Program-made: the position numbers and the translations under genes
From: Zhaonella formicivorans
Lineage (GTDB): Bacteria; Bacillota; DUOV01; Zhaonellaceae
Length of the DNA: 64,000 nt
Assembly: GCF_004353525.1 (NCBI RefSeq)
Contig: NZ_CP085524.1
Coordinates: 2,935,001-2,999,000 of the forward strand
Reading direction: 5' to 3'
Shown: positions 1-64,000 of the stretch, piece after piece
Position numbering within the stretch: the stretch's first letter is position 1
Layout of the letters: every line of letters starts with the position of its first letter
The notes under the pieces: generated by a model
What the model saw: only the letters and a program-made list of their open reading frames with translations
The model's database searches: none
What the model was told of the DNA's origin: nothing

Positions 1-49
1 GGGACGCCGAGTTCGGCGCTGGAGATGGCGCTAAAAATGAATAAAGCAT

Positions 50-165
<116 letters not shown>

Positions 166-175
166 ATTTATATAT

Positions 176-250
176 TCCCCGATAGCTCAATGGTAGAGCA
201 CTCGGCTGTTAACCGAGTGGTTGTAGGTTCGAGTCCTACTCGGGGAGCCA
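176..250 (+). tRNA. tRNA-Asn (GTT)
   Basis: Cloverleaf with acceptor TCCCCGA/TCGGGGA, anticodon GTT at 208-210, a T arm with TTCGAGT, and an encoded CCA end. It sits just after 5S rRNA and is probably transcribed and processed with it. Confidence 0.95.
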
Positions 251-257
251 TTTTTAA

Positions 258-293
258 AGAGAACGTTGTCTTAAGATAACGTTCTCTTTTTTT
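258..293 (+). terminator. Rho-independent terminator of the rRNA-tRNA unit
   Basis: Stem AGAGAACGTT / AACGTTCTCT with a ten-base loop, followed by a run of seven T. It ends the 5S-tRNA transcript. Confidence 0.9.
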
Positions 294-297
294 GGCT

Positions 298-495
298 ATT
301 CAGAAAGTATAAATTTCACGGCTCATAAGGGCAACTAAGCTTCCGCCAGCCCTAAAGGATTGGAATTTCTACGCATTGTGCAAACACAATGCTAGAAATT
401 CTGGCATCCTAAAGGATTGGAATTTCTACGCATTGTGCAAACACAATGCTAGAAATTCTGGCACGCTGAAGGTTTGCGCAAGCCAAGTTTTCTTT
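298..495 (+). repeat. Dispersed intergenic element, copy A
   Basis: Starts with ATTCAGAAAGTATAA, continues with GGCTCATAAGGGCAACTAAG and CTTCCGCC, and ends with GGTTTGCGCAAGCC then AAGTTTTCTTT. The same blocks recur in order near 60.1 kb and in part near 7.83, 20.35 and (inverted) 56.6 kb. This copy has a tandemly doubled hairpin unit in its middle. No ORF is credible here. Confidence 0.7.
351..464 (+). repeat. Two tandem 57-bp units, each a long hairpin
   Basis: Two essentially identical 57-bp copies, 351-407 and 408-464. Within each unit GAATTTCTA-C-GCATTGTG pairs with CACAATGC-TAGAAATTC around a CAAA loop, a 17-bp stem broken by one unpaired C. Two units without variable spacers do not make a CRISPR. 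A recent slippage or recombination duplication of one hairpin is the simplest reading. Confidence 0.85.
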
Positions 496-539
496 ACTTA
501 TTAATTCTAAAAAATTTTGCAAAAATAATGGATGATGTA

Positions 540-568
540 TTGACTTTTTTATAAAAGAAGCTATTATA
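540..568 (+). promoter_or_regulatory. Sigma-A promoter of the ctsR operon
   Basis: TTGACT at 540-545 with a TATTAT/ATTATA -10 region 16-17 bp downstream. It lies directly upstream of the CtsR operators and about 80 bp before ctsR. Confidence 0.7.
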
Positions 569-578
569 AAATTAAGAA

Positions 579-631
579 GGTCAGGAAAGGTCAAAAAGTA
601 AAACAAAGTCAAAAAGTAAATAAAAGTCAGG
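579..631 (+). promoter_or_regulatory. CtsR operator with additional half-sites
   Basis: GGTCAGG-AAA-GGTCAAA at 579-595 is a tandem heptad with 3-nt spacing, the CtsR-box arrangement (consensus GGTCAAA-NAN-GGTCAAA). Further AGTCAAA/AGTCAGG half-sites follow to 631, running into the ribosome binding site. Position just after the promoter implies autorepression of ctsR-mcsA-mcsB-clpC, relieved by heat or protein damage. Confidence 0.8.
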
Positions 632-647
632 GAGGTGGTGCAAATAC

Positions 648-1121
648 ATGGGTAGTTTAGCCGACGAAATTGAAAGCTATATAAAAAAAGCACTGGAGCA
701 AAACAAGGACGGTATAGTGGAACTACAACGCAATGACCTGGCAATTAAATTCAATTGTGCACCTTCCCAAATAAACTATGTATTGAGCACCCGTTTCACA
801 GTGGAACGGGGTTACTTGGTAGAAAGCAGGAGAGGTGGCGGCGGATTCGTACGCATTGTAAAATTATCCATTAATGAAGAAGCTGATTTGTATCGGTTAA
901 TTAATGAGAATATAGGACAAATGGCCTCGCAGGCAGTTGGCGAGGGTTTAATTGCCCGTTTGGTCGAAGAAGGTTTTTTAACCGAGCGGGAAGGCCTGTT
1001 AATGAAAGCAGTTATTCACCGGGATGTTATCCAGCTTGAGCTGCCCCATCGAGATCTTATCCGAGCCAGCATTCTTCGAGCTATGCTGTTGACTTTATTA
1101 CGGGATGAGTTTCAAAACTAA
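648..1121 (+). CDS. ctsR: CtsR, repressor of class III heat-shock genes
   Basis: 157 aa, family length. An N-terminal winged helix-turn-helix (about residues 1-70) ends in the glycine-rich wing RRGGGGFVRI typical of CtsR, which inserts in the minor groove of the heptad operator. The C-terminal half is the helical dimerisation domain. The start ATG follows a GGAGGTGG ribosome binding site by 10 nt. First gene of the operon with mcsA, mcsB and clpC. In Bacillus the repressor is inactivated by heat and McsB and degraded by ClpCP; the operators upstream imply autoregulation. Confidence 0.96.
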   Translation: MGSLADEIESYIKKALEQNKDGIVELQRNDLAIKFNCAPSQINYVLSTRFTVERGYLVESRRGGGGFVRIVKLSINEEADLYRLINENIGQMASQAVGEGLIARLVEEGFLTEREGLLMKAVIHRDVIQLELPHRDLIRASILRAMLLTLLRDEFQN

Positions 1122-1167
1122 ATAATTAGGAATAATTAAAATGAGTATAAATTTCGGAGGTGGTAGA

Positions 1168-1680
1168 ATGCTCTGTCAAGAATGTAAAAAGAGGCCGGCT
1201 ACTGTCCATATCACTAAAATAATCAATAACGATAAAACACAAATCAGCCTATGTGAAGAATGTGCCAGCGCGTATCACCAACAGCTGAGTAGTGCGTTTG
1301 AACCTAACTTCTCGATAAACAAATTTTTAGCGGGGCTTTTAAATTATGATCACGGAATTGAAGCAGGAGCCAAGACGGTACGCAACGTTTGCCCCCAGTG
1401 CGGACAATCTTATGCCTATTTTTCGCAAACTGGAAAACTGGGTTGCGATCGTTGTTATGAAACTTTTGAGGAAAGTCTGGTGCCACTGCTGAGAAGAGTC
1501 CACGGAACCCAAGTCCATAAAGGCAAGGTTCCTAAAAGAACCGGAGGAAGCATCCGCTTACGGAAAGAACTGCAGGATTTAAAATCCAAATTACAGGAAT
1601 TAATCAGAAGAGAAGAATTCGAAGAAGCAGCCAAAGTTAGGGACAGGATCAGAGAACTGGAAAAACAGATCGAAAAATAA
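1168..1680 (+). CDS. mcsA: McsA, zinc-finger activator of the McsB arginine kinase
   Basis: 170 aa. Two pairs of CXXC motifs in the N-terminal half (CQEC with CEEC, CPQC with CDRC) form the zinc-binding region. The C-terminus (about 130-170) is a UVR motif, LIRREEFEEAAKVRDRIREL, the same kind of motif found in the ClpC linker. An in-frame ATG at 1141 exists, but the ATG at 1168 has the good GGAGGTGG site 7 nt before it and opens with the first zinc knuckle, so it was chosen. Adaptor and stimulator of McsB in heat and metal stress. Confidence 0.94.
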   Translation: MLCQECKKRPATVHITKIINNDKTQISLCEECASAYHQQLSSAFEPNFSINKFLAGLLNYDHGIEAGAKTVRNVCPQCGQSYAYFSQTGKLGCDRCYETFEESLVPLLRRVHGTQVHKGKVPKRTGGSIRLRKELQDLKSKLQELIRREEFEEAAKVRDRIRELEKQIEK

Positions 1681-1720
1681 GGTTAATGGAATAACTTCAA
1701 AGGGAAAAGAGGTGTTTAGC

Positions 1721-2776
1721 GTGGTTGATTTTTTGGCTAAAAGCAAATGGATGGAAGGATCAGGGCCCCATGCCGATATAGTGATTTCCAGCCGGATAAG
1801 GCTGGCCAGGAACCTTAAAGGCATACCCTTTCCTCAATTGCTTGGGGAACAGCAGTTAATGGAAGTTGCCGCTAAAATAAGGAAGGCTATAGAAAGCCCA
1901 CATGTTGCTAAACAATTGGGAAACTTGGAATATATTTCGTTGGATGCATTAACGCCTCTGGACAGGCAGATACTAGTTGAAAAGCACTTAATCAGCCCGC
2001 AATTGGCAGAGGGTGGCGGAGCAAAGGCGGTGGTTCTGGGAAATGAAGAAGCTATCAGCATCATGGTAAATGAGGAAGACCACCTGCGGATTCAATGCAT
2101 TTTACCTGCCTTGCAGCTTCATGAGGCATGGCGAATAGCCAATACGGTCGACGATGCTTTGGAACACGAATTGGACTTCGCCTTTGCAGAACGCTGCGGG
2201 TATTTAACCAGCTGTCCGACAAACGTCGGCACCGGCCTGCGGGCTTCGGTAATGCTGCATTTGCCAGGGTTGGTTTTAACCAAACAGGCAGGCAAGATCT
2301 TGGCTGCGCTCTCTAAAGTGGGTTTAACGGTACGGGGCTTATACGGAGAGGGCAGTGAAGCCGTTGGCAATCTGTTTCAGGTTTCCAACCAAATTACCTT
2401 GGGCCAGCCGGAAGAGGAGATAATTTCCAACCTGTCTTCAGTATCAAAGCAGCTGATTGAGCAGGAGCTGGCAGCCCGGGAAGCGTTGCTGAACGAGTGG
2501 GGGCTGCAGCTTGAGGACCGGGTGGGCAGGGCTTTCGGTACTCTGACTAATGCCCGCATACTTAGTTCCGAAGAAGCTATCGGTTTGCTGTCGGAACTGC
2601 GTTTAGGCCTGGACCTGCGATTAATCAAAGACATTGATCCCCGGGTTATCAACCAGTTAATGGTTATCATTCAACCGGCTAGCCTACAAAAAATATTCGG
2701 CACAGCCATGCCGCCCCAAGAGAGGGATGTAAAAAGGGCGGAACTTATTAGTACGAAATTAAGAGAGCAATACTAG
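1721..2776 (+). CDS. mcsB: McsB, protein arginine kinase
   Basis: 351 aa, related to ATP:guanido phosphotransferases. SSRIRLARNLKG near the N-terminus, NEEDHLRIQ, and the active-site stretch CPTNVGTGLRASVMLHLPGL (around residue 165) are intact. GSEAVGNLFQVSNQ is also conserved. It phosphorylates arginines in CtsR and in damaged proteins, marking them for ClpCP. A GTG at 1712 is in frame but falls inside the AGAGGTG ribosome binding site, so GTG 1721 is preferred. Only 12 nt separate it from clpC. Confidence 0.94.
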   Translation: MVDFLAKSKWMEGSGPHADIVISSRIRLARNLKGIPFPQLLGEQQLMEVAAKIRKAIESPHVAKQLGNLEYISLDALTPLDRQILVEKHLISPQLAEGGGAKAVVLGNEEAISIMVNEEDHLRIQCILPALQLHEAWRIANTVDDALEHELDFAFAERCGYLTSCPTNVGTGLRASVMLHLPGLVLTKQAGKILAALSKVGLTVRGLYGEGSEAVGNLFQVSNQITLGQPEEEIISNLSSVSKQLIEQELAAREALLNEWGLQLEDRVGRAFGTLTNARILSSEEAIGLLSELRLGLDLRLIKDIDPRVINQLMVIIQPASLQKIFGTAMPPQERDVKRAELISTKLREQY

Positions 2777-2788
2777 GAGGTGTCTATT

Positions 2789-5281
2789 ATGTGGGATAGA
2801 TTTACGGAAAGAGCACAAAGGGTCGTCAGATACGCTCAGGAGGAAGCGGCTTACTTAGGGCACCCCGCAGTAGGAACGGAGCATTTGCTGTTGGGACTAT
2901 TGCGGGAAAGCGACGGCTTTGCAGCCAAGGCATTGAATAATCTGGAAATTGATGCAGACAAAATTAGAAATGAAGTAATTAAATTGATCGGCAAAGGTGA
3001 AGTGCAGGCTAAGGAAATCGGTTTTACTCCCAGGGCAAAAAGGGTCTTAGAGCTTTCTTTGGACGAAGCCCGAAAAATGGGAGTCAATTACGTCGGTACA
3101 GAGCATATCCTTTTAGGTTTAATCAGGGAGGGAGAAGGTGTTGCTGCCAGGATTTTGGCTAACTTTGGCGTTACTGCCGACAAAGTTAGGGCGCAAGTAA
3201 TGGGTCTTTTAAGCGGTTCTGTTTCGCCTAATCAAATGAGCATCTTTTTCTTCGGTGGAGGCGGTGATACTCCAGGTGCTCCTTTAGGCCAGGCCCAAGC
3301 ACCTAAGACTGCCAAAAACAGAAGGACCTCAACTCCCACTCTGGACCAGTTCGGTCGGGATTTGACTGCTATGGCCAAAGAGAATAAGCTCGATCCTGTT
3401 GTAGGCAGGGAAAAGGAGATTGAAAGGGTAATCCAAGTTCTAAGTAGAAGAACAAAAAACAACCCGGTTTTAATCGGGGAGCCGGGAGTAGGTAAAACTG
3501 CAATTGCTGAGGGCCTGGCCCAGCGGATTGAAGAAAAACAAGTACCGGAGATACTTTTCGACAAACGGGTTGTAACCCTGGATATGTCCGGGTTGGTAGC
3601 AGGTTCAAAGTACAGGGGGGAATTTGAAGAACGTCTGAAAAAAGTAATGGAAGAAATTCGCCAGGCGGGCAACATTATTTTGTTCATTGACGAACTCCAT
3701 ACTTTAATTGGAGCCGGCGCTGCTGAAGGTGCAATTGACGCCGCAAATATTCTGAAACCTGCACTGGCCCGAGGGGAAATCCAGTGCATCGGTGCTACCA
3801 CTTTGGACGAGTACAGAAAACACATCGAAAAGGATGCGGCGCTGGAGCGGCGCTTTCAGCCTATAACCGTGGGTGAGCCTACCAAAGAAGAGGCTGTTCA
3901 GATTTTAAAAGGCTTAAGGGACAGGTATGAGGCCCACCATAGGGTTAAAATTACCGATGAAGCTATTGAAGCTGCTGTTAATCTTTCGGACCGATATATC
4001 ACTGACCGCTTCTTACCCGATAAGGCAATTGATTTAATTGATGAAGCGGCCTCCAGGGTACGGCTGAGCGTGCATACAGCGCCCCCGGAGCTAAAAGAAG
4101 TGGAAGGCCAACTGGAAGAAGTCAGAAAAGAGAAAGAAGCTGCAATTCATGCCCAAGAATTTGAAAAAGCCGCCCATTTCAGGGATAAAGAGCAGGAGCT
4201 AAAAGCCCGTTTAGAGGAAATGCAAAAAGATTGGGAGGCTAAAAAGGATACCGACAAATCCGAAGTAACTGCGGAGGATATTGCAAATATTGTTTCCAGT
4301 TGGACCGGTATTCCTGTAGCCAAGCTTGCCCAGGAGGAAAGCGAAAAGCTTTTGAAGCTGGAGGAAACGCTGCACAATAGGGTCATCGGCCAGGATGAAG
4401 CTGTCAAGGCTGTAAGCAGGGCAGTTCGCAGGGCAAGAGCCGGGTTAAAAGATCCCAAGAGGCCAATTGGTTCCTTCATTTTCCTCGGCCCCACAGGTGT
4501 GGGAAAAACAGAGCTGGCCAGAGCTTTGGCTGAAAGCCTCTTTGGAGATGAAGAGGCATTGGTGCGGCTTGACATGTCGGAGTACATGGAGAAGCATACT
4601 GTTTCCAGGCTGATTGGAGCACCTCCCGGATATGTAGGTTACGAGGAAGCGGGCCAATTAACGGAGGCGGTGCGCAGGAAGCCATATACTGTGGTGCTCC
4701 TGGACGAGATTGAAAAAGCCCATCCGGAAGTCTTTAACATTCTGCTGCAAGTATTGGAAGATGGAAGGCTGACAGATTCCAAAGGTAGGACCGTGGATTT
4801 CCGGAACACGGTAATCATTATGACCTCCAACGTAGGAGCCAGCACCATTAAACGGGAAAGGGCCCTAGGTTTCAAAGCCGGCGGGGATAACAACGATTCT
4901 TACGAAGCTATGAAGGAGCGGGTAATGGAGGAACTGAAACGCACCTTCCGGCCCGAGTTCCTGAACCGCATTGATGAACTGATTGTTTTCCATGCCTTGA
5001 GCCGCGAACACATTAAGGAAATCGTAAACCTGATGCTTAAAGATTTAAATAACAGGCTGAAAGAGCAGGGTATTACCGTGGAGGTCACTGATTCGGCCAA
5101 AGAAAAACTGGTTGAAGAAGGGTTCCATGAGGAATACGGGGCAAGGCCTTTGCGGAGGGCTATCCAACGGCTCATTGAAGATCAACTTTCCGACGGTTTG
5201 ATCGAAGGAAAGTTCAAGCTGGGGGACACGGTGGTAGCCGACCAAGTAGATGGACAGTTGGTGTTGAATAAGAAAGCTTAA
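2789..5281 (+). CDS. clpC: ClpC, AAA+ unfoldase of the Clp protease
   Basis: 830 aa. Order: two Clp N-terminal repeats (about 1-150), D1 AAA+ module with Walker [17 protein letters not shown] and Walker [15 protein letters not shown], a middle region with a UVR motif ([15 protein letters not shown]), then D2 with [16 protein letters not shown] and the ClpB-D2-small C-terminus. ATG 2789 has AGGAGGTG before it; an upstream in-frame GTG overlaps that site. It is the target of McsA/McsB-mediated delivery and works with ClpP, which is not in the window. Confidence 0.97.
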
Positions 5282-5283
5282 AG

Positions 5284-5306
5284 GACAGCGCCTCAAGAGG
5301 GCGCTA
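5284..5306 (+). repeat. Left copy of a flanking hairpin repeat
   Basis: GACAGCGCCTCAAGAGGGCG(CT) is nearly identical to the terminator hairpin at 5448-5470, but here no T-run follows. The two copies bracket the structured segment 5312-5440, as if a terminator had been duplicated around an inserted or expressed unit. Confidence 0.6.
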
Positions 5307-5311
5307 TCAAC

Positions 5312-5440
5312 TTGTAGACAAAGCCCGCATGTATTATTTCGCTCTGGACAAGCTCCTACGCCGTTACCGGCAGCAAGCTGCCGACGGCTGAGGAAACCAG
5401 TCCCGCTCCATAATACAAGCGGGCTAATAATAGTTTGTCG
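5312..5440 (+). ncRNA. Candidate structured RNA between clpC and radA
   Basis: A rod-like fold is visible. GACAAA pairs with TTTGTC, GCCCGC (5323-5328) with GCGGGC (5419-5424), TGTATTAT (5330-5337) with ATAATACA (5410-5417), GGAC with GTCC, TCCT with AGGA, GCCGT with ACGGC, and CGGCAG with CTGCCG around a CAAG loop. The internal loop lies at about 5338-5345 / 5404-5409. The overall shape (closing stem, bubble, terminal arm) recalls 6S RNA but is shorter, and I do not recognise a named family. A terminator follows. Confidence 0.45.
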
Positions 5441-5447
5441 ACGGTCT

Positions 5448-5477
5448 GACAGCGCCTCAAAAGGGCGCTTTTCTTTT
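5448..5477 (+). terminator. Rho-independent terminator upstream of radA
   Basis: AGCGCC/GGCGCT hairpin with a CTCAAAAG-type loop, followed by TTTTCTTTTT. It ends transcription from clpC or from the candidate RNA before it. Confidence 0.8.
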
Positions 5478-5481
5478 TCCT

Positions 5482-5511
5482 GATTATACCTAATAGCAAA
5501 AATGTTATAAT
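5482..5511 (+). promoter_or_regulatory. Possible radA promoter
   Basis: A perfect TATAAT at 5506-5511 lies between the terminator and radA. The -35 region (GATTAT or neighbouring bases) is weak. Confidence 0.45.
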
Positions 5512-5563
5512 GGATTATACGGCCATCGTTCGCTGCATAACATAATGAAAGAAGGGCTGAAAA

Positions 5564-6919
5564 GTGACCAGAGTTAAAACCAAGTTTATCTGCCAGGAAT
5601 GCGGCTTGGAAACGGCAAAATGGCTGGGTAAGTGCCCTGGCTGCGGGTCATGGAACACTATGATAGAAGAAAGAGCAGTACAAAAAAGTGTAAGCCTACC
5701 CCTGGCCGGTTCGGTCCCTGTTCTACTCACGGAGGTAGAATGTTCCGGACAGGAAAGATGCCAGATCGGGATTCCGGAGCTGGACAGGGTGCTGGGGGGC
5801 GGGTTGGTGGCAGGCTCCCTGGTGCTAATTGGCGGGGATCCGGGGATCGGCAAATCCACCCTGCTTTTGCAAACCGCAGCCCTGTTAGGGAAGAGCGGCC
5901 AAAAAACATTGTATGTGTCCGGGGAAGAATCGGCAGGGCAGGTGAAAATGCGGGCAGAACGCCTTGGTGTGGTAAGTAAACAGCTTTTTTTAGTTTCGGA
6001 AACAAATCTGGATTACATCGAGAATTTTGTGCGAGATATTGATCCTGCATTTTTAATTATTGATTCGGTACAGACTGTTTTTGATCCGGCTTTAACAACT
6101 GCTCCCGGCAGCGTGGGGCAGGTCAGGGAATGTACCGCCAGGCTTTTAAGAATAGCCAAGGGTCAGAACAGGACGATACTGCTGGTAGGGCATGTGACCA
6201 AAGAGGGAAACCTGGCGGGCCCAAGGGTGTTGGAACATATGGTGGACACAGTCTTATACCTGGAAGGGGAAAGGCACCATGCTTTCCGTGTCTTGCGTGC
6301 GGTCAAAAACCGTTTTGGCTCGACTAATGAAATCGGGGTTTTTGAGATGCGGGAAAGGGGCTTGGTCCAAGTAACAAATCCTTCGCAAATATTTCTGGCG
6401 GAAAGGCCCGTTGGTGCAACCGGTTCGCTGGTAGTAGCCTGCATGGAGGGAACAAGGCCGATTTTACTGGAGATTCAGGCGCTGGTTAGCGGCTCTGCCT
6501 TTGGCAATCCCCGTCGTTTGGCTACGGGTTTGGACTTGAACAGGGTGCTCTTGATGATTGCCGTGCTGGAGAAAAAAATTGGTTTAATTTTAAACAACCA
6601 GGACGTTTATTTAAATGTTGCCGGCGGTGTCAAAATTGATGAGCCTGCGGTGGATTTGGGAATTTGTCTTGCCCTGGCTTCCAGTTTTCGCAATCAGGCT
6701 GTGGACGGTGAGCTTCTGGTTATTGGTGAAGTTGGTTTGACGGGTGAAGTCCGGGCAGTTAATCAAGTGGAAAAAAGAATTTTGGAAGGGGCAAAACTCG
6801 GCTTTAAGAAATGCATTGTACCCGCAAATAATTTGCGTTACCTGGCAAAAGAGCTGCCGTTAGAAGTCGCAGGAGTAAATTCAGTTGGGGAAGCTTTAGA
6901 AATTGCGCTGGGAGGTTAA
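5564..6919 (+). CDS. radA: RadA, DNA recombination/repair ATPase
   Basis: 451 aa. N-terminal zinc finger CQEC...CPGC (residues 10-30), RecA-like core with Walker A GGDPGIGKSTLLL and the RadA signature KNRFGS (about 248-253), and a C-terminal Lon-protease-like domain. It promotes branch migration of recombination intermediates. GTG start behind AAGAAGGG. In Bacillus it works with and restrains DisA, which normally follows; here the next gene is a disA remnant 7 nt downstream, so an intact radA is left without its partner at this locus. Confidence 0.96.
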   Translation: MTRVKTKFICQECGLETAKWLGKCPGCGSWNTMIEERAVQKSVSLPLAGSVPVLLTEVECSGQERCQIGIPELDRVLGGGLVAGSLVLIGGDPGIGKSTLLLQTAALLGKSGQKTLYVSGEESAGQVKMRAERLGVVSKQLFLVSETNLDYIENFVRDIDPAFLIIDSVQTVFDPALTTAPGSVGQVRECTARLLRIAKGQNRTILLVGHVTKEGNLAGPRVLEHMVDTVLYLEGERHHAFRVLRAVKNRFGSTNEIGVFEMRERGLVQVTNPSQIFLAERPVGATGSLVVACMEGTRPILLEIQALVSGSAFGNPRRLATGLDLNRVLLMIAVLEKKIGLILNNQDVYLNVAGGVKIDEPAVDLGICLALASSFRNQAVDGELLVIGEVGLTGEVRAVNQVEKRILEGAKLGFKKCIVPANNLRYLAKELPLEVAGVNSVGEALEIALGG

Positions 6920-6926
6920 CACTGTC

Positions 6927-7187
6927 TTGAAAGATTACGAGAAATTGGGCCAAGTCCTTAAGCTTTGATCCCCGGGAACTCCCCTGAGAGAGGGCATTGA
7001 GAATATTTTAAGTGCCAAGACAGGAGGGTTGATAGTAGTCGATGACAGCAGGCAGGTGCTGGAGAACACCTACGCCAGTATAGAGGAGTTGGACCAGGTA
7101 GAGGGAATTGGAGAGGTACGGGCCAAGGCCATAAAAGATGGGTTGAAATATTATCGGGAGCAGTTATTGTTGGATAGAAGGATTTGA
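6927..7187 (+). pseudogene. disA: disA remnant (diadenylate cyclase gene, core deleted)
   Basis: An 87-codon frame, TTG to TGA, that aligns in one reading frame with the two ends of DisA. After an early stop (TGA, codon 14, 6966-6968) the frame reads [20 protein letters not shown] and LIVVDDS, which is DisA N-terminal sequence. It then jumps directly to [20 protein letters not shown] and ends LLLDRRI, the C-terminal helix-hairpin-helix end. The family is about 350-360 aa, so roughly 270 codons are gone, including the catalytic DGA and RHR motifs. The deletion kept frame; the stop is separate damage. It cannot make c-di-AMP. Confidence 0.88.
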
Positions 7188-7216
7188 GTAGATTAAGATT
7201 TTGGCTGTTAACTCCG

Positions 7217-7246
7217 TTGACATTATTTCCATTGCTGTGATATAAT
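7217..7246 (+). promoter_or_regulatory. carD promoter P1
   Basis: TTGACA at 7217-7222, 18-bp spacer, TATAAT at 7241-7246: both hexamers match consensus. Confidence 0.85.
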
Positions 7247-7255
7247 TATAAATTT

Positions 7256-7284
7256 TTGACAAGAGATAGATTGTTTGTTATAAT
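7256..7284 (+). promoter_or_regulatory. carD promoter P2
   Basis: TTGACA at 7256-7261, 17-bp spacer, TATAAT at 7279-7284. It is in tandem with P1, 39 bp downstream, and about 30 bp before the start codon, giving a very short leader. Confidence 0.88.
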
Positions 7285-7314
7285 TAACCTAATTAAGTAT
7301 GGGAGGTGACCTTT

Positions 7315-7791
7315 ATGTTTGCAATAGGCGACAAGGTAGTGTATCCCATGCATGGAGCAGGAATTATCGAAGCTATTGAGGAAAGAGAGGTACTGGGAGA
7401 AAAGCGAAAATATTATATTATGCGCCTACCTATTGGCGAAATGAAGGTTATGGTACCTATGGACAACGTGGGAGATTTGGGGTTGCGGCAGGTTATCGAT
7501 GAGGAAGGATATGAACGGGTTATAAATATTTTGCAAGACAAGAAAAACACAATGTGTCCTAATTGGAACCGACGTTATAGAATCAACATGGAAAAAATTA
7601 AAAGCGGTAATATTTACGAAGTAGCCGAAGTGGTGAGAAATCTTAGCCTTAGGGATAAAGAAAAAGGTCTCTCCACCGGTGAGAAAAAAATGCTGGAGAA
7701 TGCCCGGCAAATATTGATTAGCGAGCTTGTTTTGGCCAAAAATACTGAAGAGGGGCAGGTTAAAGTTTTGCTGGAAAAACTTTTGGCTTGA
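7315..7791 (+). CDS. carD: CarD-family RNA polymerase-binding regulator
   Basis: 158 aa. The N-terminal CarD/TRCF RNAP-interaction domain starts FAIGDKVVYPMHGAGIIEAI and is followed by a helical C-terminal domain. The family binds the beta subunit and stabilises or alters open complexes, often at rRNA promoters. An upstream in-frame GTG lies within the GGGAGGTG ribosome binding site, so ATG 7315 was chosen. Two consensus promoters immediately upstream suggest high, partly independent expression. Confidence 0.92.
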   Translation: MFAIGDKVVYPMHGAGIIEAIEEREVLGEKRKYYIMRLPIGEMKVMVPMDNVGDLGLRQVIDEEGYERVINILQDKKNTMCPNWNRRYRINMEKIKSGNIYEVAEVVRNLSLRDKEKGLSTGEKKMLENARQILISELVLAKNTEEGQVKVLLEKLLA

Positions 7792-7820
7792 GTTACATAG
7801 GAAAGATTTTGTTTAGTTTA

Positions 7821-7862
7821 GGCGTATTTGGCGGTAGGCTTGGCGTAAGCCAAGTTTTCTTA
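7821..7862 (+). repeat. Dispersed intergenic element, copy B (3' part)
   Basis: GGCTTGGCGTAAGCCAAG followed by TTTTCTTA. The hairpin CTTGGC-GTAA-GCCAAG plus T-rich tail could also terminate carD transcription. It matches the right end of copies A, C and E. The rest of the carD-yacL gap holds the yacL promoter. Confidence 0.65.
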
Positions 7863-7914
7863 CTTCTAACCTTTCTTCTCAAGCTTTTTCTTGCTGTCAG
7901 ATTAGTTAAATTGC

Positions 7915-7944
7915 TTGAAGTAATTTCCAGGGCTATTGTATAAT
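7915..7944 (+). promoter_or_regulatory. Promoter of the yacL-ispD-ispF cluster
   Basis: TTGAAG at 7915-7920, 18-bp spacer, TATAAT at 7939-7944, 41 bp before the start codon. Confidence 0.7.
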
Positions 7945-7985
7945 GGTATCCGTAGACTGTAAGAATAAAGAAAGGAGGTGGTTAA

Positions 7986-9104
7986 ATGTTTGAGGGTATT
8001 ATCCGGGTGGTTATTATGTTAAGCGCTGCTGCCGGGGGAGTTTCTCTCGGATTAATTTTTACAGGATTATGGGTTGATGGTCCTGCGGAAATTAAGTGGG
8101 CCTTGTTGGGACTCCTGGGAATTATAACAGGCCTGATAGGGTATAGTTTTGCACCCCGCTTAATCTCCATAGTAGTGCAAACGACCAAATGGTTTGAAAG
8201 CAGGTTGCAAAAGACCCCGACTCAGGATATAGTGGGCGGGGCCATTGGTTTGATTATTGGACTTATAATAGCTAATTTATTTGGTGTTTCCATTTACCGT
8301 TTGCCCTTGGTAGGCCCATACCTGGCTATTGCCGCAAGTCTAATTATCAGTTATCTTGGATGGAGTGTAGGCACCAAAAAAAAGGAAGAATTCTTTTCTT
8401 TTTTAGGAGGCTTTCGTCTGGGGGGTAAGGAAAAAATTCCAAAAACGGAAGGCCCGAAAATCAATTACAAAATTTTGGATACCAGCGTAATTATCGACGG
8501 TCGTATCGCCGACATCTGTAAAAGCGGCTTCGTGGAAGGGATTCTCCTGATCCCGGGTTTTGTTTTGGAGGAATTGCGTCACATTGCTGATTCGTCAGAT
8601 TTGTTAAAACGAAACCGGGGACGGAGGGGTCTGGATATCCTCAATAAAATTCGTAAAGAGCTTGACGTTATGGTCAAAATCCACGAAAAGGATTATGAGG
8701 ATATTGCCGAAGTGGACAGCAAACTGGTAAGATTGGCTCAGGAATTGGGCGCTCCTGTAATTACCAACGATTTTAATTTAAACAAAGTTGCTGAATTGCA
8801 GGGCGTCAAAGTATTGAATATCAATGAGCTGGCGAATGCTGTAAAACCAATTGTGCTTCCCGGCGAGGAAATGGTCGTCCAGGTGATCAAAGATGGCAAG
8901 GAAATGGGGCAGGGTGTAGGTTATCTGGATGACGGTACCATGATTGTGGTGGAAAATGGCAAGCGGTATATTGGGCAGACCATCTCCGTTTTGGTAACCA
9001 GTGTGCTACAAACAGCCGCGGGTAGAATGATTTTTGCCAAACCTAAACCTTTTGAAAAGAAGTTTAACGGGCAGCATGCACTGGAGGTGAACGCCGGTGT
9101 CTAA
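7986..9104 (+). CDS. YacL-type membrane PIN/TRAM protein
   Basis: 372 aa. Four hydrophobic segments in the first ~130 residues anchor it in the membrane. A PIN-like nuclease domain follows from about residue 158, with acidic positions in ILDTSVIIDGRI, VLEELRHI and ITNDFNLN, and a TRAM RNA-binding domain lies at the C-terminus (about 290-355). The family is widespread in Firmicutes at this position; a role in RNA processing is inferred from the domains. Its end overlaps ispD by 8 bp. Start behind AAAGGAGGTGG. Confidence 0.9.
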   Translation: MFEGIIRVVIMLSAAAGGVSLGLIFTGLWVDGPAEIKWALLGLLGIITGLIGYSFAPRLISIVVQTTKWFESRLQKTPTQDIVGGAIGLIIGLIIANLFGVSIYRLPLVGPYLAIAASLIISYLGWSVGTKKKEEFFSFLGGFRLGGKEKIPKTEGPKINYKILDTSVIIDGRIADICKSGFVEGILLIPGFVLEELRHIADSSDLLKRNRGRRGLDILNKIRKELDVMVKIHEKDYEDIAEVDSKLVRLAQELGAPVITNDFNLNKVAELQGVKVLNINELANAVKPIVLPGEEMVVQVIKDGKEMGQGVGYLDDGTMIVVENGKRYIGQTISVLVTSVLQTAAGRMIFAKPKPFEKKFNGQHALEVNAGV

Positions 9105-9807
9105 AGTAGCAGCCGTTGTAGTGGCCGCAGGGCTTGGGAGCAGGATGGGCGGTGACTTGGCGAAGCAATATCTTCTATTAGATAATCGCCCGGTTTTGGT
9201 ACATACTTTGGAAGTTTTTGAAAAGTGCCCGGCGATTCAAGAAGTGGTTCTGGTTGTAAAAAAAGATGAAATTACGAGGAATCAAGAAATCGTCCAGCGT
9301 TATGACCTGCAGAAGGTAAAGCATGTAGTCGGTGGGGGACATGAACGGCAGAACTCAGTATTCAACGGGCTGAAGGCCCTTTTGCCGGATGGTGCTTTGG
9401 TGGTCGTGCACGATGGGGTACGGCCACTTTTAACTGAGGAAAAGCTTTTGGCAGTACTGGAAGCAGGCCGGGAATATGGCGCTGCTGTTTTGGGCACACC
9501 TGTTAAAGAGACGATTAAACAAGCGGATAAAAACAGCTTCGTGCTTAACACTCCGCCGCGGGAGAGCCTGTGGTCCATTCAAACCCCCCAGGTTTTTCAC
9601 TGGGAGGTACTTTGGCCTGCTATGCAAAAGGCCATGGTTTGCGGTTTCAGTTCCACAGACGATGCAGGTATAGTGGAATGGGACGGTAAAAAAGTTAAGA
9701 TAGTTGAAGGCGATTACGAAAATATTAAGATCACCACCCCTGTGGACCTGGAGATTGCTCGTATGATCCTGGAGAGGAGAAAAAATGAGGGTAGGAATAG
9801 GCTATGA
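9097..9807 (+). CDS. ispD: 2-C-methyl-D-erythritol 4-phosphate cytidylyltransferase
   Basis: 236 aa. [13 protein letters not shown]...AKQYL is the CTP-binding signature, [11 protein letters not shown] carries the metal-binding Asp, and STDDAGIVE is also conserved. It couples CTP to methylerythritol phosphate in the MEP isoprenoid pathway. GTG start overlaps the end of the yacL gene. The end overlaps ispF by 23 bp, so the two pathway enzymes are translationally linked. Confidence 0.95.
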
Positions 9808-10258
9808 TGTACACGCCCTGGTGCCGGGGAGGAGGCTGGTGTTGGGTGGGGTCGAGATCCCGTACGAACTGGGACTGGCAGGGCATTCCGATGCAGACGT
9901 CCTGGTGCATGCTATTATGGATGCACTCTTGGGGGCTGCCGGCTTGGGAGATATTGGCCGGCATTTTCCTGACAGCGACCCGAGGTTTAAGGGCATTTCC
10001 AGCTTGCTGCTGTTGGAAGAAACTGCCCAAAAAATTACTGCTGCCGGGTTTGCTGTCAATAATATAGATGCTGTATTGATAGCAGAGAAACCCCGCCTGG
10101 CCACCTTTATCGGGACAATGCAGGCCAATATTGCCCGGGTTTTACAAGTGCCTGAACACAGCGTCAATGTCAAGGCAACTACTACCGAGGGGCTTGGCTT
10201 TACCGGTCGGGGCGAGGGAATTGCAGCCCAGGCGATTTGCTCGCTAAGATATAAATAA
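9785..10258 (+). CDS. ispF: 2-C-methyl-D-erythritol 2,4-cyclodiphosphate synthase
   Basis: 157 aa, family length. [11 protein letters not shown] gives the DxH zinc-ligand pair and [19 protein letters not shown] the third His; the end has [19 protein letters not shown]. It cyclises CDP-ME 2-phosphate in the MEP pathway. ATG follows GGAGAGG within the ispD tail. Confidence 0.96.
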
Positions 10259-10272
10259 TATGCATGTTGCGA

Positions 10273-10500
10273 GCGGCTACCAGCTGTCAGCCATCAGCAG
10301 CCAGCTACCAGCCTCAGCTTTTAGCTAAGAACAATTTCACCCGAAATAATTAAACAAATAAAATTATCGAGATACACCTAAAATTTTAAAATTATTATTG
10401 AACGTATTGGTATGCTGCTTGAGTAAAGTTTTGCAAACGACTGTTAGCTGAGGGCTGACAGCTGATTACTGACTGCTGAGGGCTAAAGGCTGTTGGCTCA
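10273..10500. repeat. Heptad repeat element 1 (two inverted arms)
   Basis: The left arm (10273-10327) runs CAGCTGT CAGCCAT and onward in 7-bp steps. The right arm (10442-10500), read on the opposite strand, runs CAGCCCT CAGCAGT CAGTAAT CAGCTGT in the same 7-bp register. About 114 bp of AT-rich sequence separates the arms. The pair fills the ispF-gltX gap and could fold into a long imperfect hairpin. No gene is seen in it. Confidence 0.85.
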
Positions 10501-10535
10501 ATATATGCACTATACATGATATTGGAGGTTGTTCT

Positions 10536-11999
10536 GTGGAAAGAGTTCGTTTACGGTTTGCCCCCAGCCCTACTGGGCCGTTACATATAGGGGGTGCCCG
10601 TTCGGCATTATTTAATTATTTATTGGCTAAAAAAGCCGGGGGAGATTTTATTTTAAGAATAGAGGATACCGATTTGGAACGTTCCAGTCGGGAATCGGAG
10701 GAGAATATCAAGGAATCCCTGCGCTGGCTGGGCATTGAGTGGAACGAAGGAATCGATGTGGGAGGGGGTTTTGGGCCTTACCGCCAGACGGAACGCCTGG
10801 ATATTTACCGGCACTACGTGGACAAACTGCTGGAAGCCGGGCTGGCTTATCGCTGTTATTGTTCGGAAGAAGAATTGGAGCGTGAGCGGAAAGAGCTGAT
10901 GGAGAGAGGCCAATTGCCCCGCTACCTGGGAAAATGCCGTAATTTGAGCTGTGAGCAAGAGGAAGAATATAAGAGACAGGGAAGAAAGCCGGTGATCCGT
11001 TTCCGGGTTCCCGAAAATGAAACTATTGTTATTAATGACCTGGTGCGGGGGGAAGTAACTTTTGAATCGAGTGGTATCGGTGATTTTGTAATTGTCAAAT
11101 CCGATGGGATTCCTACCTATAATTTTGCCGTAGTCATTGACGACGTTACCATGGGAATCACCCATATTATCCGGGGAGAGGAGCATCTCTCCAACACTCC
11201 CAGGCAGGTTTTGCTTTACCGGGCCCTGCAGTTTAAAGAGCCTCAGTTTGCCCATATTTCTCTGATCCTGGGCAAGGACCGGACCAAAATGAGCAAGCGG
11301 CACGGCTCCACTTCCGTTGTGAATTACCGGGAGGCAGGCTATTTGCCGGAAGCGCTGGTCAATTTCCTGGCGCTGCTCGGTTGGTCGCCGGAGGGCGAAG
11401 AAGAGATCTTTTCTATGGAGCAACTTATTCAGCAGTTCAGCCTGGACCGGGTGGCTAAAAATCCTGCTGTCTTCGATATGGACAAGCTGAAATGGATTAA
11501 TGGCTACTACATCAGGCAGAGCTCGGTAGAGCGCATCACGGATTTAGCCATACCTTACTTGCAAGAGGCCGGCCTGCTCTCAGGGGAAATAGATGCTAAG
11601 CGCTATGAGTGGCTTAAAAAGATGGTATCTGCGGTTAAAAATAAAATTGCCTGTCTCAGTGAAATTTCCGAACATGCTGCTGTCTTTTTCCCCATCAGGG
11701 TTGATATTGTAGATGATGAGGCTAAGGTTTTAGTTCAAGAAGAGCAGGTTCCTGAAGTTATGCGCTTGCTGGTACGCAAACTACGGGAGGCGGGTGAACT
11801 TACCCCGGAAAACGTAAAAGGGATCTTGAAAGCAATAACCAAGGAGTTAAACTTGGGCGGGAAAAAAGTGTTTATGCCCATCCGCATTGCGCTGACCGGC
11901 CGGATGCACGGGCCCGAATTACATGATCTCATTCCCCTCATTGGTGTGAATGAAGTTGTGAGACGGATAAAGCAGTCACTGCAGCTGAACCTCGATTAA
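10536..11999 (+). CDS. gltX: Glutamyl-tRNA synthetase
   Basis: 487 aa class I synthetase. The HIGH-type motif is HIGGARSALFN near residue 18 and the KMSKS-type motif is KMSKRHG (about 252). A zinc-binding CYCSEEEL...CRNLSC region lies between, and the anticodon-binding helical domain is C-terminal. GTG start 8 nt after TGGAGG. The gltX-cysE-cysS order is that of Bacillus, but here cysE has its own promoter and T-box leader. Confidence 0.96.
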   Translation: MERVRLRFAPSPTGPLHIGGARSALFNYLLAKKAGGDFILRIEDTDLERSSRESEENIKESLRWLGIEWNEGIDVGGGFGPYRQTERLDIYRHYVDKLLEAGLAYRCYCSEEELERERKELMERGQLPRYLGKCRNLSCEQEEEYKRQGRKPVIRFRVPENETIVINDLVRGEVTFESSGIGDFVIVKSDGIPTYNFAVVIDDVTMGITHIIRGEEHLSNTPRQVLLYRALQFKEPQFAHISLILGKDRTKMSKRHGSTSVVNYREAGYLPEALVNFLALLGWSPEGEEEIFSMEQLIQQFSLDRVAKNPAVFDMDKLKWINGYYIRQSSVERITDLAIPYLQEAGLLSGEIDAKRYEWLKKMVSAVKNKIACLSEISEHAAVFFPIRVDIVDDEAKVLVQEEQVPEVMRLLVRKLREAGELTPENVKGILKAITKELNLGGKKVFMPIRIALTGRMHGPELHDLIPLIGVNEVVRRIKQSLQLNLD

Positions 12000-12006
12000 C
12001 AGCTTA

Positions 12007-12036
12007 TTGACACAATTCCTCTAATCAGAGTATAAT
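12007..12036 (+). promoter_or_regulatory. Promoter of the cysE-cysS transcript
   Basis: TTGACA at 12007-12012, 18-bp spacer, TATAAT at 12031-12036; both boxes are consensus. It starts 7 bp after gltX and drives the T-box leader. Confidence 0.88.
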
Positions 12037-12042
12037 AACCAA

Positions 12043-12351
12043 AAATGAAGCTGGGGCTGATAGTTGCCGGCTTAATAGACATGCTTATAGCCCATAAGCC
12101 CTAAAAGCAATGAACAGGTAGAGTAGCTAATTAACTTGCCAACCAGAGAATACTGCCTTGTGGTGGAAGCAGTTTGGCAGCGGGAATTAGTGAAGTGCGC
12201 CTTGGAGCTGAAGGCCGAACTCCTAGTAGGCTTTTCCGGTTGACACCGTTATTGTCATGGGATGAAAAATCCCTTTAGAGTGGGGTTGATTAACCCAAGC
12301 AGAGTGGAACCGCGGAACCTTTCGCCTCTGGATAGAGGTGAAAGGTTTTTT
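12043..12351 (+). promoter_or_regulatory. T-box leader, cysteine-specific, with terminator
   Basis: The T-box AGAGTGGAACCGCG is at 12301-12314. It is followed by a terminator with stem AACCTTTCGCCTC/GAGGTGAAAGGTT and a T-run (12316-12351); T-box and terminator stem are mutually exclusive. Upstream is a long Stem I region with AGAGAA (12146). The candidate specifier TGC (12196-12198) follows GAAG and precedes a purine, which reads cysteine, in accord with cysE and cysS downstream. Uncharged tRNA-Cys would prevent termination. Confidence 0.9.
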
Positions 12352-12394
12352 ATTACTTGAAAAATGTGCATTCTATAAACAAGGGGGAGATAGA

Positions 12395-13093
12395 ATGTTC
12401 AGCCGAATTAAAAAGGATATTCAAGCAGTTTTTGAACGGGATCCGGCTGCGCGGAGCAGTTTGGAGATTTTATTGACTTACCCGGGCATTCATGCTATTT
12501 TATTACATCGTTTGGCCCACTGGTTTTATTGCAAAAAAATGCCCCTTATAGCCAGGGTGATTTCCCAATTCAGCAGATTTTTAACCGGAATAGAAATCCA
12601 CCCTGGGGCTAAAATCGGCAACGGTCTTTTTATTGACCACGGCATGGGGGTTGTAATTGGCGAAACTACAGAAATAGGCGACAACGTGACTCTTTACCAG
12701 GGAGTTACTTTAGGCGGTACCGGCAAGGAAAAGGGAAAAAGGCACCCGACCATAGGCAACAATGTGGTGATCAGTGCAGGAGCTAAAGTTCTTGGTTCAA
12801 TTAAAATCGGCGATAACGTCAAAATCGGGGCCGGTTCCGTAGTCCTGCGGGATGTGCCGCCTAATTGCACGGTGGTGGGTGTTCCGGGAAAAATTGTAGT
12901 GCGCAATGGTAAAAATATTGCTGATACTTCTTTTAGCACTATTGACTTGCACCATAATCAATTGCCGGATCCGGTGGCTGAAATGATTTTGTGCCTGCAG
13001 CGGCAGATAGAAAGGCTACAGCACCGTATCGAAGAATTGGAGGGGAAAATACAGCATGACACTGACAGTATACAATACGCTGACCAGAAGTAA
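12395..13093 (+). CDS. cysE: Serine O-acetyltransferase
   Basis: 232 aa, the short bacterial/plant-like form. A helical N-terminus is followed by a left-handed beta-helix of hexapeptide repeats (about 65-175) with [24 protein letters not shown] and the acetyl-CoA-binding segment [13 protein letters not shown]. It makes O-acetylserine for cysteine synthesis in the cytoplasm. An in-frame upstream ATG lies in the terminator stem of the leader; ATG 12395 has AAGGGGGAGA before it. The last 38 bp overlap cysS. Confidence 0.95.
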
Positions 13094-14510
13094 GGAAGAG
13101 TTTAAGCCGGGGCAAGCGGGACAGGTGAGAATGTATGTCTGCGGCCCCACTACCTATAACTATATTCATTTGGGCAATGCCCGCCCTCTGGTAGTGTTTG
13201 ATACTATCAGGAGATATTTGCAATACAAGGGCTATACGGTGAAGTTCGTACAGAATTTTACGGATATAGATGATAAAATTATTTGCCGGGCAAAAGAGGA
13301 AGGGGAAGAGGCCTTGAAGCTCGCGCAAAAATATATCAGAGAGTTTTTTAAGGATGCTAAAGCTTTGGGGGTAAGGGAGGCCGATGTGCATCCCAAGGTA
13401 AGCGAGCATATTCCCCAAATTATAGCAATGGTCCAGGAGTTGGTTGATAAAGGCCATGCCTATGTGGTTGACGGGGACGTTTACTTTGATGTGCGCAGTT
13501 TCAAAGATTACGGCAAGCTTTCCGGCCGCTCCCTGGATGAACTGCAGGCCGGAGCCAGGGTGGAGGTAGACCAGCGCAAAAAAGATCCATTGGATTTTGC
13601 CCTCTGGAAGTCGGCCAAACCGGGCGAACCTGCCTGGGACAGCCCCTGGGGACCGGGACGTCCCGGGTGGCACATTGAATGCTCCGCCATGTCCCTGGAA
13701 TACCTTGGGGCGCCCTTTGATATTCACGGTGGCGGGTTTGACTTGATTTTTCCTCACCACGAAAATGAATTGGCCCAGTCTGAAGCTGCAACAGGTAAGC
13801 CTTTTGTGAACTACTGGCTGCATAACGGCTTCATTACAGTTAACCAGGAAAAGATGTCAAAGTCCCTGGGCAATTTCTTTTTGGTAAGGGATATCTTGAA
13901 GAAGTTTCCGGGGGATGTAGTCCGGTTTTTCCTTTTGGCTACTCATTACCGCAGCCCCTTGGATTTTGATGACAAGAAATTGGAAGAACATCAGAAGGCT
14001 TTGGAAAGAGTAAAGAATACTGTGCGCAACCTCAAGGAAGCCCTGGAAAGAACAGGACGGCAGAATTTTGACGAAATCAGTCCGGTTGATGAACAGTTTA
14101 TAGCCCGCCTGGACAACTTTAAAAAATCTTTGGAAGAGGCTATGGATGATGATTTCAACACAGCCTTGGCGATTGGAGTCCTTTTTGATTTATGCCGGGA
14201 AACAAACAGTTATATCAGCAGCACGGGTGCCGCCCCGGGCTCTGGCCCTGGGTTGGAAAAAGCCTGGCAGCTTTTAAAAGTTTTTGCAGATGACATTTTG
14301 GGAATTGTCAATACGGAAGATTTGAGTGGGAATTTAGCTGCCTCCCCAGCGGACGCCTTAGTCGATGAACTCATGAATGTTTTGTTGGAGGTACGCCAGG
14401 AAGCCCGCGCTAAAAAAGACTGGCATACTGCCGATGCCATTCGTGACAAATTAAAGGCTATCGGGATAACAATTGAAGATACACCTCATGGACCCAGATG
14501 GAAACGGTAG
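13056..14510 (+). CDS. cysS: Cysteinyl-tRNA synthetase
   Basis: 484 aa class I synthetase. [19 protein letters not shown] contains the first zinc Cys and the HIGH-type motif, HIECSAM the second Cys and HHENE a zinc His; KMSKSLGNF is the KMSKS loop (about 269). The C-terminus is the DALR anticodon domain. Its start lies inside cysE, so supply of cysteine and its charging are coupled under one T-box. Confidence 0.96.
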
Positions 14511-14524
14511 GGGGCATTTTAAAA

Positions 14525-14944
14525 GTGCAGTTCCCTCTTAACACAGAAAAGATTGCAGACCCGGAATTAATCTCTCCCTTGGCTTTAGCCTATTTGGGCG
14601 ATGCTGTTCTGGAGTTATATGTGCGCACCTCTTTAGTAGCCCAGGGCCAATACAAGGTGAATATGCTTCACAAACAGGCCGTTAAATTTGTAAACGCGAC
14701 CGCCCAGGCCAACCTGCTCAGGGATATCGAAGAAAGTTTGACGGAAGAGGAACTGGCTGTGGCGAAAAGGGGGAGAAATGCTAAGTCAGGGCACGTTCCC
14801 AAAAATGCGGAAATGATCGATTACCGTTACAGCACTGGATTAGAAACCTTGATCGGTTATTTGTTTCTGAAAGGGAGAAGCGAGCGAATCAGGGAGATTT
14901 TCGACAGATTGCAAGAAATGGTCGGAGAGGAGACGAGGAAATAA
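14525..14944 (+). CDS. mrnC: Mini-ribonuclease III
   Basis: 139 aa. A lone RNase III catalytic domain without the dsRNA-binding domain: LALAYLGDAVLELYVR carries the catalytic Asp, and KRGRNAKSGHVPKNA is family-typical. In Bacillus it matures 23S rRNA ends. Two starts are possible: ATG 14498, overlapping cysS and poorly spaced, or GTG 14525 with AGGGGG nine nt upstream. The second fits family N-termini better. Confidence 0.92.
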   Translation: MQFPLNTEKIADPELISPLALAYLGDAVLELYVRTSLVAQGQYKVNMLHKQAVKFVNATAQANLLRDIEESLTEEELAVAKRGRNAKSGHVPKNAEMIDYRYSTGLETLIGYLFLKGRSERIREIFDRLQEMVGEETRK

Positions 14945-14946
14945 CC

Positions 14947-15627
14947 TTGAGGGTAAAACTCATTAATTATACGCCTGAACCGGAGAGAACAGTGGCCGCG
15001 GCAGCTCGCCTTTGTTACTCCTCGTGCGGCGCTGAAAAACTTATGGAGGAATTAACTGATGAAGGTATTGCAAGCTTTTTAAAAAAGCTTGTTAGTCTAG
15101 GACATTTCTCTCCATTGGAACATGTTTCTTTTAGCTTTGCTATCGAAGGGGTAAGCAGAAACCTGTCCCATCAGCTGGTAAGACACCGGATAGCATCTTA
15201 CTCCCAAAAATCCCAGCGCTATGTAAATGAAGAAGGTTTTAACTATGTTATTCCGCCCAGCATCTTAAAGAATTCTGATGCTCTGGCGTTATTTAGGGAA
15301 AAAATGGCTGATTTGCAGAGGGCTTATGAATCTTTGGCCCAACTTGTGCCTAAAGAAGATGCCCGTTACGTGCTGCCGGGGGCTTGCGAAACAAAGTTAG
15401 TTGCTACTTTTAATGGCCGGAGCCTCTTGAACTTTTTTCAGCACCGCTGCTGCCAGAGGGCCCAGTGGGAAATCCGGGCTTTGGCCGGGGAAATGCTCCG
15501 GCTGGTGAGAGAAGTGGCCCCCAATCTCTTTGCTAAAGCGGGTCCAACCTGTGTAACCCACGGGATCTGCTATGAAGGAAAAATGTCCTGTGGCAGAATC
15601 ACAAACATAGTTAGCAGGGAAGAATAA
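14947..15627 (+). CDS. thyX: Flavin-dependent thymidylate synthase
   Basis: 226 aa. The ThyX motif RHRIASYSQKSQRYV (RHRxxSxxxxSxR) is intact around residue 78, with HFSPLEHVSFSF before it and FNGRSLLNFFQHRCCQRAQW near the C-terminal half. It methylates dUMP using FAD, NADPH and methylene-tetrahydrofolate. TTG start two nt after mrnC, with GGAGACGAGG upstream. Clustering with mrnC and rlmB is seen in Desulfotomaculum-type Clostridia. Confidence 0.95.
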   Translation: MRVKLINYTPEPERTVAAAARLCYSSCGAEKLMEELTDEGIASFLKKLVSLGHFSPLEHVSFSFAIEGVSRNLSHQLVRHRIASYSQKSQRYVNEEGFNYVIPPSILKNSDALALFREKMADLQRAYESLAQLVPKEDARYVLPGACETKLVATFNGRSLLNFFQHRCCQRAQWEIRALAGEMLRLVREVAPNLFAKAGPTCVTHGICYEGKMSCGRITNIVSREE

Positions 15628-15630
15628 CGT

Positions 15631-15700
15631 CAGTTGTTAGTTTTTAGTTGATGGCTGTTGGTTATTTATTTCACTAACAACCAACAACCAACAACTAAGG
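15631..15700. repeat. Heptad repeat element 2
   Basis: CAGTTGT TAGTTTT TAGTTGA TGGCTGT on the plus strand, then a short centre and ACTAACAACCAACAACCAAC, the same 7-bp pattern on the other strand. It is a compact inverted pair in the thyX-rlmB gap. Confidence 0.85.
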
Positions 15701-15711
15701 TAGGTGTGGAT

Positions 15712-16449
15712 ATGTTTGATACCATTGAGGGACGAAATCCTGTTCTGGAAGCCCTGCGGGCGGGTAGGCCCATTAACAAGATTTTTTTAGCTAAGGGCGG
15801 GTCCGAGCGATTTGCCCAAGATGTTGTTGGCCTGGCCAAAGAGCGGGGTATTCCCGTGCAATGGGTAACCCGCCAAAAGCTGGATGAAGAATCCCGGACC
15901 GGAAACCATCAAGGCGTGGTAGCCTTGGCCAGTCCTATAGAATATGTGGAAATAGAAGACATCATAGCCAGGGCAAAAGAAAAAAATGAGGATCCCTTTA
16001 TTGTTATTTTAGATCATCTGGAGGATCCTCATAACCTGGGTGCCATTTTACGGACTGCTGATGCGGTGGGAGTGCATGGGGTAATTATCCCCAAGCGCAG
16101 GGGGGTCAGTGTAAACAGCTCGGTTGCTAAAACCTCTGCAGGCGCTGTAGAATTTGTGCCTGTAGCCCGGGTTGCTAATTTGGTGCAAGCTATCGGGAAG
16201 TTAAAGGAGCTGGGATGCTGGGTTGTGGGTACCGACGCAGAGGCGGCTGAAGTTTTCTACACAGCCAACCTGCAAGGCCCCTTAGCCATAGTTGTTGGCA
16301 GTGAGGGAAAAGGTATAAGCAGGTTAGTTAAGGAAAATTGTGATTTTACAGTGAAAATACCTATGGCCGGCAGGATAAATTCATTAAATGCTTCTGTAGC
16401 AGCTTCAGTTATTCTATATGAAGTGTACCGGCAAAGAATTGCTCAGTGA
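15712..16449 (+). CDS. rlmB: 23S rRNA 2'-O-methyltransferase, RlmB/TrmH family
   Basis: 245 aa. A short SpoU substrate-binding N-terminus (IEGRNPVLEALRAGRP) precedes a SPOUT knot domain with motif 1 DHLEDPHNLGAILRTADA, motif 2 VVGSEGKGISRLV and motif 3 SLNASVAASVILYE. It probably methylates G2251 of 23S rRNA. An upstream in-frame ATG at 15658 runs through the heptad repeat; ATG 15712 follows AGGTAGGTGTGG and matches family N-termini. Confidence 0.93.
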   Translation: MFDTIEGRNPVLEALRAGRPINKIFLAKGGSERFAQDVVGLAKERGIPVQWVTRQKLDEESRTGNHQGVVALASPIEYVEIEDIIARAKEKNEDPFIVILDHLEDPHNLGAILRTADAVGVHGVIIPKRRGVSVNSSVAKTSAGAVEFVPVARVANLVQAIGKLKELGCWVVGTDAEAAEVFYTANLQGPLAIVVGSEGKGISRLVKENCDFTVKIPMAGRINSLNASVAASVILYEVYRQRIAQ

Positions 16450-16578
16450 CCAGTTCAAATTACAGCCAAACGTTCACAGGACGCTCTAAGGCTTGCCAAA
16501 TAAGAGCAGCTGCGGCACAATGGTTATCCAATTTTTTATCCTTCTGCTGGGTGGCTGTGGCGTCATGAGTTTCTAATG

Positions 16579-16623
16579 ACTTAGCTGAGGGCTGACAGCT
16601 AACTGCTGATAGCTGATGGCGTA
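16579..16623. repeat. Heptad repeat element 3 (single arm)
   Basis: TTAGCTGAGGGCTGACAGCT and following bases; on the minus strand they read as 7-bp units CAGCTAT CAGCAGT TAGCTGT CAGCCCT CAGCTAA. Only one arm is present, in the rlmB-yacP gap. Confidence 0.8.
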
Positions 16624-16640
16624 ACTAAGGTGGTATTTCG

Positions 16641-17150
16641 TTGGAAGATATTTTGATCGTAGATGGCTATAACATCATCAATGGCTGGCCGGAACTTAAC
16701 AAACTAAAGGAAGAGAGTTTGGAACATGCCAGGGAAAAACTTATTGAGGTTATGAGCAATTACGGCTCTTTTAAAGGTGTACAGGTGATTGTTGTCTTCG
16801 ATGGGCACCTGGTTAAAGGGGGGCTTCGCAGTTCCGAACTGATTAACGGTGTGGAAGTGATTTATACCGGCGAGGGCGAAACTGCCGATGCCGTTATTGA
16901 GAAACTGATGCATCAATTGCCGCCTTCCCTTTTGATTTGTGTTGCTACTTCCGACTGGAGCGAGCAAAAGATAGTGCTTGGCAAGGGGGCAGTCCGTTTG
17001 TCAGGACGGGAATTGTTGCACAAAATACAGGAGATCAATAAGGAAGCTGAAAAATTCTACCGTTCCAATCCCGTAGAAAGCCGTGCCTTGGATACCCATC
17101 TTGACGCTAAGATTAAAAGTGAATTGGAAAAATGGCGCCGCTCAAAGTGA
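16641..17150 (+). CDS. YacP/Rae1-type NYN-domain ribonuclease
   Basis: 169 aa, a single NYN (PIN-like) domain. ILIVDGYNIINGWPEL supplies the first catalytic Asp, VVFDGH the next, and GETADAVIEKL and VATSDWSEQ further acidic positions. The Bacillus homologue Rae1 cleaves certain mRNAs in the ribosomal A site. TTG start after AAGGTGG. It is placed between rlmB and sigH as in many Firmicutes. The end overlaps a GGCG/CGCC hairpin followed by a T-rich run, a likely weak terminator. Confidence 0.9.
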   Translation: MEDILIVDGYNIINGWPELNKLKEESLEHAREKLIEVMSNYGSFKGVQVIVVFDGHLVKGGLRSSELINGVEVIYTGEGETADAVIEKLMHQLPPSLLICVATSDWSEQKIVLGKGAVRLSGRELLHKIQEINKEAEKFYRSNPVESRALDTHLDAKIKSELEKWRRSK

Positions 17151-17268
17151 CGCCTTTATTATTTTTTTAAGAAATAAGGCCAAAAAGGCTTCTAAAAAAC
17201 AAGGATGGAAATATAATCTAAAGGGAAGGGAGGACAAGGTGGAATTCGAAGCCAAGGCAATTTGTAAC

Positions 17269-17297
17269 TTGATTTGGAGGGGTTTTTAATGTATAAT
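17269..17297 (+). promoter_or_regulatory. sigH promoter
   Basis: TTGATT at 17269-17274, 17-bp spacer, TATAAT at 17292-17297, preceded by a G. Transcription would begin near 17304 and leave a leader of about 155 nt. Confidence 0.8.
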
Positions 17298-17303
17298 TAC
17301 TGT

Positions 17304-17460
17304 TGTAACTGGACAACCTAATTTACTTACGCCTCCTAAAAGAGCAGCACATAATTAGGCTTGAACTACCGTTCAGTTCACCTAAAACAGAATAGGGAAA
17401 TAAAGAGGTACAGGTATTCTGAGTACCTATTTTGACAAATCTTTAGGCGGAGGCGATTGG
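17304..17460 (+). promoter_or_regulatory. sigH leader with possible Shine-Dalgarno sequestration
   Basis: CGCCTCCTAAA at 17330-17340 is complementary to TTTAGG...AGGCG within 17442-17455, which contains the sigH ribosome binding site GGCGGAGGCG. A competing pairing CCTAATT (17317) with AATTAGG (17353) and a hairpin AGGTAC/GTACCT (17407-17428) lie between. Alternative folds could therefore open or hide the start site. This is inference from base pairing only. Confidence 0.4.
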
Positions 17461-18105
17461 ATGAGCGTTAATCCCCAAAGAGAACTTAGCGAAGCCTATG
17501 AAGTGATGGTTGATGAAGAGATTGTAGAAATAGCTCAGGAAGGTGACAACATAGCTCAGGAGTACCTGATTAATAAATATAAAAATTTTGTCCGGGCTAA
17601 AGCCAGGTCATATTTTTTGATTGGGGCAGACCGGGAAGATATAATCCAGGAAGGCATGATTGGATTATATAAGGCAATTCGCGATTTCCGTTGTGATAAG
17701 TTATCCTCCTTCAGAGCTTTTGCTGAACTTTGTATAACCAGGCAGATTATAACAGCAATTAAAACCGCCACCAGGCAAAAGCACATTCCATTGAATTCTT
17801 ATGTATCATTAAACAAACCTATTTACGATGAAGATTCGGATCGGACTTTACTGGATGTGATTTCAGGGACAAAAGTAACGGATCCTGAAGAATTGATCAT
17901 TAGCAGAGAAGAATTTGATGATATTGAGGAAAAGATGGGCGAAATTTTAAGCTCATTAGAATGGCAGGTATTGATGTCATACCTTGAAGGTAAATCATAC
18001 CAGGAGATTGCCGTAGACTTAAAAAGACATGTCAAGTCTATTGATAACGCTTTGCAACGGGTAAAGCGGAAATTAGAACGTTATTTAGAGAAACGAGGCA
18101 GTTAA
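17461..18105 (+). CDS. sigH: RNA polymerase sigma-H factor
   Basis: 214 aa. Sigma-70 region 2 has YKNFVRAKARSYFLIGADREDIIQEGMIGLYKAIRDF (shown in full only as landmark: about residues 39-75). Region 4 near the C-terminus (LEWQVLMSYLEGKSYQEIAV) is the helix-turn-helix. In Bacillus SigH directs post-exponential and early sporulation genes. It follows yacP as in sporulating Firmicutes. ATG after GGCGGAGGCG. Confidence 0.94.
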   Translation: MSVNPQRELSEAYEVMVDEEIVEIAQEGDNIAQEYLINKYKNFVRAKARSYFLIGADREDIIQEGMIGLYKAIRDFRCDKLSSFRAFAELCITRQIITAIKTATRQKHIPLNSYVSLNKPIYDEDSDRTLLDVISGTKVTDPEELIISREEFDDIEEKMGEILSSLEWQVLMSYLEGKSYQEIAVDLKRHVKSIDNALQRVKRKLERYLEKRGS

Positions 18106-18118
18106 ATACAATACATTG

Positions 18119-18155
18119 CAAAATGCTTTCTTAAGGGGGAAGCATTTTGCTTTCT
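18119..18155 (+). terminator. Terminator after sigH
   Basis: CAAAATGCTT / AAGCATTTTG, 10-bp stem with an 11-nt loop, then CTTTCTG. The U-tract is short. Confidence 0.65.
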
Positions 18156-18228
18156 GTAGTCTCGGTAAAGCGTTTTCATTCAGGTGTTAATGTTTGCTGA
18201 TATGTCAATAATTACAAGTTAAAAGAGC

Positions 18229-18257
18229 TTGACTCACTTTTGGGTGGATGTTATAAT
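18229..18257 (+). promoter_or_regulatory. Promoter of the tRNA-Tyr/fMet/Thr cluster
   Basis: TTGACT at 18229-18234, 17-bp spacer, TATAAT at 18252-18257, about 65 bp before tRNA-Tyr. A second TATAAT lies at 18279 but without a well-placed -35. Confidence 0.8.
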
Positions 18258-18320
18258 TGTTTTTGTCAGTTGACGGGTTATAATATTAGTCCCGACAACT
18301 GATAGCAATATAAAGTTTGT

Positions 18321-18406
18321 GGAGAGATTCCCGAGTTGGCCAAAGGGGGCAGACTGTAAATCTGCTGGCAATGCCTTCGCTGGTTCGAATCCAGCTCTCT
18401 CCACCA
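18321..18406 (+). tRNA. tRNA-Tyr (GTA)
   Basis: 86-nt class II tRNA with acceptor GGAGAGA/TCTCTCC, anticodon GTA at 18356-18358, a long variable arm (GCTGGCAATGCCTTCGC) and an encoded CCA. Confidence 0.95.
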
Positions 18407-18415
18407 TATTTACAT

Positions 18416-18491
<76 letters not shown>

Positions 18492-18494
18492 GAT

Positions 18495-18570
18495 GCCTAT
18501 ATAGCTCAGTAGGTAGAGCGTCGCCTTGGTAAGGCGGAGGTCACCGGTTCAATCCCGGTTATAGGCTCCA
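18495..18570 (+). tRNA. tRNA-Thr (GGT)
   Basis: Acceptor GCCTATA/TATAGGC, anticodon GGT at 18528-18530, T arm with GGTTCAATC, encoded CCA. Last tRNA of the cluster before tuf. Confidence 0.93.
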
Positions 18571-18640
18571 TTTCGAAACACGAGGTACCAATGCCTTGTG
18601 TTTTTTATATTTTAAAATGTTTTGCTTGCCAACTATAGCA

Positions 18641-18779
18641 TTTAGCGTCGTTTGTCCTTAGTCCTTTGTCGCTAGTCATTAGATTTTAGCTATTCTAATA
18701 AGCTTTAAAGTTACCTGTGTCTCTAAGGACTAATGACCAGCGACTAATGACTCGGCGTAAGCCGCTGCCAAGGACTAGG
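18641..18779. repeat. Heptad repeat element 4 (two inverted arms)
   Basis: Left arm in 7-bp steps: TAGCGTC GTTTGTC CTTAGTC CTTTGTC GCTAGTC ATTAGAT. Right arm from about 18723: CTAAGGACTAATGACCAGCG and on, including a small GGCGTAAGCC hairpin. About 40 bp separate the arms. It occupies most of the tRNA-Thr to tuf gap. Confidence 0.85.
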
Positions 18780-18805
18780 CCGCGGCCTCAGTCCGCTGTA
18801 TATAT

Positions 18806-18834
18806 TTGACAGCTAACACAAAATAATATAGAAT
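18806..18834 (+). promoter_or_regulatory. Promoter of tuf copy 1
   Basis: TTGACA at 18806-18811, 17-bp spacer, TAGAAT at 18829-18834; AT-rich downstream. A further TTGACA at 18851 has no fitting -10. Confidence 0.65.
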
Positions 18835-18916
18835 TATAAACGCATAGGTCTTGACAAAGTTGGGACAAGCTGGAGCCTTTAGAGGAAGATAAGGTACATA
18901 AGGAGGTAAAGTCACA

Positions 18917-20119
18917 GTGGCAAAACAAAAGTTTGAGAGGACAAAACCTCACGTTAACGTAGGGACCATTGGACACGTAGACCATGGTAAGACCACATTG
19001 ACAGCAGCAATCACCTTTACGTTGTCAAAGGTAGGCGGCGCTGTAGCAAAAGCTTATGACGAGATCGACAATGCGCCGGAAGAGAGGGAAAGAGGTATTA
19101 CGATTAATACCGCCCACGTAGAATACGAAACTGCAAAGAGACACTACGCCCACGTAGACTGCCCGGGACACGCCGACTATGTTAAGAACATGATCACCGG
19201 TGCAGCCCAAATGGACGGAGCAATCCTGGTAGTATCAGCGGCAGACGGGCCAATGCCGCAGACCAGGGAGCATATTCTGCTTTCCCGTCAAGTAGGCGTG
19301 CCATACATCGTAGTGTTCCTGAACAAAGCGGATATGGTAGATGACCCCGAGCTGATGGAATTAGTGGAAATGGAAGTCAGGGAGCTCTTGAATGAGTATG
19401 AATTCCCCGGTGACGACACACCAATCGTATCCGGTTCTGCCGTTAAAGCATTGGAATGCGGCTGCGGTTCCAGGGAGTGCAACTGGTGCGGCAAGATCTG
19501 GGAACTGATGGATGCAGTAGACAGCTACATTCCGACACCGGAAAGAGCAGTAGACAAACCCTTCCTGATGCCGGTAGAAGACGTATTCACCATTACGGGG
19601 CGTGGAACAGTTGCCACCGGTAGAGTAGAGCGGGGCGTAGTAAAAGTAGGGGACGAAGTGGAGATTGTAGGCTTAAACGAGAAGCCTCGTAAGACAGTAG
19701 TAACCGGTGTGGAAATGTTCCGCAAGCTCTTAGACCAAGCAGAAGCAGGAGACAACATCGGGACACTGTTAAGGGGTGTGGAGCGTAAAGAAATCGAGCG
19801 GGGACAAGTATTGGCCAAACCAGGATCAATCAAGCCCCACACCAAATTCAGCGGCGAAGTATACGTGCTGACCAAAGAAGAAGGAGGCCGTCATACCCCG
19901 TTCTTCAACGGTTATCGTCCGCAGTTTTACTTTAGGACAACCGACGTTACCGGTGTAGTGAAATTGCCGGAAGGCGTAGAGATGGTAATGCCCGGCGACA
20001 ACATCAAGATGGAGATTGAACTGATTACGCCGATTGCTATCGAGGAAGGACTGCGTTTTGCTATCCGCGAAGGCGGCAGAACAGTAGGCGCTGGCGTTGT
20101 TACCGGTATTAGTGACTAG
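18917..20119 (+). CDS. tuf: Elongation factor Tu, copy 1
   Basis: 400 aa. G1 [10 protein letters not shown], switch [16 protein letters not shown]3 [13 protein letters not shown]4 NKADM; domains II and III complete. It brings aminoacyl-tRNA to the ribosome. An unusual Cys cluster, [11 protein letters not shown], sits in domain I at residues 181-191. GTG start after AAGGAGG. Almost base-identical to the second tuf at 35.1 kb: I see one internal silent change (about 19402) and the final D versus E codon. It has its own promoter and a strong terminator. Confidence 0.98.
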
Positions 20120-20124
20120 TTTGC

Positions 20125-20158
20125 AAAGGCCGGGGAAACCCCGGCCTTTGTTTTTTTA
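20125..20158 (+). terminator. Terminator of tuf copy 1
   Basis: AAAGGCCGGGG-AAA-CCCCGGCCTTT followed by GTTTTTTTA: 11 bp, GC-rich, textbook. Confidence 0.95.
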
Positions 20159-20258
20159 TTAATGCTGACTTATAAAATGCGCCTAAGATGGAAAAACATT
20201 AAAAAGTAACGGCCATTGTAAGGGAACAAAGATGATAACAGGCGTAAAGGTGCCGCTA

Positions 20259-20287
20259 TTGACACGTTTTTTGATTTGTGCTAAATT
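20259..20287 (+). promoter_or_regulatory. Promoter of the rpmG-secE-nusG operon
   Basis: TTGACA at 20259-20264, 17-bp spacer, TAAATT at 20282-20287, leaving a leader of about 130 nt that contains copy C of the dispersed element. Confidence 0.7.
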
Positions 20288-20348
20288 AGATTAGTAATCG
20301 GCAAAATAGGCTTTTTAGCTATTTCGAATGCGTTAATTTGGGGAGTAC

Positions 20349-20401
20349 AAGGCAACTGGGCTTTCGCCGGTACTAAAGGTTTGCGCAAGCCAAGTTTTCT
20401 T
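20349..20401 (+). repeat. Dispersed intergenic element, copy C (3' part)
   Basis: AAGGCAACTGGGCTTTCGCC then GGTTTGCGCAAGCC and AAGTTTTCTTT. The right 30 bp are identical to the end of copy A. It lies in the rpmG leader, where its hairpin plus T-rich tail could attenuate transcription. Confidence 0.7.
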
Positions 20402-20425
20402 TGACCTTTCAGGGAGGTGGCATTA

Positions 20426-20575
20426 GTGAGAGTAGGTATAACTCTGGCGTGCACTGAATGTAAACGTCGTAACTATACTACCATGAAGAACAAGAAGAAC
20501 GATCCCGATAGAATTGAACTCAGGAAGTACTGCAGCCATTGCAAAACTCATACTATCCACAAAGAAACAAAATAG
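20426..20575 (+). CDS. rpmG: 50S ribosomal protein L33
   Basis: 49 aa: starts [19 protein letters not shown], ends [15 protein letters not shown]. Two CXXC pairs show the zinc-binding form of L33. GTG start 9 nt after AGGGAGGTGG. The rpmG-secE-nusG order is standard. Confidence 0.95.
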
Positions 20576-20606
20576 TTTTTAACATGTAAGGATGTGAAAA
20601 AGGCAA

Positions 20607-20822
20607 GTGGCTACAAAAAGTTTGGCTAAGCCTGCAAAATTTAATGAAAAGGCGGGCAAGTTTTTCCGCGGTGTTGTGTCGGAATTGAAAAAGGTGCACT
20701 GGCCCAATCGTAAGGAATTGATAACATATACTTCGGTTGTGCTGGCATCGGTATTTATTGTCTCGCTTTTAATTTGGATAGTCGATTCCATTTTCAGCGC
20801 TATATTGACCAGAATAATCTAA
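20607..20822 (+). CDS. secE: Preprotein translocase subunit SecE
   Basis: 71 aa. The amphipathic segment FFRGVVSELKKVHWPNRKEL precedes a single C-terminal transmembrane helix (about residues 42-62). It clamps SecY in the translocon. GTG start behind AAGGATG; 31 nt after rpmG. SecY is encoded at 46 kb. Confidence 0.93.
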   Translation: MATKSLAKPAKFNEKAGKFFRGVVSELKKVHWPNRKELITYTSVVLASVFIVSLLIWIVDSIFSAILTRII

Positions 20823-20899
20823 AATACTCATTGCAAGTTGAAATTGACCTGGTTTCGGATTGGAGGGAAGGGCAGCTTCCGGACGGGAGCTCCTGGCTA

Positions 20900-21424
20900 A
20901 TGGAGAAACAGTGGTTTGTAATTCACACTTACTCCGGCTATGAAAATAAAGTTAAAGCTAACCTGGAAAAAAGAGTTGAATCCATGAACATGGGCGATAA
21001 AATTTTCCGGGTGCTTGTGCCGGTAGAGGATGAAGTGCAAGTTAAAGATGGGCAAAAGAAAGTAACAAAACGGAAAATTTACCCGGGCTACGTGCTGGTT
21101 GAAATGCTGATGACCGATGACTCCTGGTACGTAGTGAGGAATACTCCGGGTGTAACCGGTTTTGTTGGCACCGGAGCTAAGCCCGTTCCTTTGCATATGT
21201 CTGAGGTTAGGCAGATTCTGAAACAGATGGGCGTTGATGAGCCGAAAACTAAGGTTGATTTCTTTGTTGGGCAAAATGTCAGGGTGACTGGTGGTCCCTT
21301 TGAAAATTTCATTGGTAACATCGAAGAGATTCATCCTGAGAAAGGGAAACTTAAAGTATTAGTTTCCATGTTTGGTCGGGAAACCCCGGTTGAACTGGAT
21401 TTTACCCAAGTTGAAAAAATGTAG
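20900..21424 (+). CDS. nusG: Transcription elongation/termination factor NusG
   Basis: 174 aa. NGN domain from KQWFVIHTYSGYENKVKANL, containing YPGYVLVEM and RNTPGVTGFVG, then a C-terminal KOW domain with FVGQNVRVTGGPFENFIGNI. The frame is open back to 20774, but ATG 20900 starts with the family N-terminus; spacing to a ribosome binding site (GGGAGC) is acceptable. It binds RNA polymerase and links it to the ribosome or Rho. Confidence 0.95.
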   Translation: MEKQWFVIHTYSGYENKVKANLEKRVESMNMGDKIFRVLVPVEDEVQVKDGQKKVTKRKIYPGYVLVEMLMTDDSWYVVRNTPGVTGFVGTGAKPVPLHMSEVRQILKQMGVDEPKTKVDFFVGQNVRVTGGPFENFIGNIEEIHPEKGKLKVLVSMFGRETPVELDFTQVEKM

Positions 21425-21460
21425 TCTTATGATTTAAGTTAAGCAAGGAGGTGCAGATTA

Positions 21461-21883
21461 ATGGCAAAAAAAGTTGTAGGATTAATTAAGTTGCAGTGTC
21501 CTGCTGGAAAAGCTAACCCTGCTCCACCGGTGGGTCCGGCTCTTGGTCAGCATGGTGTAAATATTATGGCTTTCTGCAAAGAATTCAATGAAAGGACTGC
21601 TGCTCAAGCTGGCCTGATTATTCCGGTAGAGATTACAGTATACGAAGACAGGTCCTTCACCTTTATTACCAAAACTCCGCCGGCTGCAGTTTTATTGAAA
21701 AAAGCTGCCGGCATCGAAACGGCGTCCGGTGAACCCAACAGGAAAAAAGTAGCCAAAGTTTCCCGGGACAAAGTGAGGGAAATTGCTGAAACAAAGATGA
21801 AAGATCTGAACGCTGCCAGCATCGAAGCTGCTATGCGTATGATTGAAGGCACTGCCAGAAGCATGGGCATCGAAATTGTCTAA
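21461..21883 (+). CDS. rplK: 50S ribosomal protein L11
   Basis: 140 aa. Opens with [20 protein letters not shown], the conserved proline-rich N-domain start; the C-terminal 23S-binding domain holds [15 protein letters not shown]. It forms the GTPase-associated centre with 23S rRNA. ATG after AAGGAGGTG. Confidence 0.97.
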
Positions 21884-21898
21884 AGGGCTGAATTATGG

Positions 21899-21985
21899 GT
21901 CAGTCCTTAGTCCCCAGTCCTTAGTCGTTAGTAAAAGATGAGTGATGGGGCAAGAAACTAAGGACTAACGACCAACGACGGACTT
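21899..21985. repeat. Heptad repeat element 5
   Basis: CAGTCCT TAGTCCC CAGTCCT TAGTCGT TAGT, about 25 bp of centre, then ACTAAGGACTAACGACCAAC. Inverted arms inside the rplK-rplA message. Confidence 0.88.
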
Positions 21986-22053
21986 GCAGAAATGCAGTAT
22001 AAGCGAGATTTTGTGGGAGGATAAAATCCGATTACCACGAGGAGGTAGTGAAC

Positions 22054-22752
22054 ATGCCGAAACACGGCAAAAAATATCAAGAAGCATTAAAACTTATTGA
22101 CAAAGACAAATTGTATGAGGCAAACGAAGCTATCGAACTTGTAAAGAAAACATCTACTGCCAAGTTTGATGAAACTGTAGAAGCCCATGTTAAACTGGGC
22201 GTTGATCCCAGACACGCTGATCAGCAGGTAAGAGGTACCGTGGTGTTGCCCCATGGAACCGGAAAAACCAGGACTGTATTAGTGTTTGCAAAGGGAGAAA
22301 AGGCTAAAGAGGCGGAAGCTGCCGGTGCCGATTTTGTTGGTGCCGAGGAGCTGATTGCCAAAATCGAAGGCGGTTGGCTTGGATTTGATGTGGCAATTGC
22401 TACGCCGGATATGATGGGTGCAGTAGGTAAGCTTGGTAGGGTCTTAGGACCTCGTGGCCTGATGCCAAACCCCAAGACTGGTACTGTAACCTTTGATTTG
22501 GAAAGGGCAATTAAAGAAGTTAAAGCTGGCAAGATTGAATTTAGGGTAGACAAGACTTCCATAGTACACGTTCCGCTGGGAAAAGTTTCTTTTGACCAGG
22601 AAAAACTGGTTGATAACTTCCAGACCTTTATGGAAGCCCTGATTAAAGCCAAACCGGCGGCAGCAAAGGGGCAGTACTTGAAGAGTGTGACTCTGTCGTC
22701 TACTATGGGCCCTGGAATTAGAGTGAACCCGTTAAAAGTTCTTGCCAAATAA
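22054..22752 (+). CDS. rplA: 50S ribosomal protein L1
   Basis: 232 aa, typical two-domain L1 with [20 protein letters not shown] and [18 protein letters not shown]. It forms the L1 stalk and in many bacteria represses its own operon. A GTG two codons upstream sits too close to the GGAGGTAG site; ATG 22054 is preferred. Confidence 0.96.
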
Positions 22753-22775
22753 ATATAGATTAAATTAACAAATGA

Positions 22776-22805
22776 TTGACCTCTACGGAAACAATATGAT
22801 AAAAT
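22776..22805 (+). promoter_or_regulatory. rplJL promoter
   Basis: TTGACC at 22776-22781, 18-bp spacer, TAAAAT at 22800-22805, about 35 bp ahead of the L10 leader. Confidence 0.7.
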
Positions 22806-22839
22806 AAGCTTTGTTCCGATAAACAATATATTGTATTAA

Positions 22840-22985
22840 CTGTAGACAGCAGGTGCTTAATGCTTAATGGGTAACCGCCTGCCGAGGTTAGCTGATTTAC
22901 CGAGCTCAAGGTTATAATGCAACGAAGTATGCATAGTGTACCATGAGTATATGTTAGTAATAAGCCTCTGCTGTCTACGGCAGGG
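22840..22985 (+). promoter_or_regulatory. L10 ribosomal-protein leader
   Basis: CTGTAGACAGCAGG (22840-22853) pairs with CCTCTGCTGTCTACGG (22965-22980). Between them lies AGGTGCTTAATG...CCGCCTGCCGAGG, the conserved core of the Firmicute L10 leader. Binding of the L10(L12)4 complex is known to repress rplJL through such leaders; a T-rich stretch after the stem suits attenuation. Confidence 0.85.
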
Positions 22986-23033
22986 GCTTTCCTAATTTAA
23001 CAGCGTAAGAGTGTACGGATAGGAGGTGTGATC

Positions 23034-23561
23034 TTGTCTAAACAAAGAGAACTCAAACAACAGCAGGTTGCTGAAATTAAACAAAAACTGCAGGAATCTG
23101 TTGCTGCAGTGCTTACTGACTACAGGGGTTTAAATGTGGCCCAGGTAACCAAACTGCGTACTCAACTCCGTGAGGCTGGCGTTGAATATAAGGTCTTAAA
23201 AAATACGCTCACTAGTCTAGCTGCCCATGAGCTGGGGTTGGAAAGCCTGGATGCTTATTTGTCAGGCCCTACAGCCATTGCCTTTAGTCACGACCCCGTG
23301 GCTCCGGCTAAAGTTTTGTTTGACTTTGCCAAGGCCAATAAGGCTTTAGAGATTAAGGGCGGAGTTTTGGAAGGTAAGGTTATAGATTTTAACCAGGTCA
23401 AGGCGTTAGCTGATCTTCCTTCCAAAGAGCAATTGCTGGCCAAGGTTCTGGGAGGTATGCAGGCTCCGCTTTACGGAATGGCTGCTGTGCTTAACGGACC
23501 GCTCAGGAACTTTGTATATGCTTTGGAAGCTATCCGCAAGCAGAAAGAAGCCCAAGCTTAA
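23034..23561 (+). CDS. rplJ: 50S ribosomal protein L10
   Basis: 175 aa. [18 protein letters not shown]... and [20 protein letters not shown] are typical. It anchors L7/L12 dimers to the stalk base. The TTG start at 23034 lies 7 nt after AGGAGG; a GTG at 23028 overlaps that site. It is preceded by its own leader. Confidence 0.95.
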
Positions 23562-23577
23562 TGTGCTGGCTTTTGGG

Positions 23578-23662
23578 GTCAGTTACCAGTCGCCAGTCAT
23601 CAGTCACCAGTAATGCAGCATGAAACCGGGGACTAGGGACTAGGGACTGAGGACTAGACTAA
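23578..23662. repeat. Heptad repeat element 6
   Basis: CAGTTAC CAGTCGC CAGTCAT CAGTCAC CAGT, then GGGGACTAGGGACTAGGGAC and on. Inverted arms between rplJ and rplL. Confidence 0.88.
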
Positions 23663-23729
23663 AGATTTAGCTATTAAGTTACCGACCAATAAAAATACTT
23701 ATAAGAAAAATGAAAGGGGAATATTAAAA

Positions 23730-24110
23730 ATGTCTAAAGTTGCTGAGATTTTAGAAGCCGTTAAAGGCATGACCGTGTTAGAGTTAGCTGAATTAGTAAA
23801 AGCTTTTGAGGAAGAATTTGGCGTAAGCGCTGCTGCTCCTGTAGCAGTTGCCGCTGCCCCTGTGGCTGGTGCAGTTGCTGCTGAGCCTGTTGAAGAGCAA
23901 ACCGAGTTTGATGTTATCCTGGCTAGCGCCGGTGATAAGAAGATTAACGTAATTAAGGTTGTCCGCGAAATTACCGGATTAGGCTTGAAAGAGGCTAAAG
24001 ATTTAGTTGATGGCGCTCCCAAGCCGGTTAAAGAGAAAGTCAGCAAGGCTGACGCTGAGTCCATCAAAGCTAAGCTTGAAGAAGCCGGCGCTAGTGTAGA
24101 AATTAAGTAG
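23730..24110 (+). CDS. rplL: 50S ribosomal protein L7/L12
   Basis: 126 aa. Dimerising N-domain ([20 protein letters not shown]), Ala/Pro/Val-rich hinge (about 36-55) and globular C-domain with [20 protein letters not shown]. Recruits translation factors. ATG after GAAAGGGG. A long perfect hairpin follows the gene. Confidence 0.97.
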
Positions 24111-24142
24111 TTTAGCTATAATTTTGAAAAAGATAAATCTAG

Positions 24143-24174
24143 GGCAAAAGGCACTCAAAAGAGTGCCTTTTGCC
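24143..24174 (+). terminator. 14-bp hairpin after rplL (partial terminator or processing site)
   Basis: GGCAAAAGGCACTC-AAAA-GAGTGCCTTTTGCC is a perfect inverted repeat, but TTGACA follows rather than a T-run. As the upstream strand of A's sits before the stem, it may work better as an attenuator in context or as an RNase III site between rplJL and rpoBC. Confidence 0.6.
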
Positions 24175-24203
24175 TTGACAAAGGATATGCAGTATGCTAG
24201 TAT
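24175..24203 (+). promoter_or_regulatory. rpoBC promoter
   Basis: TTGACA at 24175-24180 begins at the very next base after the hairpin. A 17-bp spacer leads to TAGTAT (24198-24203), overlapped by TATTAT. It would give rpoB its own transcript with a 160-nt leader. Confidence 0.65.
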
Positions 24204-24370
24204 TATAAAATGGCATTAATTTCAGAAAGTTTCTGCATAAAATGGCAGAATAAAGAAAATATAAATAGGAAAGAATAGACAGATAAGGCGATTAAATGGC
24301 AAATTTTAAGCGAGGTTTATTAACCTTGCTTTAGATTTGTATTGAACTGTAAACTTTCGGGGGTGAAAGT

Positions 24371-27300
24371 ATGGCATATCCTGTGAAGGTAGGAAGCAGG
24401 GAAAGGTGGACATTTGCTCAGATCCAGGAAGTCCTTGACATGCCCAACCTAATCGAGGTGCAAAAGAACTCATACAGATGGTTTATCGATGAGGGTTTGC
24501 GGGAAATGTTTCAGGACATCTCGCCTATCCAGGATTTTACCGGCAATCTTATCTTGGAGTTTGTGGGCTATACTCTTGGTGAACCGAAATATTCGGTTGA
24601 AGAATGTAAAGAAAGAGATATGACCTATGCGGCTCCTTTGAGGGTTAAGGTCAGGCTAATCAACAAAGAAACAGGAGAAGTCAAAGAACAGGAAGTTTTC
24701 ATGGGAGATTTTCCCTTGATGACTGAAAACGGAACATTCATCATTAACGGGGCCGAAAGAGTGATTGTCAGCCAATTAGTTCGCTCCCCCGGTGTTTATT
24801 ATAGTGAACAGGTTGATCCCAGCGGCGTGAAGGTTTATGGCGCTACCATAATTCCCAACAGGGGCGCATGGCTGGAATTCGAAAGCGACGTCAACGAAAA
24901 CATTTACGTCCGGGTGGACCGGACCAGGAAAATCCCGGCTACGGTGTTAATCCGGGCACTGGGTTATAACAGCAATACCCAGATCTTGGAGTTATTTGAC
25001 TATGACCGCAGGGTCCAGCTGACCTTGGAAAAGGATAATACGGACAGCCAGGAAGAAGCTTTAATTGAGATCTATAAAAGGCTAAGGCCAGGCGAGCCGC
25101 CCACGGTGGAAAGCGCTCGGACTTTGTTGGAATCGTTATTCTTTGATCCCAAACGCTATGACTTGGGAAACGTAGGACGTTATAAGTTACATAAAAAACT
25201 GAAACACGGCATACTTTACCAAAACGCTGAAGATGAGGAGTCAAAAGAGTATATCCGTCATTTAACCAAAGAGGATATTATTGCTTCTTTTGCCTATTTC
25301 TTGCGTTTGATGAACGGGGAAGTACATGCCGATGATATTGATCACCTGGGAAATCGCCGGCTGCGTTCCGTGGGCGAACTGCTGCAAAACCAGTTCCGGA
25401 TAGGTTTATCCAGGATGGAGCGGGTTGTCCGGGAAAGAATGACGATCCAGGACGTGGAAGTTATTACTCCCCAGGTTTTGATCAATATTAGGCCGGTTGT
25501 GGCTGCTATTAAAGAGTTTTTTGGTTCCAGCCAGTTATCCCAGTTTATGGACCAGACCAATCCCCTGGCGGAGCTTACTCATAAGCGTAGACTTTCTGCA
25601 CTGGGACCCGGTGGTTTGAGCCGGGAGAGGGCTGGATTTGAGGTTCGGGACGTCCACCATTCTCACTATGGAAGAATGTGCCCAATTGAAACGCCTGAAG
25701 GTCCCAACATCGGTCTAATCGGTTCTTTAAGCACGTATGCGAGAATAAACGAATTCGGCTTTATTGAAACACCTTACAGGAAAGTAGATAAGGAAAAAGG
25801 CATTGTCACCAATGAGATCGTCTACCTGACGGCCGATGAAGAAGAAAATTATGTAATAGCCCAGGCTAATGTGCCGCTGGATGAAGAAGGCAGATTTAAG
25901 ACTAAAAAAGTTAATGCCCGCCATGGACATGAAATTTTGGTCACTTCCACTGACCGGATAGATTTTATGGATGTTACCCCTAAACAGGTCTGGAGTATAG
26001 CTACTGCCCTAATTCCGTTTCTGGAGCATGATGATGCCAACCGGGCTCTAATGGGTGCTAACATGCAGCGCCAAGCGGTGCCGCTTTTACGAACAGATGC
26101 GCCCTATGTAGGCACAGGTATGGAATGGAAAACTGCCAGGGATTCCGGTGTGGTTGTCTTGGCCAAGAATCCCGGTGTGGTTGAGCGGGTCACCGGCGAA
26201 GAAATTGTGGTCAGGGGTGAGCATGGGGTAGATCGCTATAAACTGCTGAAGTTTACCCGTTCCAACCAGGGGACATGTATCAACCAAAAGCCCATAGTTA
26301 AAAAAGGGCAAAAAGTTGAAACCGGTGATGTTATAGCTGACGGACCCTCCACCGACCATGGCGAACTGGCGCTGGGGCGTAACGTTTTAATTGCCTTTAT
26401 GACTTGGGAAGGATATAACTACGAGGATGCTATTTTGGTCAGTGAAAAACTGGTCAAAGAAGATTTCTTTACTTCAATCCACATTGAAGAGTATGAATGT
26501 GACGCCAGGGATACTAAACTGGGTCCGGAAGAAATCACCCGGGATATTCCCAACGTCGGCGAAGAGGTTTTAAAAGATTTGGACGAGCGTGGGATTATCC
26601 GTGTGGGGGCCGAAGTGCGACCGGGAGATATATTGGTCGGTAAAGTTACTCCTAAAGGAGAAACGGAACTTACGGCAGAGGAACGCTTGCTGCGCGCCAT
26701 CTTTGGGGAGAAGGCCAGAGAGGTTCGTGATACTTCGCTGCGGGTTCCCCATGGTGAATCAGGTAAAATCGTTGATGTTAAGGTTTTTTCCAGGGAAAAC
26801 GGCGATGAACTGGCTCCGGGAGTGAACCAGCTAGTCCGCGTTTATATAGCCCAAAAGCGGAAAATATCCGTAGGCGATAAGATGGCGGGCCGACACGGCA
26901 ACAAGGGTGTTATTTCAAGAATTTTGCCCGAAGAAGATATGCCCTTTTTGCCTGATGGGACACCTGTAGAAATAGTGTTAAACCCTTTGGGCGTGCCCTC
27001 CCGGATGAATATCGGTCAGGTTTTGGAGTGCCACTTGGGTTGGGCTGCCAAGACGCTGGGTATTCGCGTAGCTACCCCTGTTTTTGACGGCGCTGATGAA
27101 GAGGATATCAGAGAAACCCTTGAAAAGGCAGGCCTGCCCGCGAGCGGCAAGAGCATTCTATATGACGGTAGGACCGGTGAGCCCTTTGACAATGAGGTTA
27201 CGGTAGGTATCATGTACATGCTGAAATTAGCCCACCTGGTTGATGATAAGATCCATGCCCGCTCAACAGGACCATACTCCCTGGTAACCCAGCAGCCGCT

Positions 27301-27826
27301 GGGTGGTAAAGCCCAGTTCGGTGGACAACGTTTCGGGGAAATGGAGGTTTGGGCTTTGGAAGCCTACGGCGCCTCTTATACTTTGCAAGAAATCCTCACC
27401 GTCAAATCCGACGACGTTGTTGGACGGGTGAAAACTTACGAGGCAATTGTTAAAGGCGAAAACGTGCCTGAGCCGGGTGTGCCTGAATCCTTTAAAGTGT
27501 TGATAAAAGAACTGCAAAGCCTGGGCCTTGATGTGAAGGTCCTCTCCGAAGAAGATCAGGAGATTGAAATCAGAGAAGAAGATGATGATGTCAGTGAAAC
27601 GGCAAAAGAGCTGGGGCTGGACATCCATGGAGATGAGGAGGAAGGCGATAAGCCACGCTTAGGCAGGATTTTACAAGGTGGTGCTCTTGCCGAAGAAGAT
27701 GCCGAGGATGAAGAGCTGGATGAAGAAGATCTGGACTTGGAGCTGGATGTTCCGGGAAACGATGAGCAGGAAGACTACGGGGGCAGTGACTTGGACGAAG
27801 AAGATCCCGACGAGTATGATTACTAG
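24371..27826 (+). CDS. rpoB: RNA polymerase beta subunit
   Basis: 1151 aa. The rifampicin region [20 protein letters not shown] has the sensitive residues (Q, D, H, S), and [15 protein letters not shown] is conserved. Ends normally with the beta-prime-contacting segment but then carries a strongly acidic tail of about 80 residues (stretches such as [19 protein letters not shown]). ATG after GGGGGTG. Catalytic core of transcription with rpoC, 96 nt downstream. Confidence 0.98.
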
Positions 27827-27922
27827 GACCTGTTTCTATTTACCGGCATAGACGGGGAGCAACTGTTCTCTGCTGGGTTAGCCTTACGATGACCGACTAA
27901 CTGAGATGAAAGGGAGTGGTCT

Positions 27923-30900
27923 TTGTTGGATGTTAACAACTTTGACCGTATGCGGATAGGATTGGCCTCACCGGAACAAATTCGTGCCTGGTCAAGCGGG
28001 GAGGTTAAGAAGCCTGAAACTATAAACTACCGCACGCTTAAGCCTGAAAGGGACGGCTTGTTCTGTGAACGCATTTTCGGGCCTACCCGGGACTGGGAAT
28101 GTCACTGCGGTAAGTATAAGCGGGTTAGGTATAAAGGAATAGTCTGTGACCGGTGCGGAGTGGAAGTCACCCGTTCCAAAGTGCGGCGGGAAAGGCTGGG
28201 ACATATTGAACTGGCAGCGCCAGTTTCCCATATTTGGTATTTTAAAGGCATTCCCAGTCGGATGGGACTGCTGTTGGATATTTCGCCCCGTTCCCTGGAA
28301 AAAGTCTTATACTTTGTTTCTTATATAGTCACCGATCCCGGTGACACCCCTCTAATGAAAAAACAGCTTTTGACTGAAACGGAATACAGGGAGTATAGGG
28401 ATAAATACGGCAATAAGTTCCAGGCGGGAATGGGCGCTGAAGCCATTAAGAAGTTGCTGGAAGAAATGGATTTGGACGAATTAGCCCAGGAATTAAGGGC
28501 GGAGCTCAGGGAGAGCAGTGGTCAGCGCAAAGTTAGGGCCATCCGCCGCCTGGAAGTTGTGGAGGCCTTTAAAAATTCCGGCAACAGGCCCGAGTGGATG
28601 ATCCTGGATGTGATTCCGGTAATCCCGCCTGAATTAAGACCCATGGTGCAGTTGGACGGAGGCCGCTTTGCCACCTCCGATTTAAACGATTTGTACCGGC
28701 GGGTTATCAACAGGAACAACCGTTTGAAAAGGCTCCTGGATTTAGGGGCTCCCGATATAATTGTACGCAATGAGAAGCGGATGCTGCAGGAAGCTGTTGA
28801 TGCTTTAATTGACAACGGCAGAAGGGGTAGGCCGGTAACAGGGCCGGGCAACCGTCCGCTGAAATCCTTAAGCGATATGCTTAAAGGTAAACAAGGGCGT
28901 TTCAGACAGAACCTCTTGGGTAAAAGGGTAGACTACTCAGGCCGTTCCGTTATTGTGGTAGGGCCGGAGTTGAAAATGCACCAATGTGGTTTGCCGAAAG
29001 AGATGGCTTTGGAACTGTTTAAGCCTTTCGTAATGAAACGGTTGGTAGACGAAGGGTATGCTCACAATATTAAAAGTGCTAAGCGGATGGTGGAAAGGGT
29101 AAGAAACGAAGTCTGGGATGTCCTGGAAGAAGTTATTAAGGAACACCCGGTGCTGTTAAACAGGGCGCCTACTTTGCACCGTCTTGGTATTCAAGCTTTT
29201 GAACCGGTGCTGGTCGAAGGTCGGGCTTTACAGATTCACCCGTTGGTGTGTACGGCGTACAATGCTGACTTTGACGGTGACCAGATGGCTGTACACGTGC
29301 CATTGTCGGCAGAAGCCCAGGCAGAAGCAAGGCTTCTGATGTTGTCCTCCTACAATATTCTCAACCCGAAAGACGGCCGTCCGGTAGCATCGCCTACCCA
29401 GGATATGGTGCTGGGTTCCTACTACCTGACCATTGTCAAAAAGGGAGCTAAAGGGGAAGGCAAGGTATTTAAAGATTACAATGAGGCTTACTTGGCTTAT
29501 ACCTCGGGTGCTGTTGACCTGCACGCCACGATCAAGGTCAGGGAAAAAGGCGAGTATTTGGAGACTACTGTAGGCAGGCTGATCTTTAATAAAGAAGTGC
29601 CAATTCCCGAAGAGCTGGGCTTTTACAACCAGGAGATTGGCAAGAAACAGCTGGGCGAAATTGTAGCCCGCTGCTACCAAAAGCTTGGCAATGCCGCTAC
29701 GGCAAGACTTCTTGATGGTATCAAAAAATTAGGCTTCCATTATTCAACCAAGGCGGGAATAACTATTGGTGTCACCGATATCCAGGTGCCCGAAGCCAAA
29801 AAGACTATTCTGGAAGAAACTGAAAACCAGGTAGAAAAAATAGAACAGCAGTACCGCAGAGGTCTGATTACAGAAGAGGAACGCTATCAGAAAGTTACCG
29901 GCCTTTGGAGTCAAGCCACCGATGAAATCACCAAAGCATTGATGAATACTTTGGATAAGTTTAACCCGGTGTTTATGATGGCTAATTCAGGGGCCCGGGG
30001 TAATGTACAGCAGATCCGCCAGCTGGCAGGAATGAGGGGACTTATGGCTGATCCCTCCGGTCGCATCATCGACTTGCCTATCAAAGCTAACTTCCGAGAA
30101 GGACTGACTGTGCTGGAATACTTCATTTCCACCCACGGCGCCAGAAAAGGTCTCGCTGACACCGCCTTAAGGACTGCTGACTCCGGATACCTGACCCGCC
30201 GCTTGGTTGACGTGGCCCAGGATGTAATCGTCAGGGAAGAAGACTGCGGCACAACTAACGGCATAGTGGTGGAAGAAATCAAAGAAGGAAATGAAATTAT
30301 CGAAAAGCTGGAAGAGAGGCTGGCCGGTCGGTATGCTCTGGAAGACATTGTGGACCCGCAGACAGGCGAAGTAATTGTAGCTAAGGATACGGAAATCAGC
30401 GATGACAAGGCTAAGCAAATAGTGAGTGCCGGCATTAAACAGGTCAAAATCCGCTCCGTTACAACCTGTAAAACCAGGTACGGCGTATGCGCCAAGTGCT
30501 ACGGCAGAAACTTAGCCACCGGCGCTCCCGTGGAAATCGGTGAGGCTGTGGGCATTATTGCAGCTCAATCCATCGGTGAGCCTGGCACTCAGCTGACTAT
30601 GCGTACTTTCCATACCGGGGGCGTGGCCGGTGATGACATTACCCAGGGTTTGCCTAGGGTAGAGGAACTCTTTGAAGCCAGAAAGCCAAAAGGCCAGGCA
30701 ATTATTGCCGAAGTTGACGGCGAAGTGCAGATCACTGAAAATAAAGGCCGCCGGGAAGTGGTGATCATTACCGATGACGGAGAACGCCATGAATATCAGA
30801 TTCCCTACGGTTCAAGGCTTAAAGTTCAGTCGGGTTCCCGGGTTGAAGCAGGCGATGAGCTGACTGAAGGCTCTGTAAACCCCCACGATCTGCTTAAAGT

Positions 30901-31387
30901 CAAAGGAGTGCGCGGTGTACAGGTTTACCTTCTGCGGGAGGTGCAAAGGGTCTACCGTCTGCAGGGTGTTGACATCAACGACAAACATATTGAGGTTATG
31001 GTACGGCAAATGCTGAGGAAGGTTAAGGTGGAAGAACCCGGCGACACCATGCTTCTCCCGGGCGGGGTAATAGACATGTTTGAATTTGAGGAAGAGAACA
31101 AAAGGGTTATGGAACTGGGCGGCGAGCCTGCCATAGCCAAACCGGTTCTGCTGGGTATTACGAAGGCTTCCCTTGCTACCGATTCATTCTTATCGGCTGC
31201 TTCATTCCAGGAGACTACAAGGGTCTTGACGGAAGCCGCAATTAAGGGTAAGGTAGATCCCTTAATGGGTCTGAAGGAAAACGTGATTATCGGTAAGCTT
31301 ATTCCCGCTGGTACCGGTATGTCCAGGTACAGAAATATTAAAGTCAACGCTGCCTCAGCAGCGGAGGCCTCAGCGGGTGAAGCATGA
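27923..31387 (+). CDS. rpoC: RNA polymerase beta-prime subunit
   Basis: 1154 aa. N-terminal zinc ribbon [20 protein letters not shown], catalytic Mg-binding [15 protein letters not shown], trigger-loop region [19 protein letters not shown], and a second Cys cluster ([15 protein letters not shown]). TTG start at 27923, or TTG 27926, behind AAAGGGAGTGG. Complete; nothing unusual seen. Confidence 0.98.
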
Positions 31388-31393
31388 ATAATC

Positions 31394-31422
31394 TTGACAC
31401 CTGGGCTTGAAAATGGTATCAT
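31394..31422 (+). promoter_or_regulatory. Promoter of the str operon
   Basis: TTGACA at 31394-31399, 17-bp spacer, TATCAT at 31417-31422, just after rpoC. Confidence 0.8.
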
Positions 31423-31458
31423 GTACGAGTGTGTATTCTCAAAGGGGGTTCTGAAGTA

Positions 31459-31710
31459 ATGCCGTATGAAAGGCTAAAAAAAGCTGCCAAGAAAACTATC
31501 GGCACAAAACAGACTACCAAAGCAGTACAAAAAGGTACAGCACTGGTGGTATATGTAGCAAAAGATGCTGAACCCCGTGTGGTTAACCCCTTATTGAGGC
31601 TTTGTGCCGAAAAAGGGATCGAAGTTGTAACTGTAGATTCCATGTTGGAGTTAGGCAAAGCCTGCGGAATTGAAGTGGGTTCTGCCTCGGCTGCCATTGT
31701 TTCTGAGTAA
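31459..31710 (+). CDS. L7Ae-family ribosomal/K-turn-binding protein
   Basis: 83 aa. The L7Ae/L30e/S12e fold is indicated by QKGTALVVYVAKDAEPRVV and LLRLCAEKGIEVVTVDSMLE; ends SASAAIVSE. In Bacillus the protein at this spot (YbxF) binds kink-turns in RNA. ATG after AAAGGGGG. First gene before rpsL, as in many Firmicutes; non-essential where tested. Confidence 0.92.
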   Translation: MPYERLKKAAKKTIGTKQTTKAVQKGTALVVYVAKDAEPRVVNPLLRLCAEKGIEVVTVDSMLELGKACGIEVGSASAAIVSE

Positions 31711-31797
31711 CTCATTTGACAGATTTGTGGTTGGTGACAGGGTATCTTTGTCACCAACCACTGCCACTTTTACTGCTAGGGGAAGGAGGTGGAGTCC

Positions 31798-32172
31798 ATG
31801 CCGACAATTCATCAACTGGTTAGAAAAGGTAGAGAGCAGGTGGAGAAAAAGTCAACTGCCCCTGCCTTGAAAGAGTCACCGCAAAAAAGAGGGGTTTGCA
31901 CAAGGGTATATACCACCACACCTAAGAAGCCTAATTCGGCGCTGCGTAAAGTTGCCCGTGTGAGGCTGACCAACGGTATCGAAGTAACTGCTTATATCCC
32001 CGGTATCGGTCACAACCTGCAGGAACACTCAGTAGTGCTGGTTCGTGGCGGCAGGGTGAAGGATTTGCCGGGTGTCAGATATCACATCGTTCGTGGAACT
32101 CTGGATACAGCCGGAGTGCAAAAGAGAAATCAAGGCCGTTCCAAATACGGTGCTAAAAGACCGAAGAAATAA
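31798..32172 (+). CDS. rpsL: 30S ribosomal protein S12
   Basis: 124 aa. Contains [18 protein letters not shown] and [14 protein letters not shown]; the lysines whose change gives streptomycin resistance are the sensitive type. ATG after GGAAGGAGGTGG; a GTG three codons upstream overlaps that site. A decoding-centre protein. Confidence 0.97.
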
Positions 32173-32190
32173 GATGGATGTAATATGAAT

Positions 32191-32804
<614 letters not shown>

Positions 32805-32872
32805 AAATTATGCTGGACAGGGCCGGGTTTGCCCTGTAGGGCAGACCAGTTGAAGCAGAAAGGAGGATAATA

Positions 32873-34951
32873 GTGGCGAGGCAATTTCCGTTGGAAAAGA
32901 CAAGAAACATAGGTATCATGGCCCATATTGATGCAGGTAAAACGACCACTACCGAACGTATTCTCTTCTATACCGGTAGGGTTCATAAGATTGGCGAAGT
33001 GCATGATGGTGCCGCGACGATGGACTGGATGGTGCAAGAACAGGAAAGAGGTATTACTATTACTTCCGCTGCAACGACCTGTCAATGGAGAAACCATCGT
33101 ATCAACATTATTGATACGCCAGGCCACGTGGACTTTACCGTTGAAGTTGAACGTTCCTTGCGCGTTCTTGACGGTGCAGTAGCAGTTTTCTGCTCTGTCG
33201 GTGGAGTGGAACCTCAGTCGGAAACAGTCTGGCGGCAAGCTGATAAGTACGGGGTACCGCGAATAGCCTATATTAACAAGATGGACCGTGTCGGTGCCGA
33301 CTTCTTCCGGGGAGTTAACATGATCAAGGAAAGGTTGGGTGCCAATCCGGTTCCCGTCCAACTGCCTATTGGTGCCGAGGATACCTTTAAAGGTGTTGTA
33401 GATCTGGTTACAAATAAAGCCATTATTTATATAGATGATTTAGGGACAAAAAGCGAAGCAACTGATATCCCTGAGGATATGCAGGGGCTTGCGGCTGAGT
33501 ACAGGGAAAAGCTCTTGGAGGCAGTGGCTGAAAGTGACGAAGAGCTGATGATGAAGTACCTGGAGGGTGAAGAACTCACCGAAGAAGAGATTAAACGGGG
33601 CATCAGAAAAGCTACTATAGCTGTAAAAATGATTCCCGTGCTCTGTGGTTCTTCCTTTAAGAACAAAGGGGTACAGCCTCTGTTGGATGCAGTAGTTGAT
33701 TACCTGCCATCTCCCGTTGATGTGCCGGCTATCAGAGGGATTGATCCGGCCAGCGGAGCTGAAAGACACCGCGAGTCAAGCGATAATGAACCTTTTTCCG
33801 CGCTGGCATTTAAGATTATGGCTGACCCATATGTAGGAAAGCTGACTTTTTTCCGGGTATATTCCGGTATTTTAAAGTCCGGTTCCTATGTATTCAATTC
33901 CACAAAAGAAAAAAGGGAACGCATTGGCCGGATCCTGCAAATGCATGCCAACCACCGGGAGGAGATTTCGGAGGTATACACCGGCGATATCGCTGCCGCT
34001 GTTGGCTTGAAAGATACAACTACCGGGGATACCTTGTGTGACGAACAAAACCCCATTATTCTGGAATCAATGCAGTTCCCCGAACCGGTGATTGACGTGG
34101 CTATCGAGCCTAAAACCAAGGCGGACCAGGAGAAAATGGGTATTGCGTTGCAAAAACTGTCAGAAGAAGACCCCACATTCCGGATCCGTACCGATACAGA
34201 AACCGGGCAAACCATTATTTCCGGCATGGGTGAATTGCACCTGGAGATTATCGCAGACCGTTTGCTGCGGGAATTCAAAGTAGACGCTACGGTCGGTCGG
34301 CCCCAGGTTGCCTATAAGGAAACCATTAAAGGCACAACAAAAGCGGAAGGCAAGTTCGTCCGTCAGTCCGGTGGCCGCGGTCAGTACGGGCACGTTTGGC
34401 TGGAAATTGAGCCCCTGGAAAGAGGGCAAGGTTACGAATTCGTTAACAAGATCGTTGGTGGTGTGATCCCGAAAGAATATATTCCCGCTGTTGACGCAGG
34501 CGTGCGCGAAGCAATGGAAAACGGTGTTTTGGCCGGTTACCCCACCATCGATGTACGGGTTACCTTGTATGACGGTTCTTATCACGAAGTTGACTCCTCG
34601 GAGATGGCCTTTAAGATTGCAGGTTCCATAGGCTTCAAGAATGGAGCCAAGAAAGCAAACCCGGTAATTTTGGAGCCGATCATGAAAGTTGAAGTGCATG
34701 TGCCTGACGAATATATGGGCGACGTAATCGGCGATATCAACTCCCGCCGCGGTAGAATTGAAGGCATGGAGCCCAGGGCAGGCGCTCAGATTATCCGGGG
34801 CTATGTGCCGCTGAGTGAAATGTTTGGATATGCTACAGACTTGCGTTCGAGGACACAGGGTAGGGGTAGCTACGTAATGCAGTTCTCCCACTATGACGAA
34901 GTGCCTAAGAACATTGCTGAAGAAATAATTGCTAAACGCCAGGGCGCGTAG
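32873..34951 (+). CDS. fusA: Elongation factor G
   Basis: 692 aa, full length. G1 [15 protein letters not shown], switch [19 protein letters not shown]4 NKMDR; domains II-V present, with [14 protein letters not shown] in domain IV. Drives translocation. GTG start after AAAGGAGG. A GTTTGCC-AAA-GGCAAAC hairpin (34951-34967) overlaps the stop codon. Confidence 0.98.
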
Positions 34952-34966
34952 TTTGCCAAAGGCAAA

Positions 34967-35064
34967 CTAGTCCTTAGTTGTTAGTCGTTAGTTGGATGTA
35001 TTATCTAAGGACTAATGCACGAACTTGAAACTAGCGACTAAGGACTAGCGACTAACGACTGACC
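34967..35064. repeat. Heptad repeat element 8
   Basis: CTAGTCCT TAGTTGT TAGTCGT TAGTTGG on the left; ACTAAGGACTAGCGACTAAC on the right, with a copy of CTAAGGACTAATG in the centre. It fills the fusA-tuf gap and would form a hairpin in the fusA-tuf message. Confidence 0.88.
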
Positions 35065-35107
35065 CTAAAAAGTAACTATATAAGATATTAAGGGAGGATG
35101 AATCCTA

Positions 35108-36310
35108 ATGGCAAAACAAAAGTTTGAGAGGACAAAACCTCACGTTAACGTAGGGACCATTGGACACGTAGACCATGGTAAGACCACATTGACAGCAGCA
35201 ATCACCTTTACGTTGTCAAAGGTAGGCGGCGCTGTAGCAAAAGCTTATGACGAGATCGACAATGCGCCGGAAGAGAGGGAAAGAGGTATTACGATTAATA
35301 CCGCCCACGTAGAATACGAAACTGCAAAGAGACACTACGCCCACGTAGACTGCCCGGGACACGCCGACTATGTTAAGAACATGATCACCGGTGCAGCCCA
35401 AATGGACGGAGCAATCCTGGTAGTATCAGCGGCAGACGGGCCAATGCCGCAGACCAGGGAGCATATTCTGCTTTCCCGTCAAGTAGGCGTGCCATACATC
35501 GTAGTGTTCCTGAACAAAGCGGATATGGTAGATGACCCCGAGCTGATGGAATTAGTGGAAATGGAAGTCAGGGAGCTCTTGAATGAGTATGAATTCCCCG
35601 GCGACGACACACCAATCGTATCCGGTTCTGCCGTTAAAGCATTGGAATGCGGCTGCGGTTCCAGGGAGTGCAACTGGTGCGGCAAGATCTGGGAACTGAT
35701 GGATGCAGTAGACAGCTACATTCCGACACCGGAAAGAGCAGTAGACAAACCCTTCCTGATGCCGGTAGAAGACGTATTCACCATTACGGGGCGTGGAACA
35801 GTTGCCACCGGTAGAGTAGAGCGGGGCGTAGTAAAAGTAGGGGACGAAGTGGAGATTGTAGGCTTAAACGAGAAGCCTCGTAAGACAGTAGTAACCGGTG
35901 TGGAAATGTTCCGCAAGCTCTTAGACCAAGCAGAAGCAGGAGACAACATCGGGACACTGTTAAGGGGTGTGGAGCGTAAAGAAATCGAGCGGGGACAAGT
36001 ATTGGCCAAACCAGGATCAATCAAGCCCCACACCAAATTCAGCGGCGAAGTATACGTGCTGACCAAAGAAGAAGGAGGCCGTCATACCCCGTTCTTCAAC
36101 GGTTATCGTCCGCAGTTTTACTTTAGGACAACCGACGTTACCGGTGTAGTGAAATTGCCGGAAGGCGTAGAGATGGTAATGCCCGGCGACAACATCAAGA
36201 TGGAGATTGAACTGATTACGCCGATTGCTATCGAGGAAGGACTGCGTTTTGCTATCCGCGAAGGCGGCAGAACAGTAGGCGCTGGCGTTGTTACCGGTAT
36301 TAGTGAGTAA
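35108..36310 (+). CDS. tuf: Elongation factor Tu, copy 2
   Basis: 400 aa, same protein as the copy at 18.9 kb except for the last residue (E instead of D). Same G motifs and the same four-cysteine insert at residues 181-191. It starts with ATG, behind AGGGAGGATG, where copy 1 uses GTG. Identity begins at the second codon and ends within the last two codons, while flanks differ completely, as expected from gene conversion limited to the ORF. Cotranscribed with fusA by position. Confidence 0.98.
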
Positions 36311-36320
36311 AACCAAAGTC

Positions 36321-36348
36321 AGTGACTGGGGTGAAATCTCCAGTCACT
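36321..36348 (+). terminator. Hairpin after tuf copy 2
   Basis: AGTGACTGG / CCAGTCACT, 9 bp with a 10-nt loop, no T-run behind it. A possible weak terminator or mRNA end stabiliser between the str and S10 operons. Its CCAGTCACTGG bases resemble the heptad repeats. The remaining 160 bp to rpsJ show nothing clear. Confidence 0.5.
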
Positions 36349-36514
36349 GGCTATTGTCATGAAAAGAAAGCAAATGCACAGCAACTTTACACCAGCCTTA
36401 GATTGACGGGAAGCAGAGGGCGATGAGGTGAGAGGTTGCCGAACGGGTTTTGCCGTTTGGGGAATTTTCACTGAGAATGTCCGTAACAAACCGGGCGAGA
36501 AGGAGGAAATAGAA

Positions 36515-36823
36515 ATGGCTAATCAAAAAATCAGGATTAGATTGAAGGCTTTTGATCATAAAGTGCTTGATCAGTCTTCCCAAAAAATTGTAGAAACAGC
36601 CAAGAGGACAGGGGCAACCGTATCTGGTCCTATTCCTTTGCCGACTGAGAAGAACATCATTACTATTCTACGTTCCCCGCACGTAAATAAGGACTCCAGG
36701 GAACAGTTCGAAATGAGAACCCATAAAAGGTTAATTGACATTCTCGAACCCACGCCTAAAACTGTTGATGCATTAATGCGCCTGGATTTACCTGCCGGAG
36801 TGGACATAGAAATCAAACTGTAG
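36515..36823 (+). CDS. rpsJ: 30S ribosomal protein S10
   Basis: 102 aa. [20 protein letters not shown] and SRE(Q)[12 protein letters not shown] typical. Also NusE, part of the antitermination complex. The frame is open upstream to 36428, but ATG 36515 follows AAGGAGG with good spacing and gives the family length. First gene of the S10 cluster. Confidence 0.97.
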
Positions 36824-36837
36824 GCAGTATTTGTGGT

Positions 36838-36898
36838 TTGGTCGTTAGTCATTAGTCGTTAGTTCTTAGTTAACTAACAACCAACAACTATCAACTGA
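36838..36898. repeat. Heptad repeat element 9
   Basis: GGTCGT TAGTCAT TAGTCGT TAGTTCT TAGT, then ACTAACAACCAACAACTATC. A tight inverted pair with almost no centre, between rpsJ and rplC. Confidence 0.88.
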
Positions 36899-36934
36899 AT
36901 TTATAGGAATGGATTAGATAATGGAGGTGCCATG

Positions 36935-37561
36935 ATGTCCAAAGGACTTTTAGCTAAAAAGTTGGGGATGACCCAGATTTTTCAGGATGGCAAAGCTGTT
37001 CCGGTTACTGTTGTGGAAGCCGGTCCTTGCTACGTCATCCAGAAAAAGACAGTAGAAAATGACGGCTACAATGCAATTCAAGTCGGCTTTGTTGCCAATG
37101 AGGAAAAAAAAGTCAACAAGCCTTTGAAAGGGCATTTTGCTAAGGCAAAGGTAAAGCCTTTCCAATATATCAAGGAGTTTCGCGTGGAAAATATAGATGA
37201 TTATCAAGTAGGTCAAGAAATTAAGGCTGATATTTTCAGCGAAGGCGAAATAGTGGACGTGGTTGGGACTTCTAAAGGAAAAGGTTTTGCCGGAGGCATT
37301 AAACGGCATGGTTTTCACAGAGGACCTATGCAGCACGGTTCAAAATATCATAGACGTCCAGGTTCACTCGGGGCCAAAGGGCCAGCAAGAGTATTCAAAG
37401 GCCGCAAATTACCCGGGCGCACAGGTGGAGAACGGGTTACTGTGCAAAACCTAATGATTGCAAAAGTCGATCCGGAAAGGAATTTACTGTTAGTAAAAGG
37501 TGCAATACCCGGTCCCAATAAGAGTCTTGTGATGGTAAAGAGCGCTGCAAAAGCTAAGTAG
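36935..37561 (+). CDS. rplC: 50S ribosomal protein L3
   Basis: 208 aa. [20 protein letters not shown] start; [16 protein letters not shown] in the loop reaching the peptidyl-transferase region. Two adjacent ATGs; the second (36935) is 7 nt from GGAGG and gives the usual MSKGLL start, the first is 4 nt away. Confidence 0.96.
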
Positions 37562-37584
37562 CATGTCGGAAAGGAGGAAGGTAA

Positions 37585-38208
37585 ATGCCGAAAGTAGCGG
37601 TATATAATATGCAGGGCAGCCAGGTTGGCGAAATTGAGCTAAATGATGCAGTATTTGGTGTCCCCTTCAACGAAGCAGCTGTACACAACGCGGTAGTAAT
37701 GCTGCTGGCCAACAGAAGGGCGGGAACCCATTCTACAAAGACAAGAGCAGAAGTGAGCGGTGGCGGAAGAAAGCCGTGGAGACAAAAAGGAACTGGCCGT
37801 GCAAGGGCTGGAAGTATCAGATCACCGCTTTGGAGAAAAGGTGGTATTGTCTTCGGACCAAAACCAAGGAGCTATCGCTATTCCTTGCCTAAAAAGGCAA
37901 GAAGGCTGGCTTTAAAATCCGTTCTTTCCGCAAAAGTGGCGGAAGGGAACCTCATTGTGCTGGACAGCCTGCATTTTGATCAGCCAAAAACTAAAAGCAT
38001 GGTTAATGTTCTTAAAGCGCTGAACGTGGATAACAAAGCTTTGGTTGTTACGGCTGGTAAAGATGAGAACGTTATTAAATCTTCCAGAAACATCCCGGGC
38101 ATTTCCCCGGTGGAAGCGGCTAGAGTCAACGTATATAATGTTTTAAATCATGAAAAAATGGTCATCACCAAGGATGCGGTGGCCAAAGTGGAGGAGGTGC
38201 TGGCGTAA
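37585..38208 (+). CDS. rplD: 50S ribosomal protein L4
   Basis: 207 aa. The extended tunnel loop [19 protein letters not shown] is intact. ATG after AAAGGAGG. Overlaps rplW by one base (TAATG). Confidence 0.97.
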
Positions 38209-38495
38209 TGCGTAGCCCGCAGGAAGTGTTAATCAGACCAGTTGTCTCCGAGAAGTCCATGGGTTTAATGGAAGAAAATAAATACACATTTTATGTTGAC
38301 AAAGATGCCAACAAAATTGAAATAAAAAACGCAGTGGAAAAGCTATTTAAGGTATCTGTTTTAAAAGTTCGTACAATGACGGTAAGGGGTAAGAAGAAAC
38401 GTCAAGGACGTTTTGAAGGAAAGACACCTGACCGTAAGAAGGCAATTGTAACCTTAAAAGCGGGAGATAAGATCGAGCTCTTTGAAGGGCTGTAA
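38208..38495 (+). CDS. rplW: 50S ribosomal protein L23
   Basis: 95 aa. [19 protein letters not shown] and the basic loop [11 protein letters not shown] present. It lies at the exit tunnel and docks trigger factor and SRP. Start codon overlaps the rplD stop; GGAGGTG lies inside the rplD end. Confidence 0.96.
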
Positions 38496-38524
38496 GTATT
38501 GTTTCGTAAAGGAGGGAAAAGCAA

Positions 38525-39355
38525 ATGGCGATTAAAAAGTTTAAGCCTACCTCACCGGGCCGCCGCCAAATGACAGTTTCAACATTTGAGGAAATCACGG
38601 CAAAAGAACCTGAAAAGTCATTGGTGGTGCCGCTAAAGAAAAAAGCAGGGAGAAATTCGCAAGGTAGGTTGACAGTTAGACACCAGGGAGGCGGCCATAA
38701 GCGTCTCTACCGAATTATAGATTTTAAACGTAACAAAGATGATATTCCTGCAAAAGTTGCTACAATTGAGTATGATCCTAACAGATCGGCAAATATAGCT
38801 CTCTTAAATTATGCCGACGGTGAAAAACGTTATATTTTGGCGCCATACGGCTTAAAAGTGGGAGACACTGTTATTTCCGGTGAAAATGTAGATATCAAGA
38901 CCGGTAATGCGCTGCCCTTGAAAAGCATCCCGGTTGGTACTATTATCCACAACATCGAACTGAAAGCCGGAAAAGGGGGCCAGCTAGTAAGGACTGCCGG
39001 TGCTTCTGCGCAGCTCATGGCCAAGGAGGGCAAATACGGGCAGGTAAGGTTGCCGTCCGGTGAGGTACGCTTAATCAGCCTGGAGTGCAAAGCAACAATC
39101 GGCCAGGTAGGTAACCTGGACCACGAGAATATTACCATCGGTAAAGCAGGTCGGGCCAGATGGTTGGGTATCAGGCCTACTGTACGGGGCGTTGTCATGA
39201 ACCCGGTTGATCACCCGCATGGTGGTGGTGAAGGACGTTCACCCGTTGGTAGAAAGCACCCTGTAACTCCGTGGGGTAAACCGGCGCTGGGAGCCAAGAC
39301 AAGGAAGAAGAGAAAAGCTTCTGACAAGATGATCATCAAGAGACGGAATGGATAA
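38525..39355 (+). CDS. rplB: 50S ribosomal protein L2
   Basis: 276 aa. [20 protein letters not shown], the signature near the peptidyl-transferase centre, is present at about 222-242, with the basic tail [20 protein letters not shown] after AAAGGAGGG. Confidence 0.97.
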
Positions 39356-39412
39356 ACTGATTTTAAATAAGTTGGGCAGGTAAACTGCGGCAGAAAGGAG
39401 GCATTTGGAAAT

Positions 39413-39697
39413 ATGGGCAGATCCCTTAAGAAAGGGCCTTACTGCGATGCGAAACTGTTAGCACGGATACAGGAAATGAATGAAAAGAATGAGAAGAAAG
39501 TAATCAAGACTTGGTCCCGTCGTTCCACAATTTTTCCGGAAATGGTAGGCCACACCATAGCAGTACACGACGGCAGAAAACATGTTCCGGTATATATCAC
39601 TGAAGACATGGTCGGTCATAAGTTGGGAGAGTTTGCTCCAACCAGGGTTTTCAAAGGACACGGAGCACACACTGAACGTTCTACAGCATTGAAATAG
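39413..39697 (+). CDS. rpsS: 30S ribosomal protein S19
   Basis: 94 aa. [16 protein letters not shown] start, [20 protein letters not shown] core. Head protein of 30S. ATG after AAAGGAGG. Confidence 0.97.
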
Positions 39698-39722
39698 CAA
39701 ACTCCAGAGAGGGGGTTAGACA

Positions 39723-40061
39723 ATGGAAGCTAAAGCAATTGCCAAATATATTAGAATTTCTCCCCAAAAAGCCCGTGTAGTAGCTGATTTGATCAGGGGA
39801 AAAAAGGTTAATGAAGCCTTTGCTATTTTGAAGTTTACACCAAAAAAAGCCTCAGTAGCCATTGAAAAGGCGTTAAAATCTGCTGTTGCCAATGCAGAAC
39901 ACAATTATGAAATGAATGGCGATGATCTCTACGTTTCCAAAATTTATGTGGACCAGGGCCCAACCTTGAAGCGCTACAAGCCAAGGGCAATGGGCCGGGC
40001 TGATCTGATGCGGAGAAGGACCAGCCATATTACAGTGGTTGTTAGCCAGAAGGAGGTTTGA
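39723..40061 (+). CDS. rplV: 50S ribosomal protein L22
   Basis: 112 aa. [20 protein letters not shown] start and the tunnel hairpin [23 protein letters not shown] after AGAGGGGG. Two bases before rpsC. Confidence 0.97.
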
Positions 40062-40063
40062 TT

Positions 40064-40723
40064 GTGGGTCAGAAGGTACATCCTAAAGGATTAAGGATCG
40101 GCATTATTAAAGATTGGGATGCCAAGTGGTATGCTGACAGGGACTATGTAGAACTGTTGCACGAAGACCTGAAAGTTCGTCGCTATCTGAAGAAGCGCCT
40201 TTTTGCCGCCGGCGTTTCTACCATAGAGATTGAAAGGGCTGCCAACAGAGTAAAAGTTTCTATTCATACCGCTAAACCAGGTATTGTCATAGGCCGCGGC
40301 GGCACTGAAGTTGAAGCGCTGCGCAAGGAACTGGAAAAAATGACCGGCAAACAAGTTAGCCTAAACATAGTGGAAATTAAGAAGCCGGAAATTGATGCCC
40401 AATTAGTGGCAGAGAATGTTGCTGCCCAGCTGGAAAAAAGGATCTCTTTCCGCAGAGCGATGAAACAGGCAGTGTCTAAGGCAATGAGACTGGGCGCTGA
40501 AGGTATAAAGATTTCTGTTTCAGGAAGACTTGGTGGTGCTGAAATCGCCCGTACCGAATGGTACAGCGAAGGTAAAGTACCCCTTCATACCCTAAGAGCT
40601 GATATTGACTACGGTTTTGCAGAAGCCAACACCACCTACGGCAAGATTGGTGTTAAAGTGTGGGTATATAAAGGGGAAATCCTTCCAGAGGCAAAAAAGG
40701 TCGCTGTAGAAGGGGGCAAGTAA
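40064..40723 (+). CDS. rpsC: 30S ribosomal protein S3
   Basis: 219 aa. [20 protein letters not shown] start; type 2 KH domain with [20 protein letters not shown]. Part of the mRNA entry helicase. GTG 40064 after AAGGAGG; a TTG two codons earlier would overlap rplV. Confidence 0.96.
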
Positions 40724-40726
40724 ATT

Positions 40727-41161
40727 ATGTTGATGCCAAAAAGAGTCAAGCACCGTAAACAGCACAGGCCCAAACTGACTGGCCGCGCATACAAAGGGAA
40801 CGAAGTTGCATACGGTGAATATGGTTTGCAGGCTTTGGAGCCCGCATGGATCACATCCAGACAAATAGAAGCTGCCCGTATTGCCATGACCCGTTATATC
40901 AAGCGGGGCGGTAAAGTATGGATTAAGATCTTCCCGGACACTCCGATTACGGCCAAGCCGGCTGAAACCAGGATGGGTAGCGGTAAAGGTGCGCCGGAAT
41001 ACTGGGTAGCTGTCGTTAAACCTGGCAGGGTAATGTTTGAACTGGCAGGTGTGGCGGAGGAAGTAGCCAGAGAGGCTATGCGTTTAGCCGCACATAAATT
41101 GCCTATTAAGACTAAATTCGTAAAAAGAGCAGAAGCGGGTGGTGAAGGTAATGAAAGCTAA
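40727..41161 (+). CDS. rplP: 50S ribosomal protein L16
   Basis: 144 aa. [20 protein letters not shown] start and [15 protein letters not shown] 3 nt after rpsC stop; ribosome binding site GGGGG inside rpsC. Overlaps rpmC by 11 bp. Confidence 0.97.
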
Positions 41162-41357
41162 AGAAATCAGAGACTTGACCACAGCTGAAATTTTAAAAAA
41201 AATAGATGACCTAAAACAGGAACTCTTTAATTTGCGTTTTCAACATGCCACCGGCCAACTTGATAACCCTATGCGGATTCGGGAAGTGCGCCGGAGCATA
41301 GCAAAGGCTAAAACGGTTTTAAAGGAAAGAGAACTCAAAGAGGCTAAAGCACTGTAA
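41151..41357 (+). CDS. rpmC: 50S ribosomal protein L29
   Basis: 68 aa. [20 protein letters not shown] and [19 protein letters not shown] typical. ATG 41151 after GGTGGTGAAGG within the rplP end; GTG codons upstream in frame are less likely. Confidence 0.95.
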
Positions 41358-41385
41358 AGCTAACAGCTGGCAGCTGTCAGCAATG
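41357..41385. repeat. Heptad repeat element 10 (short)
   Basis: AAGCTAACAGCTGGCAGCTG and TCAGCAATG: three units CAGCTGG CAGCTGT CAGCAAT directly after the rpmC stop. Confidence 0.75.
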
Positions 41386-41488
41386 ACTTTAAATAATGGC
41401 AGCTTTATATTGCTTATATTGACGAAGGCAAGAAATAGAGCAAAACGTTTTTAGTATTAAATAAAATCGAGCGAAGGAGGCGAAATCC

Positions 41489-41752
41489 TTGGTAGAAAGA
41501 AATGCTCGTAAAGTAAGAGTGGGTACGGTTGTTAGCAACAAGATGGATAAAACAGTGGTTGTTGCTGTAGAGGACTTTATCCGTCACCCGCTTTATGGAC
41601 GCCGGGTAAAAAATACAAAGAAGTTTAAGGCCCATGATGAAGGCAATGCCTGTGGCATCGGCGATAAAGTGCGTATTATGGAGACCAGGCCCTTAAGCAA
41701 GGATAAGAGATGGCGGGTTGTAGAAATACTGGAGAAAGCTAAGGAACTATAA
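41489..41752 (+). CDS. rpsQ: 30S ribosomal protein S17
   Basis: 87 aa. [20 protein letters not shown] start and [17 protein letters not shown] end. TTG start 8 nt after GAAGGAGG. Separated from rpmC by 131 bp with a short heptad array. Confidence 0.96.
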
Positions 41753-41799
41753 GCAAGAGTCAATTTTCAGGATTACCAGTTGTAAAGGGGGTTAGTCCG

Positions 41800-42168
41800 G
41801 TGATACAACAACAAACTATTCTCAAAGTTGGCGATAATACTGGTGCAAAAAAACTGATGTGCATCCGTGTTATGGGCGGTTCAAAAAGACGGTATGCCAC
41901 AGTTGGTGATGTAATTATCGCTTCAGTAAAGGAAGCAACACCAGGCGGCGTTGTCAAGAAGGGTGACGTAGTCAAGGCGGTAGTGGTACGCACAACAAAA
42001 GAAGTTAAAAGGCCAGACGGTTCGTATATCAGGTTTAATGAGAATGCAGCCGTGATTATTAACGATCAAGGCAACCCGAAAGGTACTCGTATCTTTGGCC
42101 CTGTAGCCAGGGAATTAAGGGAGAAAAACTTTATGAAGATAGTCTCCTTGGCTCCTGAAGTGCTGTAA
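41800..42168 (+). CDS. rplN: 50S ribosomal protein L14
   Basis: 122 aa. [20 protein letters not shown] start, [20 protein letters not shown] end. GTG start after AAAGGGGG. Confidence 0.97.
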
Positions 42169-42242
42169 GGGTCGGTAGAACGGTTATTCAAAAAACGGCA
42201 TTTAGACAAACGACAAGAACAGTTATTGGAGGTGAACCTGAA

Positions 42243-42569
42243 GTGGCACCAAAAGTTCACGTTAAAAAGGGCGACACAGTGTTGGTAATCACCGGTAAAA
42301 ACGCTGGCAAAAAAGGAAAAGTCTTAACTGTCATTCCTGATAAACAAAGAGTAATTGTAGAGGGCGTCAACGTGGTTAAACGCCACACCAAAGCTAACCA
42401 GAAGATGCCGCAGGGCGGTATTGTGGAAAAAGAAGCTCCTATTTCAAGTTCCAATGTCATGCTCTACTGCACTAAATGCAACAGTCCTACTAGAATTGCG
42501 CATAAGTTTTTGGATGACGGCACTAAAGTAAGATATTGTAAAAAATGCGGTGAAGTCCTGGATAAATAG
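42243..42569 (+). CDS. rplX: 50S ribosomal protein L24
   Basis: 108 aa. KOW motif [20 protein letters not shown], and a C-terminal zinc knuckle CTKC...CKKC (about residues 77-104). Initiates 50S assembly. GTG after GGAGGTGA. Confidence 0.96.
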
Positions 42570-42595
42570 GTTGCTGGAAAGGAGGTTGTATAGCC

Positions 42596-43138
42596 ATGGC
42601 AAGGTTAAAAGAGAAATACAATTCGGAAGTTAAACCGGCCCTGATGGAGAAGTTCGGTTATAAAAATATAATGGAAGTTCCCAGATTGGAAAAAGTTGTG
42701 ATTAACATGGGGGTAGGTGAAGCTACCCAAAACCCCAAGGCTTTAGATGGCGCGGTACAGGACCTGACCTTGATAACCGGCCAGAAGCCTATAGTTACCC
42801 GGGCCAAAAAATCTATTGCTGCTTTCAAACTCCGTGCAAATATGCCCATTGGTTGTAAAGTAACCCTTAGGGGCGATAGGATGTACGAGTTTGTAGATAA
42901 GCTCTTTAATGTGGCGCTGCCAAGGGTTCGTGATTTCAGAGGGGTTTCGCCCAAAGGGTTTGACGGTCGTGGCAATTTCACTATGGGCTTAAAGGAACAG
43001 TTGATTTTCCCTGAAATCGATTATGACAAAATCGATAAATTGCGTGGCATGGATATTTCTTTTGTCACTACCGCCAAAAATGACGAAGAGTCCCGCGAGT
43101 TGTTGCGTCTGCTTGGTATGCCTTTTGCTGAAAGATAA
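42596..43138 (+). CDS. rplE: 50S ribosomal protein L5
   Basis: 180 aa. [20 protein letters not shown] and [20 protein letters not shown] typical. Binds 5S rRNA. ATG after AAAGGAGGT. Confidence 0.97.
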
Positions 43139-43180
43139 TGTCAAGCCCGTGAAAGCGTTAAAGGAGGGATAAGCGAAAAC

Positions 43181-43366
43181 ATGGCTAAAAAAGCGATGAT
43201 CGTGAAGCAACAAAGAACACCGAAATATAAAGTAAGAGCTTACAACCGCTGCAAAATTTGCGGAAGGCCCCACGCATATTTAAGAAAATTTGGCATGTGC
43301 AGGATTTGTTTCAGAGAACTGGCCTATAAAGGAGAACTACCAGGGGTTACAAAAGCCAGTTGGTAA
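43181..43366 (+). CDS. rpsZ: 30S ribosomal protein S14, type Z
   Basis: 61 aa, the short zinc-binding form: CKIC and CRIC, 16 residues apart, with [18 protein letters not shown] end. ATG after AAAGGAGGG. Confidence 0.96.
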
Positions 43367-43392
43367 ACGAATAGTGGAAGGGGGTAGAAGGT

Positions 43393-43791
43393 ATGGTTAT
43401 GACTGATCCAATTGCGGATTTTCTGACACGTATCCGCAATGCAAACACTGCATACAAAGAGACAGTTGAGATTCCTGCTTCCAGAATGAAAAAGGCTATG
43501 GCCGAAATTCTGAAAGAAGAAGGGTTCATTAAAGATTACGAATATATTGAGGATGCAAAACAGGGTGTTTTACGGATCTACCTAAAATACGGGCCTAACA
43601 AGGAGAAGGTAATTACCGGTCTGAAAAGAATCAGTAAGCCTGGCTTAAGGGTCTATGCCCGCAAAGATGAAGTGCCGAAAGTGCTCGGCGGGCTCGGCAT
43701 AGCGGTAATTTCCACATCCAAAGGCATTATGACTGATAAAGAAGCAAGAAAAGCAGGCGTAGGCGGCGAGGTAATCTGCTACGTTTGGTAA
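43393..43791 (+). CDS. rpsH: 30S ribosomal protein S8
   Basis: 132 aa. [20 protein letters not shown] start and [23 protein letters not shown] 43393 (8 nt from GAAGGGGG) or the second ATG two codons on. Confidence 0.96.
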
Positions 43792-43828
43792 GTCAAATGA
43801 AACATTACGGCAGTAGGAGGTGCAAACA

Positions 43829-44371
43829 TTGTCTAGGATTGGTAGAGCGCCAATAACTATCCCGGCTGGTGTTGAAGTCAAGATAGACGGCAATGTGGTT
43901 AGTGTTAAAGGACCGAAGGGGACTTTGACCAGGGAATTCCACAAAGATATCAATATTGCTGTAGAAGACGGTCAAATCAAAGTAACTCGTCCTAGCGACA
44001 ACAAAGAGCATCGTTCCCTGCATGGTTTAACAAGAGCATTGTTAAATAACATGGTAGAGGGTGTAACCAAAGGTTTTCAGAAAGGTTTGGAACTGGTTGG
44101 CGTTGGTTACAGGGCAGCAAAACAGGGAAATAAATTAGTATTGACTGTCGGATACAGTCACCCGGTAGAAATGATTCCCGGAGATGGGATTGAAATTGAA
44201 GTTCCCGCTCCTAACAAGGTAATAGTTAAAGGCATTGACAAGGAAAAGGTAGGAGCATTTGCTGCTAATGTCCGTGCTGTAAGAGAGCCTGAACCTTATA
44301 AGGGCAAGGGTATTAAGTACGAGAACGAAGTAATTCGTCGTAAGGTCGGTAAGACCGGAGCGAAGAAATAA
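43829..44371 (+). CDS. rplF: 50S ribosomal protein L6
   Basis: 180 aa. [20 protein letters not shown] start, [19 protein letters not shown] end. TTG 43829 lies 7-9 nt after AGGAGG; the upstream in-frame GTG overlaps that site. Confidence 0.95.
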
Positions 44372-44400
44372 CAACTAACAACTATAAACTAACAACTATT
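44369..44400. repeat. Heptad repeat element 11 (short)
   Basis: AACAACTAACAACTATAAAC and TAACAACTATTG; on the minus strand TAGTTGT TAGTTTA TAGTTGT TAGTTGT. It begins at the rplF stop and runs up to the rplR ribosome binding site. Confidence 0.8.
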
Positions 44401-44419
44401 GATGAAGGGAGTGAATCTG

Positions 44420-44788
44420 ATGTTTAAAAGACCGGATAAAAACACCTTGCGGGCTAAAAAACATTTGCGGGTACGTAAGAAAATCAGCGGAACGCCGGAA
44501 CGTCCGAGACTATGTGTTTACCGCAGTTCAAATAACATTTATGCGCAGATCATTGATGATACCAAGGGGCACACTTTGGTTGCCGCTTCATCAATAGATC
44601 CTGCTTTAAAAGGAAAACTGGAGTCCGGTGGCAATATAGATGCGGCTAAAGAGGTTGGCAAGCTGGTGGCGGAAAAAGCTATTGCCAAAGGCATAAAAGC
44701 AGTTGTATTCGATCGGGGCGGTTATCTGTATCATGGCAGGGTTGCTGCTTTAGCAGAGGGTGCCAGAGAAGGCGGTCTGGAGTTTTAA
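44420..44788 (+). CDS. rplR: 50S ribosomal protein L18
   Basis: 122 aa. [20 protein letters not shown] and [20 protein letters not shown]. Binds 5S rRNA with L5. ATG 44420 after AAGGGAGTG; upstream ATGs in frame are inferior. Confidence 0.96.
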
Positions 44789-44814
44789 GAAAGTGACAAA
44801 GGAGGGAAAAGATA

Positions 44815-45312
44815 GTGCGCATTGATGCACGCGACCTGGATTTAAGTGAAAAGGTTGTCAGTATCAAACGGGTAGCTAAGGTAGTTAAAGGCGGTCGCCG
44901 CTTTAGTTTTAGCGCTTTAGTTGTGGTTGGAGACGGAAATGGTCATGTGGGAGCAGGTTTAGGTAAGGCCTCGGAAGTTCCTGAAGCAATCCGCAAAGGG
45001 GTGGAAGATGCCAAGAAAAACCTAATTAAAGTACCCATAGTTGGTACCACTATTCCGCATGATGTTATTGGCAAATTCGGTGCCGGCGCAGTGCTCTTGA
45101 AACCTGCATCCGAAGGTACTGGCGTAATTGCCGGCGGACCAGCCCGGGCCGTACTGGAGTTAGCCGGTATTAGAGATATTTTGACGAAATCACTTGGTTC
45201 TTCCAACGCAAACAACATGGTATACGCTACGATTGAAGGCCTAAAGAGCTTGAAACGGGCGGAAGAGGTTGCAAAACTTCGCGGAAAAACTGTGGAAGAA
45301 CTATTAGGTTAG
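44815..45312 (+). CDS. rpsE: 30S ribosomal protein S5
   Basis: 165 aa. Double-stranded RNA-binding-like N-domain ([20 protein letters not shown]) and [20 protein letters not shown]. Fidelity protein. GTG after AAAGGAGGG. Confidence 0.97.
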
Positions 45313-45323
45313 GAGGTATAGCA

Positions 45324-45512
45324 GTGGCTAAGAAGCTAAAGATTACGCTTGTGCGTAGCCTAATAGGTCGTCCAGAGAGCCAGAGGCAGACAGCCAGGGC
45401 TCTTGGTTTAACCAAACTGCATAGCAGCGTAATCCACGAAGATACTCCGGATATCCGTGGTAAAGTTACCAAGCTTACTCACCTGTTGGACGTAGAAGAA
45501 ATCGACGCGTAG
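45324..45512 (+). CDS. rpmD: 50S ribosomal protein L30
   Basis: 62 aa. [20 protein letters not shown] and [23 protein letters not shown] after AGGAGG, 11 nt from rpsE. Confidence 0.95.
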
Positions 45513-45527
45513 AAGGAGGTGTAATCC

Positions 45528-45968
45528 ATGAAACTTCATGAACTGAAGCCAGCAGAAGGTTCTCGCAAAGCGCCGACTCGCGTGGGCAGAGGAATCGGCT
45601 CCGGGCTTGGCAAGACATCCGGTCGTGGCCATAAAGGTCAAAAAGCAAGAAGTGGCGGCGGTGTCAGACCTGGCTTTGAGGGCGGCCAAATGCCGTTACA
45701 TCGCCGGTTGCCCAAGAGAGGATTTACCAATATCTTCAAAAAAGAAATTGTCAACATCAATGTAGATGTTTTAAACCGCTTCGATAACGGGACTGTGGTT
45801 ACACCAGAACTGCTCAAAGAACAGGGCATAATTAAAAGTGTAAAAGATGGCTTAAAAATTTTAGGCGAGGGGAACGTGGAGAAGGCTTTAACTGTAAAAG
45901 CCCATGGTTTTAGCAAGGCAGCTGTCGAAAAAATTGAGGCAGCCGGCGGAAAAGCAGAGGTGATCTAA
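45528..45968 (+). CDS. rplO: 50S ribosomal protein L15
   Basis: 146 aa. Glycine-rich basic N-terminus ([20 protein letters not shown]) and [20 protein letters not shown] after AGAAGGAGGTG. Its stop abuts the secY start. Confidence 0.97.
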
Positions 45969-47222
45969 GTGCTTGAAACCCTTCGTAGTGCTGTTAAGGT
46001 TGCTGAATTAAGACAGAAGATAGTTTTTACCTTGCTAATGTTTTTGATTTTCCGTTTGGGCGCTCATATTCCGGTACCCGGCATCAACGATGAAGTCTTA
46101 AAGCAAATGATGCAAAATAACCTTTTTGGTTTTTTTGACATCGTTTCCGGTGGCGCTTTTAAGAAATTTACCATCTTTGCCATGGGAATCATGCCCTACA
46201 TCAACTCCTCAATTATTATGCAGCTTTTAACCGTGGTCATACCGGCTCTGGAAAGGCTGGCGAAAGAAGGAGAAGAGGGCAGAAAAAAAATCGTGCAGTA
46301 CACCCGCTACGGCACTGTTATTTTAGGGCTCATTCAGGCTATTGGGATGACCTTCTACCTGCGCGGTGCGCTGCTCAACCCCGGGATTACTTCTTATGTA
46401 GTGATTGTCCTTTCCTTGACAGCAGGTACGGCATTTTTAATGTGGTTGGGTGAGTTGATCACTGAGAAAGGTATAGGAAACGGTATTTCCCTGATCATTT
46501 TTGCGGGTATCGTATCGCGGATACCTTCCGGGGCGTATGCCATGTACCAGTATGTTAGCTCCGGTGAAGTTAGCATTTTTGCGGTAATAGGATTCTTAAT
46601 CGTGGCGGTTGTGGTAATTGCAGGGGTAGTAGCTATCCATGAAGGGCAAAGAAAAATTCCGGTACAATATGCGAAACGGGTTGTAGGACGAAGGGTCTAC
46701 GGAGGACAAAGCACCCACATTCCCTTAAAAGTCAACCAGGCGGGCGTAATTCCGGTTATTTTTGCTATGTCGATCTTGTTATTCCCTTCGACTGTAGCGT
46801 CCTGGTTCCCTAACAACGGTTTTGCCCAAGCCGTGGTTAGATTTTTTGATTTTCGTTCAATTTGGTATATGCTCATTTATGCCTTATTGATTATCTTTTT
46901 CACCTATTTTTACACTGCTGTTACATTCAATCCCATGGATGTAGCAGAAAACATGAAAAAGTATGGCGGCTTCATTCCCGGCTTACGCCCGGGACGCCCT
47001 ACTGCGGAGTATATTGAAAAAGTTTTAAGCCGGGTAACTTTGGCTGGGGCAATCTTTTTAGCCTTCATTGCGCTTCTTCCAAACATTTTGTTTGCTACCA
47101 CCGGTCTGAACCTGCAGTTTGGAGGAACCGGGCTATTGATTGTAGTCGGTGTAGCACTTGAAACTATGAAGCAGTTGGAATCACACCTCTTGATGAGACA
47201 CTACCAGGGCTTTATGAAGTAG
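45969..47222 (+). CDS. secY: Preprotein translocase subunit SecY
   Basis: 417 aa, ten membrane helices. Landmarks: RLGAHIPVPGIN near TM1, GIMPYINSSIIMQL in TM2, GNGISLIIFAGI in TM4, and QYAKRVVGRRVYGGQSTHIP in the cytoplasmic loop before TM7. Pore of the Sec translocon. GTG start immediately after the rplO stop, so translation is likely coupled. Confidence 0.97.
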   Translation: MLETLRSAVKVAELRQKIVFTLLMFLIFRLGAHIPVPGINDEVLKQMMQNNLFGFFDIVSGGAFKKFTIFAMGIMPYINSSIIMQLLTVVIPALERLAKEGEEGRKKIVQYTRYGTVILGLIQAIGMTFYLRGALLNPGITSYVVIVLSLTAGTAFLMWLGELITEKGIGNGISLIIFAGIVSRIPSGAYAMYQYVSSGEVSIFAVIGFLIVAVVVIAGVVAIHEGQRKIPVQYAKRVVGRRVYGGQSTHIPLKVNQAGVIPVIFAMSILLFPSTVASWFPNNGFAQAVVRFFDFRSIWYMLIYALLIIFFTYFYTAVTFNPMDVAENMKKYGGFIPGLRPGRPTAEYIEKVLSRVTLAGAIFLAFIALLPNILFATTGLNLQFGGTGLLIVVGVALETMKQLESHLLMRHYQGFMK

Positions 47223-47225
47223 TGA

Positions 47226-48697
<1,472 letters not shown>

Positions 48698-48725
48698 GCT
48701 TGTCTTACAAAGCGGGGGTGCGAGC

Positions 48726-49025
48726 ATGGTTGAAGGACTGCGACTGGGGCAGTTAGTTCATTCCACAGCAGGTCGCGACAAAGACAGGGTATTTTTAATA
48801 GTAGCGTTATCAGGTGACTCTTTTGCCTACCTAGCAGATGGTGATTTGCGCAAAATCAACAATCCCAAAAAGAAAAATATTAAGCACTTACAGGCCACCA
48901 AACTGGTTGCCGACACCATCGCAGATAAATTGAAAAACGGTGAGGCTGTTAATAACGCTGAAATCCGTAAAGCTATAGCTGATCTTATAAGTGCAAAAGT
49001 TGACACCGCTGGACAAGGAGGTTGA
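48726..49025 (+). CDS. KOW-domain RNA-binding protein (L14e-like)
   Basis: 99 aa. The first ~55 residues ([20 protein letters not shown], then [13 protein letters not shown]) match the small KOW/L14e-type proteins found between map and infA in Clostridia; the last 40 residues are helical and charged. Function unknown; RNA or ribosome binding is inferred. ATG after GCGGGGG; its stop is 4 nt before infA. Confidence 0.8.
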
Positions 49026-49029
49026 TCGT

Positions 49030-49248
49030 GTGTCCAAACAGGATGTGATTGAAGTTGAAGGCAGGGTTTTGGAGCCGCTTCCCAACGCCATGTTTAAGGT
49101 GGAATTGGATAACGGACATAAAGTTCTTGCCCATGTTTCAGGCAAAATCAGAATGAATTTCATCCGGATTCTCCCTGGGGATAGAGTTACAGTAGAGCTG
49201 TCGCCTTATGATTTGACCAGAGGTAGAATCGTTTATCGCTTCAAATAA
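49030..49248 (+). CDS. infA: Translation initiation factor IF-1
   Basis: 72 aa, exact family length. [20 protein letters not shown] and [19 protein letters not shown] make the S1/OB fold. GTG 49030 after AAGGAGG; the longer frame from 48991 would overlap the KOW gene. Confidence 0.96.
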
Positions 49249-49297
49249 AGTAAAATCGCAAGGAAGCTAGTGGGCTTATTGCAAAGGAGGGTTTTAA

Positions 49298-49411
49298 ATG
49301 AAAGTAAAACCGTCGGTGAAACCCATCTGTGAAAAATGTAAAATAATCAAGAGGAAAGGCCGGGTAATGGTTATCTGCGAAACTCCTAAGCACAAGCAGA
49401 AACAAGGCTAA
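49298..49411 (+). CDS. rpmJ: 50S ribosomal protein L36
   Basis: 37 aa: [20 protein letters not shown], then [17 protein letters not shown]. The CXXC...C...H zinc set is complete. ATG after AAAGGAGGG. Confidence 0.96.
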
Positions 49412-49413
49412 TC

Positions 49414-49497
49414 TAGCTATCAGCCACCAGCTATCGGCCATCAGCAATTAAAATGTTTAAGCTAACGGCTGAAAGCTGCAAGCTGACAGCTGACCTG
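49414..49497. repeat. Heptad repeat element 12
   Basis: TAGCTAT CAGCCAC CAGCTAT CGGCCAT CAGCAAT on the left; right arm from about 49459, AAGCTAACGGCTGAAAGCTG and on. Inverted arms immediately after rpmJ. Confidence 0.87.
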
Positions 49498-49512
49498 TAA
49501 GAATTGCAGTAT

Positions 49513-49567
49513 TAGCTTGTCCGGCGCGGCTGCCCGGGTTTTGCCCGGATCCGGACAAGTTAAGCTA
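49513..49567 (+). promoter_or_regulatory. Strong hairpin in the rpmJ-rpsM gap
   Basis: CTTGTCCGG (49516-49524) pairs with CCGGACAAG (49551-49559), with a second stem CCGGG/CCCGG inside and TAGC/GCTA outside. No T-run. It might be a leader structure or processing site for the alpha operon; I do not recognise a family. Confidence 0.5.
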
Positions 49568-49622
49568 TATCCCGGTGTTGGGCCGATGCAATAATTGTGC
49601 GTATACATTGGGAGAGAAAAGG

Positions 49623-49703
49623 ATGCTGGTTGTTTGCTGTAAGAAAGTAAATCTCGATCCGGTTGTGTTTACCCTCAAGCAACTGGTTGAAACTAACAAC
49701 TAA
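49623..49703 (+). CDS. Possible 26-aa small ORF upstream of rpsM
   Basis: ATG with GGGAGAGAAAAGG just before it; reads MLVVCCKKVNLDPVVFTLKQ and LVETNN. The stop is supplied by heptad repeat 13, so it may be the remains of a longer gene, a leader peptide, or chance. No family recognised. Confidence 0.25.
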   Translation: MLVVCCKKVNLDPVVFTLKQLVETNN

Positions 49704-49728
49704 AAACTAACAACTGGCAACTGACCTG
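49688..49728. repeat. Heptad repeat element 13 (single arm)
   Basis: GAAACTAACAACTAAAAACT and AACAACTGGCAACTGACC: minus-strand units of the CAGTTGC / TAGTTTT / TAGTTGT type, 36 bp before rpsM. Confidence 0.8.
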
Positions 49729-49764
49729 AAATAGAACTACTAAGTAAAATGGAGGTGTAGCTTA

Positions 49765-50136
49765 ATGGCACGTATTTCCGGTGTAGATTTACCCCGGGAT
49801 AAGCGGATAGAGATCGCCCTTACCTATATCTATGGTATTGGGAAGCCGACCGCTCAAGAGATCTTAGCCCGTACCGGAATTAACCCCGATACAAGGGTGC
49901 GGGATTTAACTGAAGATGAGGTTGCAAAGCTGCGTGAAGTTATTGATAAGAACTATGTGGTGGAAGGGGACTTACGCCGTGAAGTTTCCCTCAATATTAA
50001 GCGTTTGATTGAAATTGGGTCTTATAGGGGCCTGCGTCATCGCCGGGGTTTACCGGTCCGGGGACAGCGCACTAAGACTAATGCCAGAACAAGAAAAGGT
50101 CCGAGACGGACTGTGGGTGTAAAACGTAAGAAGTAA
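49765..50136 (+). CDS. rpsM: 30S ribosomal protein S13
   Basis: 123 aa. [20 protein letters not shown] start, [20 protein letters not shown] end. ATG after GGAGGTG. Opens the alpha cluster after a 353-bp gap filled by repeats 12 and 13 and a hairpin. Confidence 0.97.
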
Positions 50137-50168
50137 TATGTCACAAAACGAAAGGGGGATAATGATTA

Positions 50169-50558
50169 ATGGCAAAGAGGCCAACCCGCACGAGAAGAAG
50201 AGACCGTAAAAACATTGAAAATGGTGTTGCCCATATTAAATCCACTTTCAACAATACAATCGTTACTATTACCGATAAAGCCGGAAATGCTATTTCCTGG
50301 GCCAGTGCAGGCGGCGTAGGATTTAAAGGATCAAGAAAAAGCACTCCTTTTGCCGCCCAGATGGCTGCCGAGCAAGCTGCTAAAGCAGCTATGGAGCATG
50401 GCTTAAAAGAAGTTGAATGCTATGTAAAAGGACCTGGTGCCGGACGGGAAGCGGCAATCAGATCCCTTCAGGCAGCAGGTCTGGAAGTGAGCATGATCAA
50501 AGATGTTACCCCTATTCCACATAACGGCTGCAGACCGCCGAAGCGCAGAAGAGTATAG
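50169..50558 (+). CDS. rpsK: 30S ribosomal protein S11
   Basis: 129 aa. [20 protein letters not shown] and [18 protein letters not shown] end. ATG after AAAGGGGG. Confidence 0.97.
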
Positions 50559-50572
50559 GAGGTGTATAAAGG

Positions 50573-51199
50573 TTGGCAAGATATAAAGAAGCCGTTTGCC
50601 GGCTATGTCGCCGGGAAGGAACAAAATTATATCTTAAGGGAGACCGCTGCTATTCTGACAAGTGTGCAGTAGACAGAAGGGCTTATGCCCCCGGACAGCA
50701 CGGACAGAGCAGAAAGAAGCAGTCTGAATATGGCATTCAGCTGAGGGAAAAGCAAAAAGCCCGTAGGATTTATGGTGTCCTGGAGAAACAATTCAGAAAT
50801 TATTTTGAGAAAGCAGACCGGCAAAAAGGGGTTACCGGTGAGAATCTATTGCGCCTATTAGAAAGACGCCTTGATAATGTAGTTTACCGCTTGGGTTTTG
50901 CCAGCTCCAGACCCGAGGCACGCCAACTGGTTAGACACGCGCACTTTACAGTTAACGGTAAGAAAGTAAATATTCCCTCTTACCAAGTGCGTGTGGGCGA
51001 TGAGATCGCGGTAAAAGAAGGCAGCATCAGTTTAGAGAAGTTCAAGGAACTGGCAGAATTAGCTGCCCATAAGACTCCGCCGGCATGGTTAGAGGTTGAT
51101 GCTAAAGCCTTGCGGGGCAGGGTCGTAGCCCTTCCATCCAGAGAAGATATAGATATCCCGGTGGAAGAACACTTAATTGTCGAGTTGTATTCCAAATAA
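50573..51199 (+). CDS. rpsD: 30S ribosomal protein S4
   Basis: 208 aa. Zinc knuckle CRLC...CYSDKC near the N-terminus (C+ form), S4 RNA-binding domain from [23 protein letters not shown] start after AGGAGGTG. Assembly initiator. Confidence 0.96.
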
Positions 51200-51251
51200 T
51201 GTCCATTGGGGTTCTTGAAAGAAAGGCTCAGGTCTCGGAAGGAGGGTATTT

Positions 51252-52199
51252 ATGTTAGAAATCGAAAAACCGAAGATTGAATGTGTCGAGCGGAGTGAGG
51301 ATAATAGGTACGGCAAGTTTGTGGTGGAGCCCCTGGAAAGGGGTTACGGCATCACGTTGGGCAATTCCCTCCGGAGGATCCTGCTTTCATCTCTGCCCGG
51401 CGCAGCAGTTACTTCCATTAAAATTGATGGCGTACTTCATGAGTTTTCCACAATACCGGGCGTAGTAGAAGATACAACAGATATTATTCTTAATTTGAAG
51501 TCGTTATCCATTAAGCTTCATACCGATGAGCCGGTAACAGTGCGAATTGAAGCAGAGGGAGAGGGAGAAGTTACTGCTGGCGACATCATAGCTAACGCTG
51601 ATGTAGAGATTTTGAACCCTGACCTGCATATAGCTACCTTGGATAAAGACGGCAGGCTGTTTATGGATATTGTGATCGAAAAAGGCCGGGGCTATGTACC
51701 AGCTGAAAAAAATAAAAAAGAGGAGCAGGTTATCGGAGTGATTCCGGTTGACTCTCTATTTACTCCGGTCTTACGCGTAAACTATACTGTAGAAGATACA
51801 CGTGTAGGTCAGATTACAGACTATGATAAACTAACTTTGGAAGTTTGGACAGATGGGAGCATTGCCCCCGATGAGGCTGTTAGCTCCTCTGCCAAGATTC
51901 TAAACGACCATCTGAAACTTTTCATGGGCTTAACGGAAAAAATAAGCGACGAAGTTACGATGGTGGAAAAAGAAGAAGAGAAGAAGGATAAGCTTCTGGA
52001 GATGACCATTGAGGAACTGGACCTATCAGTTCGTTCCTACAATTGTCTAAAACGGGCCGGTATCAATACTGTGGAAGAATTGATCCAGCGGACCGAAGAA
52101 GACATGATGAAGGTTAGAAACTTGGGACGCAAGTCTTTGGAAGAAGTACAACAAAAGCTTGCGGAATTGAATCTCTCATTACGCAAGTCAGATGAGTAG
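51252..52199 (+). CDS. rpoA: RNA polymerase alpha subunit
   Basis: 315 aa. N-terminal dimerisation domain with [21 protein letters not shown]-terminal domain from [20 protein letters not shown] with NLGRKSLEE for UP-element and activator contacts. ATG after GGAAGGAGGG. Confidence 0.98.
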
Positions 52200-52216
52200 A
52201 AAAGGAGGGTCGGACC

Positions 52217-52555
52217 ATGGCATACCGTAAACTGGGCATGAAATCCAGCCACCGTCAGGCCATGTTTAGAAATATCGTCACTTCCTTACTCAAAGAAGAG
52301 CGCATTGAAACCACTGAACCGAGGGCTAAAGAATTGAAAAGAATAGCTGAAAAAATGATTACCTTGGGGAAGAGGGGAGACCTGCACGCCAGGCGACAGG
52401 CTTTAGCGTATCTCATGGAAGAAGATGTTGTGACGAAACTATTTGAAACTATTGCGCCGCGCTATAAGGAGCGCCAGGGAGGATATACCAGGCTGATTAA
52501 AACGGGCTACCGCCGCGGCGATGGTGCCCCCATGGTGCTGGTAGAATTAGTGTAG
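52217..52555 (+). CDS. rplQ: 50S ribosomal protein L17
   Basis: 112 aa. [20 protein letters not shown] start, [12 protein letters not shown] end. ATG after AAAGGAGGG. Last gene of the ribosomal block before a terminator. Confidence 0.97.
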
Positions 52556-52590
52556 TAGCGGCAGAGAAAAGGTGCTTTTATTAGTTTCAG

Positions 52591-52647
52591 GGATTAAGTC
52601 AGGGTCAGGTAGCGGGAACGCAACCATTTCCTGACTTAATTTTTACC
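52591..52647 (+). terminator. Terminator after rplQ
   Basis: TTAAGTCAGG pairs with CCTGACTTAA across about 30 nt, followed by TTTTTACC. It closes the alpha cluster transcript. Confidence 0.8.
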
Positions 52648-52706
52648 TTGAAACGGTTGTGTACTCCTTGGGAATATTTCCTTAAATGCAAAGATGTAAT
52701 TTTGAT

Positions 52707-52879
52707 AGAAGTTGTTAGTTGTTAGTTTCCAGGCGCTCTTCCAGGACTTTTCTTTATAAAAAAGTGAGGGAAGATATTTAAATTGGATCTTTTTTATTTT
52801 ATTATAAAACTGGTCTAGCTCTTGCTGTAAAGGAATACAAGCAAACCAACAACTAATAACTAGCAACTAATAACTAGCA
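52707..52879. repeat. Heptad repeat element 14 (two arms)
   Basis: Left arm GTTGTTAGTTGTTAGTTTCC (52711-52730), right arm ACCAACAACTAATAACTAGC and on (52846-52879). About 113 bp of AT-rich sequence lies between, similar in length but not in sequence to the centre of element 1. Fills the rplQ-ecfA1 gap. Confidence 0.85.
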
Positions 52880-52899
52880 TAAGAGCGTGTGGTGTAACC

Positions 52900-53721
52900 A
52901 TGATTAAAATTGAGAAACTTTATCATAAATACAAAGCCGGCACTCCCCAGGAAGTAATAGCGCTAAACAATATTAACTTGGAAATCAAAAAAGGGGAATT
53001 TGTGGTCATCATAGGCCATAATGGTTCCGGCAAATCAACTCTGGCTAAACATTTAAATGGTTTACTGCTTCCTACCGAGGGGAAGGTTACGGTGAACGGT
53101 ATGGATACCAGGAGCCGGGAGAAAATCTGGGAGATCCGCAAAGAAGTGGGGATGGTCTTCCAAAACCCTGATAACCAGCTGGTAGCCACCATGGTGGAAG
53201 AAGACGTTGCCTTTGGCCCCGAAAATTTGGGCATTCCTCCGGCAGAAATAAGGCAGCGGGTAGATCAGGCCCTGGAACTGGTAGGTATGTCAGAATTTAA
53301 GAAACGGGAGCCCCATTATCTCTCCGGCGGACAAAAACAGAGGGTGGCGATTGCAGGAATTATTGCCATGCGGCCAAGCTGCCTGGTGCTGGACGAACCT
53401 ACGGCTATGCTGGATCCAAAAGGCAGAAAAGAAGTGATGGATACCATTACCAGCCTCAACCGGAATGAAGGTTTAACAATCGTCCATATTACCCACTATA
53501 TGGAAGAGGCGGTCAATGCCCATCGCCTGGTTGTGATGGAACGAGGGGAGATCGTGAAAGAGGGGACCCCCAGGGAGATCTTTCAGCAAGTTGAAATGCT
53601 GAAAGGTTTGCGTATGGATGTGCCCCAGATGACTGAGTTGGCATATCGACTGCGCCAAGAAGGCCTCAAAATACCGGCAGATATTCTCACTGTTGCGGAA
53701 ATGGTGGATTGCTTATGCTGA
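52900..53721 (+). CDS. ecfA1: ECF transporter ATPase EcfA1
   Basis: 273 aa. Walker [16 protein letters not shown]-loop VFQNPDNQL, signature [13 protein letters not shown], Walker [14 protein letters not shown], switch His ITHYMEE. One of two ATPases energising the shared ECF module for vitamin and metal S-components, none of which is in the window. The next ATPase overlaps by 7 bp. ATG after GTGTGGTG. Confidence 0.95.
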
Positions 53722-54578
53722 TCAAGATAGAGTCATTGTCACATGTCTATAAACCGAATACTCCTTATGAAACCAGGGCACTGGACGACATTAGCCTGGA
53801 AATTACTTCCGGACAGTTCGTAGGGCTGATCGGTCATACCGGCTCGGGCAAGTCCACGCTAATTCAACATCTTAACGGTTTGCTGCTTCCTACCAGCGGG
53901 AGGGTACTTATAGGGAACGACGAAATAACTCCCAAAACCACGCGACTAAAAAATATCCGGCATAAAGTGGGCATTGTCTTTCAGTATCCGGAACACCAGC
54001 TTTTTGAGGAAACGGTCTATGCAGACATCGCCTTTGGGCCCAAAAATTTAGGCTGGAGCGAAGAAAAAATAGCCGAACGGGTGAAGGCTGCCATGGCTGC
54101 TGTCAACCTGGATTTCGATAGTCTGAAGGACCGTTCCCCTTTCGCCTTGAGCGGCGGGCAAATGAGGCGTGTGGCCATTGCTGGCGTTTTGGCCATGGAG
54201 CCGCAGGTATTGATTTTAGACGAGCCAACGGCAGGACTGGACCCAGGGGGCAGGGATGAAATACTGACAGAGATAGCGTCCCTTCATCAACAGCTAAAAA
54301 TAACTATTATTCTTGTTTCCCACAGCATGGAGGATATCGCCCGCTATGCCCAGCGGGTTATTGTCATGCACCAGGGGAAGGTGGTAATGGACGGTACACC
54401 CCGGGAAATATTTTTAAAAGCCCGGGATTTAGAAAAGTTGGGACTTGGCGTCCCCATGGTGACAACCCTGATGCACAGACTGGCAGCCAAGGGGTTGAAT
54501 GTGCGTACCGATGTGTTGACGGTAGAAGAGGCTAAAGAAGAAATACTGAACTGGTGGCGAGGTAACAAAAATGCTTAA
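53715..54578 (+). CDS. ecfA2: ECF transporter ATPase EcfA2
   Basis: 287 aa. Walker [35 protein letters not shown], signature [13 protein letters not shown], Walker [14 protein letters not shown], and a C-terminal extension typical of EcfA2. Pairs with EcfA1. A TTG at 53709 is in frame; ATG 53715 is preferred. Overlaps ecfT by 8 bp. Confidence 0.95.
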
Positions 54579-55371
54579 AGATATCACTATCGGACAATAT
54601 ATACCTGGGGAATCAATAGTCCACCGCCTTGACCCGCGAACTAAAATACTGGCTGTACTTTTTTATATGACGGGCCTCTTTTTACTTGACCGTCTTGAAA
54701 CATACGTAGGAGTAGCTATCCTGACTTTAGTGTTAATTTTGCTTTCTCAGATCCCGGTAAGTTACCTGTTGAAAGGCCTTAAACCAATACTCATTATTTT
54801 AGTATTTACCTTTGTCCTGCATTTGTTTCTCACTCCGGGGACTGAAGTGTTGAGGATAGGCCCGTTAAAAATAACCATCGAGGGTATCCGGCAGGGTGTA
54901 TTCATGTCCCTGCGCCTGATCTTTCTAATTCTTGTTACTTCTCTGCTAACGCTGACCACTTCACCCATCAGCCTGACCGACGGCCTGGAAAGCCTCATGG
55001 GCCCGGGTAAGAGAATTGGGCTTCCGGCCCACGAATTGGCGATGATGATGAGCATTGCCTTGCGGTTTATTCCTACCCTGTTGGAAGAGACTGACAAGAT
55101 CATGAAAGCCCAGATGGCCAGGGGCGCTGATTTTGAAAGCGGCAACCTCTGGCAGCGGGCCAAAAACATGGTGCCTCTGTTGGTGCCGCTGTTTGTAGGT
55201 GCGTTCCGCCGCGCCGATGAGCTGGCGATGGCCATGGAAGCCCGCTGCTACCGTGGAAGCCAGGGTAGGACTAAAATGAAGCAGTTGGTGATGGCATTAA
55301 GGGACTATGTAGCTTTGCTCTTGATGTTTGGGTTTATGGTCTTGGCTATTGTATATAGAGTAATAACGTAG
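54571..55371 (+). CDS. ecfT: ECF transporter transmembrane protein EcfT
   Basis: 266 aa, five to six membrane helices. Two Ala-Arg-(Gly/Cys) coupling motifs, AQMARGADFE and MEARCYRGS, contact the ATPases. The start overlaps ecfA2. Together the three genes form the group II energising module in its usual place after rplQ. Confidence 0.94.
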   Translation: MLKDITIGQYIPGESIVHRLDPRTKILAVLFYMTGLFLLDRLETYVGVAILTLVLILLSQIPVSYLLKGLKPILIILVFTFVLHLFLTPGTEVLRIGPLKITIEGIRQGVFMSLRLIFLILVTSLLTLTTSPISLTDGLESLMGPGKRIGLPAHELAMMMSIALRFIPTLLEETDKIMKAQMARGADFESGNLWQRAKNMVPLLVPLFVGAFRRADELAMAMEARCYRGSQGRTKMKQLVMALRDYVALLLMFGFMVLAIVYRVIT

Positions 55372-55385
55372 CATCTAAGTTATTG

Positions 55386-55592
55386 CAGTTGTTAGTTGTT
55401 AGTTGCTGGTTATTAGTTTTCAGCCTTCAGCTGTCAGCCTTCAGCTATGAGTTATCAGCTCTCAGTGGCTAGTTACTGGTGACTGACTGTTGACCAATAG
55501 GTAGCCGTAGGCCTGTGCAAAGACTTAGAGTAACGACCAAGGACTAAAGACGAGGTTAAAAGCTGATGCTGGTAACTAAACTGGTGACTTGA
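55386..55592. repeat. Heptad repeat element 15 (longest array)
   Basis: The left arm has at least 13 consecutive 7-bp units mixing subtypes: CAGTTGT TAGTTGT..., then CAGCCTT CAGCTGT CAGCCTT..., then CAGTGGC TAGTTAC. The right arm (about 55528-55592) reads AGTAACGACCAAGGACTAAA and CTGGTAACTAAACTGGTGAC. It fills the ecfT-truA gap up to the truA ribosome binding site. Confidence 0.9.
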
Positions 55593-55603
55593 CGGAGGGT
55601 AAA

Positions 55604-56350
55604 ATGCTAAGGAGAATCAAGCTCACACTCGCCTATGACGGAACCAATTTTAGCGGCTGGCAGGTGCAGACCAAGCCGCCGGGGGTGCGGACTATCCAGG
55701 GGACGGTGGAGGAGAAGCTGAAGCTGATTACAAAAGAAGAAATCAAGGTCACGGCTTCGGGTCGCACTGATGCAGGAGTTCACGCCCTGGGACAGGTTAT
55801 CCACTTTGATACATCTTCCCGCATCCCGGTGGACAAGTTCCCCTACGCCTTAAAAAGCGTATTACCTCCCGATATCGTACCCCTCGAGGCGGAAGAAGTG
55901 GACAACTCTTTTCACGCCAGGTACAGCGCTCGCCGTAAAACTTACAGGTACACTATTGACACCGGCAAAATGCCACATGTCTTTTGGCGCAATTTTGCTT
56001 ATCATTACCCTTATCCTTTAAATTTAACAGCCATGCAAGAGGCTGCTCAATACCTCCTGGGCCGTCACGATTTTCGGTCTTTTTGCGCCAGCGGCAGCTC
56101 GGTGAAGAATTTCACCCGTACTATTATTGACTGCAATTTCCGAGAGGAGGAGTCGCTTCTTCACATTGAAATAACTGGTGACGGTTTCCTTTATAACATG
56201 GTGAGGATAATCTGCGGCACCCTGCTGGAGATAGGGCAGGGAAAGATCAAGCCCGAAGATATGCAGAAAATTATTGAGGCCAGGGACAGAAATAAGGCGG
56301 GGCCTACTGTTCCTGCCCATGGGCTGTGTTTATTAAAGGTGGGGTATTAG
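55604..56350 (+). CDS. truA: tRNA pseudouridine synthase A
   Basis: 248 aa. ASGRTDAGVHALGQVIHFDT holds the catalytic Asp; RYSARRKTYRYTI and FLYNMVRIICGTLLEIGQG are family motifs. Modifies U38-40 of tRNA anticodon arms. ATG 55604 after ACGGAGGG; an upstream TTG in frame lies in the repeat. Confidence 0.95.
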   Translation: MLRRIKLTLAYDGTNFSGWQVQTKPPGVRTIQGTVEEKLKLITKEEIKVTASGRTDAGVHALGQVIHFDTSSRIPVDKFPYALKSVLPPDIVPLEAEEVDNSFHARYSARRKTYRYTIDTGKMPHVFWRNFAYHYPYPLNLTAMQEAAQYLLGRHDFRSFCASGSSVKNFTRTIIDCNFREEESLLHIEITGDGFLYNMVRIICGTLLEIGQGKIKPEDMQKIIEARDRNKAGPTVPAHGLCLLKVGY

Positions 56351-56488
56351 AGTTTAAGCATACATATTAATAGTCAGTGAGCTTTTTTGAGGCAGAATAT
56401 TTCTGACTTCAGCTTGTAGACAAATGAAAATTGCAACCCATTGTGCATAGCTGCGACATATGACAAGCCATAGAGCGCTCTGAGAAGA

Positions 56489-56578
56489 GTTTGACTGTAA
56501 GCGGACGAGCAGCATGGACGCTGCGAGAGCGGTGGAGCGATAGGACGTCGTGTCACCGCGTGCCGCTGGAAGTCAAAC
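56489..56578. ncRNA. Candidate three-way-junction RNA element in the truA-MFS gap
   Basis: GTTTGAC pairs with GTCAAAC and AGCGG with CCGCT to close the element. Inside are two hairpins, GCAGC/GCTGC (56509-56524) and GCGGTG/CACCGC (56529-56559). The strand cannot be told from pairing alone. A weak ORF reads across it. No Rfam-type family recognised. The rest of the 644-bp gap holds copy D of the dispersed element, CCTTATG/CATAAGG hairpins, and an unconvincing TATAAT at 56881. Confidence 0.4.
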
Positions 56579-56580
56579 GT

Positions 56581-56660
56581 AAAGGAGACTTGGCTTGTGC
56601 CAAGCGTGAGCGCCGGCAGAAGTCTAGTCGCCCTTATGCGGTCGCTCATAAGGCTTGCTT
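56581..56660 (-). repeat. Dispersed intergenic element, copy D (inverted, diverged)
   Basis: On the minus strand it reads CCGCATAAGGGCGACTAGAC, CTTCTGCCGGCGC and then CACAAGCCAAG with TCTCCTTT. These are the blocks of copies A and E in the same order, with substitutions. Confidence 0.55.
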
Positions 56661-56994
56661 AGAGCCTGAGCAGGGCAGCGCTCTTGGCGAGAGTCTTTGG
56701 AGCAGCTGACACAAGGGTTAACATTTTGAGGGTAGTTTTTAGCCAGACTTGATGTACTGGCTTAACTGTTTTTAAAAAGGGAACATACGACTTATCCTGT
56801 TGAATTAGCACTAGTTTAAAAAAATATGGTTTTTCCGGCGTTCCTAAGACGATGATGGCAGAATTATGCAGAAGACGCGGTATAATAGAAACTGATGGCC
56901 AGAGGTTTCTGGAATACTTTTATTTTCGCCGCAACGGGCAAATTAGGCTATTTATAACCAAGAAACAGCTGAGCGTAGGAAGGGAACTACAAAA

Positions 56995-58200
56995 ATGCAA
57001 ACAGCACCGAATTTTGAGGAAAATAAAACATATATTTTTTACCTGGTCATGGCACTGATTTTTGCCGATACAGTGCTGTATGGCACCATCGTTCCATTGA
57101 TACCCGTATATACGGAAGAACTGGGCCTGACTACGCTGACCATAGGAATAATTTTTGCGGCATATTCTTTGGGGCTGCTTCTATTTAGCATGCCCATGGG
57201 AATTTTGGCAGAACGGCTGGGCTACAAAAAAGTGTTTGCAGGCGGTTTGAGTTTTTTAATTTTAAGTTGTCTTTTGTACGGAACGGTTAACAACGGCCTG
57301 TTTCTGGCTTTTTGCCGCTTTATTCAGGGAGTTGCGGCCGCAACCACCTGGACTGCCGGGCTAGCCATGATTGCTTTACTTTATCCCAGGCAGCAAGGTC
57401 AAAAATTGGGGCTGGTGCTGGCGGCCATGGGTGTGGGAACTATATTGGGACCTCCGGTTGGGGGCCTGCTTTACAAGTATCTGGGCTACCGTCTCATGTT
57501 TTTCGCCCTTGCGCTTGTATTTGCAGCCATGTTGACAGTGGTCTGGAAGTTGGACTTTTCTTTTCCCGGTATGGTAAAAGCGGAAGCAGGACAGCGGTCC
57601 AGGAAAAAACTCGCCCTCCCATCCAACTTGCTATGGTTATGCGTAGTAGTGGTATTTGCCTCCAGCAGTTTCGGCATGCTGGAGATTATTATGCCAAACT
57701 ACATGCACCGGCATTTTGGCCTGGACAGCCTGCAGATCGGGCTGCTCTTCGGCCTGATGGGGATTGTTCATGGGGTAAGTGACGCTGCGGTTGGTCTTTG
57801 GTCAGACAGGCTGGGTTACTCGCTTTTCGTCTATTGGGGCTTGTTGACGGCAGCCGCTTTTTTTCCGCTTCTGGCTCTAGCTCCCAATCTCCTGCTGCTG
57901 TCCATAGCTTTTACATTGTTGGGGGTAGCCATCGGGGCCGCCATCACCCCCAGCCAGCCGCTGATGTACGAGGTCGTGGTTGCGGAGCCATCCAGGCTTG
58001 AAAACGGCGGCCCTGGTTTGGCCTACGGGATATACAATACTTGCTTTTCGCTGGGGATGTTTTTCGGTCCCATGCTGGGCGGTCTGCTGGACCGGTATTT
58101 GGGCCTACTCCCCGGACTGCTGGTTTTTTCAGGCTTGTTTGTAGCTGCTGCTTTCCTCATTAAATTCAAGGTTAATAAAATATCCGGTAAAACAGCTTGA
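56995..58200 (+). CDS. Major facilitator superfamily transporter
   Basis: 401 aa, twelve predicted helices. The motif-A region after TM2 is MGILAERLGYKKVFAGG, TM5 has the motif-C-like GVGTILGPPVGG of drug/H+ antiporters, and a long central loop (about 185-205) separates the halves. Probably an exporter of small molecules; substrate unknown. ATG after GGAAGGG. No linked regulator. Confidence 0.85.
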   Translation: MQTAPNFEENKTYIFYLVMALIFADTVLYGTIVPLIPVYTEELGLTTLTIGIIFAAYSLGLLLFSMPMGILAERLGYKKVFAGGLSFLILSCLLYGTVNNGLFLAFCRFIQGVAAATTWTAGLAMIALLYPRQQGQKLGLVLAAMGVGTILGPPVGGLLYKYLGYRLMFFALALVFAAMLTVVWKLDFSFPGMVKAEAGQRSRKKLALPSNLLWLCVVVVFASSSFGMLEIIMPNYMHRHFGLDSLQIGLLFGLMGIVHGVSDAAVGLWSDRLGYSLFVYWGLLTAAAFFPLLALAPNLLLLSIAFTLLGVAIGAAITPSQPLMYEVVVAEPSRLENGGPGLAYGIYNTCFSLGMFFGPMLGGLLDRYLGLLPGLLVFSGLFVAAAFLIKFKVNKISGKTA

Positions 58201-58237
58201 TAAGCAAATTTTTATGTCAAATAAACCCTTGGCTGAA

Positions 58238-58423
58238 TTAGTATCTAAAACTCAGAAATTCATGCACTGTTTTCTTAAAATTGTATATTTGTTCATCGGT
58301 GGAGCCATTCATTGGCAAGTGGTCGCTGTAGGGCCTTTGCCTACCGCAGTTGATGGTGTGCACAAAGAGATCCAGACTTGATGTTGCTCTTAACCTTGCA
58401 TCCAGGTCTTGGAGAATTTTCAT
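58238..58423 (-). CDS. Small hypothetical protein
   Basis: 61 aa: MKILQDLDARLRATSSLDLF at the start, EFLSFRY at the end. No family recognised and no membrane segment. Support is a well-placed GGAGG 7 nt before the ATG and its position 78 nt downstream of the other minus-strand gene, so the two could be one transcript. Chance ORF not excluded. Confidence 0.35.
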   Translation of the reverse strand: MKILQDLDARLRATSSLDLFVHTINCGRQRPYSDHLPMNGSTDEQIYNFKKTVHEFLSFRY

Positions 58424-58501
58424 TGAATAACCTCCGCTATTCAGTATTGGACATGAAATTTAGTTTACATAATACTAGAACCTCAGCCGGTTTTGTCAGG
58501 A

Positions 58502-58921
58502 TTAAGATTCCAGGCGTGCCAGCAGTTGTTCCAGCCAATCATGCAGCCTTTCAAACAGCAGACCCAGCACGAACCAGGCCGGAGCATAATCCAGCCTGAT
58601 AAGGCCCAGTACTTCATAGGGGGTCTTCCCACTGTAATCCCATGGACAGGTGCCTACGGTAAGTGCAATTGTTCCTCCGGTGAAAAATTCAATTGCCCAG
58701 ATAATACCTACCCAGATAAGCCCTCTGAAAGCCCAGTGCCAACGGCGAATGGCGTCGTGTAAGGGCTCAAGAAACACGGCAAGGCCGTAAATAGGCAACA
58801 TCCATAGGTAAGTAGTTCCGGCCAGGCGCCAGTCTTCCCGTAGCATTGATCCCAGCCCGGTCCAGAAGATCTCTACTCCCCAGCCAATTAATCCGTAAAT
58901 GAAAAACCGTAATAGCTTCAT
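58502..58921 (-). CDS. Putative ABC-transporter type IV-like membrane protein (PF06541-like)
   Basis: 139 aa, about four membrane helices: LLRFFIYGLIGWGVEIFWTG, YLWMLPIYGLAVFLEPLHD, GLIWVGIIWAIEFFTGG and a C-terminal one. The loop CPWDYSGKTPYEVLG and Trp/Glu-rich helices match the small integral membrane family often called CmpB-like. Function unknown. With the small ORF beside it, the only minus-strand coding unit in the window, flanked by an orphan MFS gene and rplM. Confidence 0.75.
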   Translation of the reverse strand: MKLLRFFIYGLIGWGVEIFWTGLGSMLREDWRLAGTTYLWMLPIYGLAVFLEPLHDAIRRWHWAFRGLIWVGIIWAIEFFTGGTIALTVGTCPWDYSGKTPYEVLGLIRLDYAPAWFVLGLLFERLHDWLEQLLARLES

Positions 58922-59074
58922 AGCCTTAATTTGCTGCAGGTGGGCCTTGATTATACATCCTTAGCGCAAATTGCTGCACGCATTTGTGAAATTGCCAAGA
59001 AGTACAGCATGAAAATTATGGCAGCGGGTTAAAATAACAACGCTGTTAACAAAACCGGTGTCAAAGCATTTTTC

Positions 59075-59103
59075 TTGACATTGACGTACCAATAGATTAC
59101 AAT
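59075..59103 (+). promoter_or_regulatory. rplM-rpsI promoter
   Basis: TTGACA at 59075-59080, 17-bp spacer, TACAAT at 59098-59103, near consensus. Confidence 0.85.
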
Positions 59104-59109
59104 TATCTG

Positions 59110-59185
59110 TGTGGTTTTTTAGGATATTTCCAGGTTGTCACGAGCCCCGGCAATCCTGTGAAGACTATAGAGCCAATTGTATTTA
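59110..59185 (+). promoter_or_regulatory. Possible L13 ribosomal-protein leader
   Basis: The leader between promoter and rplM contains CAGGTTG...CAATCCTG enclosing TCACGAGCCCCGG. Position and the hairpin agree with the Firmicute L13 leader; I cannot confirm the consensus without a covariance search. Confidence 0.4.
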
Positions 59186-59201
59186 GCAAGGAGGGAAACA
59201 A

Positions 59202-59636
59202 ATGAGCACCTACATGGCCAAGCCTGGCGAAGTAGCCAGGAAATGGTATGTAATTGACGCTACAGATAAGACTCTGGGCAGACTGGCTACCGAGGTTGCC
59301 AGACTGTTAAGGGGTAAGCATAAACCGATTTTTACTCCTCATGTGGACACAGGTGATCATGTAATTGTTATTAACGCAGAAAAAGTAAGACTTACAGGAA
59401 ATAAGCTGCGGGATAAATTATATGTCCGTCATTCCCGTTATCCCGGCGGTTTAAAGACCATGGATTACCAAACCTTGCTGCAAAAGCACCCTGAAAGAGC
59501 AATTGAAATTGCTGTCAAAGGCATGATTCCCCATAACAGGTTAGGGCGCCAGGTGATTAAAAAACTTAAGGTTTACCGCGGCGCTGAACATCCACATCAA
59601 GCTCAAAAACCAGAAGTTTGGGAATTTGAAGCATAG
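59202..59636 (+). CDS. rplM: 50S ribosomal protein L13
   Basis: 144 aa. [20 protein letters not shown] start and [23 protein letters not shown] after AAGGAGGG. 20 nt before rpsI. In the standard Firmicute order this pair follows truA; here an MFS gene and two minus-strand ORFs lie between. Confidence 0.97.
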
Positions 59637-59656
59637 GTCGGAAGGAGGATATGGAT

Positions 59657-60049
59657 TTGGCACAGGTACAATATTACGGCACCGGACGGCGCAAAAACTC
59701 TGTAGCCAGGGTCAGGCTTGTTCCGGGAGATGGCAACGTTATGATAAATGATCGTCCATTAGACGAGTACTTTGGCAAAAAGACTCTGGTGATGATCGTA
59801 AGGCAGCCTTTGGTTGCCACTGAGACCCAGGGCCGGTTTGATGTTATAGTCAAAGTTGAAGGCGGAGGCACATCAGGCCAGGCTGGAGCAGTACGCATGG
59901 GTATTGCCAGAGCGCTCTTGCAAGCTGATGAAACCCTTCGCCCGGTACTTAAAAGAGCGGGCTTTTTGACCAGGGATCCCAGAATGAAGGAAAGAAGAAA
60001 ATACGGCCTGAAGAAAGCCCGTAAGGCTCCACAGTTCTCCAAGAGATAG
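59657..60049 (+). CDS. rpsI: 30S ribosomal protein S9
   Basis: 130 aa. [20 protein letters not shown] start, and the basic [12 protein letters not shown] tail that reaches the P-site tRNA. TTG 59657 is 8 nt from GGAGG; ATG 59651 is only 2 nt away. Confidence 0.95.
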
Positions 60050-60061
60050 ATTTACCCAGGG

Positions 60062-60090
60062 AAGGCATTATTGCCTTCTTTTTTTGTTAT
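60062..60090 (+). terminator. Terminator after rpsI
   Basis: GAAGGCA-TTA-TTGCCTTC followed by TTTTTTTG. Confidence 0.9.
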
Positions 60091-60191
60091 TCAGAAAGTA
60101 TGCTATTCAGAAAGTATAAGTCTGAGGGCGCATAAGTGCAACTAAGGCTTCCGCCTGCGCCAATGGTCTTTTCGCAAGCCAAGTTTTCTTT
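60090..60191 (+). repeat. Dispersed intergenic element, copy E
   Basis: TATTCAGAAAGTAT occurs twice in tandem, then GGGCGCATAAGTGCAACTAA, GGCTTCCGCCTGCGCC and CGCAAGCCAAGTTTTCTTT. The most complete copy besides A. The 200 bp from here to the next gene include a possible second T-rich hairpin near 60.21-60.25 kb; I see no clear promoter. Confidence 0.7.
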
Positions 60192-60398
60192 ATGTGGAAA
60201 AAAGCTACCCGGCTGTACTAAAGAAGTATGCGACCGGTTTTTGTTTTTTAGGTGATAGGGATAAGCCAGTTAGTTAGCTGGATTGTTTTGTTATATTTTG
60301 GTGACAATTTAACAATGTTTAGAAGGAAATAGGTACAATTTGTCGAAAGATCACTCATCAGTGATGACTAGCAATTTGAAGAAGGGAGTTGGGTCGAT

Positions 60399-62393
60399 TT
60401 GAAATTAAGACCAAAAAACGCTGGAGGAGTCAGCCTAAAGGTTTGGCTGGTTTCGATGCTGATGCTTTTTGCAGTTTTGCCGTTGGTGGCTGTAACAATT
60501 GTAGGAAACAGCGTTTTAACTGAAAATCTTAAAAACCTTATTTTTGATAGTAAAAAGGCGGCTGCCACAGCTGCTGCCAGGGAAATCGAAAGCTACATTT
60601 CGCACACCCGCTTGGCATTGTCTAATTTTTCCGGTCAAGAACTGGTTCATAACTTTGCGGAGCCGGAAGCACAACAGGTGGCAATTAAAAACCTGCAGGA
60701 GCATTACCCTCAACTGCAATATGTTTATGTGATGGATCGGGACGGAAAGGTACGGAATGTAAGCCCCAGGGAAGGATGGAACGATTGGGATTTTGGCGAC
60801 AGGGACTGGTTTAAACAGGTCATGTCATCTGGGGAGCCCTATCTTTCCGGTTCCTTCATCTCCAACGCTACTAACCAGCCCATGGTCTTTACGGTCTATC
60901 CGCTTAAAAACCCGAGCGGAGAACTGGTGGGAGCAGTTGGAGCCAATATTGATCTTGAGAGGATCAGCAAGACGATTAACGCCTTGAAAGTAGGAAAAAC
61001 AGGCTATGCCTTTGCTATCGACGGCAATGGTGTCATAACTGTGCATCCCAATCATGAATTAGTGTTGAAACAGGAGAAGTTTGAGAATGAACTGGCACAA
61101 GAAGCGCTGGCCGGAAAGACCGGCTCAGGTGAATACATCATTGATGGTAAAAAGAAAGTAGCTGCTTATGCGCCGGTAGAATCCCTGGGATGGGGTGTGT
61201 TTTTCACCCAGGACCGGGCAGAGGCTATGGCTGCTAAAGCTGAGATTACAGAGAGAATCATTTTGATACTTATTATCAGTATTATTTTGGCAATAGCATT
61301 GGGTTATGTACTATCTGACCGCATTGCCCGCTCTTTAAAAGAGCTGGTTAGTCATGCCGAGGTTTTGGCTCAAGGGGATTTCACCCGGGAGATTGAGCCT
61401 AAAGGGATGAGAGAGGAGCGGCAGCTAGGGTTGGCATTCAAGCGTATGCAGGAAAGCCTGCGTTCCCTGATTAAACAGGCTAACTCCAGTTCCCAGAACC
61501 TTGCGGCGTCCAGTGAGCAGTTGGCCAAAGCCGCGGAGGAAGTGGGAAGGTCTGCGCAGCAGGTCACCCAGACTGTACAGCAAATGGCAGCAGGCTCTCA
61601 GGAACAGGCGGGTCAAACTAATGAGATCATGGGTTATGTGGCTGATATGGCCCAAAGCATTACAGGTGTTAATACAGACATTCAGGAGGTTAACAAACGG
61701 GCCAATGTTGCCAAGGAAGAGGCAATGAAAGGCAGACAACATGTCCAGCAATCAGTTGCCCAGATGGAGCTCATCACTAATAAGGTAGACGAGACGGCCA
61801 AAGCGATTAAGGGGCTGGATGAGCGTTCAGGTAAAATTAGTGAGATTGTAAATCTTATTACGGGAATTGCGGAACAAACCAATTTGCTGGCTTTGAATGC
61901 TGCAATTGAAGCGGCTAGAGCCGGCGAGCAGGGCAGAGGTTTTGCGGTAGTGGCAGAAGAGGTCAGAAAACTGGCCGAAGAGTCGGCAAATGCCGCCAGG
62001 CAAATTGCCCAGCTTATTAAGGAAGTGCAGAATGAAACGAAACAATGCGTTGCTATTATGAATGAAAGCATCGACGAGGTGAGTTCCGGAACGGAAATTA
62101 TCAACCAGGCCGAACAGTCTTTTGAGGAGATTGCCAAGGTGATTGAAGAACTTAACAGCAAGATTACCGGTGCTGCCTCTGGCGCCCTGCAAATTGTGGA
62201 AATGGCCGCCAAAGCCAAAGAAGGGATCGAAAATATTGCAGCTATAGGTCAGCAAGCGGCAAGCAGTACCCAGGAGGTGGCCGCTTCTGCCGAGGAGCAG
62301 TCAGCCTCAGTGGAGGAAATTGTCAGCTCTGTAGAAGAATTGGCCAGAATGGCACAAGAGCTGCAAGACGAGATTAAGGCCTTTAAAGTTTAG
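60399..62393 (+). CDS. Methyl-accepting chemotaxis protein with dCache sensor
   Basis: 664 aa. TM1 at about 10-35, extracellular double-Cache domain ([48 protein letters not shown]), TM2 about 287-307, HAMP, then the signalling coiled coil with hairpin tip [20 protein letters not shown] (about 490-515). Ligand unknown; dCache domains often bind amino acids or other small organics. TTG start after GAAGGGAG. Single gene; no che genes nearby. Confidence 0.93.
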
Positions 62394-62501
62394 GTAGGCT
62401 TTTGCAATGAAAAGGTAAGAGGCAAGCAATAACCAGACATAGTGTTTTTCTTCCCCGCATATTGTTAGTAAAGAGTGAGTGGCTCTTGGGGAGGGAAATG
62501 T

Positions 62502-63233
62502 ATGGCAAGATTCCGGTCTAAAGTTTTGCGGGTAAGGCTTCAGTATCTGGTTTACCTGGCCATTTTGACCGTGGTAGTGATTAACGGCTACAGGTTTGTG
62601 GGCTTAAGGCTGAACCAAGAGGCTATCGAGACTATGTCCTGGGCCTTGGCCAACAAAGTTGTGGTTATTGACCCCGGCCATGGCGGCTATGATCCTGGCA
62701 AGATTGGCGTCGCCGGTACCAAAGAAAAGGATTTAAACCTAGCCATCGCCAAAAAACTAGCCAGAGTAATGGGCAATGCCGGTGCCCTGGTGGTGTTAAC
62801 CAGAGAAACCGATAAGGATTTAGTCACCCCGGGTGAAGGCACTATGAAAAAAAGAGACCTTGATAACCGCCTGAGAGTTGTGCAAGATGTCAAAGCTGAC
62901 ATCTATCTGGGCATTCAGGCCAACGCTTTTGGCACTCGCTGGACAGGAGCCCAAACTTTTTATAATATAAAAAATGAGGAAGGCAGGAAACTGGCAGTCA
63001 GCATCCAAAACGAGATTAAAAGGCAGCTAAGAAATACCGACCGTAAAGCATTGAAAATCAGCGATGAAAATTCTTATATGTTGAGAAATCTGCTGCACCT
63101 CCCTGCTGCTATTGTGGAAGTAGGCTTTATTTCCAATGCTGCCGAAGAAAAGCTTTTAAATGATCCTGACTACCAGCAAAAAATGGCCTTGGCTATTTAC
63201 GGTGGCGTGGTAAAGTACCTGAATGGAGAGTAA
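62502..63233 (+). CDS. cwlD: CwlD-like N-acetylmuramoyl-L-alanine amidase, altered zinc site
   Basis: 243 aa. One N-terminal membrane anchor (LQYLVYLAILTVVVINGYRF), then an Amidase_3 domain: VVIDPGHGGYDPG (first zinc His), the Glu in GTKEKDLN, and catalytic Glu in AAIVEVGFISN. The third zinc ligand, normally His in SIHxN, is Gln139 in YLGIQANAFG, so activity is doubtful or differently supported. CwlD makes muramic lactam in spore cortex. ATG 62502 after GGGAGGG. Confidence 0.85.
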   Translation: MARFRSKVLRVRLQYLVYLAILTVVVINGYRFVGLRLNQEAIETMSWALANKVVVIDPGHGGYDPGKIGVAGTKEKDLNLAIAKKLARVMGNAGALVVLTRETDKDLVTPGEGTMKKRDLDNRLRVVQDVKADIYLGIQANAFGTRWTGAQTFYNIKNEEGRKLAVSIQNEIKRQLRNTDRKALKISDENSYMLRNLLHLPAAIVEVGFISNAAEEKLLNDPDYQQKMALAIYGGVVKYLNGE

Positions 63234-63285
63234 TTGTCAGCCGCAATAAATTTCTAAAAATCTTTTAACAAATAGGGGTGCAAGG

Positions 63286-63792
63286 ATGGTGACAATGCGT
63301 TTTGCAATTTGGCAGACCCCCTTTGGGCATATGGGCGCCCTGGCCGGTGCAGCCGGGTTGATCTCCCTGACACTGCCTATGGAAAGCCCGGAAGATGTAT
63401 TCCGGGAACTCTTGGGTAAAGGGGAACCTGCTCATGAGGACTCAGGATACTTTGCCGGTTTGATCCGCGCTTTAACAAATTACTTTAATGGACAAGAGCT
63501 GAACTGCAGCTGCCAGCTGGACTTAAGCAGACTTACCCCTTTCCGCAGAAAGGTTTTGCAGGCGGTAGCCACGATCCCTTATGGGCAGGTGCGTTCGTAC
63601 AAATGGGTGGGGGAAAGTATCGGCTGTCTCAGGGGTTTCAGGGCTATTGGACAAGCCGTAGGTGCCAATCCCTTTCCTGTATTAATCCCATGCCACCGGG
63701 TGATCGCCAGCGACGGCAGCCTGGGGGGCTATACCGGGGGACTGGACCATAAGCGTAGGTTTCTGCGGCTTGAAGGGATAAAGATAAGTTAA
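63286..63792 (+). CDS. ogt: Methylated-DNA-protein cysteine methyltransferase (Ogt/MGMT)
   Basis: 168 aa. C-terminal domain with the DNA-binding helix region (TPFRRKVLQAVATIPYGQVR), Arg finger RAIGQAVG, and active-site PCHRVIASDGSLGGYTGG. It transfers alkyl groups from O6-guanine to its own Cys in a single turnover. ATG 63286, or ATG 63295, after AGGGGTGCAAGG. Confidence 0.92.
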   Translation: MVTMRFAIWQTPFGHMGALAGAAGLISLTLPMESPEDVFRELLGKGEPAHEDSGYFAGLIRALTNYFNGQELNCSCQLDLSRLTPFRRKVLQAVATIPYGQVRSYKWVGESIGCLRGFRAIGQAVGANPFPVLIPCHRVIASDGSLGGYTGGLDHKRRFLRLEGIKIS

Positions 63793-63820
63793 TAGCAAAA
63801 CGTTGAACTTTTGTCACTGC

Positions 63821-63866
63821 AAAAATCGCCGTTTCGGTTTTAAGACCCAAGCGGCGATTTGATTTT
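63821..63866. terminator. Terminator hairpin after ogt
   Basis: AAATCGCCG and CGGCGATTT pair around about 20 nt; T-rich sequence follows and A-rich precedes, so it may work from either side. Confidence 0.65.
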
Positions 63867-63944
63867 AGGACAATAGGGAGCAAATACCCTGGATAAATTT
63901 TAGATCCGGGTAGAAACTACCAGTAGTATACGGAGGTGGATAGA

Positions 63945-64000
63945 ATGGGAGAAATAGTGCATGCCGGTTTTTTGCCCCATCCACCGGTGATGGTGCCTGA
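63945..64000 (+). CDS. Start of a LigB/MEMO-type (AmmeMemoRadiSam) protein, partial
   Basis: The first 18 codons only: MGEIVHAGFLPHPPVMVP, behind CGGAGGTGG. HAGFLPHPPVMVP resembles the opening of the class III extradiol dioxygenase-like domain in AmmeMemoRadiSam system proteins. The gene runs off the window. Confidence 0.6.
   Translation, partial: MGEIVHAGFLPHPPVMVP

Follow-up and report, generated by a model that had tools for sequence, protein, structure and literature searches.

The 141 bp at positions 5308 to 5448 (Table 1) of the window (the whole stretch of 64,000 nucleotides analysed here, positions 2,935,001 to 2,999,000 of the Zhaonella formicivorans contig NZ_CP085524.1) are very probably a MITE that owes its transposition to an IS1182-family DDE transposase acting in trans and targeting terminator-like hairpins by shape, a reading drawn from sequence comparison. 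In textbook DDE transposition, the length of the target duplication is a fixed property of the enzyme. Here the duplication length follows the target hairpin, and this implies an enzyme that gauges a folded target or cuts around it. Such a mechanism would account for terminators doubled around a stable rod in this genome, which may pass for small RNA genes, and dozens of natural insertions together with an intact source insertion sequence (IS) make it directly testable.

Table 1 Features of the locus between the clpC-like gene and radA, in window coordinates
Feature	Position	Strand	Remarks
clpC-like gene, ClpA/ClpB-type ATPase, upstream	2780..5281	+	no NCBIfam model above cut-off
Left target-hairpin copy (target-site duplication, 23 bp)	5285..5307	+	matches right copy at 21 of 23; folds as hairpin; no T-run after it
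Very probable A-type MITE of an IS1182-family IS, 141 bp, CAA...CTG	5308..5448	+	genome repeats; direct repeats; ends of the G340 IS
Left terminal inverted repeat CAACTTGTAGACAAA	5308..5322	+	majority of copies: CAGCTTGTAGACAAA
Covarying rod core, 102 nt	5323..5424	+	fold z -6.60; covariation; 9 of 398 phylum genomes
Right terminal inverted repeat TTTGTCGACGGTCTG	5434..5448	+	
Right target-hairpin copy (target-site duplication, 23 bp)	5449..5471	+	T-run retained on this copy
Terminator T-run TTTCTTTTT	5470..5478	+	first two bases inside duplication
radA, downstream neighbour	5564..6919	+	TIGR00416, 621.7 bits (cut-off 403.05)

The locus between clpC and radA

The preliminary description of this locus recorded a structured region at 5284-5477, with two near-identical AGCGCC-loop-GGCGCT hairpins of which the second alone carries a T-run, and all of this is borne out. 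For the full 194 nt the folding energy is -85.8 kcal/mol (z = -7.46), a value equalled by none of 200 shuffles. The hairpins, at 5287-5305 and 5451-5469, differ in a single loop base and reach -11.5 and -11.3 kcal/mol when folded singly. The second hairpin, with its T-run, is the sole terminator-like site in a terminator scan of 5200-5600, which is weak evidence by itself, with shuffled sequences averaging 0.6 sites. Folded separately, the rod gives -49.7 kcal/mol and the 141-nt element a z of -5.30; the rod is longer in the fold of the whole region because the arms of both duplicated hairpins pair with each other. The upstream gene is one that we take to be clpC from its gene context.

Two explanations had been offered for this arrangement, a 6S-like small RNA with its own terminator and an insertion that duplicated the clpC terminator, and it is the insertion that proves right. 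The element, whose boundaries are set by the flanking direct repeats, leaves room for at most 47 codons, carries 15-bp imperfect inverted repeats and recurs at 40 or more dispersed places. It lies within a target-site duplication, as do 39 of 49 copies genome-wide, and its termini are those of an element encoding an IS1182 transposase, a source IS found in another genome. The doubled hairpin goes beyond chance, since the identical arrangement is seen at these 39 copies, the window copy included.

Between the clpC-like gene and radA, the genomes of the relatives G001, G002, G302, G340, and G380 have a single terminator hairpin and no element when read by eye, and folds were computed for three genomes. 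This comparison concerns orthologous gaps in other genera and not the very same site; the gap was readable in five of the six genomes searched, the contig of the sixth (G145) ending too close to radA.

Copies and flanking hairpins in the genome

A search of the Z. formicivorans genome (3,314,304 bp in one contig) returned at least 47 matches at no fewer than 40 distinct places, both counts being lower bounds with 40 of 94 candidates scored. Further copies were added by searching with the left and right element ends, allowing up to 2 mismatches. By our reading, the genome holds about 69 full or partial relatives: 40 from the sequence search, 17 in loci L041-L057, 11 in L083-L095, and one at window position 56410. 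End matches in L058, L059, L090, and L092, and one of the two in L057, were judged to be chance. When the copies were read together with the adjoining sequence, the ends of most proved to be CAGCTTGTAGACAAA and TTTGTCGACGGTCTG. Paired ends of class A, to which the window copy belongs, span 139-155 bp; class B (199-203 bp) is class A plus a palindromic insert of about 60 bp; and class C (264-268 or 408 bp) has a different interior, in which the model of the rod core matches nothing.

A second family member, of the C type, lies in the window itself at 56410-56740, with the left end TCAGCTTGTAGACAAA and a degraded right end. The insert of the B-type copies, present in L036, L038, L039, L040, L043, L044, L047, L048, L051, L052, L053, and L083, is CAGGGGACACACC...TGTCCCC or a close variant, and resembles dispersed REP-like repeats. 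L024, L026, L029, and L057 have a core whose orientation is reversed with respect to the ends, a state that recombination between the rod's inner arms might have produced. A composite is present at L031, L032, L033, and L083, where GACAGACACCCATGCTGCTG or a variant close to it links the right end of an A or B element to a C-like module.

Pairing ends that lie 100-520 bp apart and aligning their flanks gave 71 rows, which correspond to 49 distinct copies. Direct repeats of 16-31 bp (median 22) flank 39 of these, namely 28 of 33 class A, 5 of 10 class B, and all 6 class C copies. Flank alignment scores were 11 or more in 56 of the 71 rows; among 4,970 mismatched pairs the 99th percentile was 9. 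This control reaches a maximum of 23 and takes in opposite-strand rows of the same copies. The repeats are centred on a hairpin and approximately equal it in length; both hairpins of one locus are copies of each other, and their sequence differs between loci. The longer the better-preserved hairpin of a locus, the longer the repeat (r = 0.93, n = 39), a correlation possibly raised by anchoring the hairpin search at the element end and obtained with end and hairpin finders of our own scripting. A first estimate that took the right copy only, decayed hairpins included, was r = 0.68 for 40 copies. The dyad symmetry of the right repeat copy averages 0.65 in register and 0.19-0.29 at shifts of 1 to 6 bases, and because symmetry exists in register only, the repeats are the hairpins. 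A T-rich tract (at least 6 T in 10) lies past at least one side at 33 of the 39 copies, and with respect to the T-run the element has no clearly preferred orientation (18 right, 15 left, 6 equal; n = 39).

Clear duplication is absent from the remaining 10 of the 49 copies. Three of them (L031, L032, and L083) terminate in a composite that includes another module, four (L030, L044, L053, and L057) have a clear hairpin adjoining the right end and no left copy, and three (L039, L040, and L046) are weak or short.

Source insertion sequence and proposed mechanism

The MITEs now seem to be orphans in Z. formicivorans, since no related transposase gene was found in its genome, where the candidate transposase of G340 has no match. 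The genome's own DDE_Tnp_1 transposases were rejected as the source; the three IS groups among them that are repeated (about 1719, 1707, and 2016 bp) differ from the MITEs in their ends, and no hairpin duplication was seen at these groups by eye. A right-end search of G380, G340, and G145 yielded end pairs 1.6 kb apart in G340, a distant relative, and the same kind of search in G001 and G002, read from match positions only, revealed no convergent pair.

G340 carries eight copies of an IS of 1610-1612 bp whose ends, CAGCTTGTAGACAAA and TTTGTCGACAGTCTG, equal the common MITE ends; about 15 bp at each end is all the sequence that the IS and the MITE share. The one long frame of this IS, with 492 aa in the copy that was read, encodes an IS1182 transposase (NF033551, 464.6 bits against a cut-off of 270) with the domains DDE_Tnp_1_6, DUF772, and DDE_Tnp_1. 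Five copies are intact across the full query and the remainder are interrupted. Seven of the eight are flanked by two copies of one hairpin, two of these seven being in tandem, and the eighth (L172) is flanked by two different hairpins. The tandem copies, L173 and L176, have one hairpin between them in common, as if a hairpin copy produced by the first insertion had served as the target of the second.

Relatives of this transposase at E 1e-60 or better occur in 21 of 398 genomes of the phylum, G340 included. The search returned 30 loci without using palindromes as a selection criterion; 9 were set aside as too near a contig end, and 21 were examined, 20 by script and one (L233) by hand. Both of the G340 loci among the 21 show the hairpin-repeat pattern. 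Outside G340, 13 of 19 loci (8 genomes, 43-88% identity) have palindrome-containing direct repeats of 20-35 bp adjoining CAG/GAG-type ends. Symmetry about the centre is at least 0.8 in 11 of these 13; the other two, L242 and L256 (0.41 and 0.55), have a palindrome that sits off-centre within the repeat. Across the 15 patterned loci (the 13 plus the two of G340), symmetry is 0.82 in register versus 0.23-0.32 when shifted. G380, of the same genus as G340, has the same MITE as Z. formicivorans, with ends of like kind, between hairpin repeats of 22 and 26 bp.

The other six of the 19 loci are without one shared hairpin. In L233, L239, and L257 a different hairpin adjoins each end, which we infer to result from later recombination between copies. 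L238 has a hairpin on the left only, and L249, a partial frame, has one on the right. L251 (in G385) is an IS1182 relative at 34% identity, in which an inverted repeat reaches well past the CGCGGGTCTGTTGACAAA end; this long repeat may derive from a hairpin that was split or replaced, or the terminal repeats may simply be longer.

That many relatives duplicate hairpins of varied sequence and length suggests that the transposase recognises the shape of a hairpin and not its sequence. On either side, the element directly adjoins the base of the hairpin. The hairpin is duplicated in full, and the duplications, 16-31 bp long, therefore vary with hairpin length. In the mechanism that we propose, an extruded (cruciform) hairpin would be recognised as the target, strand transfer at the two 5' feet of the hairpin would produce a staggered cut of hairpin width, and gap repair would copy the hairpin onto both sides, with the MITE presumably mobilised in trans by the IS1182-family transposase. 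Insertion between the stop codon and the T-run leaves one working terminator, so terminator sites are probably harmless havens.

The rod core, alternative readings and known systems

The covariance model of the 102-nt core was built from 47 of 53 distinct core sequences, leaving out three near-duplicates, the second L017 copy, one truncated, and one divergent sequence. With stricter filters it matches 9 of the 398 phylum genomes, that of Z. formicivorans included; no Rfam family matched the core. In a structure-free alignment of the 47 sequences, which come from 3 genomes, compensatory changes occur in 6 of 19 predicted pairs. A larger alignment, of 83 matches from 78 loci of our choosing (74 distinct rows, 9 genomes), has compensatory changes in 16 of 21 pairs and pairing in 95.4% of cells versus 26-42% when slid, with none of 500 shuffles reaching the observed values; this alignment, fitted to the model, leans towards it and was itself the basis of the structure, and its copies are related. 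Compensatory changes, which the preliminary description had named as a check on a small RNA, are thus present in the rod, but they are spread across dispersed mobile copies and not a conserved gene locus.

Compensation in a palindromic element can come from template switching. Simple palindrome correction would fail to account for the core, since it should erase loops, yet the loops are conserved while the helices change with compensation; the conserved internal loops speak for some function of the core. Cores in G002, G302, and some copies in G145, G083, and G117 have no visible ends of the element type, and by our reading related ends are visible near some cores in G083, G117, and G145. In G083, variable pairs sit between conserved outer and inner pairs, which by our reading lends no support to target DNA as the origin of the rod's outer stem outside Z. 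formicivorans. We consider it doubtful that the core is a maintained functional module, as an RNA or single-stranded DNA fold, that has passed from one bacterial family to another, in part enclosed by IS1182-type transposon ends and in part by some other route.

It is very unlikely that the rod is itself the active agent, a self-contained structured element mobilised as RNA or single-stranded DNA, with the terminal repeats as passengers. The strong core covariation and the cores without element-type ends would fit such an agent, but hairpins are duplicated at all six paired-end C-type elements, and the core model finds no match at E up to 10 in nine loci, the C-type holders and two G340 IS loci. 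It is thus the ends, and not the core, that accompany this mode of insertion. A gene at 5284-5477 for a dedicated small RNA, whether 6S-like or not, with a terminator of its own could likewise produce a very stable fold and a covarying core, and its probability is nonetheless close to nil. The covariance-model search proposed in the preliminary description (Rfam 6S and all families) gave nothing at the gathering threshold; a permissive threshold gave 8 weak matches, none of them 6S, the lowest E-value being that of Hammerhead_HH9 (16.9 bits versus 52, E 0.089). No sigma-70-like promoter was found in 5200-5600, the relatives in the genome are dispersed, the orthologous gaps of five relatives are without the element, and the hairpin adjoining the element varies from copy to copy. 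Known RNA families are present elsewhere in the window, as a T-box leader (12101-12332) and an L10 leader (22822-23002).

According to PMC5678879 and PMC4923244, IS1272, of the same transposase family, targets and replaces hairpins. By this route the target hairpin at 5284-5477 would have been replaced and the flanking hairpins would come from elsewhere, for example from two pre-existing tandem terminators. The different hairpins at the two ends of L172, L233, L239, and L257 agree with such an origin. However, hairpins are within-locus copies that differ between loci at most paired-end copies, one hairpin occupies the orthologous gap of five relatives, and hairpin repeats surround all but one of the source IS copies. 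The loss of a hairpin without target duplication is not what we found, the whole hairpin being duplicated, and we regard this route as extremely improbable.

A MITE of an IS1182-family IS with duplicated target hairpins can be set beside several known systems. Group IIC introns insert at terminator hairpins by structure recognition, through RNA-based retrohoming next to the hairpin. They have the terminator hairpin as target in common with the present element, and unlike it they are not known to have terminal inverted repeats or hairpin duplication. Cas1-Cas2 duplicates the palindromic CRISPR repeat by strand transfer at the repeat's two ends; this is an analogy of geometry only, Cas1-Cas2 being an unrelated enzyme and the repeat sequence being fixed. 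The rod with an internal bubble is like that of 6S RNA, but a covariance-model match to 6S is absent and the element is dispersed and mobile. MITEPye1 of Paracoccus yeei, associated with ISPye18 (IS1182 family), is also a MITE with IS1182-type terminal repeats folding into a long stem-loop; it has 4-bp direct repeats and 1-3 copies per chromosome, and the accessible text of PMC11578231 contains no hairpin duplication for it, unlike the duplication seen here. Whole-hairpin duplication is drawn as a hypothetical pathway b in Fig. 13 of PMC5678879, and a remark by Siguier et al. (2015) on palindromes is relayed there and in PMC4923244. Beyond this drawn possibility, the literature searched, which took in few subscription journals and some sources in part, offered no account of an IS1182 member duplicating a whole hairpin, and the IS1182 lineage described here, with its MITEs, would be a variant in this respect. 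It is like IS1272 and the composite TnSha1 of Staphylococcus, as presented in PMC5678879 and PMC4923244, in its transposase family and in hairpin targets that are often transcription terminators and are chosen by structure, with no sequence consensus for IS1272; in IS1272 the hairpin is deleted or replaced with no target duplication, whereas here the whole hairpin is duplicated.

Follow-up and report, generated by a model that had tools for sequence, protein, structure and literature searches.

The window analysed here, a stretch of 64,000 nucleotides of the Zhaonella formicivorans genome, carries ispF, gltX, thyX, rlmB, a tRNA cluster, tuf, fusA, numerous ribosomal protein genes and truA, and the gaps between them contain arrays of a degenerate heptamer that the earlier note had written as YAGYYNN. 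The PWM/chain scan, which served as the array caller, identified 25 such arrays in the window, covering all 15 places named by the earlier note, versus 0, 0, 0, 2 and 0 (about 0.4) in five first-order Markov shuffles of the same sequence. The places correspond to 14 intergenic gaps and not 15, because the arrays at 49.4 and 49.7 kb both lie in the rpmJ-rpsM gap (Table 1). Inverted arms were indeed found in most places: 10 of the 15 have both arms at threshold, four (16.6, 41.4, 44.4 and 49.7 kb) have the minus arm only, and at 55.4 kb there is a long plus array with a minus arm under the main threshold. Arrays do lie inside ribosomal operons. If rlmB is called from the upstream TTG, the YAG arm 3' of thyX overlaps the 5' end of its ORF.

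Table 1. Heptamer arms in the window (position 1 is its first letter).
Feature	Location	Coordinates	Strand	Remarks
YAG arm, CAGC subtype	ispF-gltX gap	10274..10315	+	
CTR arm, partner of 10274..10315	ispF-gltX gap	10437..10499	-	PWM/chain scan
YAG arm, TAGTT subtype	3' of thyX	15631..15665	+	PWM/chain scan
CTR arm, AACAACC units	before rlmB	15677..15697	-	PWM/chain scan
Lone CTR arm	3' of rlmB	16581..16615	-	PWM/chain scan
YAG arm, TAGTC subtype	tRNA cluster-tuf gap	18652..18693	+	PWM/chain scan
CTR arm	tRNA cluster-tuf gap	18726..18753	-	PWM/chain scan
YAG arm	rplK-rplA gap	21901..21935	+	PWM/chain scan; arrays also in G002 gap
CTR arm	rplK-rplA gap	21947..21981	-	PWM/chain scan
YAG arm, CAGTC subtype	rplJ-rplL gap	23580..23614	+	an array also in G002 gap
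CTR arm	rplJ-rplL gap	23622..23656	-	PWM/chain scan
YAG arm, TAGTT	rpsL-rpsG gap	32198..32225	+	PWM/chain scan
CTR arm	rpsL-rpsG gap	32267..32315	-	PWM/chain scan
YAG arm, adjoins hairpin TTTGCCAAAGGCAAAC	fusA-tuf gap	34968..34995	+	PWM/chain scan
CTR arm	fusA-tuf gap	35027..35061	-	PWM/chain scan
YAG arm	rpsJ-rplC gap	36839..36873	+	absent from both relatives (G001, G002)
CTR arm	rpsJ-rplC gap	36870..36897	-	PWM/chain scan
Lone CTR arm	rpmC-rpsQ gap	41356..41383	-	PWM/chain scan
CTR arm	whole 27-bp rplF-rplR gap	44371..44398	-	PWM/chain scan
YAG arm	rpmJ-rpsM gap	49414..49448	+	PWM/chain scan
CTR arm	rpmJ-rpsM gap	49458..49492	-	PWM/chain scan
Lone CTR arm, second array of the gap	rpmJ-rpsM gap	49689..49723	-	PWM/chain scan
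YAG arm	rplQ-ECF transporter ATPase gap	52709..52736	+	PWM/chain scan
CTR arm	rplQ-ECF transporter ATPase gap	52849..52876	-	PWM/chain scan
13-unit long YAG array, mixed subtypes	ECF-T component gene-truA gap	55386..55476	+	

The unit is best described as NYYAGYY, with AG almost invariant, C/T prevalent at four positions and one position free, and arrays usually comprise 4–5 units. The YAGYYNN of the earlier note is thus a real degenerate heptamer, except that its second N (position 7) is partly constrained (T 62%, C 17%), which leaves each unit a single base that is truly free. Unsupervised analysis with Tandem Repeats Finder identified 7 as the commonest period (79 arrays, versus 22 for the runner-up, period 12); 63 of the 79 period-7 units fit YAGYYNN (10% of random heptamers do) and 78 of the 79 arrays fit NARYYNN (background 33%). 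The autocorrelation proposed earlier gave the expected peak: in a genome-wide sample, intergenic DNA scored an identity of 0.289 at lag 7 (0.308 for the window) versus about 0.265 at adjacent lags, lags 14 and 21 are likewise elevated, and the same analysis found no lag-7 peak in coding DNA. When the motif letters were altered, counts mostly dropped (113 arrays for YAGYYNN versus 7–53 for other 7-bp motifs); with an altered period, YAGYNN at period 6 scored 138 arrays, above the 113 of YAGYYNN, a count that plausibly stems from codon-pair periodicity. In the whole genome the 4-unit pattern has 458 matches and the reversed pattern 43, although the latter falls short of a fully independent control, since units of the CAGTTGA type fit the reversed pattern too. 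GAGTTNN occurs as a side type of the unit in this genome.

Further statistics were based on 864 kb of the 3.31-Mb genome, i.e. 40 sampled pieces of 20 kb together with the window. In these 864 kb the density is 1.08 arrays per kb of intergenic DNA versus 0.021 in ORFs of at least 100 aa, an approximately 50-fold difference, and arrays occupy 17% of co-directional gaps versus 6% of other gaps (Fisher p=0.0005). The TAG within the unit, to which exclusion from genes had been attributed, explains it only in part: CAGCTNT and CAGCCNT arrays contain no TAG, yet are mostly intergenic. Lone CTR arms lie at a median of 24 nt before the next start and lone YAG arms at a median of 5 nt after a stop (Mann-Whitney p=0.025). 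One 16S-23S rRNA spacer, located outside the window, holds three facing-arm elements; neither these arrays nor the rule of arm order described below figured in the earlier note.

The strongest new fact is the order of the arms, which is fixed as YAG, then CTR. Adjacent opposite arms follow it at 46:1 in the 864-kb sample of Z. formicivorans and at 24:1 in other Bacillota; the strict YAG-first pattern has matches in four genomes, while the strict CTR-first pattern matched none of 22. Viral contigs gave one YAG-first match and none in reverse order, too few to use, and the strict-pattern polarity search with GAGTYNN arrays gave no pairs. The loop between facing arms ranges from a few bp to about 120 bp. 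The two arms of an element agree in subtype, but within a subtype their free positions do not co-vary, pairing at the free position being slightly lower for true arms (0.44) than for swapped arms (0.52); precise base pairing is therefore not the conserved trait. The imperfect hairpin suggested by the earlier note is possible (median folding z -2.3, below -2 in only 69% of elements). Selection of an exact hairpin by base pairing was rejected, as true arms pair no better than same-subtype swapped ones, and exact-hairpin accounts are weakened by free-position complementarity no better than chance.

Comparison of orthologous gaps with two members of the same family, G001 and G002, revealed clean, insertion-like presence/absence of the arrays, most of which are missing from both relatives, and intact Shine-Dalgarno-like sequences downstream. 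G001 has no arrays at all, and none were found at 80 rplA loci of other Clostridia. The fusA-tuf array is common to two genera, that of G002 being the other (concatenated proteins 88.6% identical), and G001 belongs to neither; the hairpin beside its YAG arm was found only there and at the G002 orthologue. Its presence in both may, however, stem from the array having formed at that site more than once and not from constraint. A plasmid search with the fusA-tuf element as query gave no match. Between the copies of a 4,963-bp duplicate (99.05% identical) the array differs by exactly 14 bp, i.e. two units. In copies 82% identical outside the arrays, 46% of comparisons show a difference at position 6 and 4–7% at positions 3–4, hence the positions of the unit evolve very differently. 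The earlier note knew of no named Firmicute family of this design; the family is not confined to Zhaonella, as arrays of at least 5 units occur, sporadically, in 38 of 399 Bacillota genomes and heptamers published from other phyla match the motif (PMC4679880, PMC4692102). Genomes G000, G002, G150 and G059 are rich in arrays. We file the arrays as a new degenerate, strand-polar form of intergenic heptamer repeats, not as ordinary gene leaders.

The explanation that we prefer, at a probability of roughly one half, is that of a dispersed intergenic short-tandem-heptamer family with an origin in slippage or recombination, tolerance through hairpins and a strand-specific reader of the core. Its starting points are the unit grammar, the arm order, clean presence/absence, change by whole units and location in co-directional gaps and an rRNA spacer. 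The elements have YAG units in the 5' arm and complementary CTR units in the 3' arm, head to head around a loop. Slippage, together with local duplication or recombination among units, would create and resize the arrays. They would persist mainly in transcribed gaps, where facing arms may fold into a self-contained imperfect hairpin that leaves the adjacent stop codon and the ribosome-binding site untouched. A putative strand-specific reader of the YYAGYY core, most probably a protein that binds or processes nucleic acids, would hold the core and the order of the arms constant, leaving the seventh base to drift. Single copies would be mostly dispensable and the neighbours not regulated gene by gene. 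Arm order and fixed core do not follow from slippage alone, which counts against this explanation, and neither of two candidate trans factors (Y1 transposase, TRAP) separates array-rich from array-free genomes.

Or perhaps the arrays are miniature mobile elements of the REPIN or MITE type, whose heptamer arms would be stems recognised by a transposase in trans? The insertion-like pattern between relatives, a core (about GGCTTTTTCCGCAAAAGCCATACATGCAACTAAGG) shared by at least 10 sampled elements at roughly 70–88% mutual identity and a Y1 transposase encoded in genome G000 agree with this, but we consider it rather unlikely, as the flanks of 167 arrays have no common end sequence, lengths vary by whole units and many arrays are single-armed. 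A comparison by eye showed no target duplication in the gaps, but the relatives' flanks are too diverged for this to weigh much. The linker GCATGTATTYCTCTGGGGTCAG is common to a small subset only, a relaxed search giving 21 mostly unrelated matches versus 5 for its reversal. The link to Y1 transposases was rejected, since Y1_Tnp occurs with and without arrays: array-free relatives (G001, for example) have it just the same, and none was found in array-rich G150.

By analogy with the omega/ParB system of plasmid pSM19035, the arrays might be operator- or centromere-like sites for a small DNA-binding protein acting cooperatively at a 7-bp step. Cooperative binding of unspaced direct and inverted heptads is a proven design, and arrays of 4–5 units match the four-repeat minimum of omega/ParB (PMC9499535). 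A constrained core with one free base would also suit protein recognition. This reading appears unlikely nonetheless: hundreds of dispersed sites, a strict arm order with variable loops, the preference for co-directional gaps and the presence in an rRNA spacer are all unlike a partition site. The omega heptad moreover differs from YYAGYYN, which counts against it.

It is still more doubtful that the arrays act at the RNA level, with an RNA-binding protein or the ribosome reading them in mRNA, as has been suggested for the TAACTGA repeats of Beggiatoaceae. Their location in transcribed gaps is compatible with such control, as are the lone CTR arms near starts and lone YAG arms near stops, TAACTGA also being found upstream of starts (PMC4679880). 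However, relatives do not carry the same arrays in their orthologous essential operons, G001 manages without any, and the downstream Shine-Dalgarno-like sequences stay intact. A link to the TRAP protein was rejected, as TRAP is encoded in array-bearing and array-free genomes alike. TRAP binds (G/U)AG repeats, whose known spacing of 2–3 nt gives no 7-nt step.

We see little chance that the arms are made by a strand-specific enzyme that extends free 3' DNA ends with degenerate YAGYYNN heptamers, after which the ends are joined; such an enzyme could be telomere-like, RNA-templated or terminal-transferase-like. If true, 3'-end addition would put the YAG arm first and the CTR arm second whatever the lineage. 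It would also give arms that share a subtype yet are independent in detail, arrays with a single arm, a lack of fixed ends and clean gain between genes. That the arrays are ordinary structured leaders or belong to known RNA families, as their location in leaders and intercistronic gaps might suggest, is hardly credible and was rejected: the only Rfam matches were a T-box, an L10 leader, tRNAs and rRNAs, all of them clear of the arrays, and the relatives' gaps mostly lack arrays.

Heptamer repeats are on record from several phyla, so far without explanation. As Zhaonella shows, at least some of them share a loose grammar and a single order of the arms, and they are tolerated inside ribosomal and rRNA operons while absent from members of the same family. 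Any mechanism must account for the arm order, which is a sharp prediction, and the within-family contrast makes the search for the responsible factor tractable.

Among known systems, the arrays agree with the short tandem heptamer repeats (STRR / TAACTGA) in period 7, many intergenic copies and 7-nt length steps; unit types are numerous, with position 6 free and four C/T positions, and a near-invariant TAACTGA unit in MacGregor's sense was not encountered. The TAACTGA direct repeats of Beggiatoaceae, Cyanobacteria and Bacteroidetes (MacGregor 2015, PMC4679880) are likewise intergenic, in part within ribosomal operons, taxonomically sporadic and variable in 7-nt indel steps. On the opposite strand and rotated, TAACTGA reads CAGTTAT, a YAGYYNN fit. 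TAACTGA itself represents a CTR-type strand and lies mostly just upstream of start codons (PMC4679880), as do the lone CTR arms of Zhaonella. In BOGUAY, however, the unit is near-invariant, with single-base variants rare as repeats and one inverted repeat reported in 170 sets, whereas Zhaonella units are degenerate and facing arms common (PMC4679880).

The likeness to cyanobacterial heptamer repeats drawn by the earlier note holds. Tandem, mainly intergenic, multi-copy heptamers are described in PMC4692102, three of them reported from Calothrix PCC 7601, while Nostoc PCC 7120 has GGGGA(C/T)T; the opposite strand of GGGGACT is a rotation of CAGTCCC, a unit found in Zhaonella. These repeats belong to a different phylum, are described there as G-rich with quadruplex potential and, as far as the text covered goes, come with no general arm-order rule, unlike those of Zhaonella. 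The Xanthomonas GGGAATC repeats (PMC4692102) also form degenerate arrays (GGGANTN), intergenic and occasionally inverted, with long repeats at different genes in related species, but a letter check gave no YAGYYNN or NARYYNN fit in any rotation or strand. In the Nostoc trnL intron P6b, heptamers form both stem arms of a transcribed RNA with 7-nt length changes, and class II NNTGAGT rotates to GAGTNNT, resembling the GAGTTNN side type, but this is a single fixed intron site whereas Zhaonella arrays are dispersed (PMC4476775). The pSM19035 omega/ParB units of 7 bp are direct and inverted as in Zhaonella, but they make up the parS site of a plasmid, their protein is known and their consensus is a different one (PMC9499535). 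Finally, Geobacter metallireducens has multi-copy families of sites to which putative regulators are described as binding; these differ in consensus (MTYCTGA, GGACCGG, GTTGCTYN), but are likewise short and tandem, some of them heptanucleotide, and mostly paired on opposite strands (PMC2700814).

The earlier note had placed arrays of the degenerate heptamer YAGYYNN at fifteen places in the window, all of which were borne out by reading of the gaps and by a position weight matrix scan, which called 25 arrays in 14 gaps of the window versus 0–2 per shuffled window. The suggested lag analysis likewise recovered the 7-bp step: intergenic DNA of the window and of a sample of 40 genome pieces of 20 kb exhibits peaks at lags 7, 14 and 21, while the peaks at 7 and 14 are missing from coding DNA of the same set, where the rise at lag 21 is the codon period. 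In an unsupervised tandem-repeat search, period 7 outnumbered every other short period with 79 arrays, of which 63 fit YAGYYNN (vs 10% of random heptamers) and 78 fit the wider form NARYYNN (vs 33%). The genome is a single contig of 3.31 Mb, in which the window spans 2,935,001–2,999,000, and genome-wide statistics cover 26% of the chromosome.

Within arrays, unit positions 2 and 3 are A (89%) and G (97%), positions 1, 4 and 5 are C or T, position 6 takes all four bases and position 7 is mostly T or C; written with the free base first, the unit is NYYAGYY. Across element copies that are 82% identical apart from their arrays, the base differs in 46% of comparisons at position 6, 7% at position 3 and 4% at position 4, and the differences outside position 6 are mostly transitions. 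Uniform neutral decay would not give such position-specific divergence; it requires either a constraint on the core or arrays that are continually formed anew from the core.

An element comprises two facing arms and a loop, one arm with plus-strand units (YAG) and the other with complementary units (CTR); because it is an inverted repeat, the arm order is identical on either strand. Among neighbouring opposite arms at most 250 bp apart in the sample, YAG-first and CTR-first orders occur in a ratio of 46:1 (a test chosen post hoc from the data), and the sole CTR-first pair is the junction between two adjacent elements. The ratio is 24:1 in loci from other Bacillota genomes, which were picked for carrying arrays, a few of them fetched since arm pairs showed in the hit list. 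Among 399 genomes, a strict T-type YAG-first pattern matched only Z. formicivorans, its family relative G002 and two other array-bearing Bacillota, G059 and G150, with raw counts that exceed the distinct elements, as palindromic matches score on both strands and overlapping registers separately. The reverse order, searched for as a fresh prediction, matched none of 22 genomes, including these four.

The two arms share a subtype in 26 of 42 elements (15.6 expected, p=0.001), and true arms pair better than swapped arms at position 4. Within a subtype, true arms have no pairing advantage over swapped ones; at the free position, one of seven considered and uncorrected, their pairing is slightly lower (0.44 vs 0.52, with 99.7% of permutations at or above the observed value). 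The arms of one element are not precise partners. Elements overall fold better than resampled sequence (median z -2.3), although not all do so, 69% being below -2.

Arrays occupy 17% of co-directional gaps versus 6% of convergent or divergent ones (gaps of at least 30 bp, Fisher p=0.0005). Arms that stand alone lie shortly 3' of a stop codon if they are of the YAG kind and shortly 5' of the next start if they are of the CTR kind (p=0.025, 19 cases, likewise a post hoc test); start positions are approximate, since genes of the sample were called simply as ORFs. Neighbours in the window include rplK, rplA, rplJ, rplL, rpsL, rpsG, fusA, tuf, rpsJ, rplC, rpmC, rpsQ, rplF, rplR, rpsM, rplQ and others, as well as rpmJ, assigned from synteny and sequence only. 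Array density drops with distance from the origin, whose position was inferred from GC skew (Spearman -0.48, p=0.002). The gaps holding the T-box and L10 leaders are without arrays. Three facing-arm elements lie in one 16S–23S rRNA spacer, before and after two tRNA genes, with a common frame GGTATGACAAAAGGTC ... GTAATACC around these genes; arrays therefore occur in stable RNA precursors. Other heptamer types were also seen, in the same spacer and in G002, where GAGTTAA, GAGTGAA and GAATTTT arrays follow CAGTC arrays.

Positions of arrays and other features (L-numbers, individual loci in their own coordinates)
Feature	Locus	Position
5S rRNA (Rfam)	window	51-165
T-box leader (Rfam)	window	12101-12332
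thyX	window	14947-15627
Ribosomal L10 leader (Rfam)	window	22822-23002
Region around inferred terminus, nearly without arrays	G000 (Z. formicivorans):C1	about 0.14-1.25 Mb
Three elements in 16S-23S spacer	L112	18880-19600
Second heptamer type, GAGTTNN facing NNAACTC	L112	19285-19367; 19694-19774
Duplicated segment	L100	306-5268; 10601-15548
Composite dispersed element, nested arms, core GGCTTTTTCCGCAAAAGCCATACATGCAACTAAGG	L098	18042
Same	L105	6802
Same	L123	10252; 12829
Same	L125	19076
Same	L106	11703
YAG-first heptamer pair, IMG/VR viral contig	L182	1183-1244

The only other family members among the genomes compared are G001 and G002. G001 has zero arrays; the gene order of the window is largely kept there, and all testable orthologous array gaps are empty. 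The thyX product departs from its neighbours in sharing just 37% identity with the syntenic ORF of G001. G002 carries arrays in the rplK–rplA, rplJ–rplL and fusA–tuf gaps, and the orthologous-gap comparison found none in its rpsL–rpsG, S10-spc-alpha and ECF/truA gaps. The hairpin TTTGCC(A)AAGGCAAAC adjoins the fusA–tuf array in both Z. formicivorans and G002 and was not found at any other locus among those compared; this locus is therefore common to the two by descent. G001 groups with Z. formicivorans in the tree (support 0.968, short internal branch), which at face value would imply that G001 lost its arrays wholesale or that the other two gained theirs independently; whichever holds, the arrays are dispensable on such a timescale. 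Among rplA loci of other Clostridia, 0 of 80 have more than one three-unit match. In the phylum sample, 38 of 399 Bacillota genomes carry one or more five-unit arrays, with Z. formicivorans and G150 far ahead and few, homogeneous arrays in many of the others. G150, from another family, is equally array-rich (contigs C14, C21, C29 and C49), with more homogeneous units, TAGTTGC and CAGTTGA.

A 4,963-bp segment exists in two copies about 10 kb apart that are 99.05% identical, and the array of one copy exceeds that of the other by exactly 14 bp, or two units. A subset of elements with a common core is related by duplication; an end sequence common to all arrays was looked for and not found. With motif, arm order, placement, presence or absence and whole-unit change established, slippage and local duplication may create and resize the arrays, fold-back and confinement to gaps would render them tolerable, and a putative strand-specific reader of the core could explain the fixed core and arm order. 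As candidate trans factors, neither the Y1 transposase nor TRAP separates array-rich from array-free genomes.

Published heptamer repeats include TAACTGA, the other strand of which is a rotation of the YAGYYNN unit (PMC4679880); the same is true of Nostoc GGGGACT (PMC4692102), but not of Xanthomonas GGGAATC. Heptamers likewise form stem P6b in the trnL intron of Nostoc (PMC4476775). Since the TAACTGA and Nostoc GGGGACT heptamers are rotations of YAGYYNN units and no named heptamer family in Bacillota was found in the open-access literature, we call the arrays a variant that belongs with the known heptamer repeats rather than a separate category.
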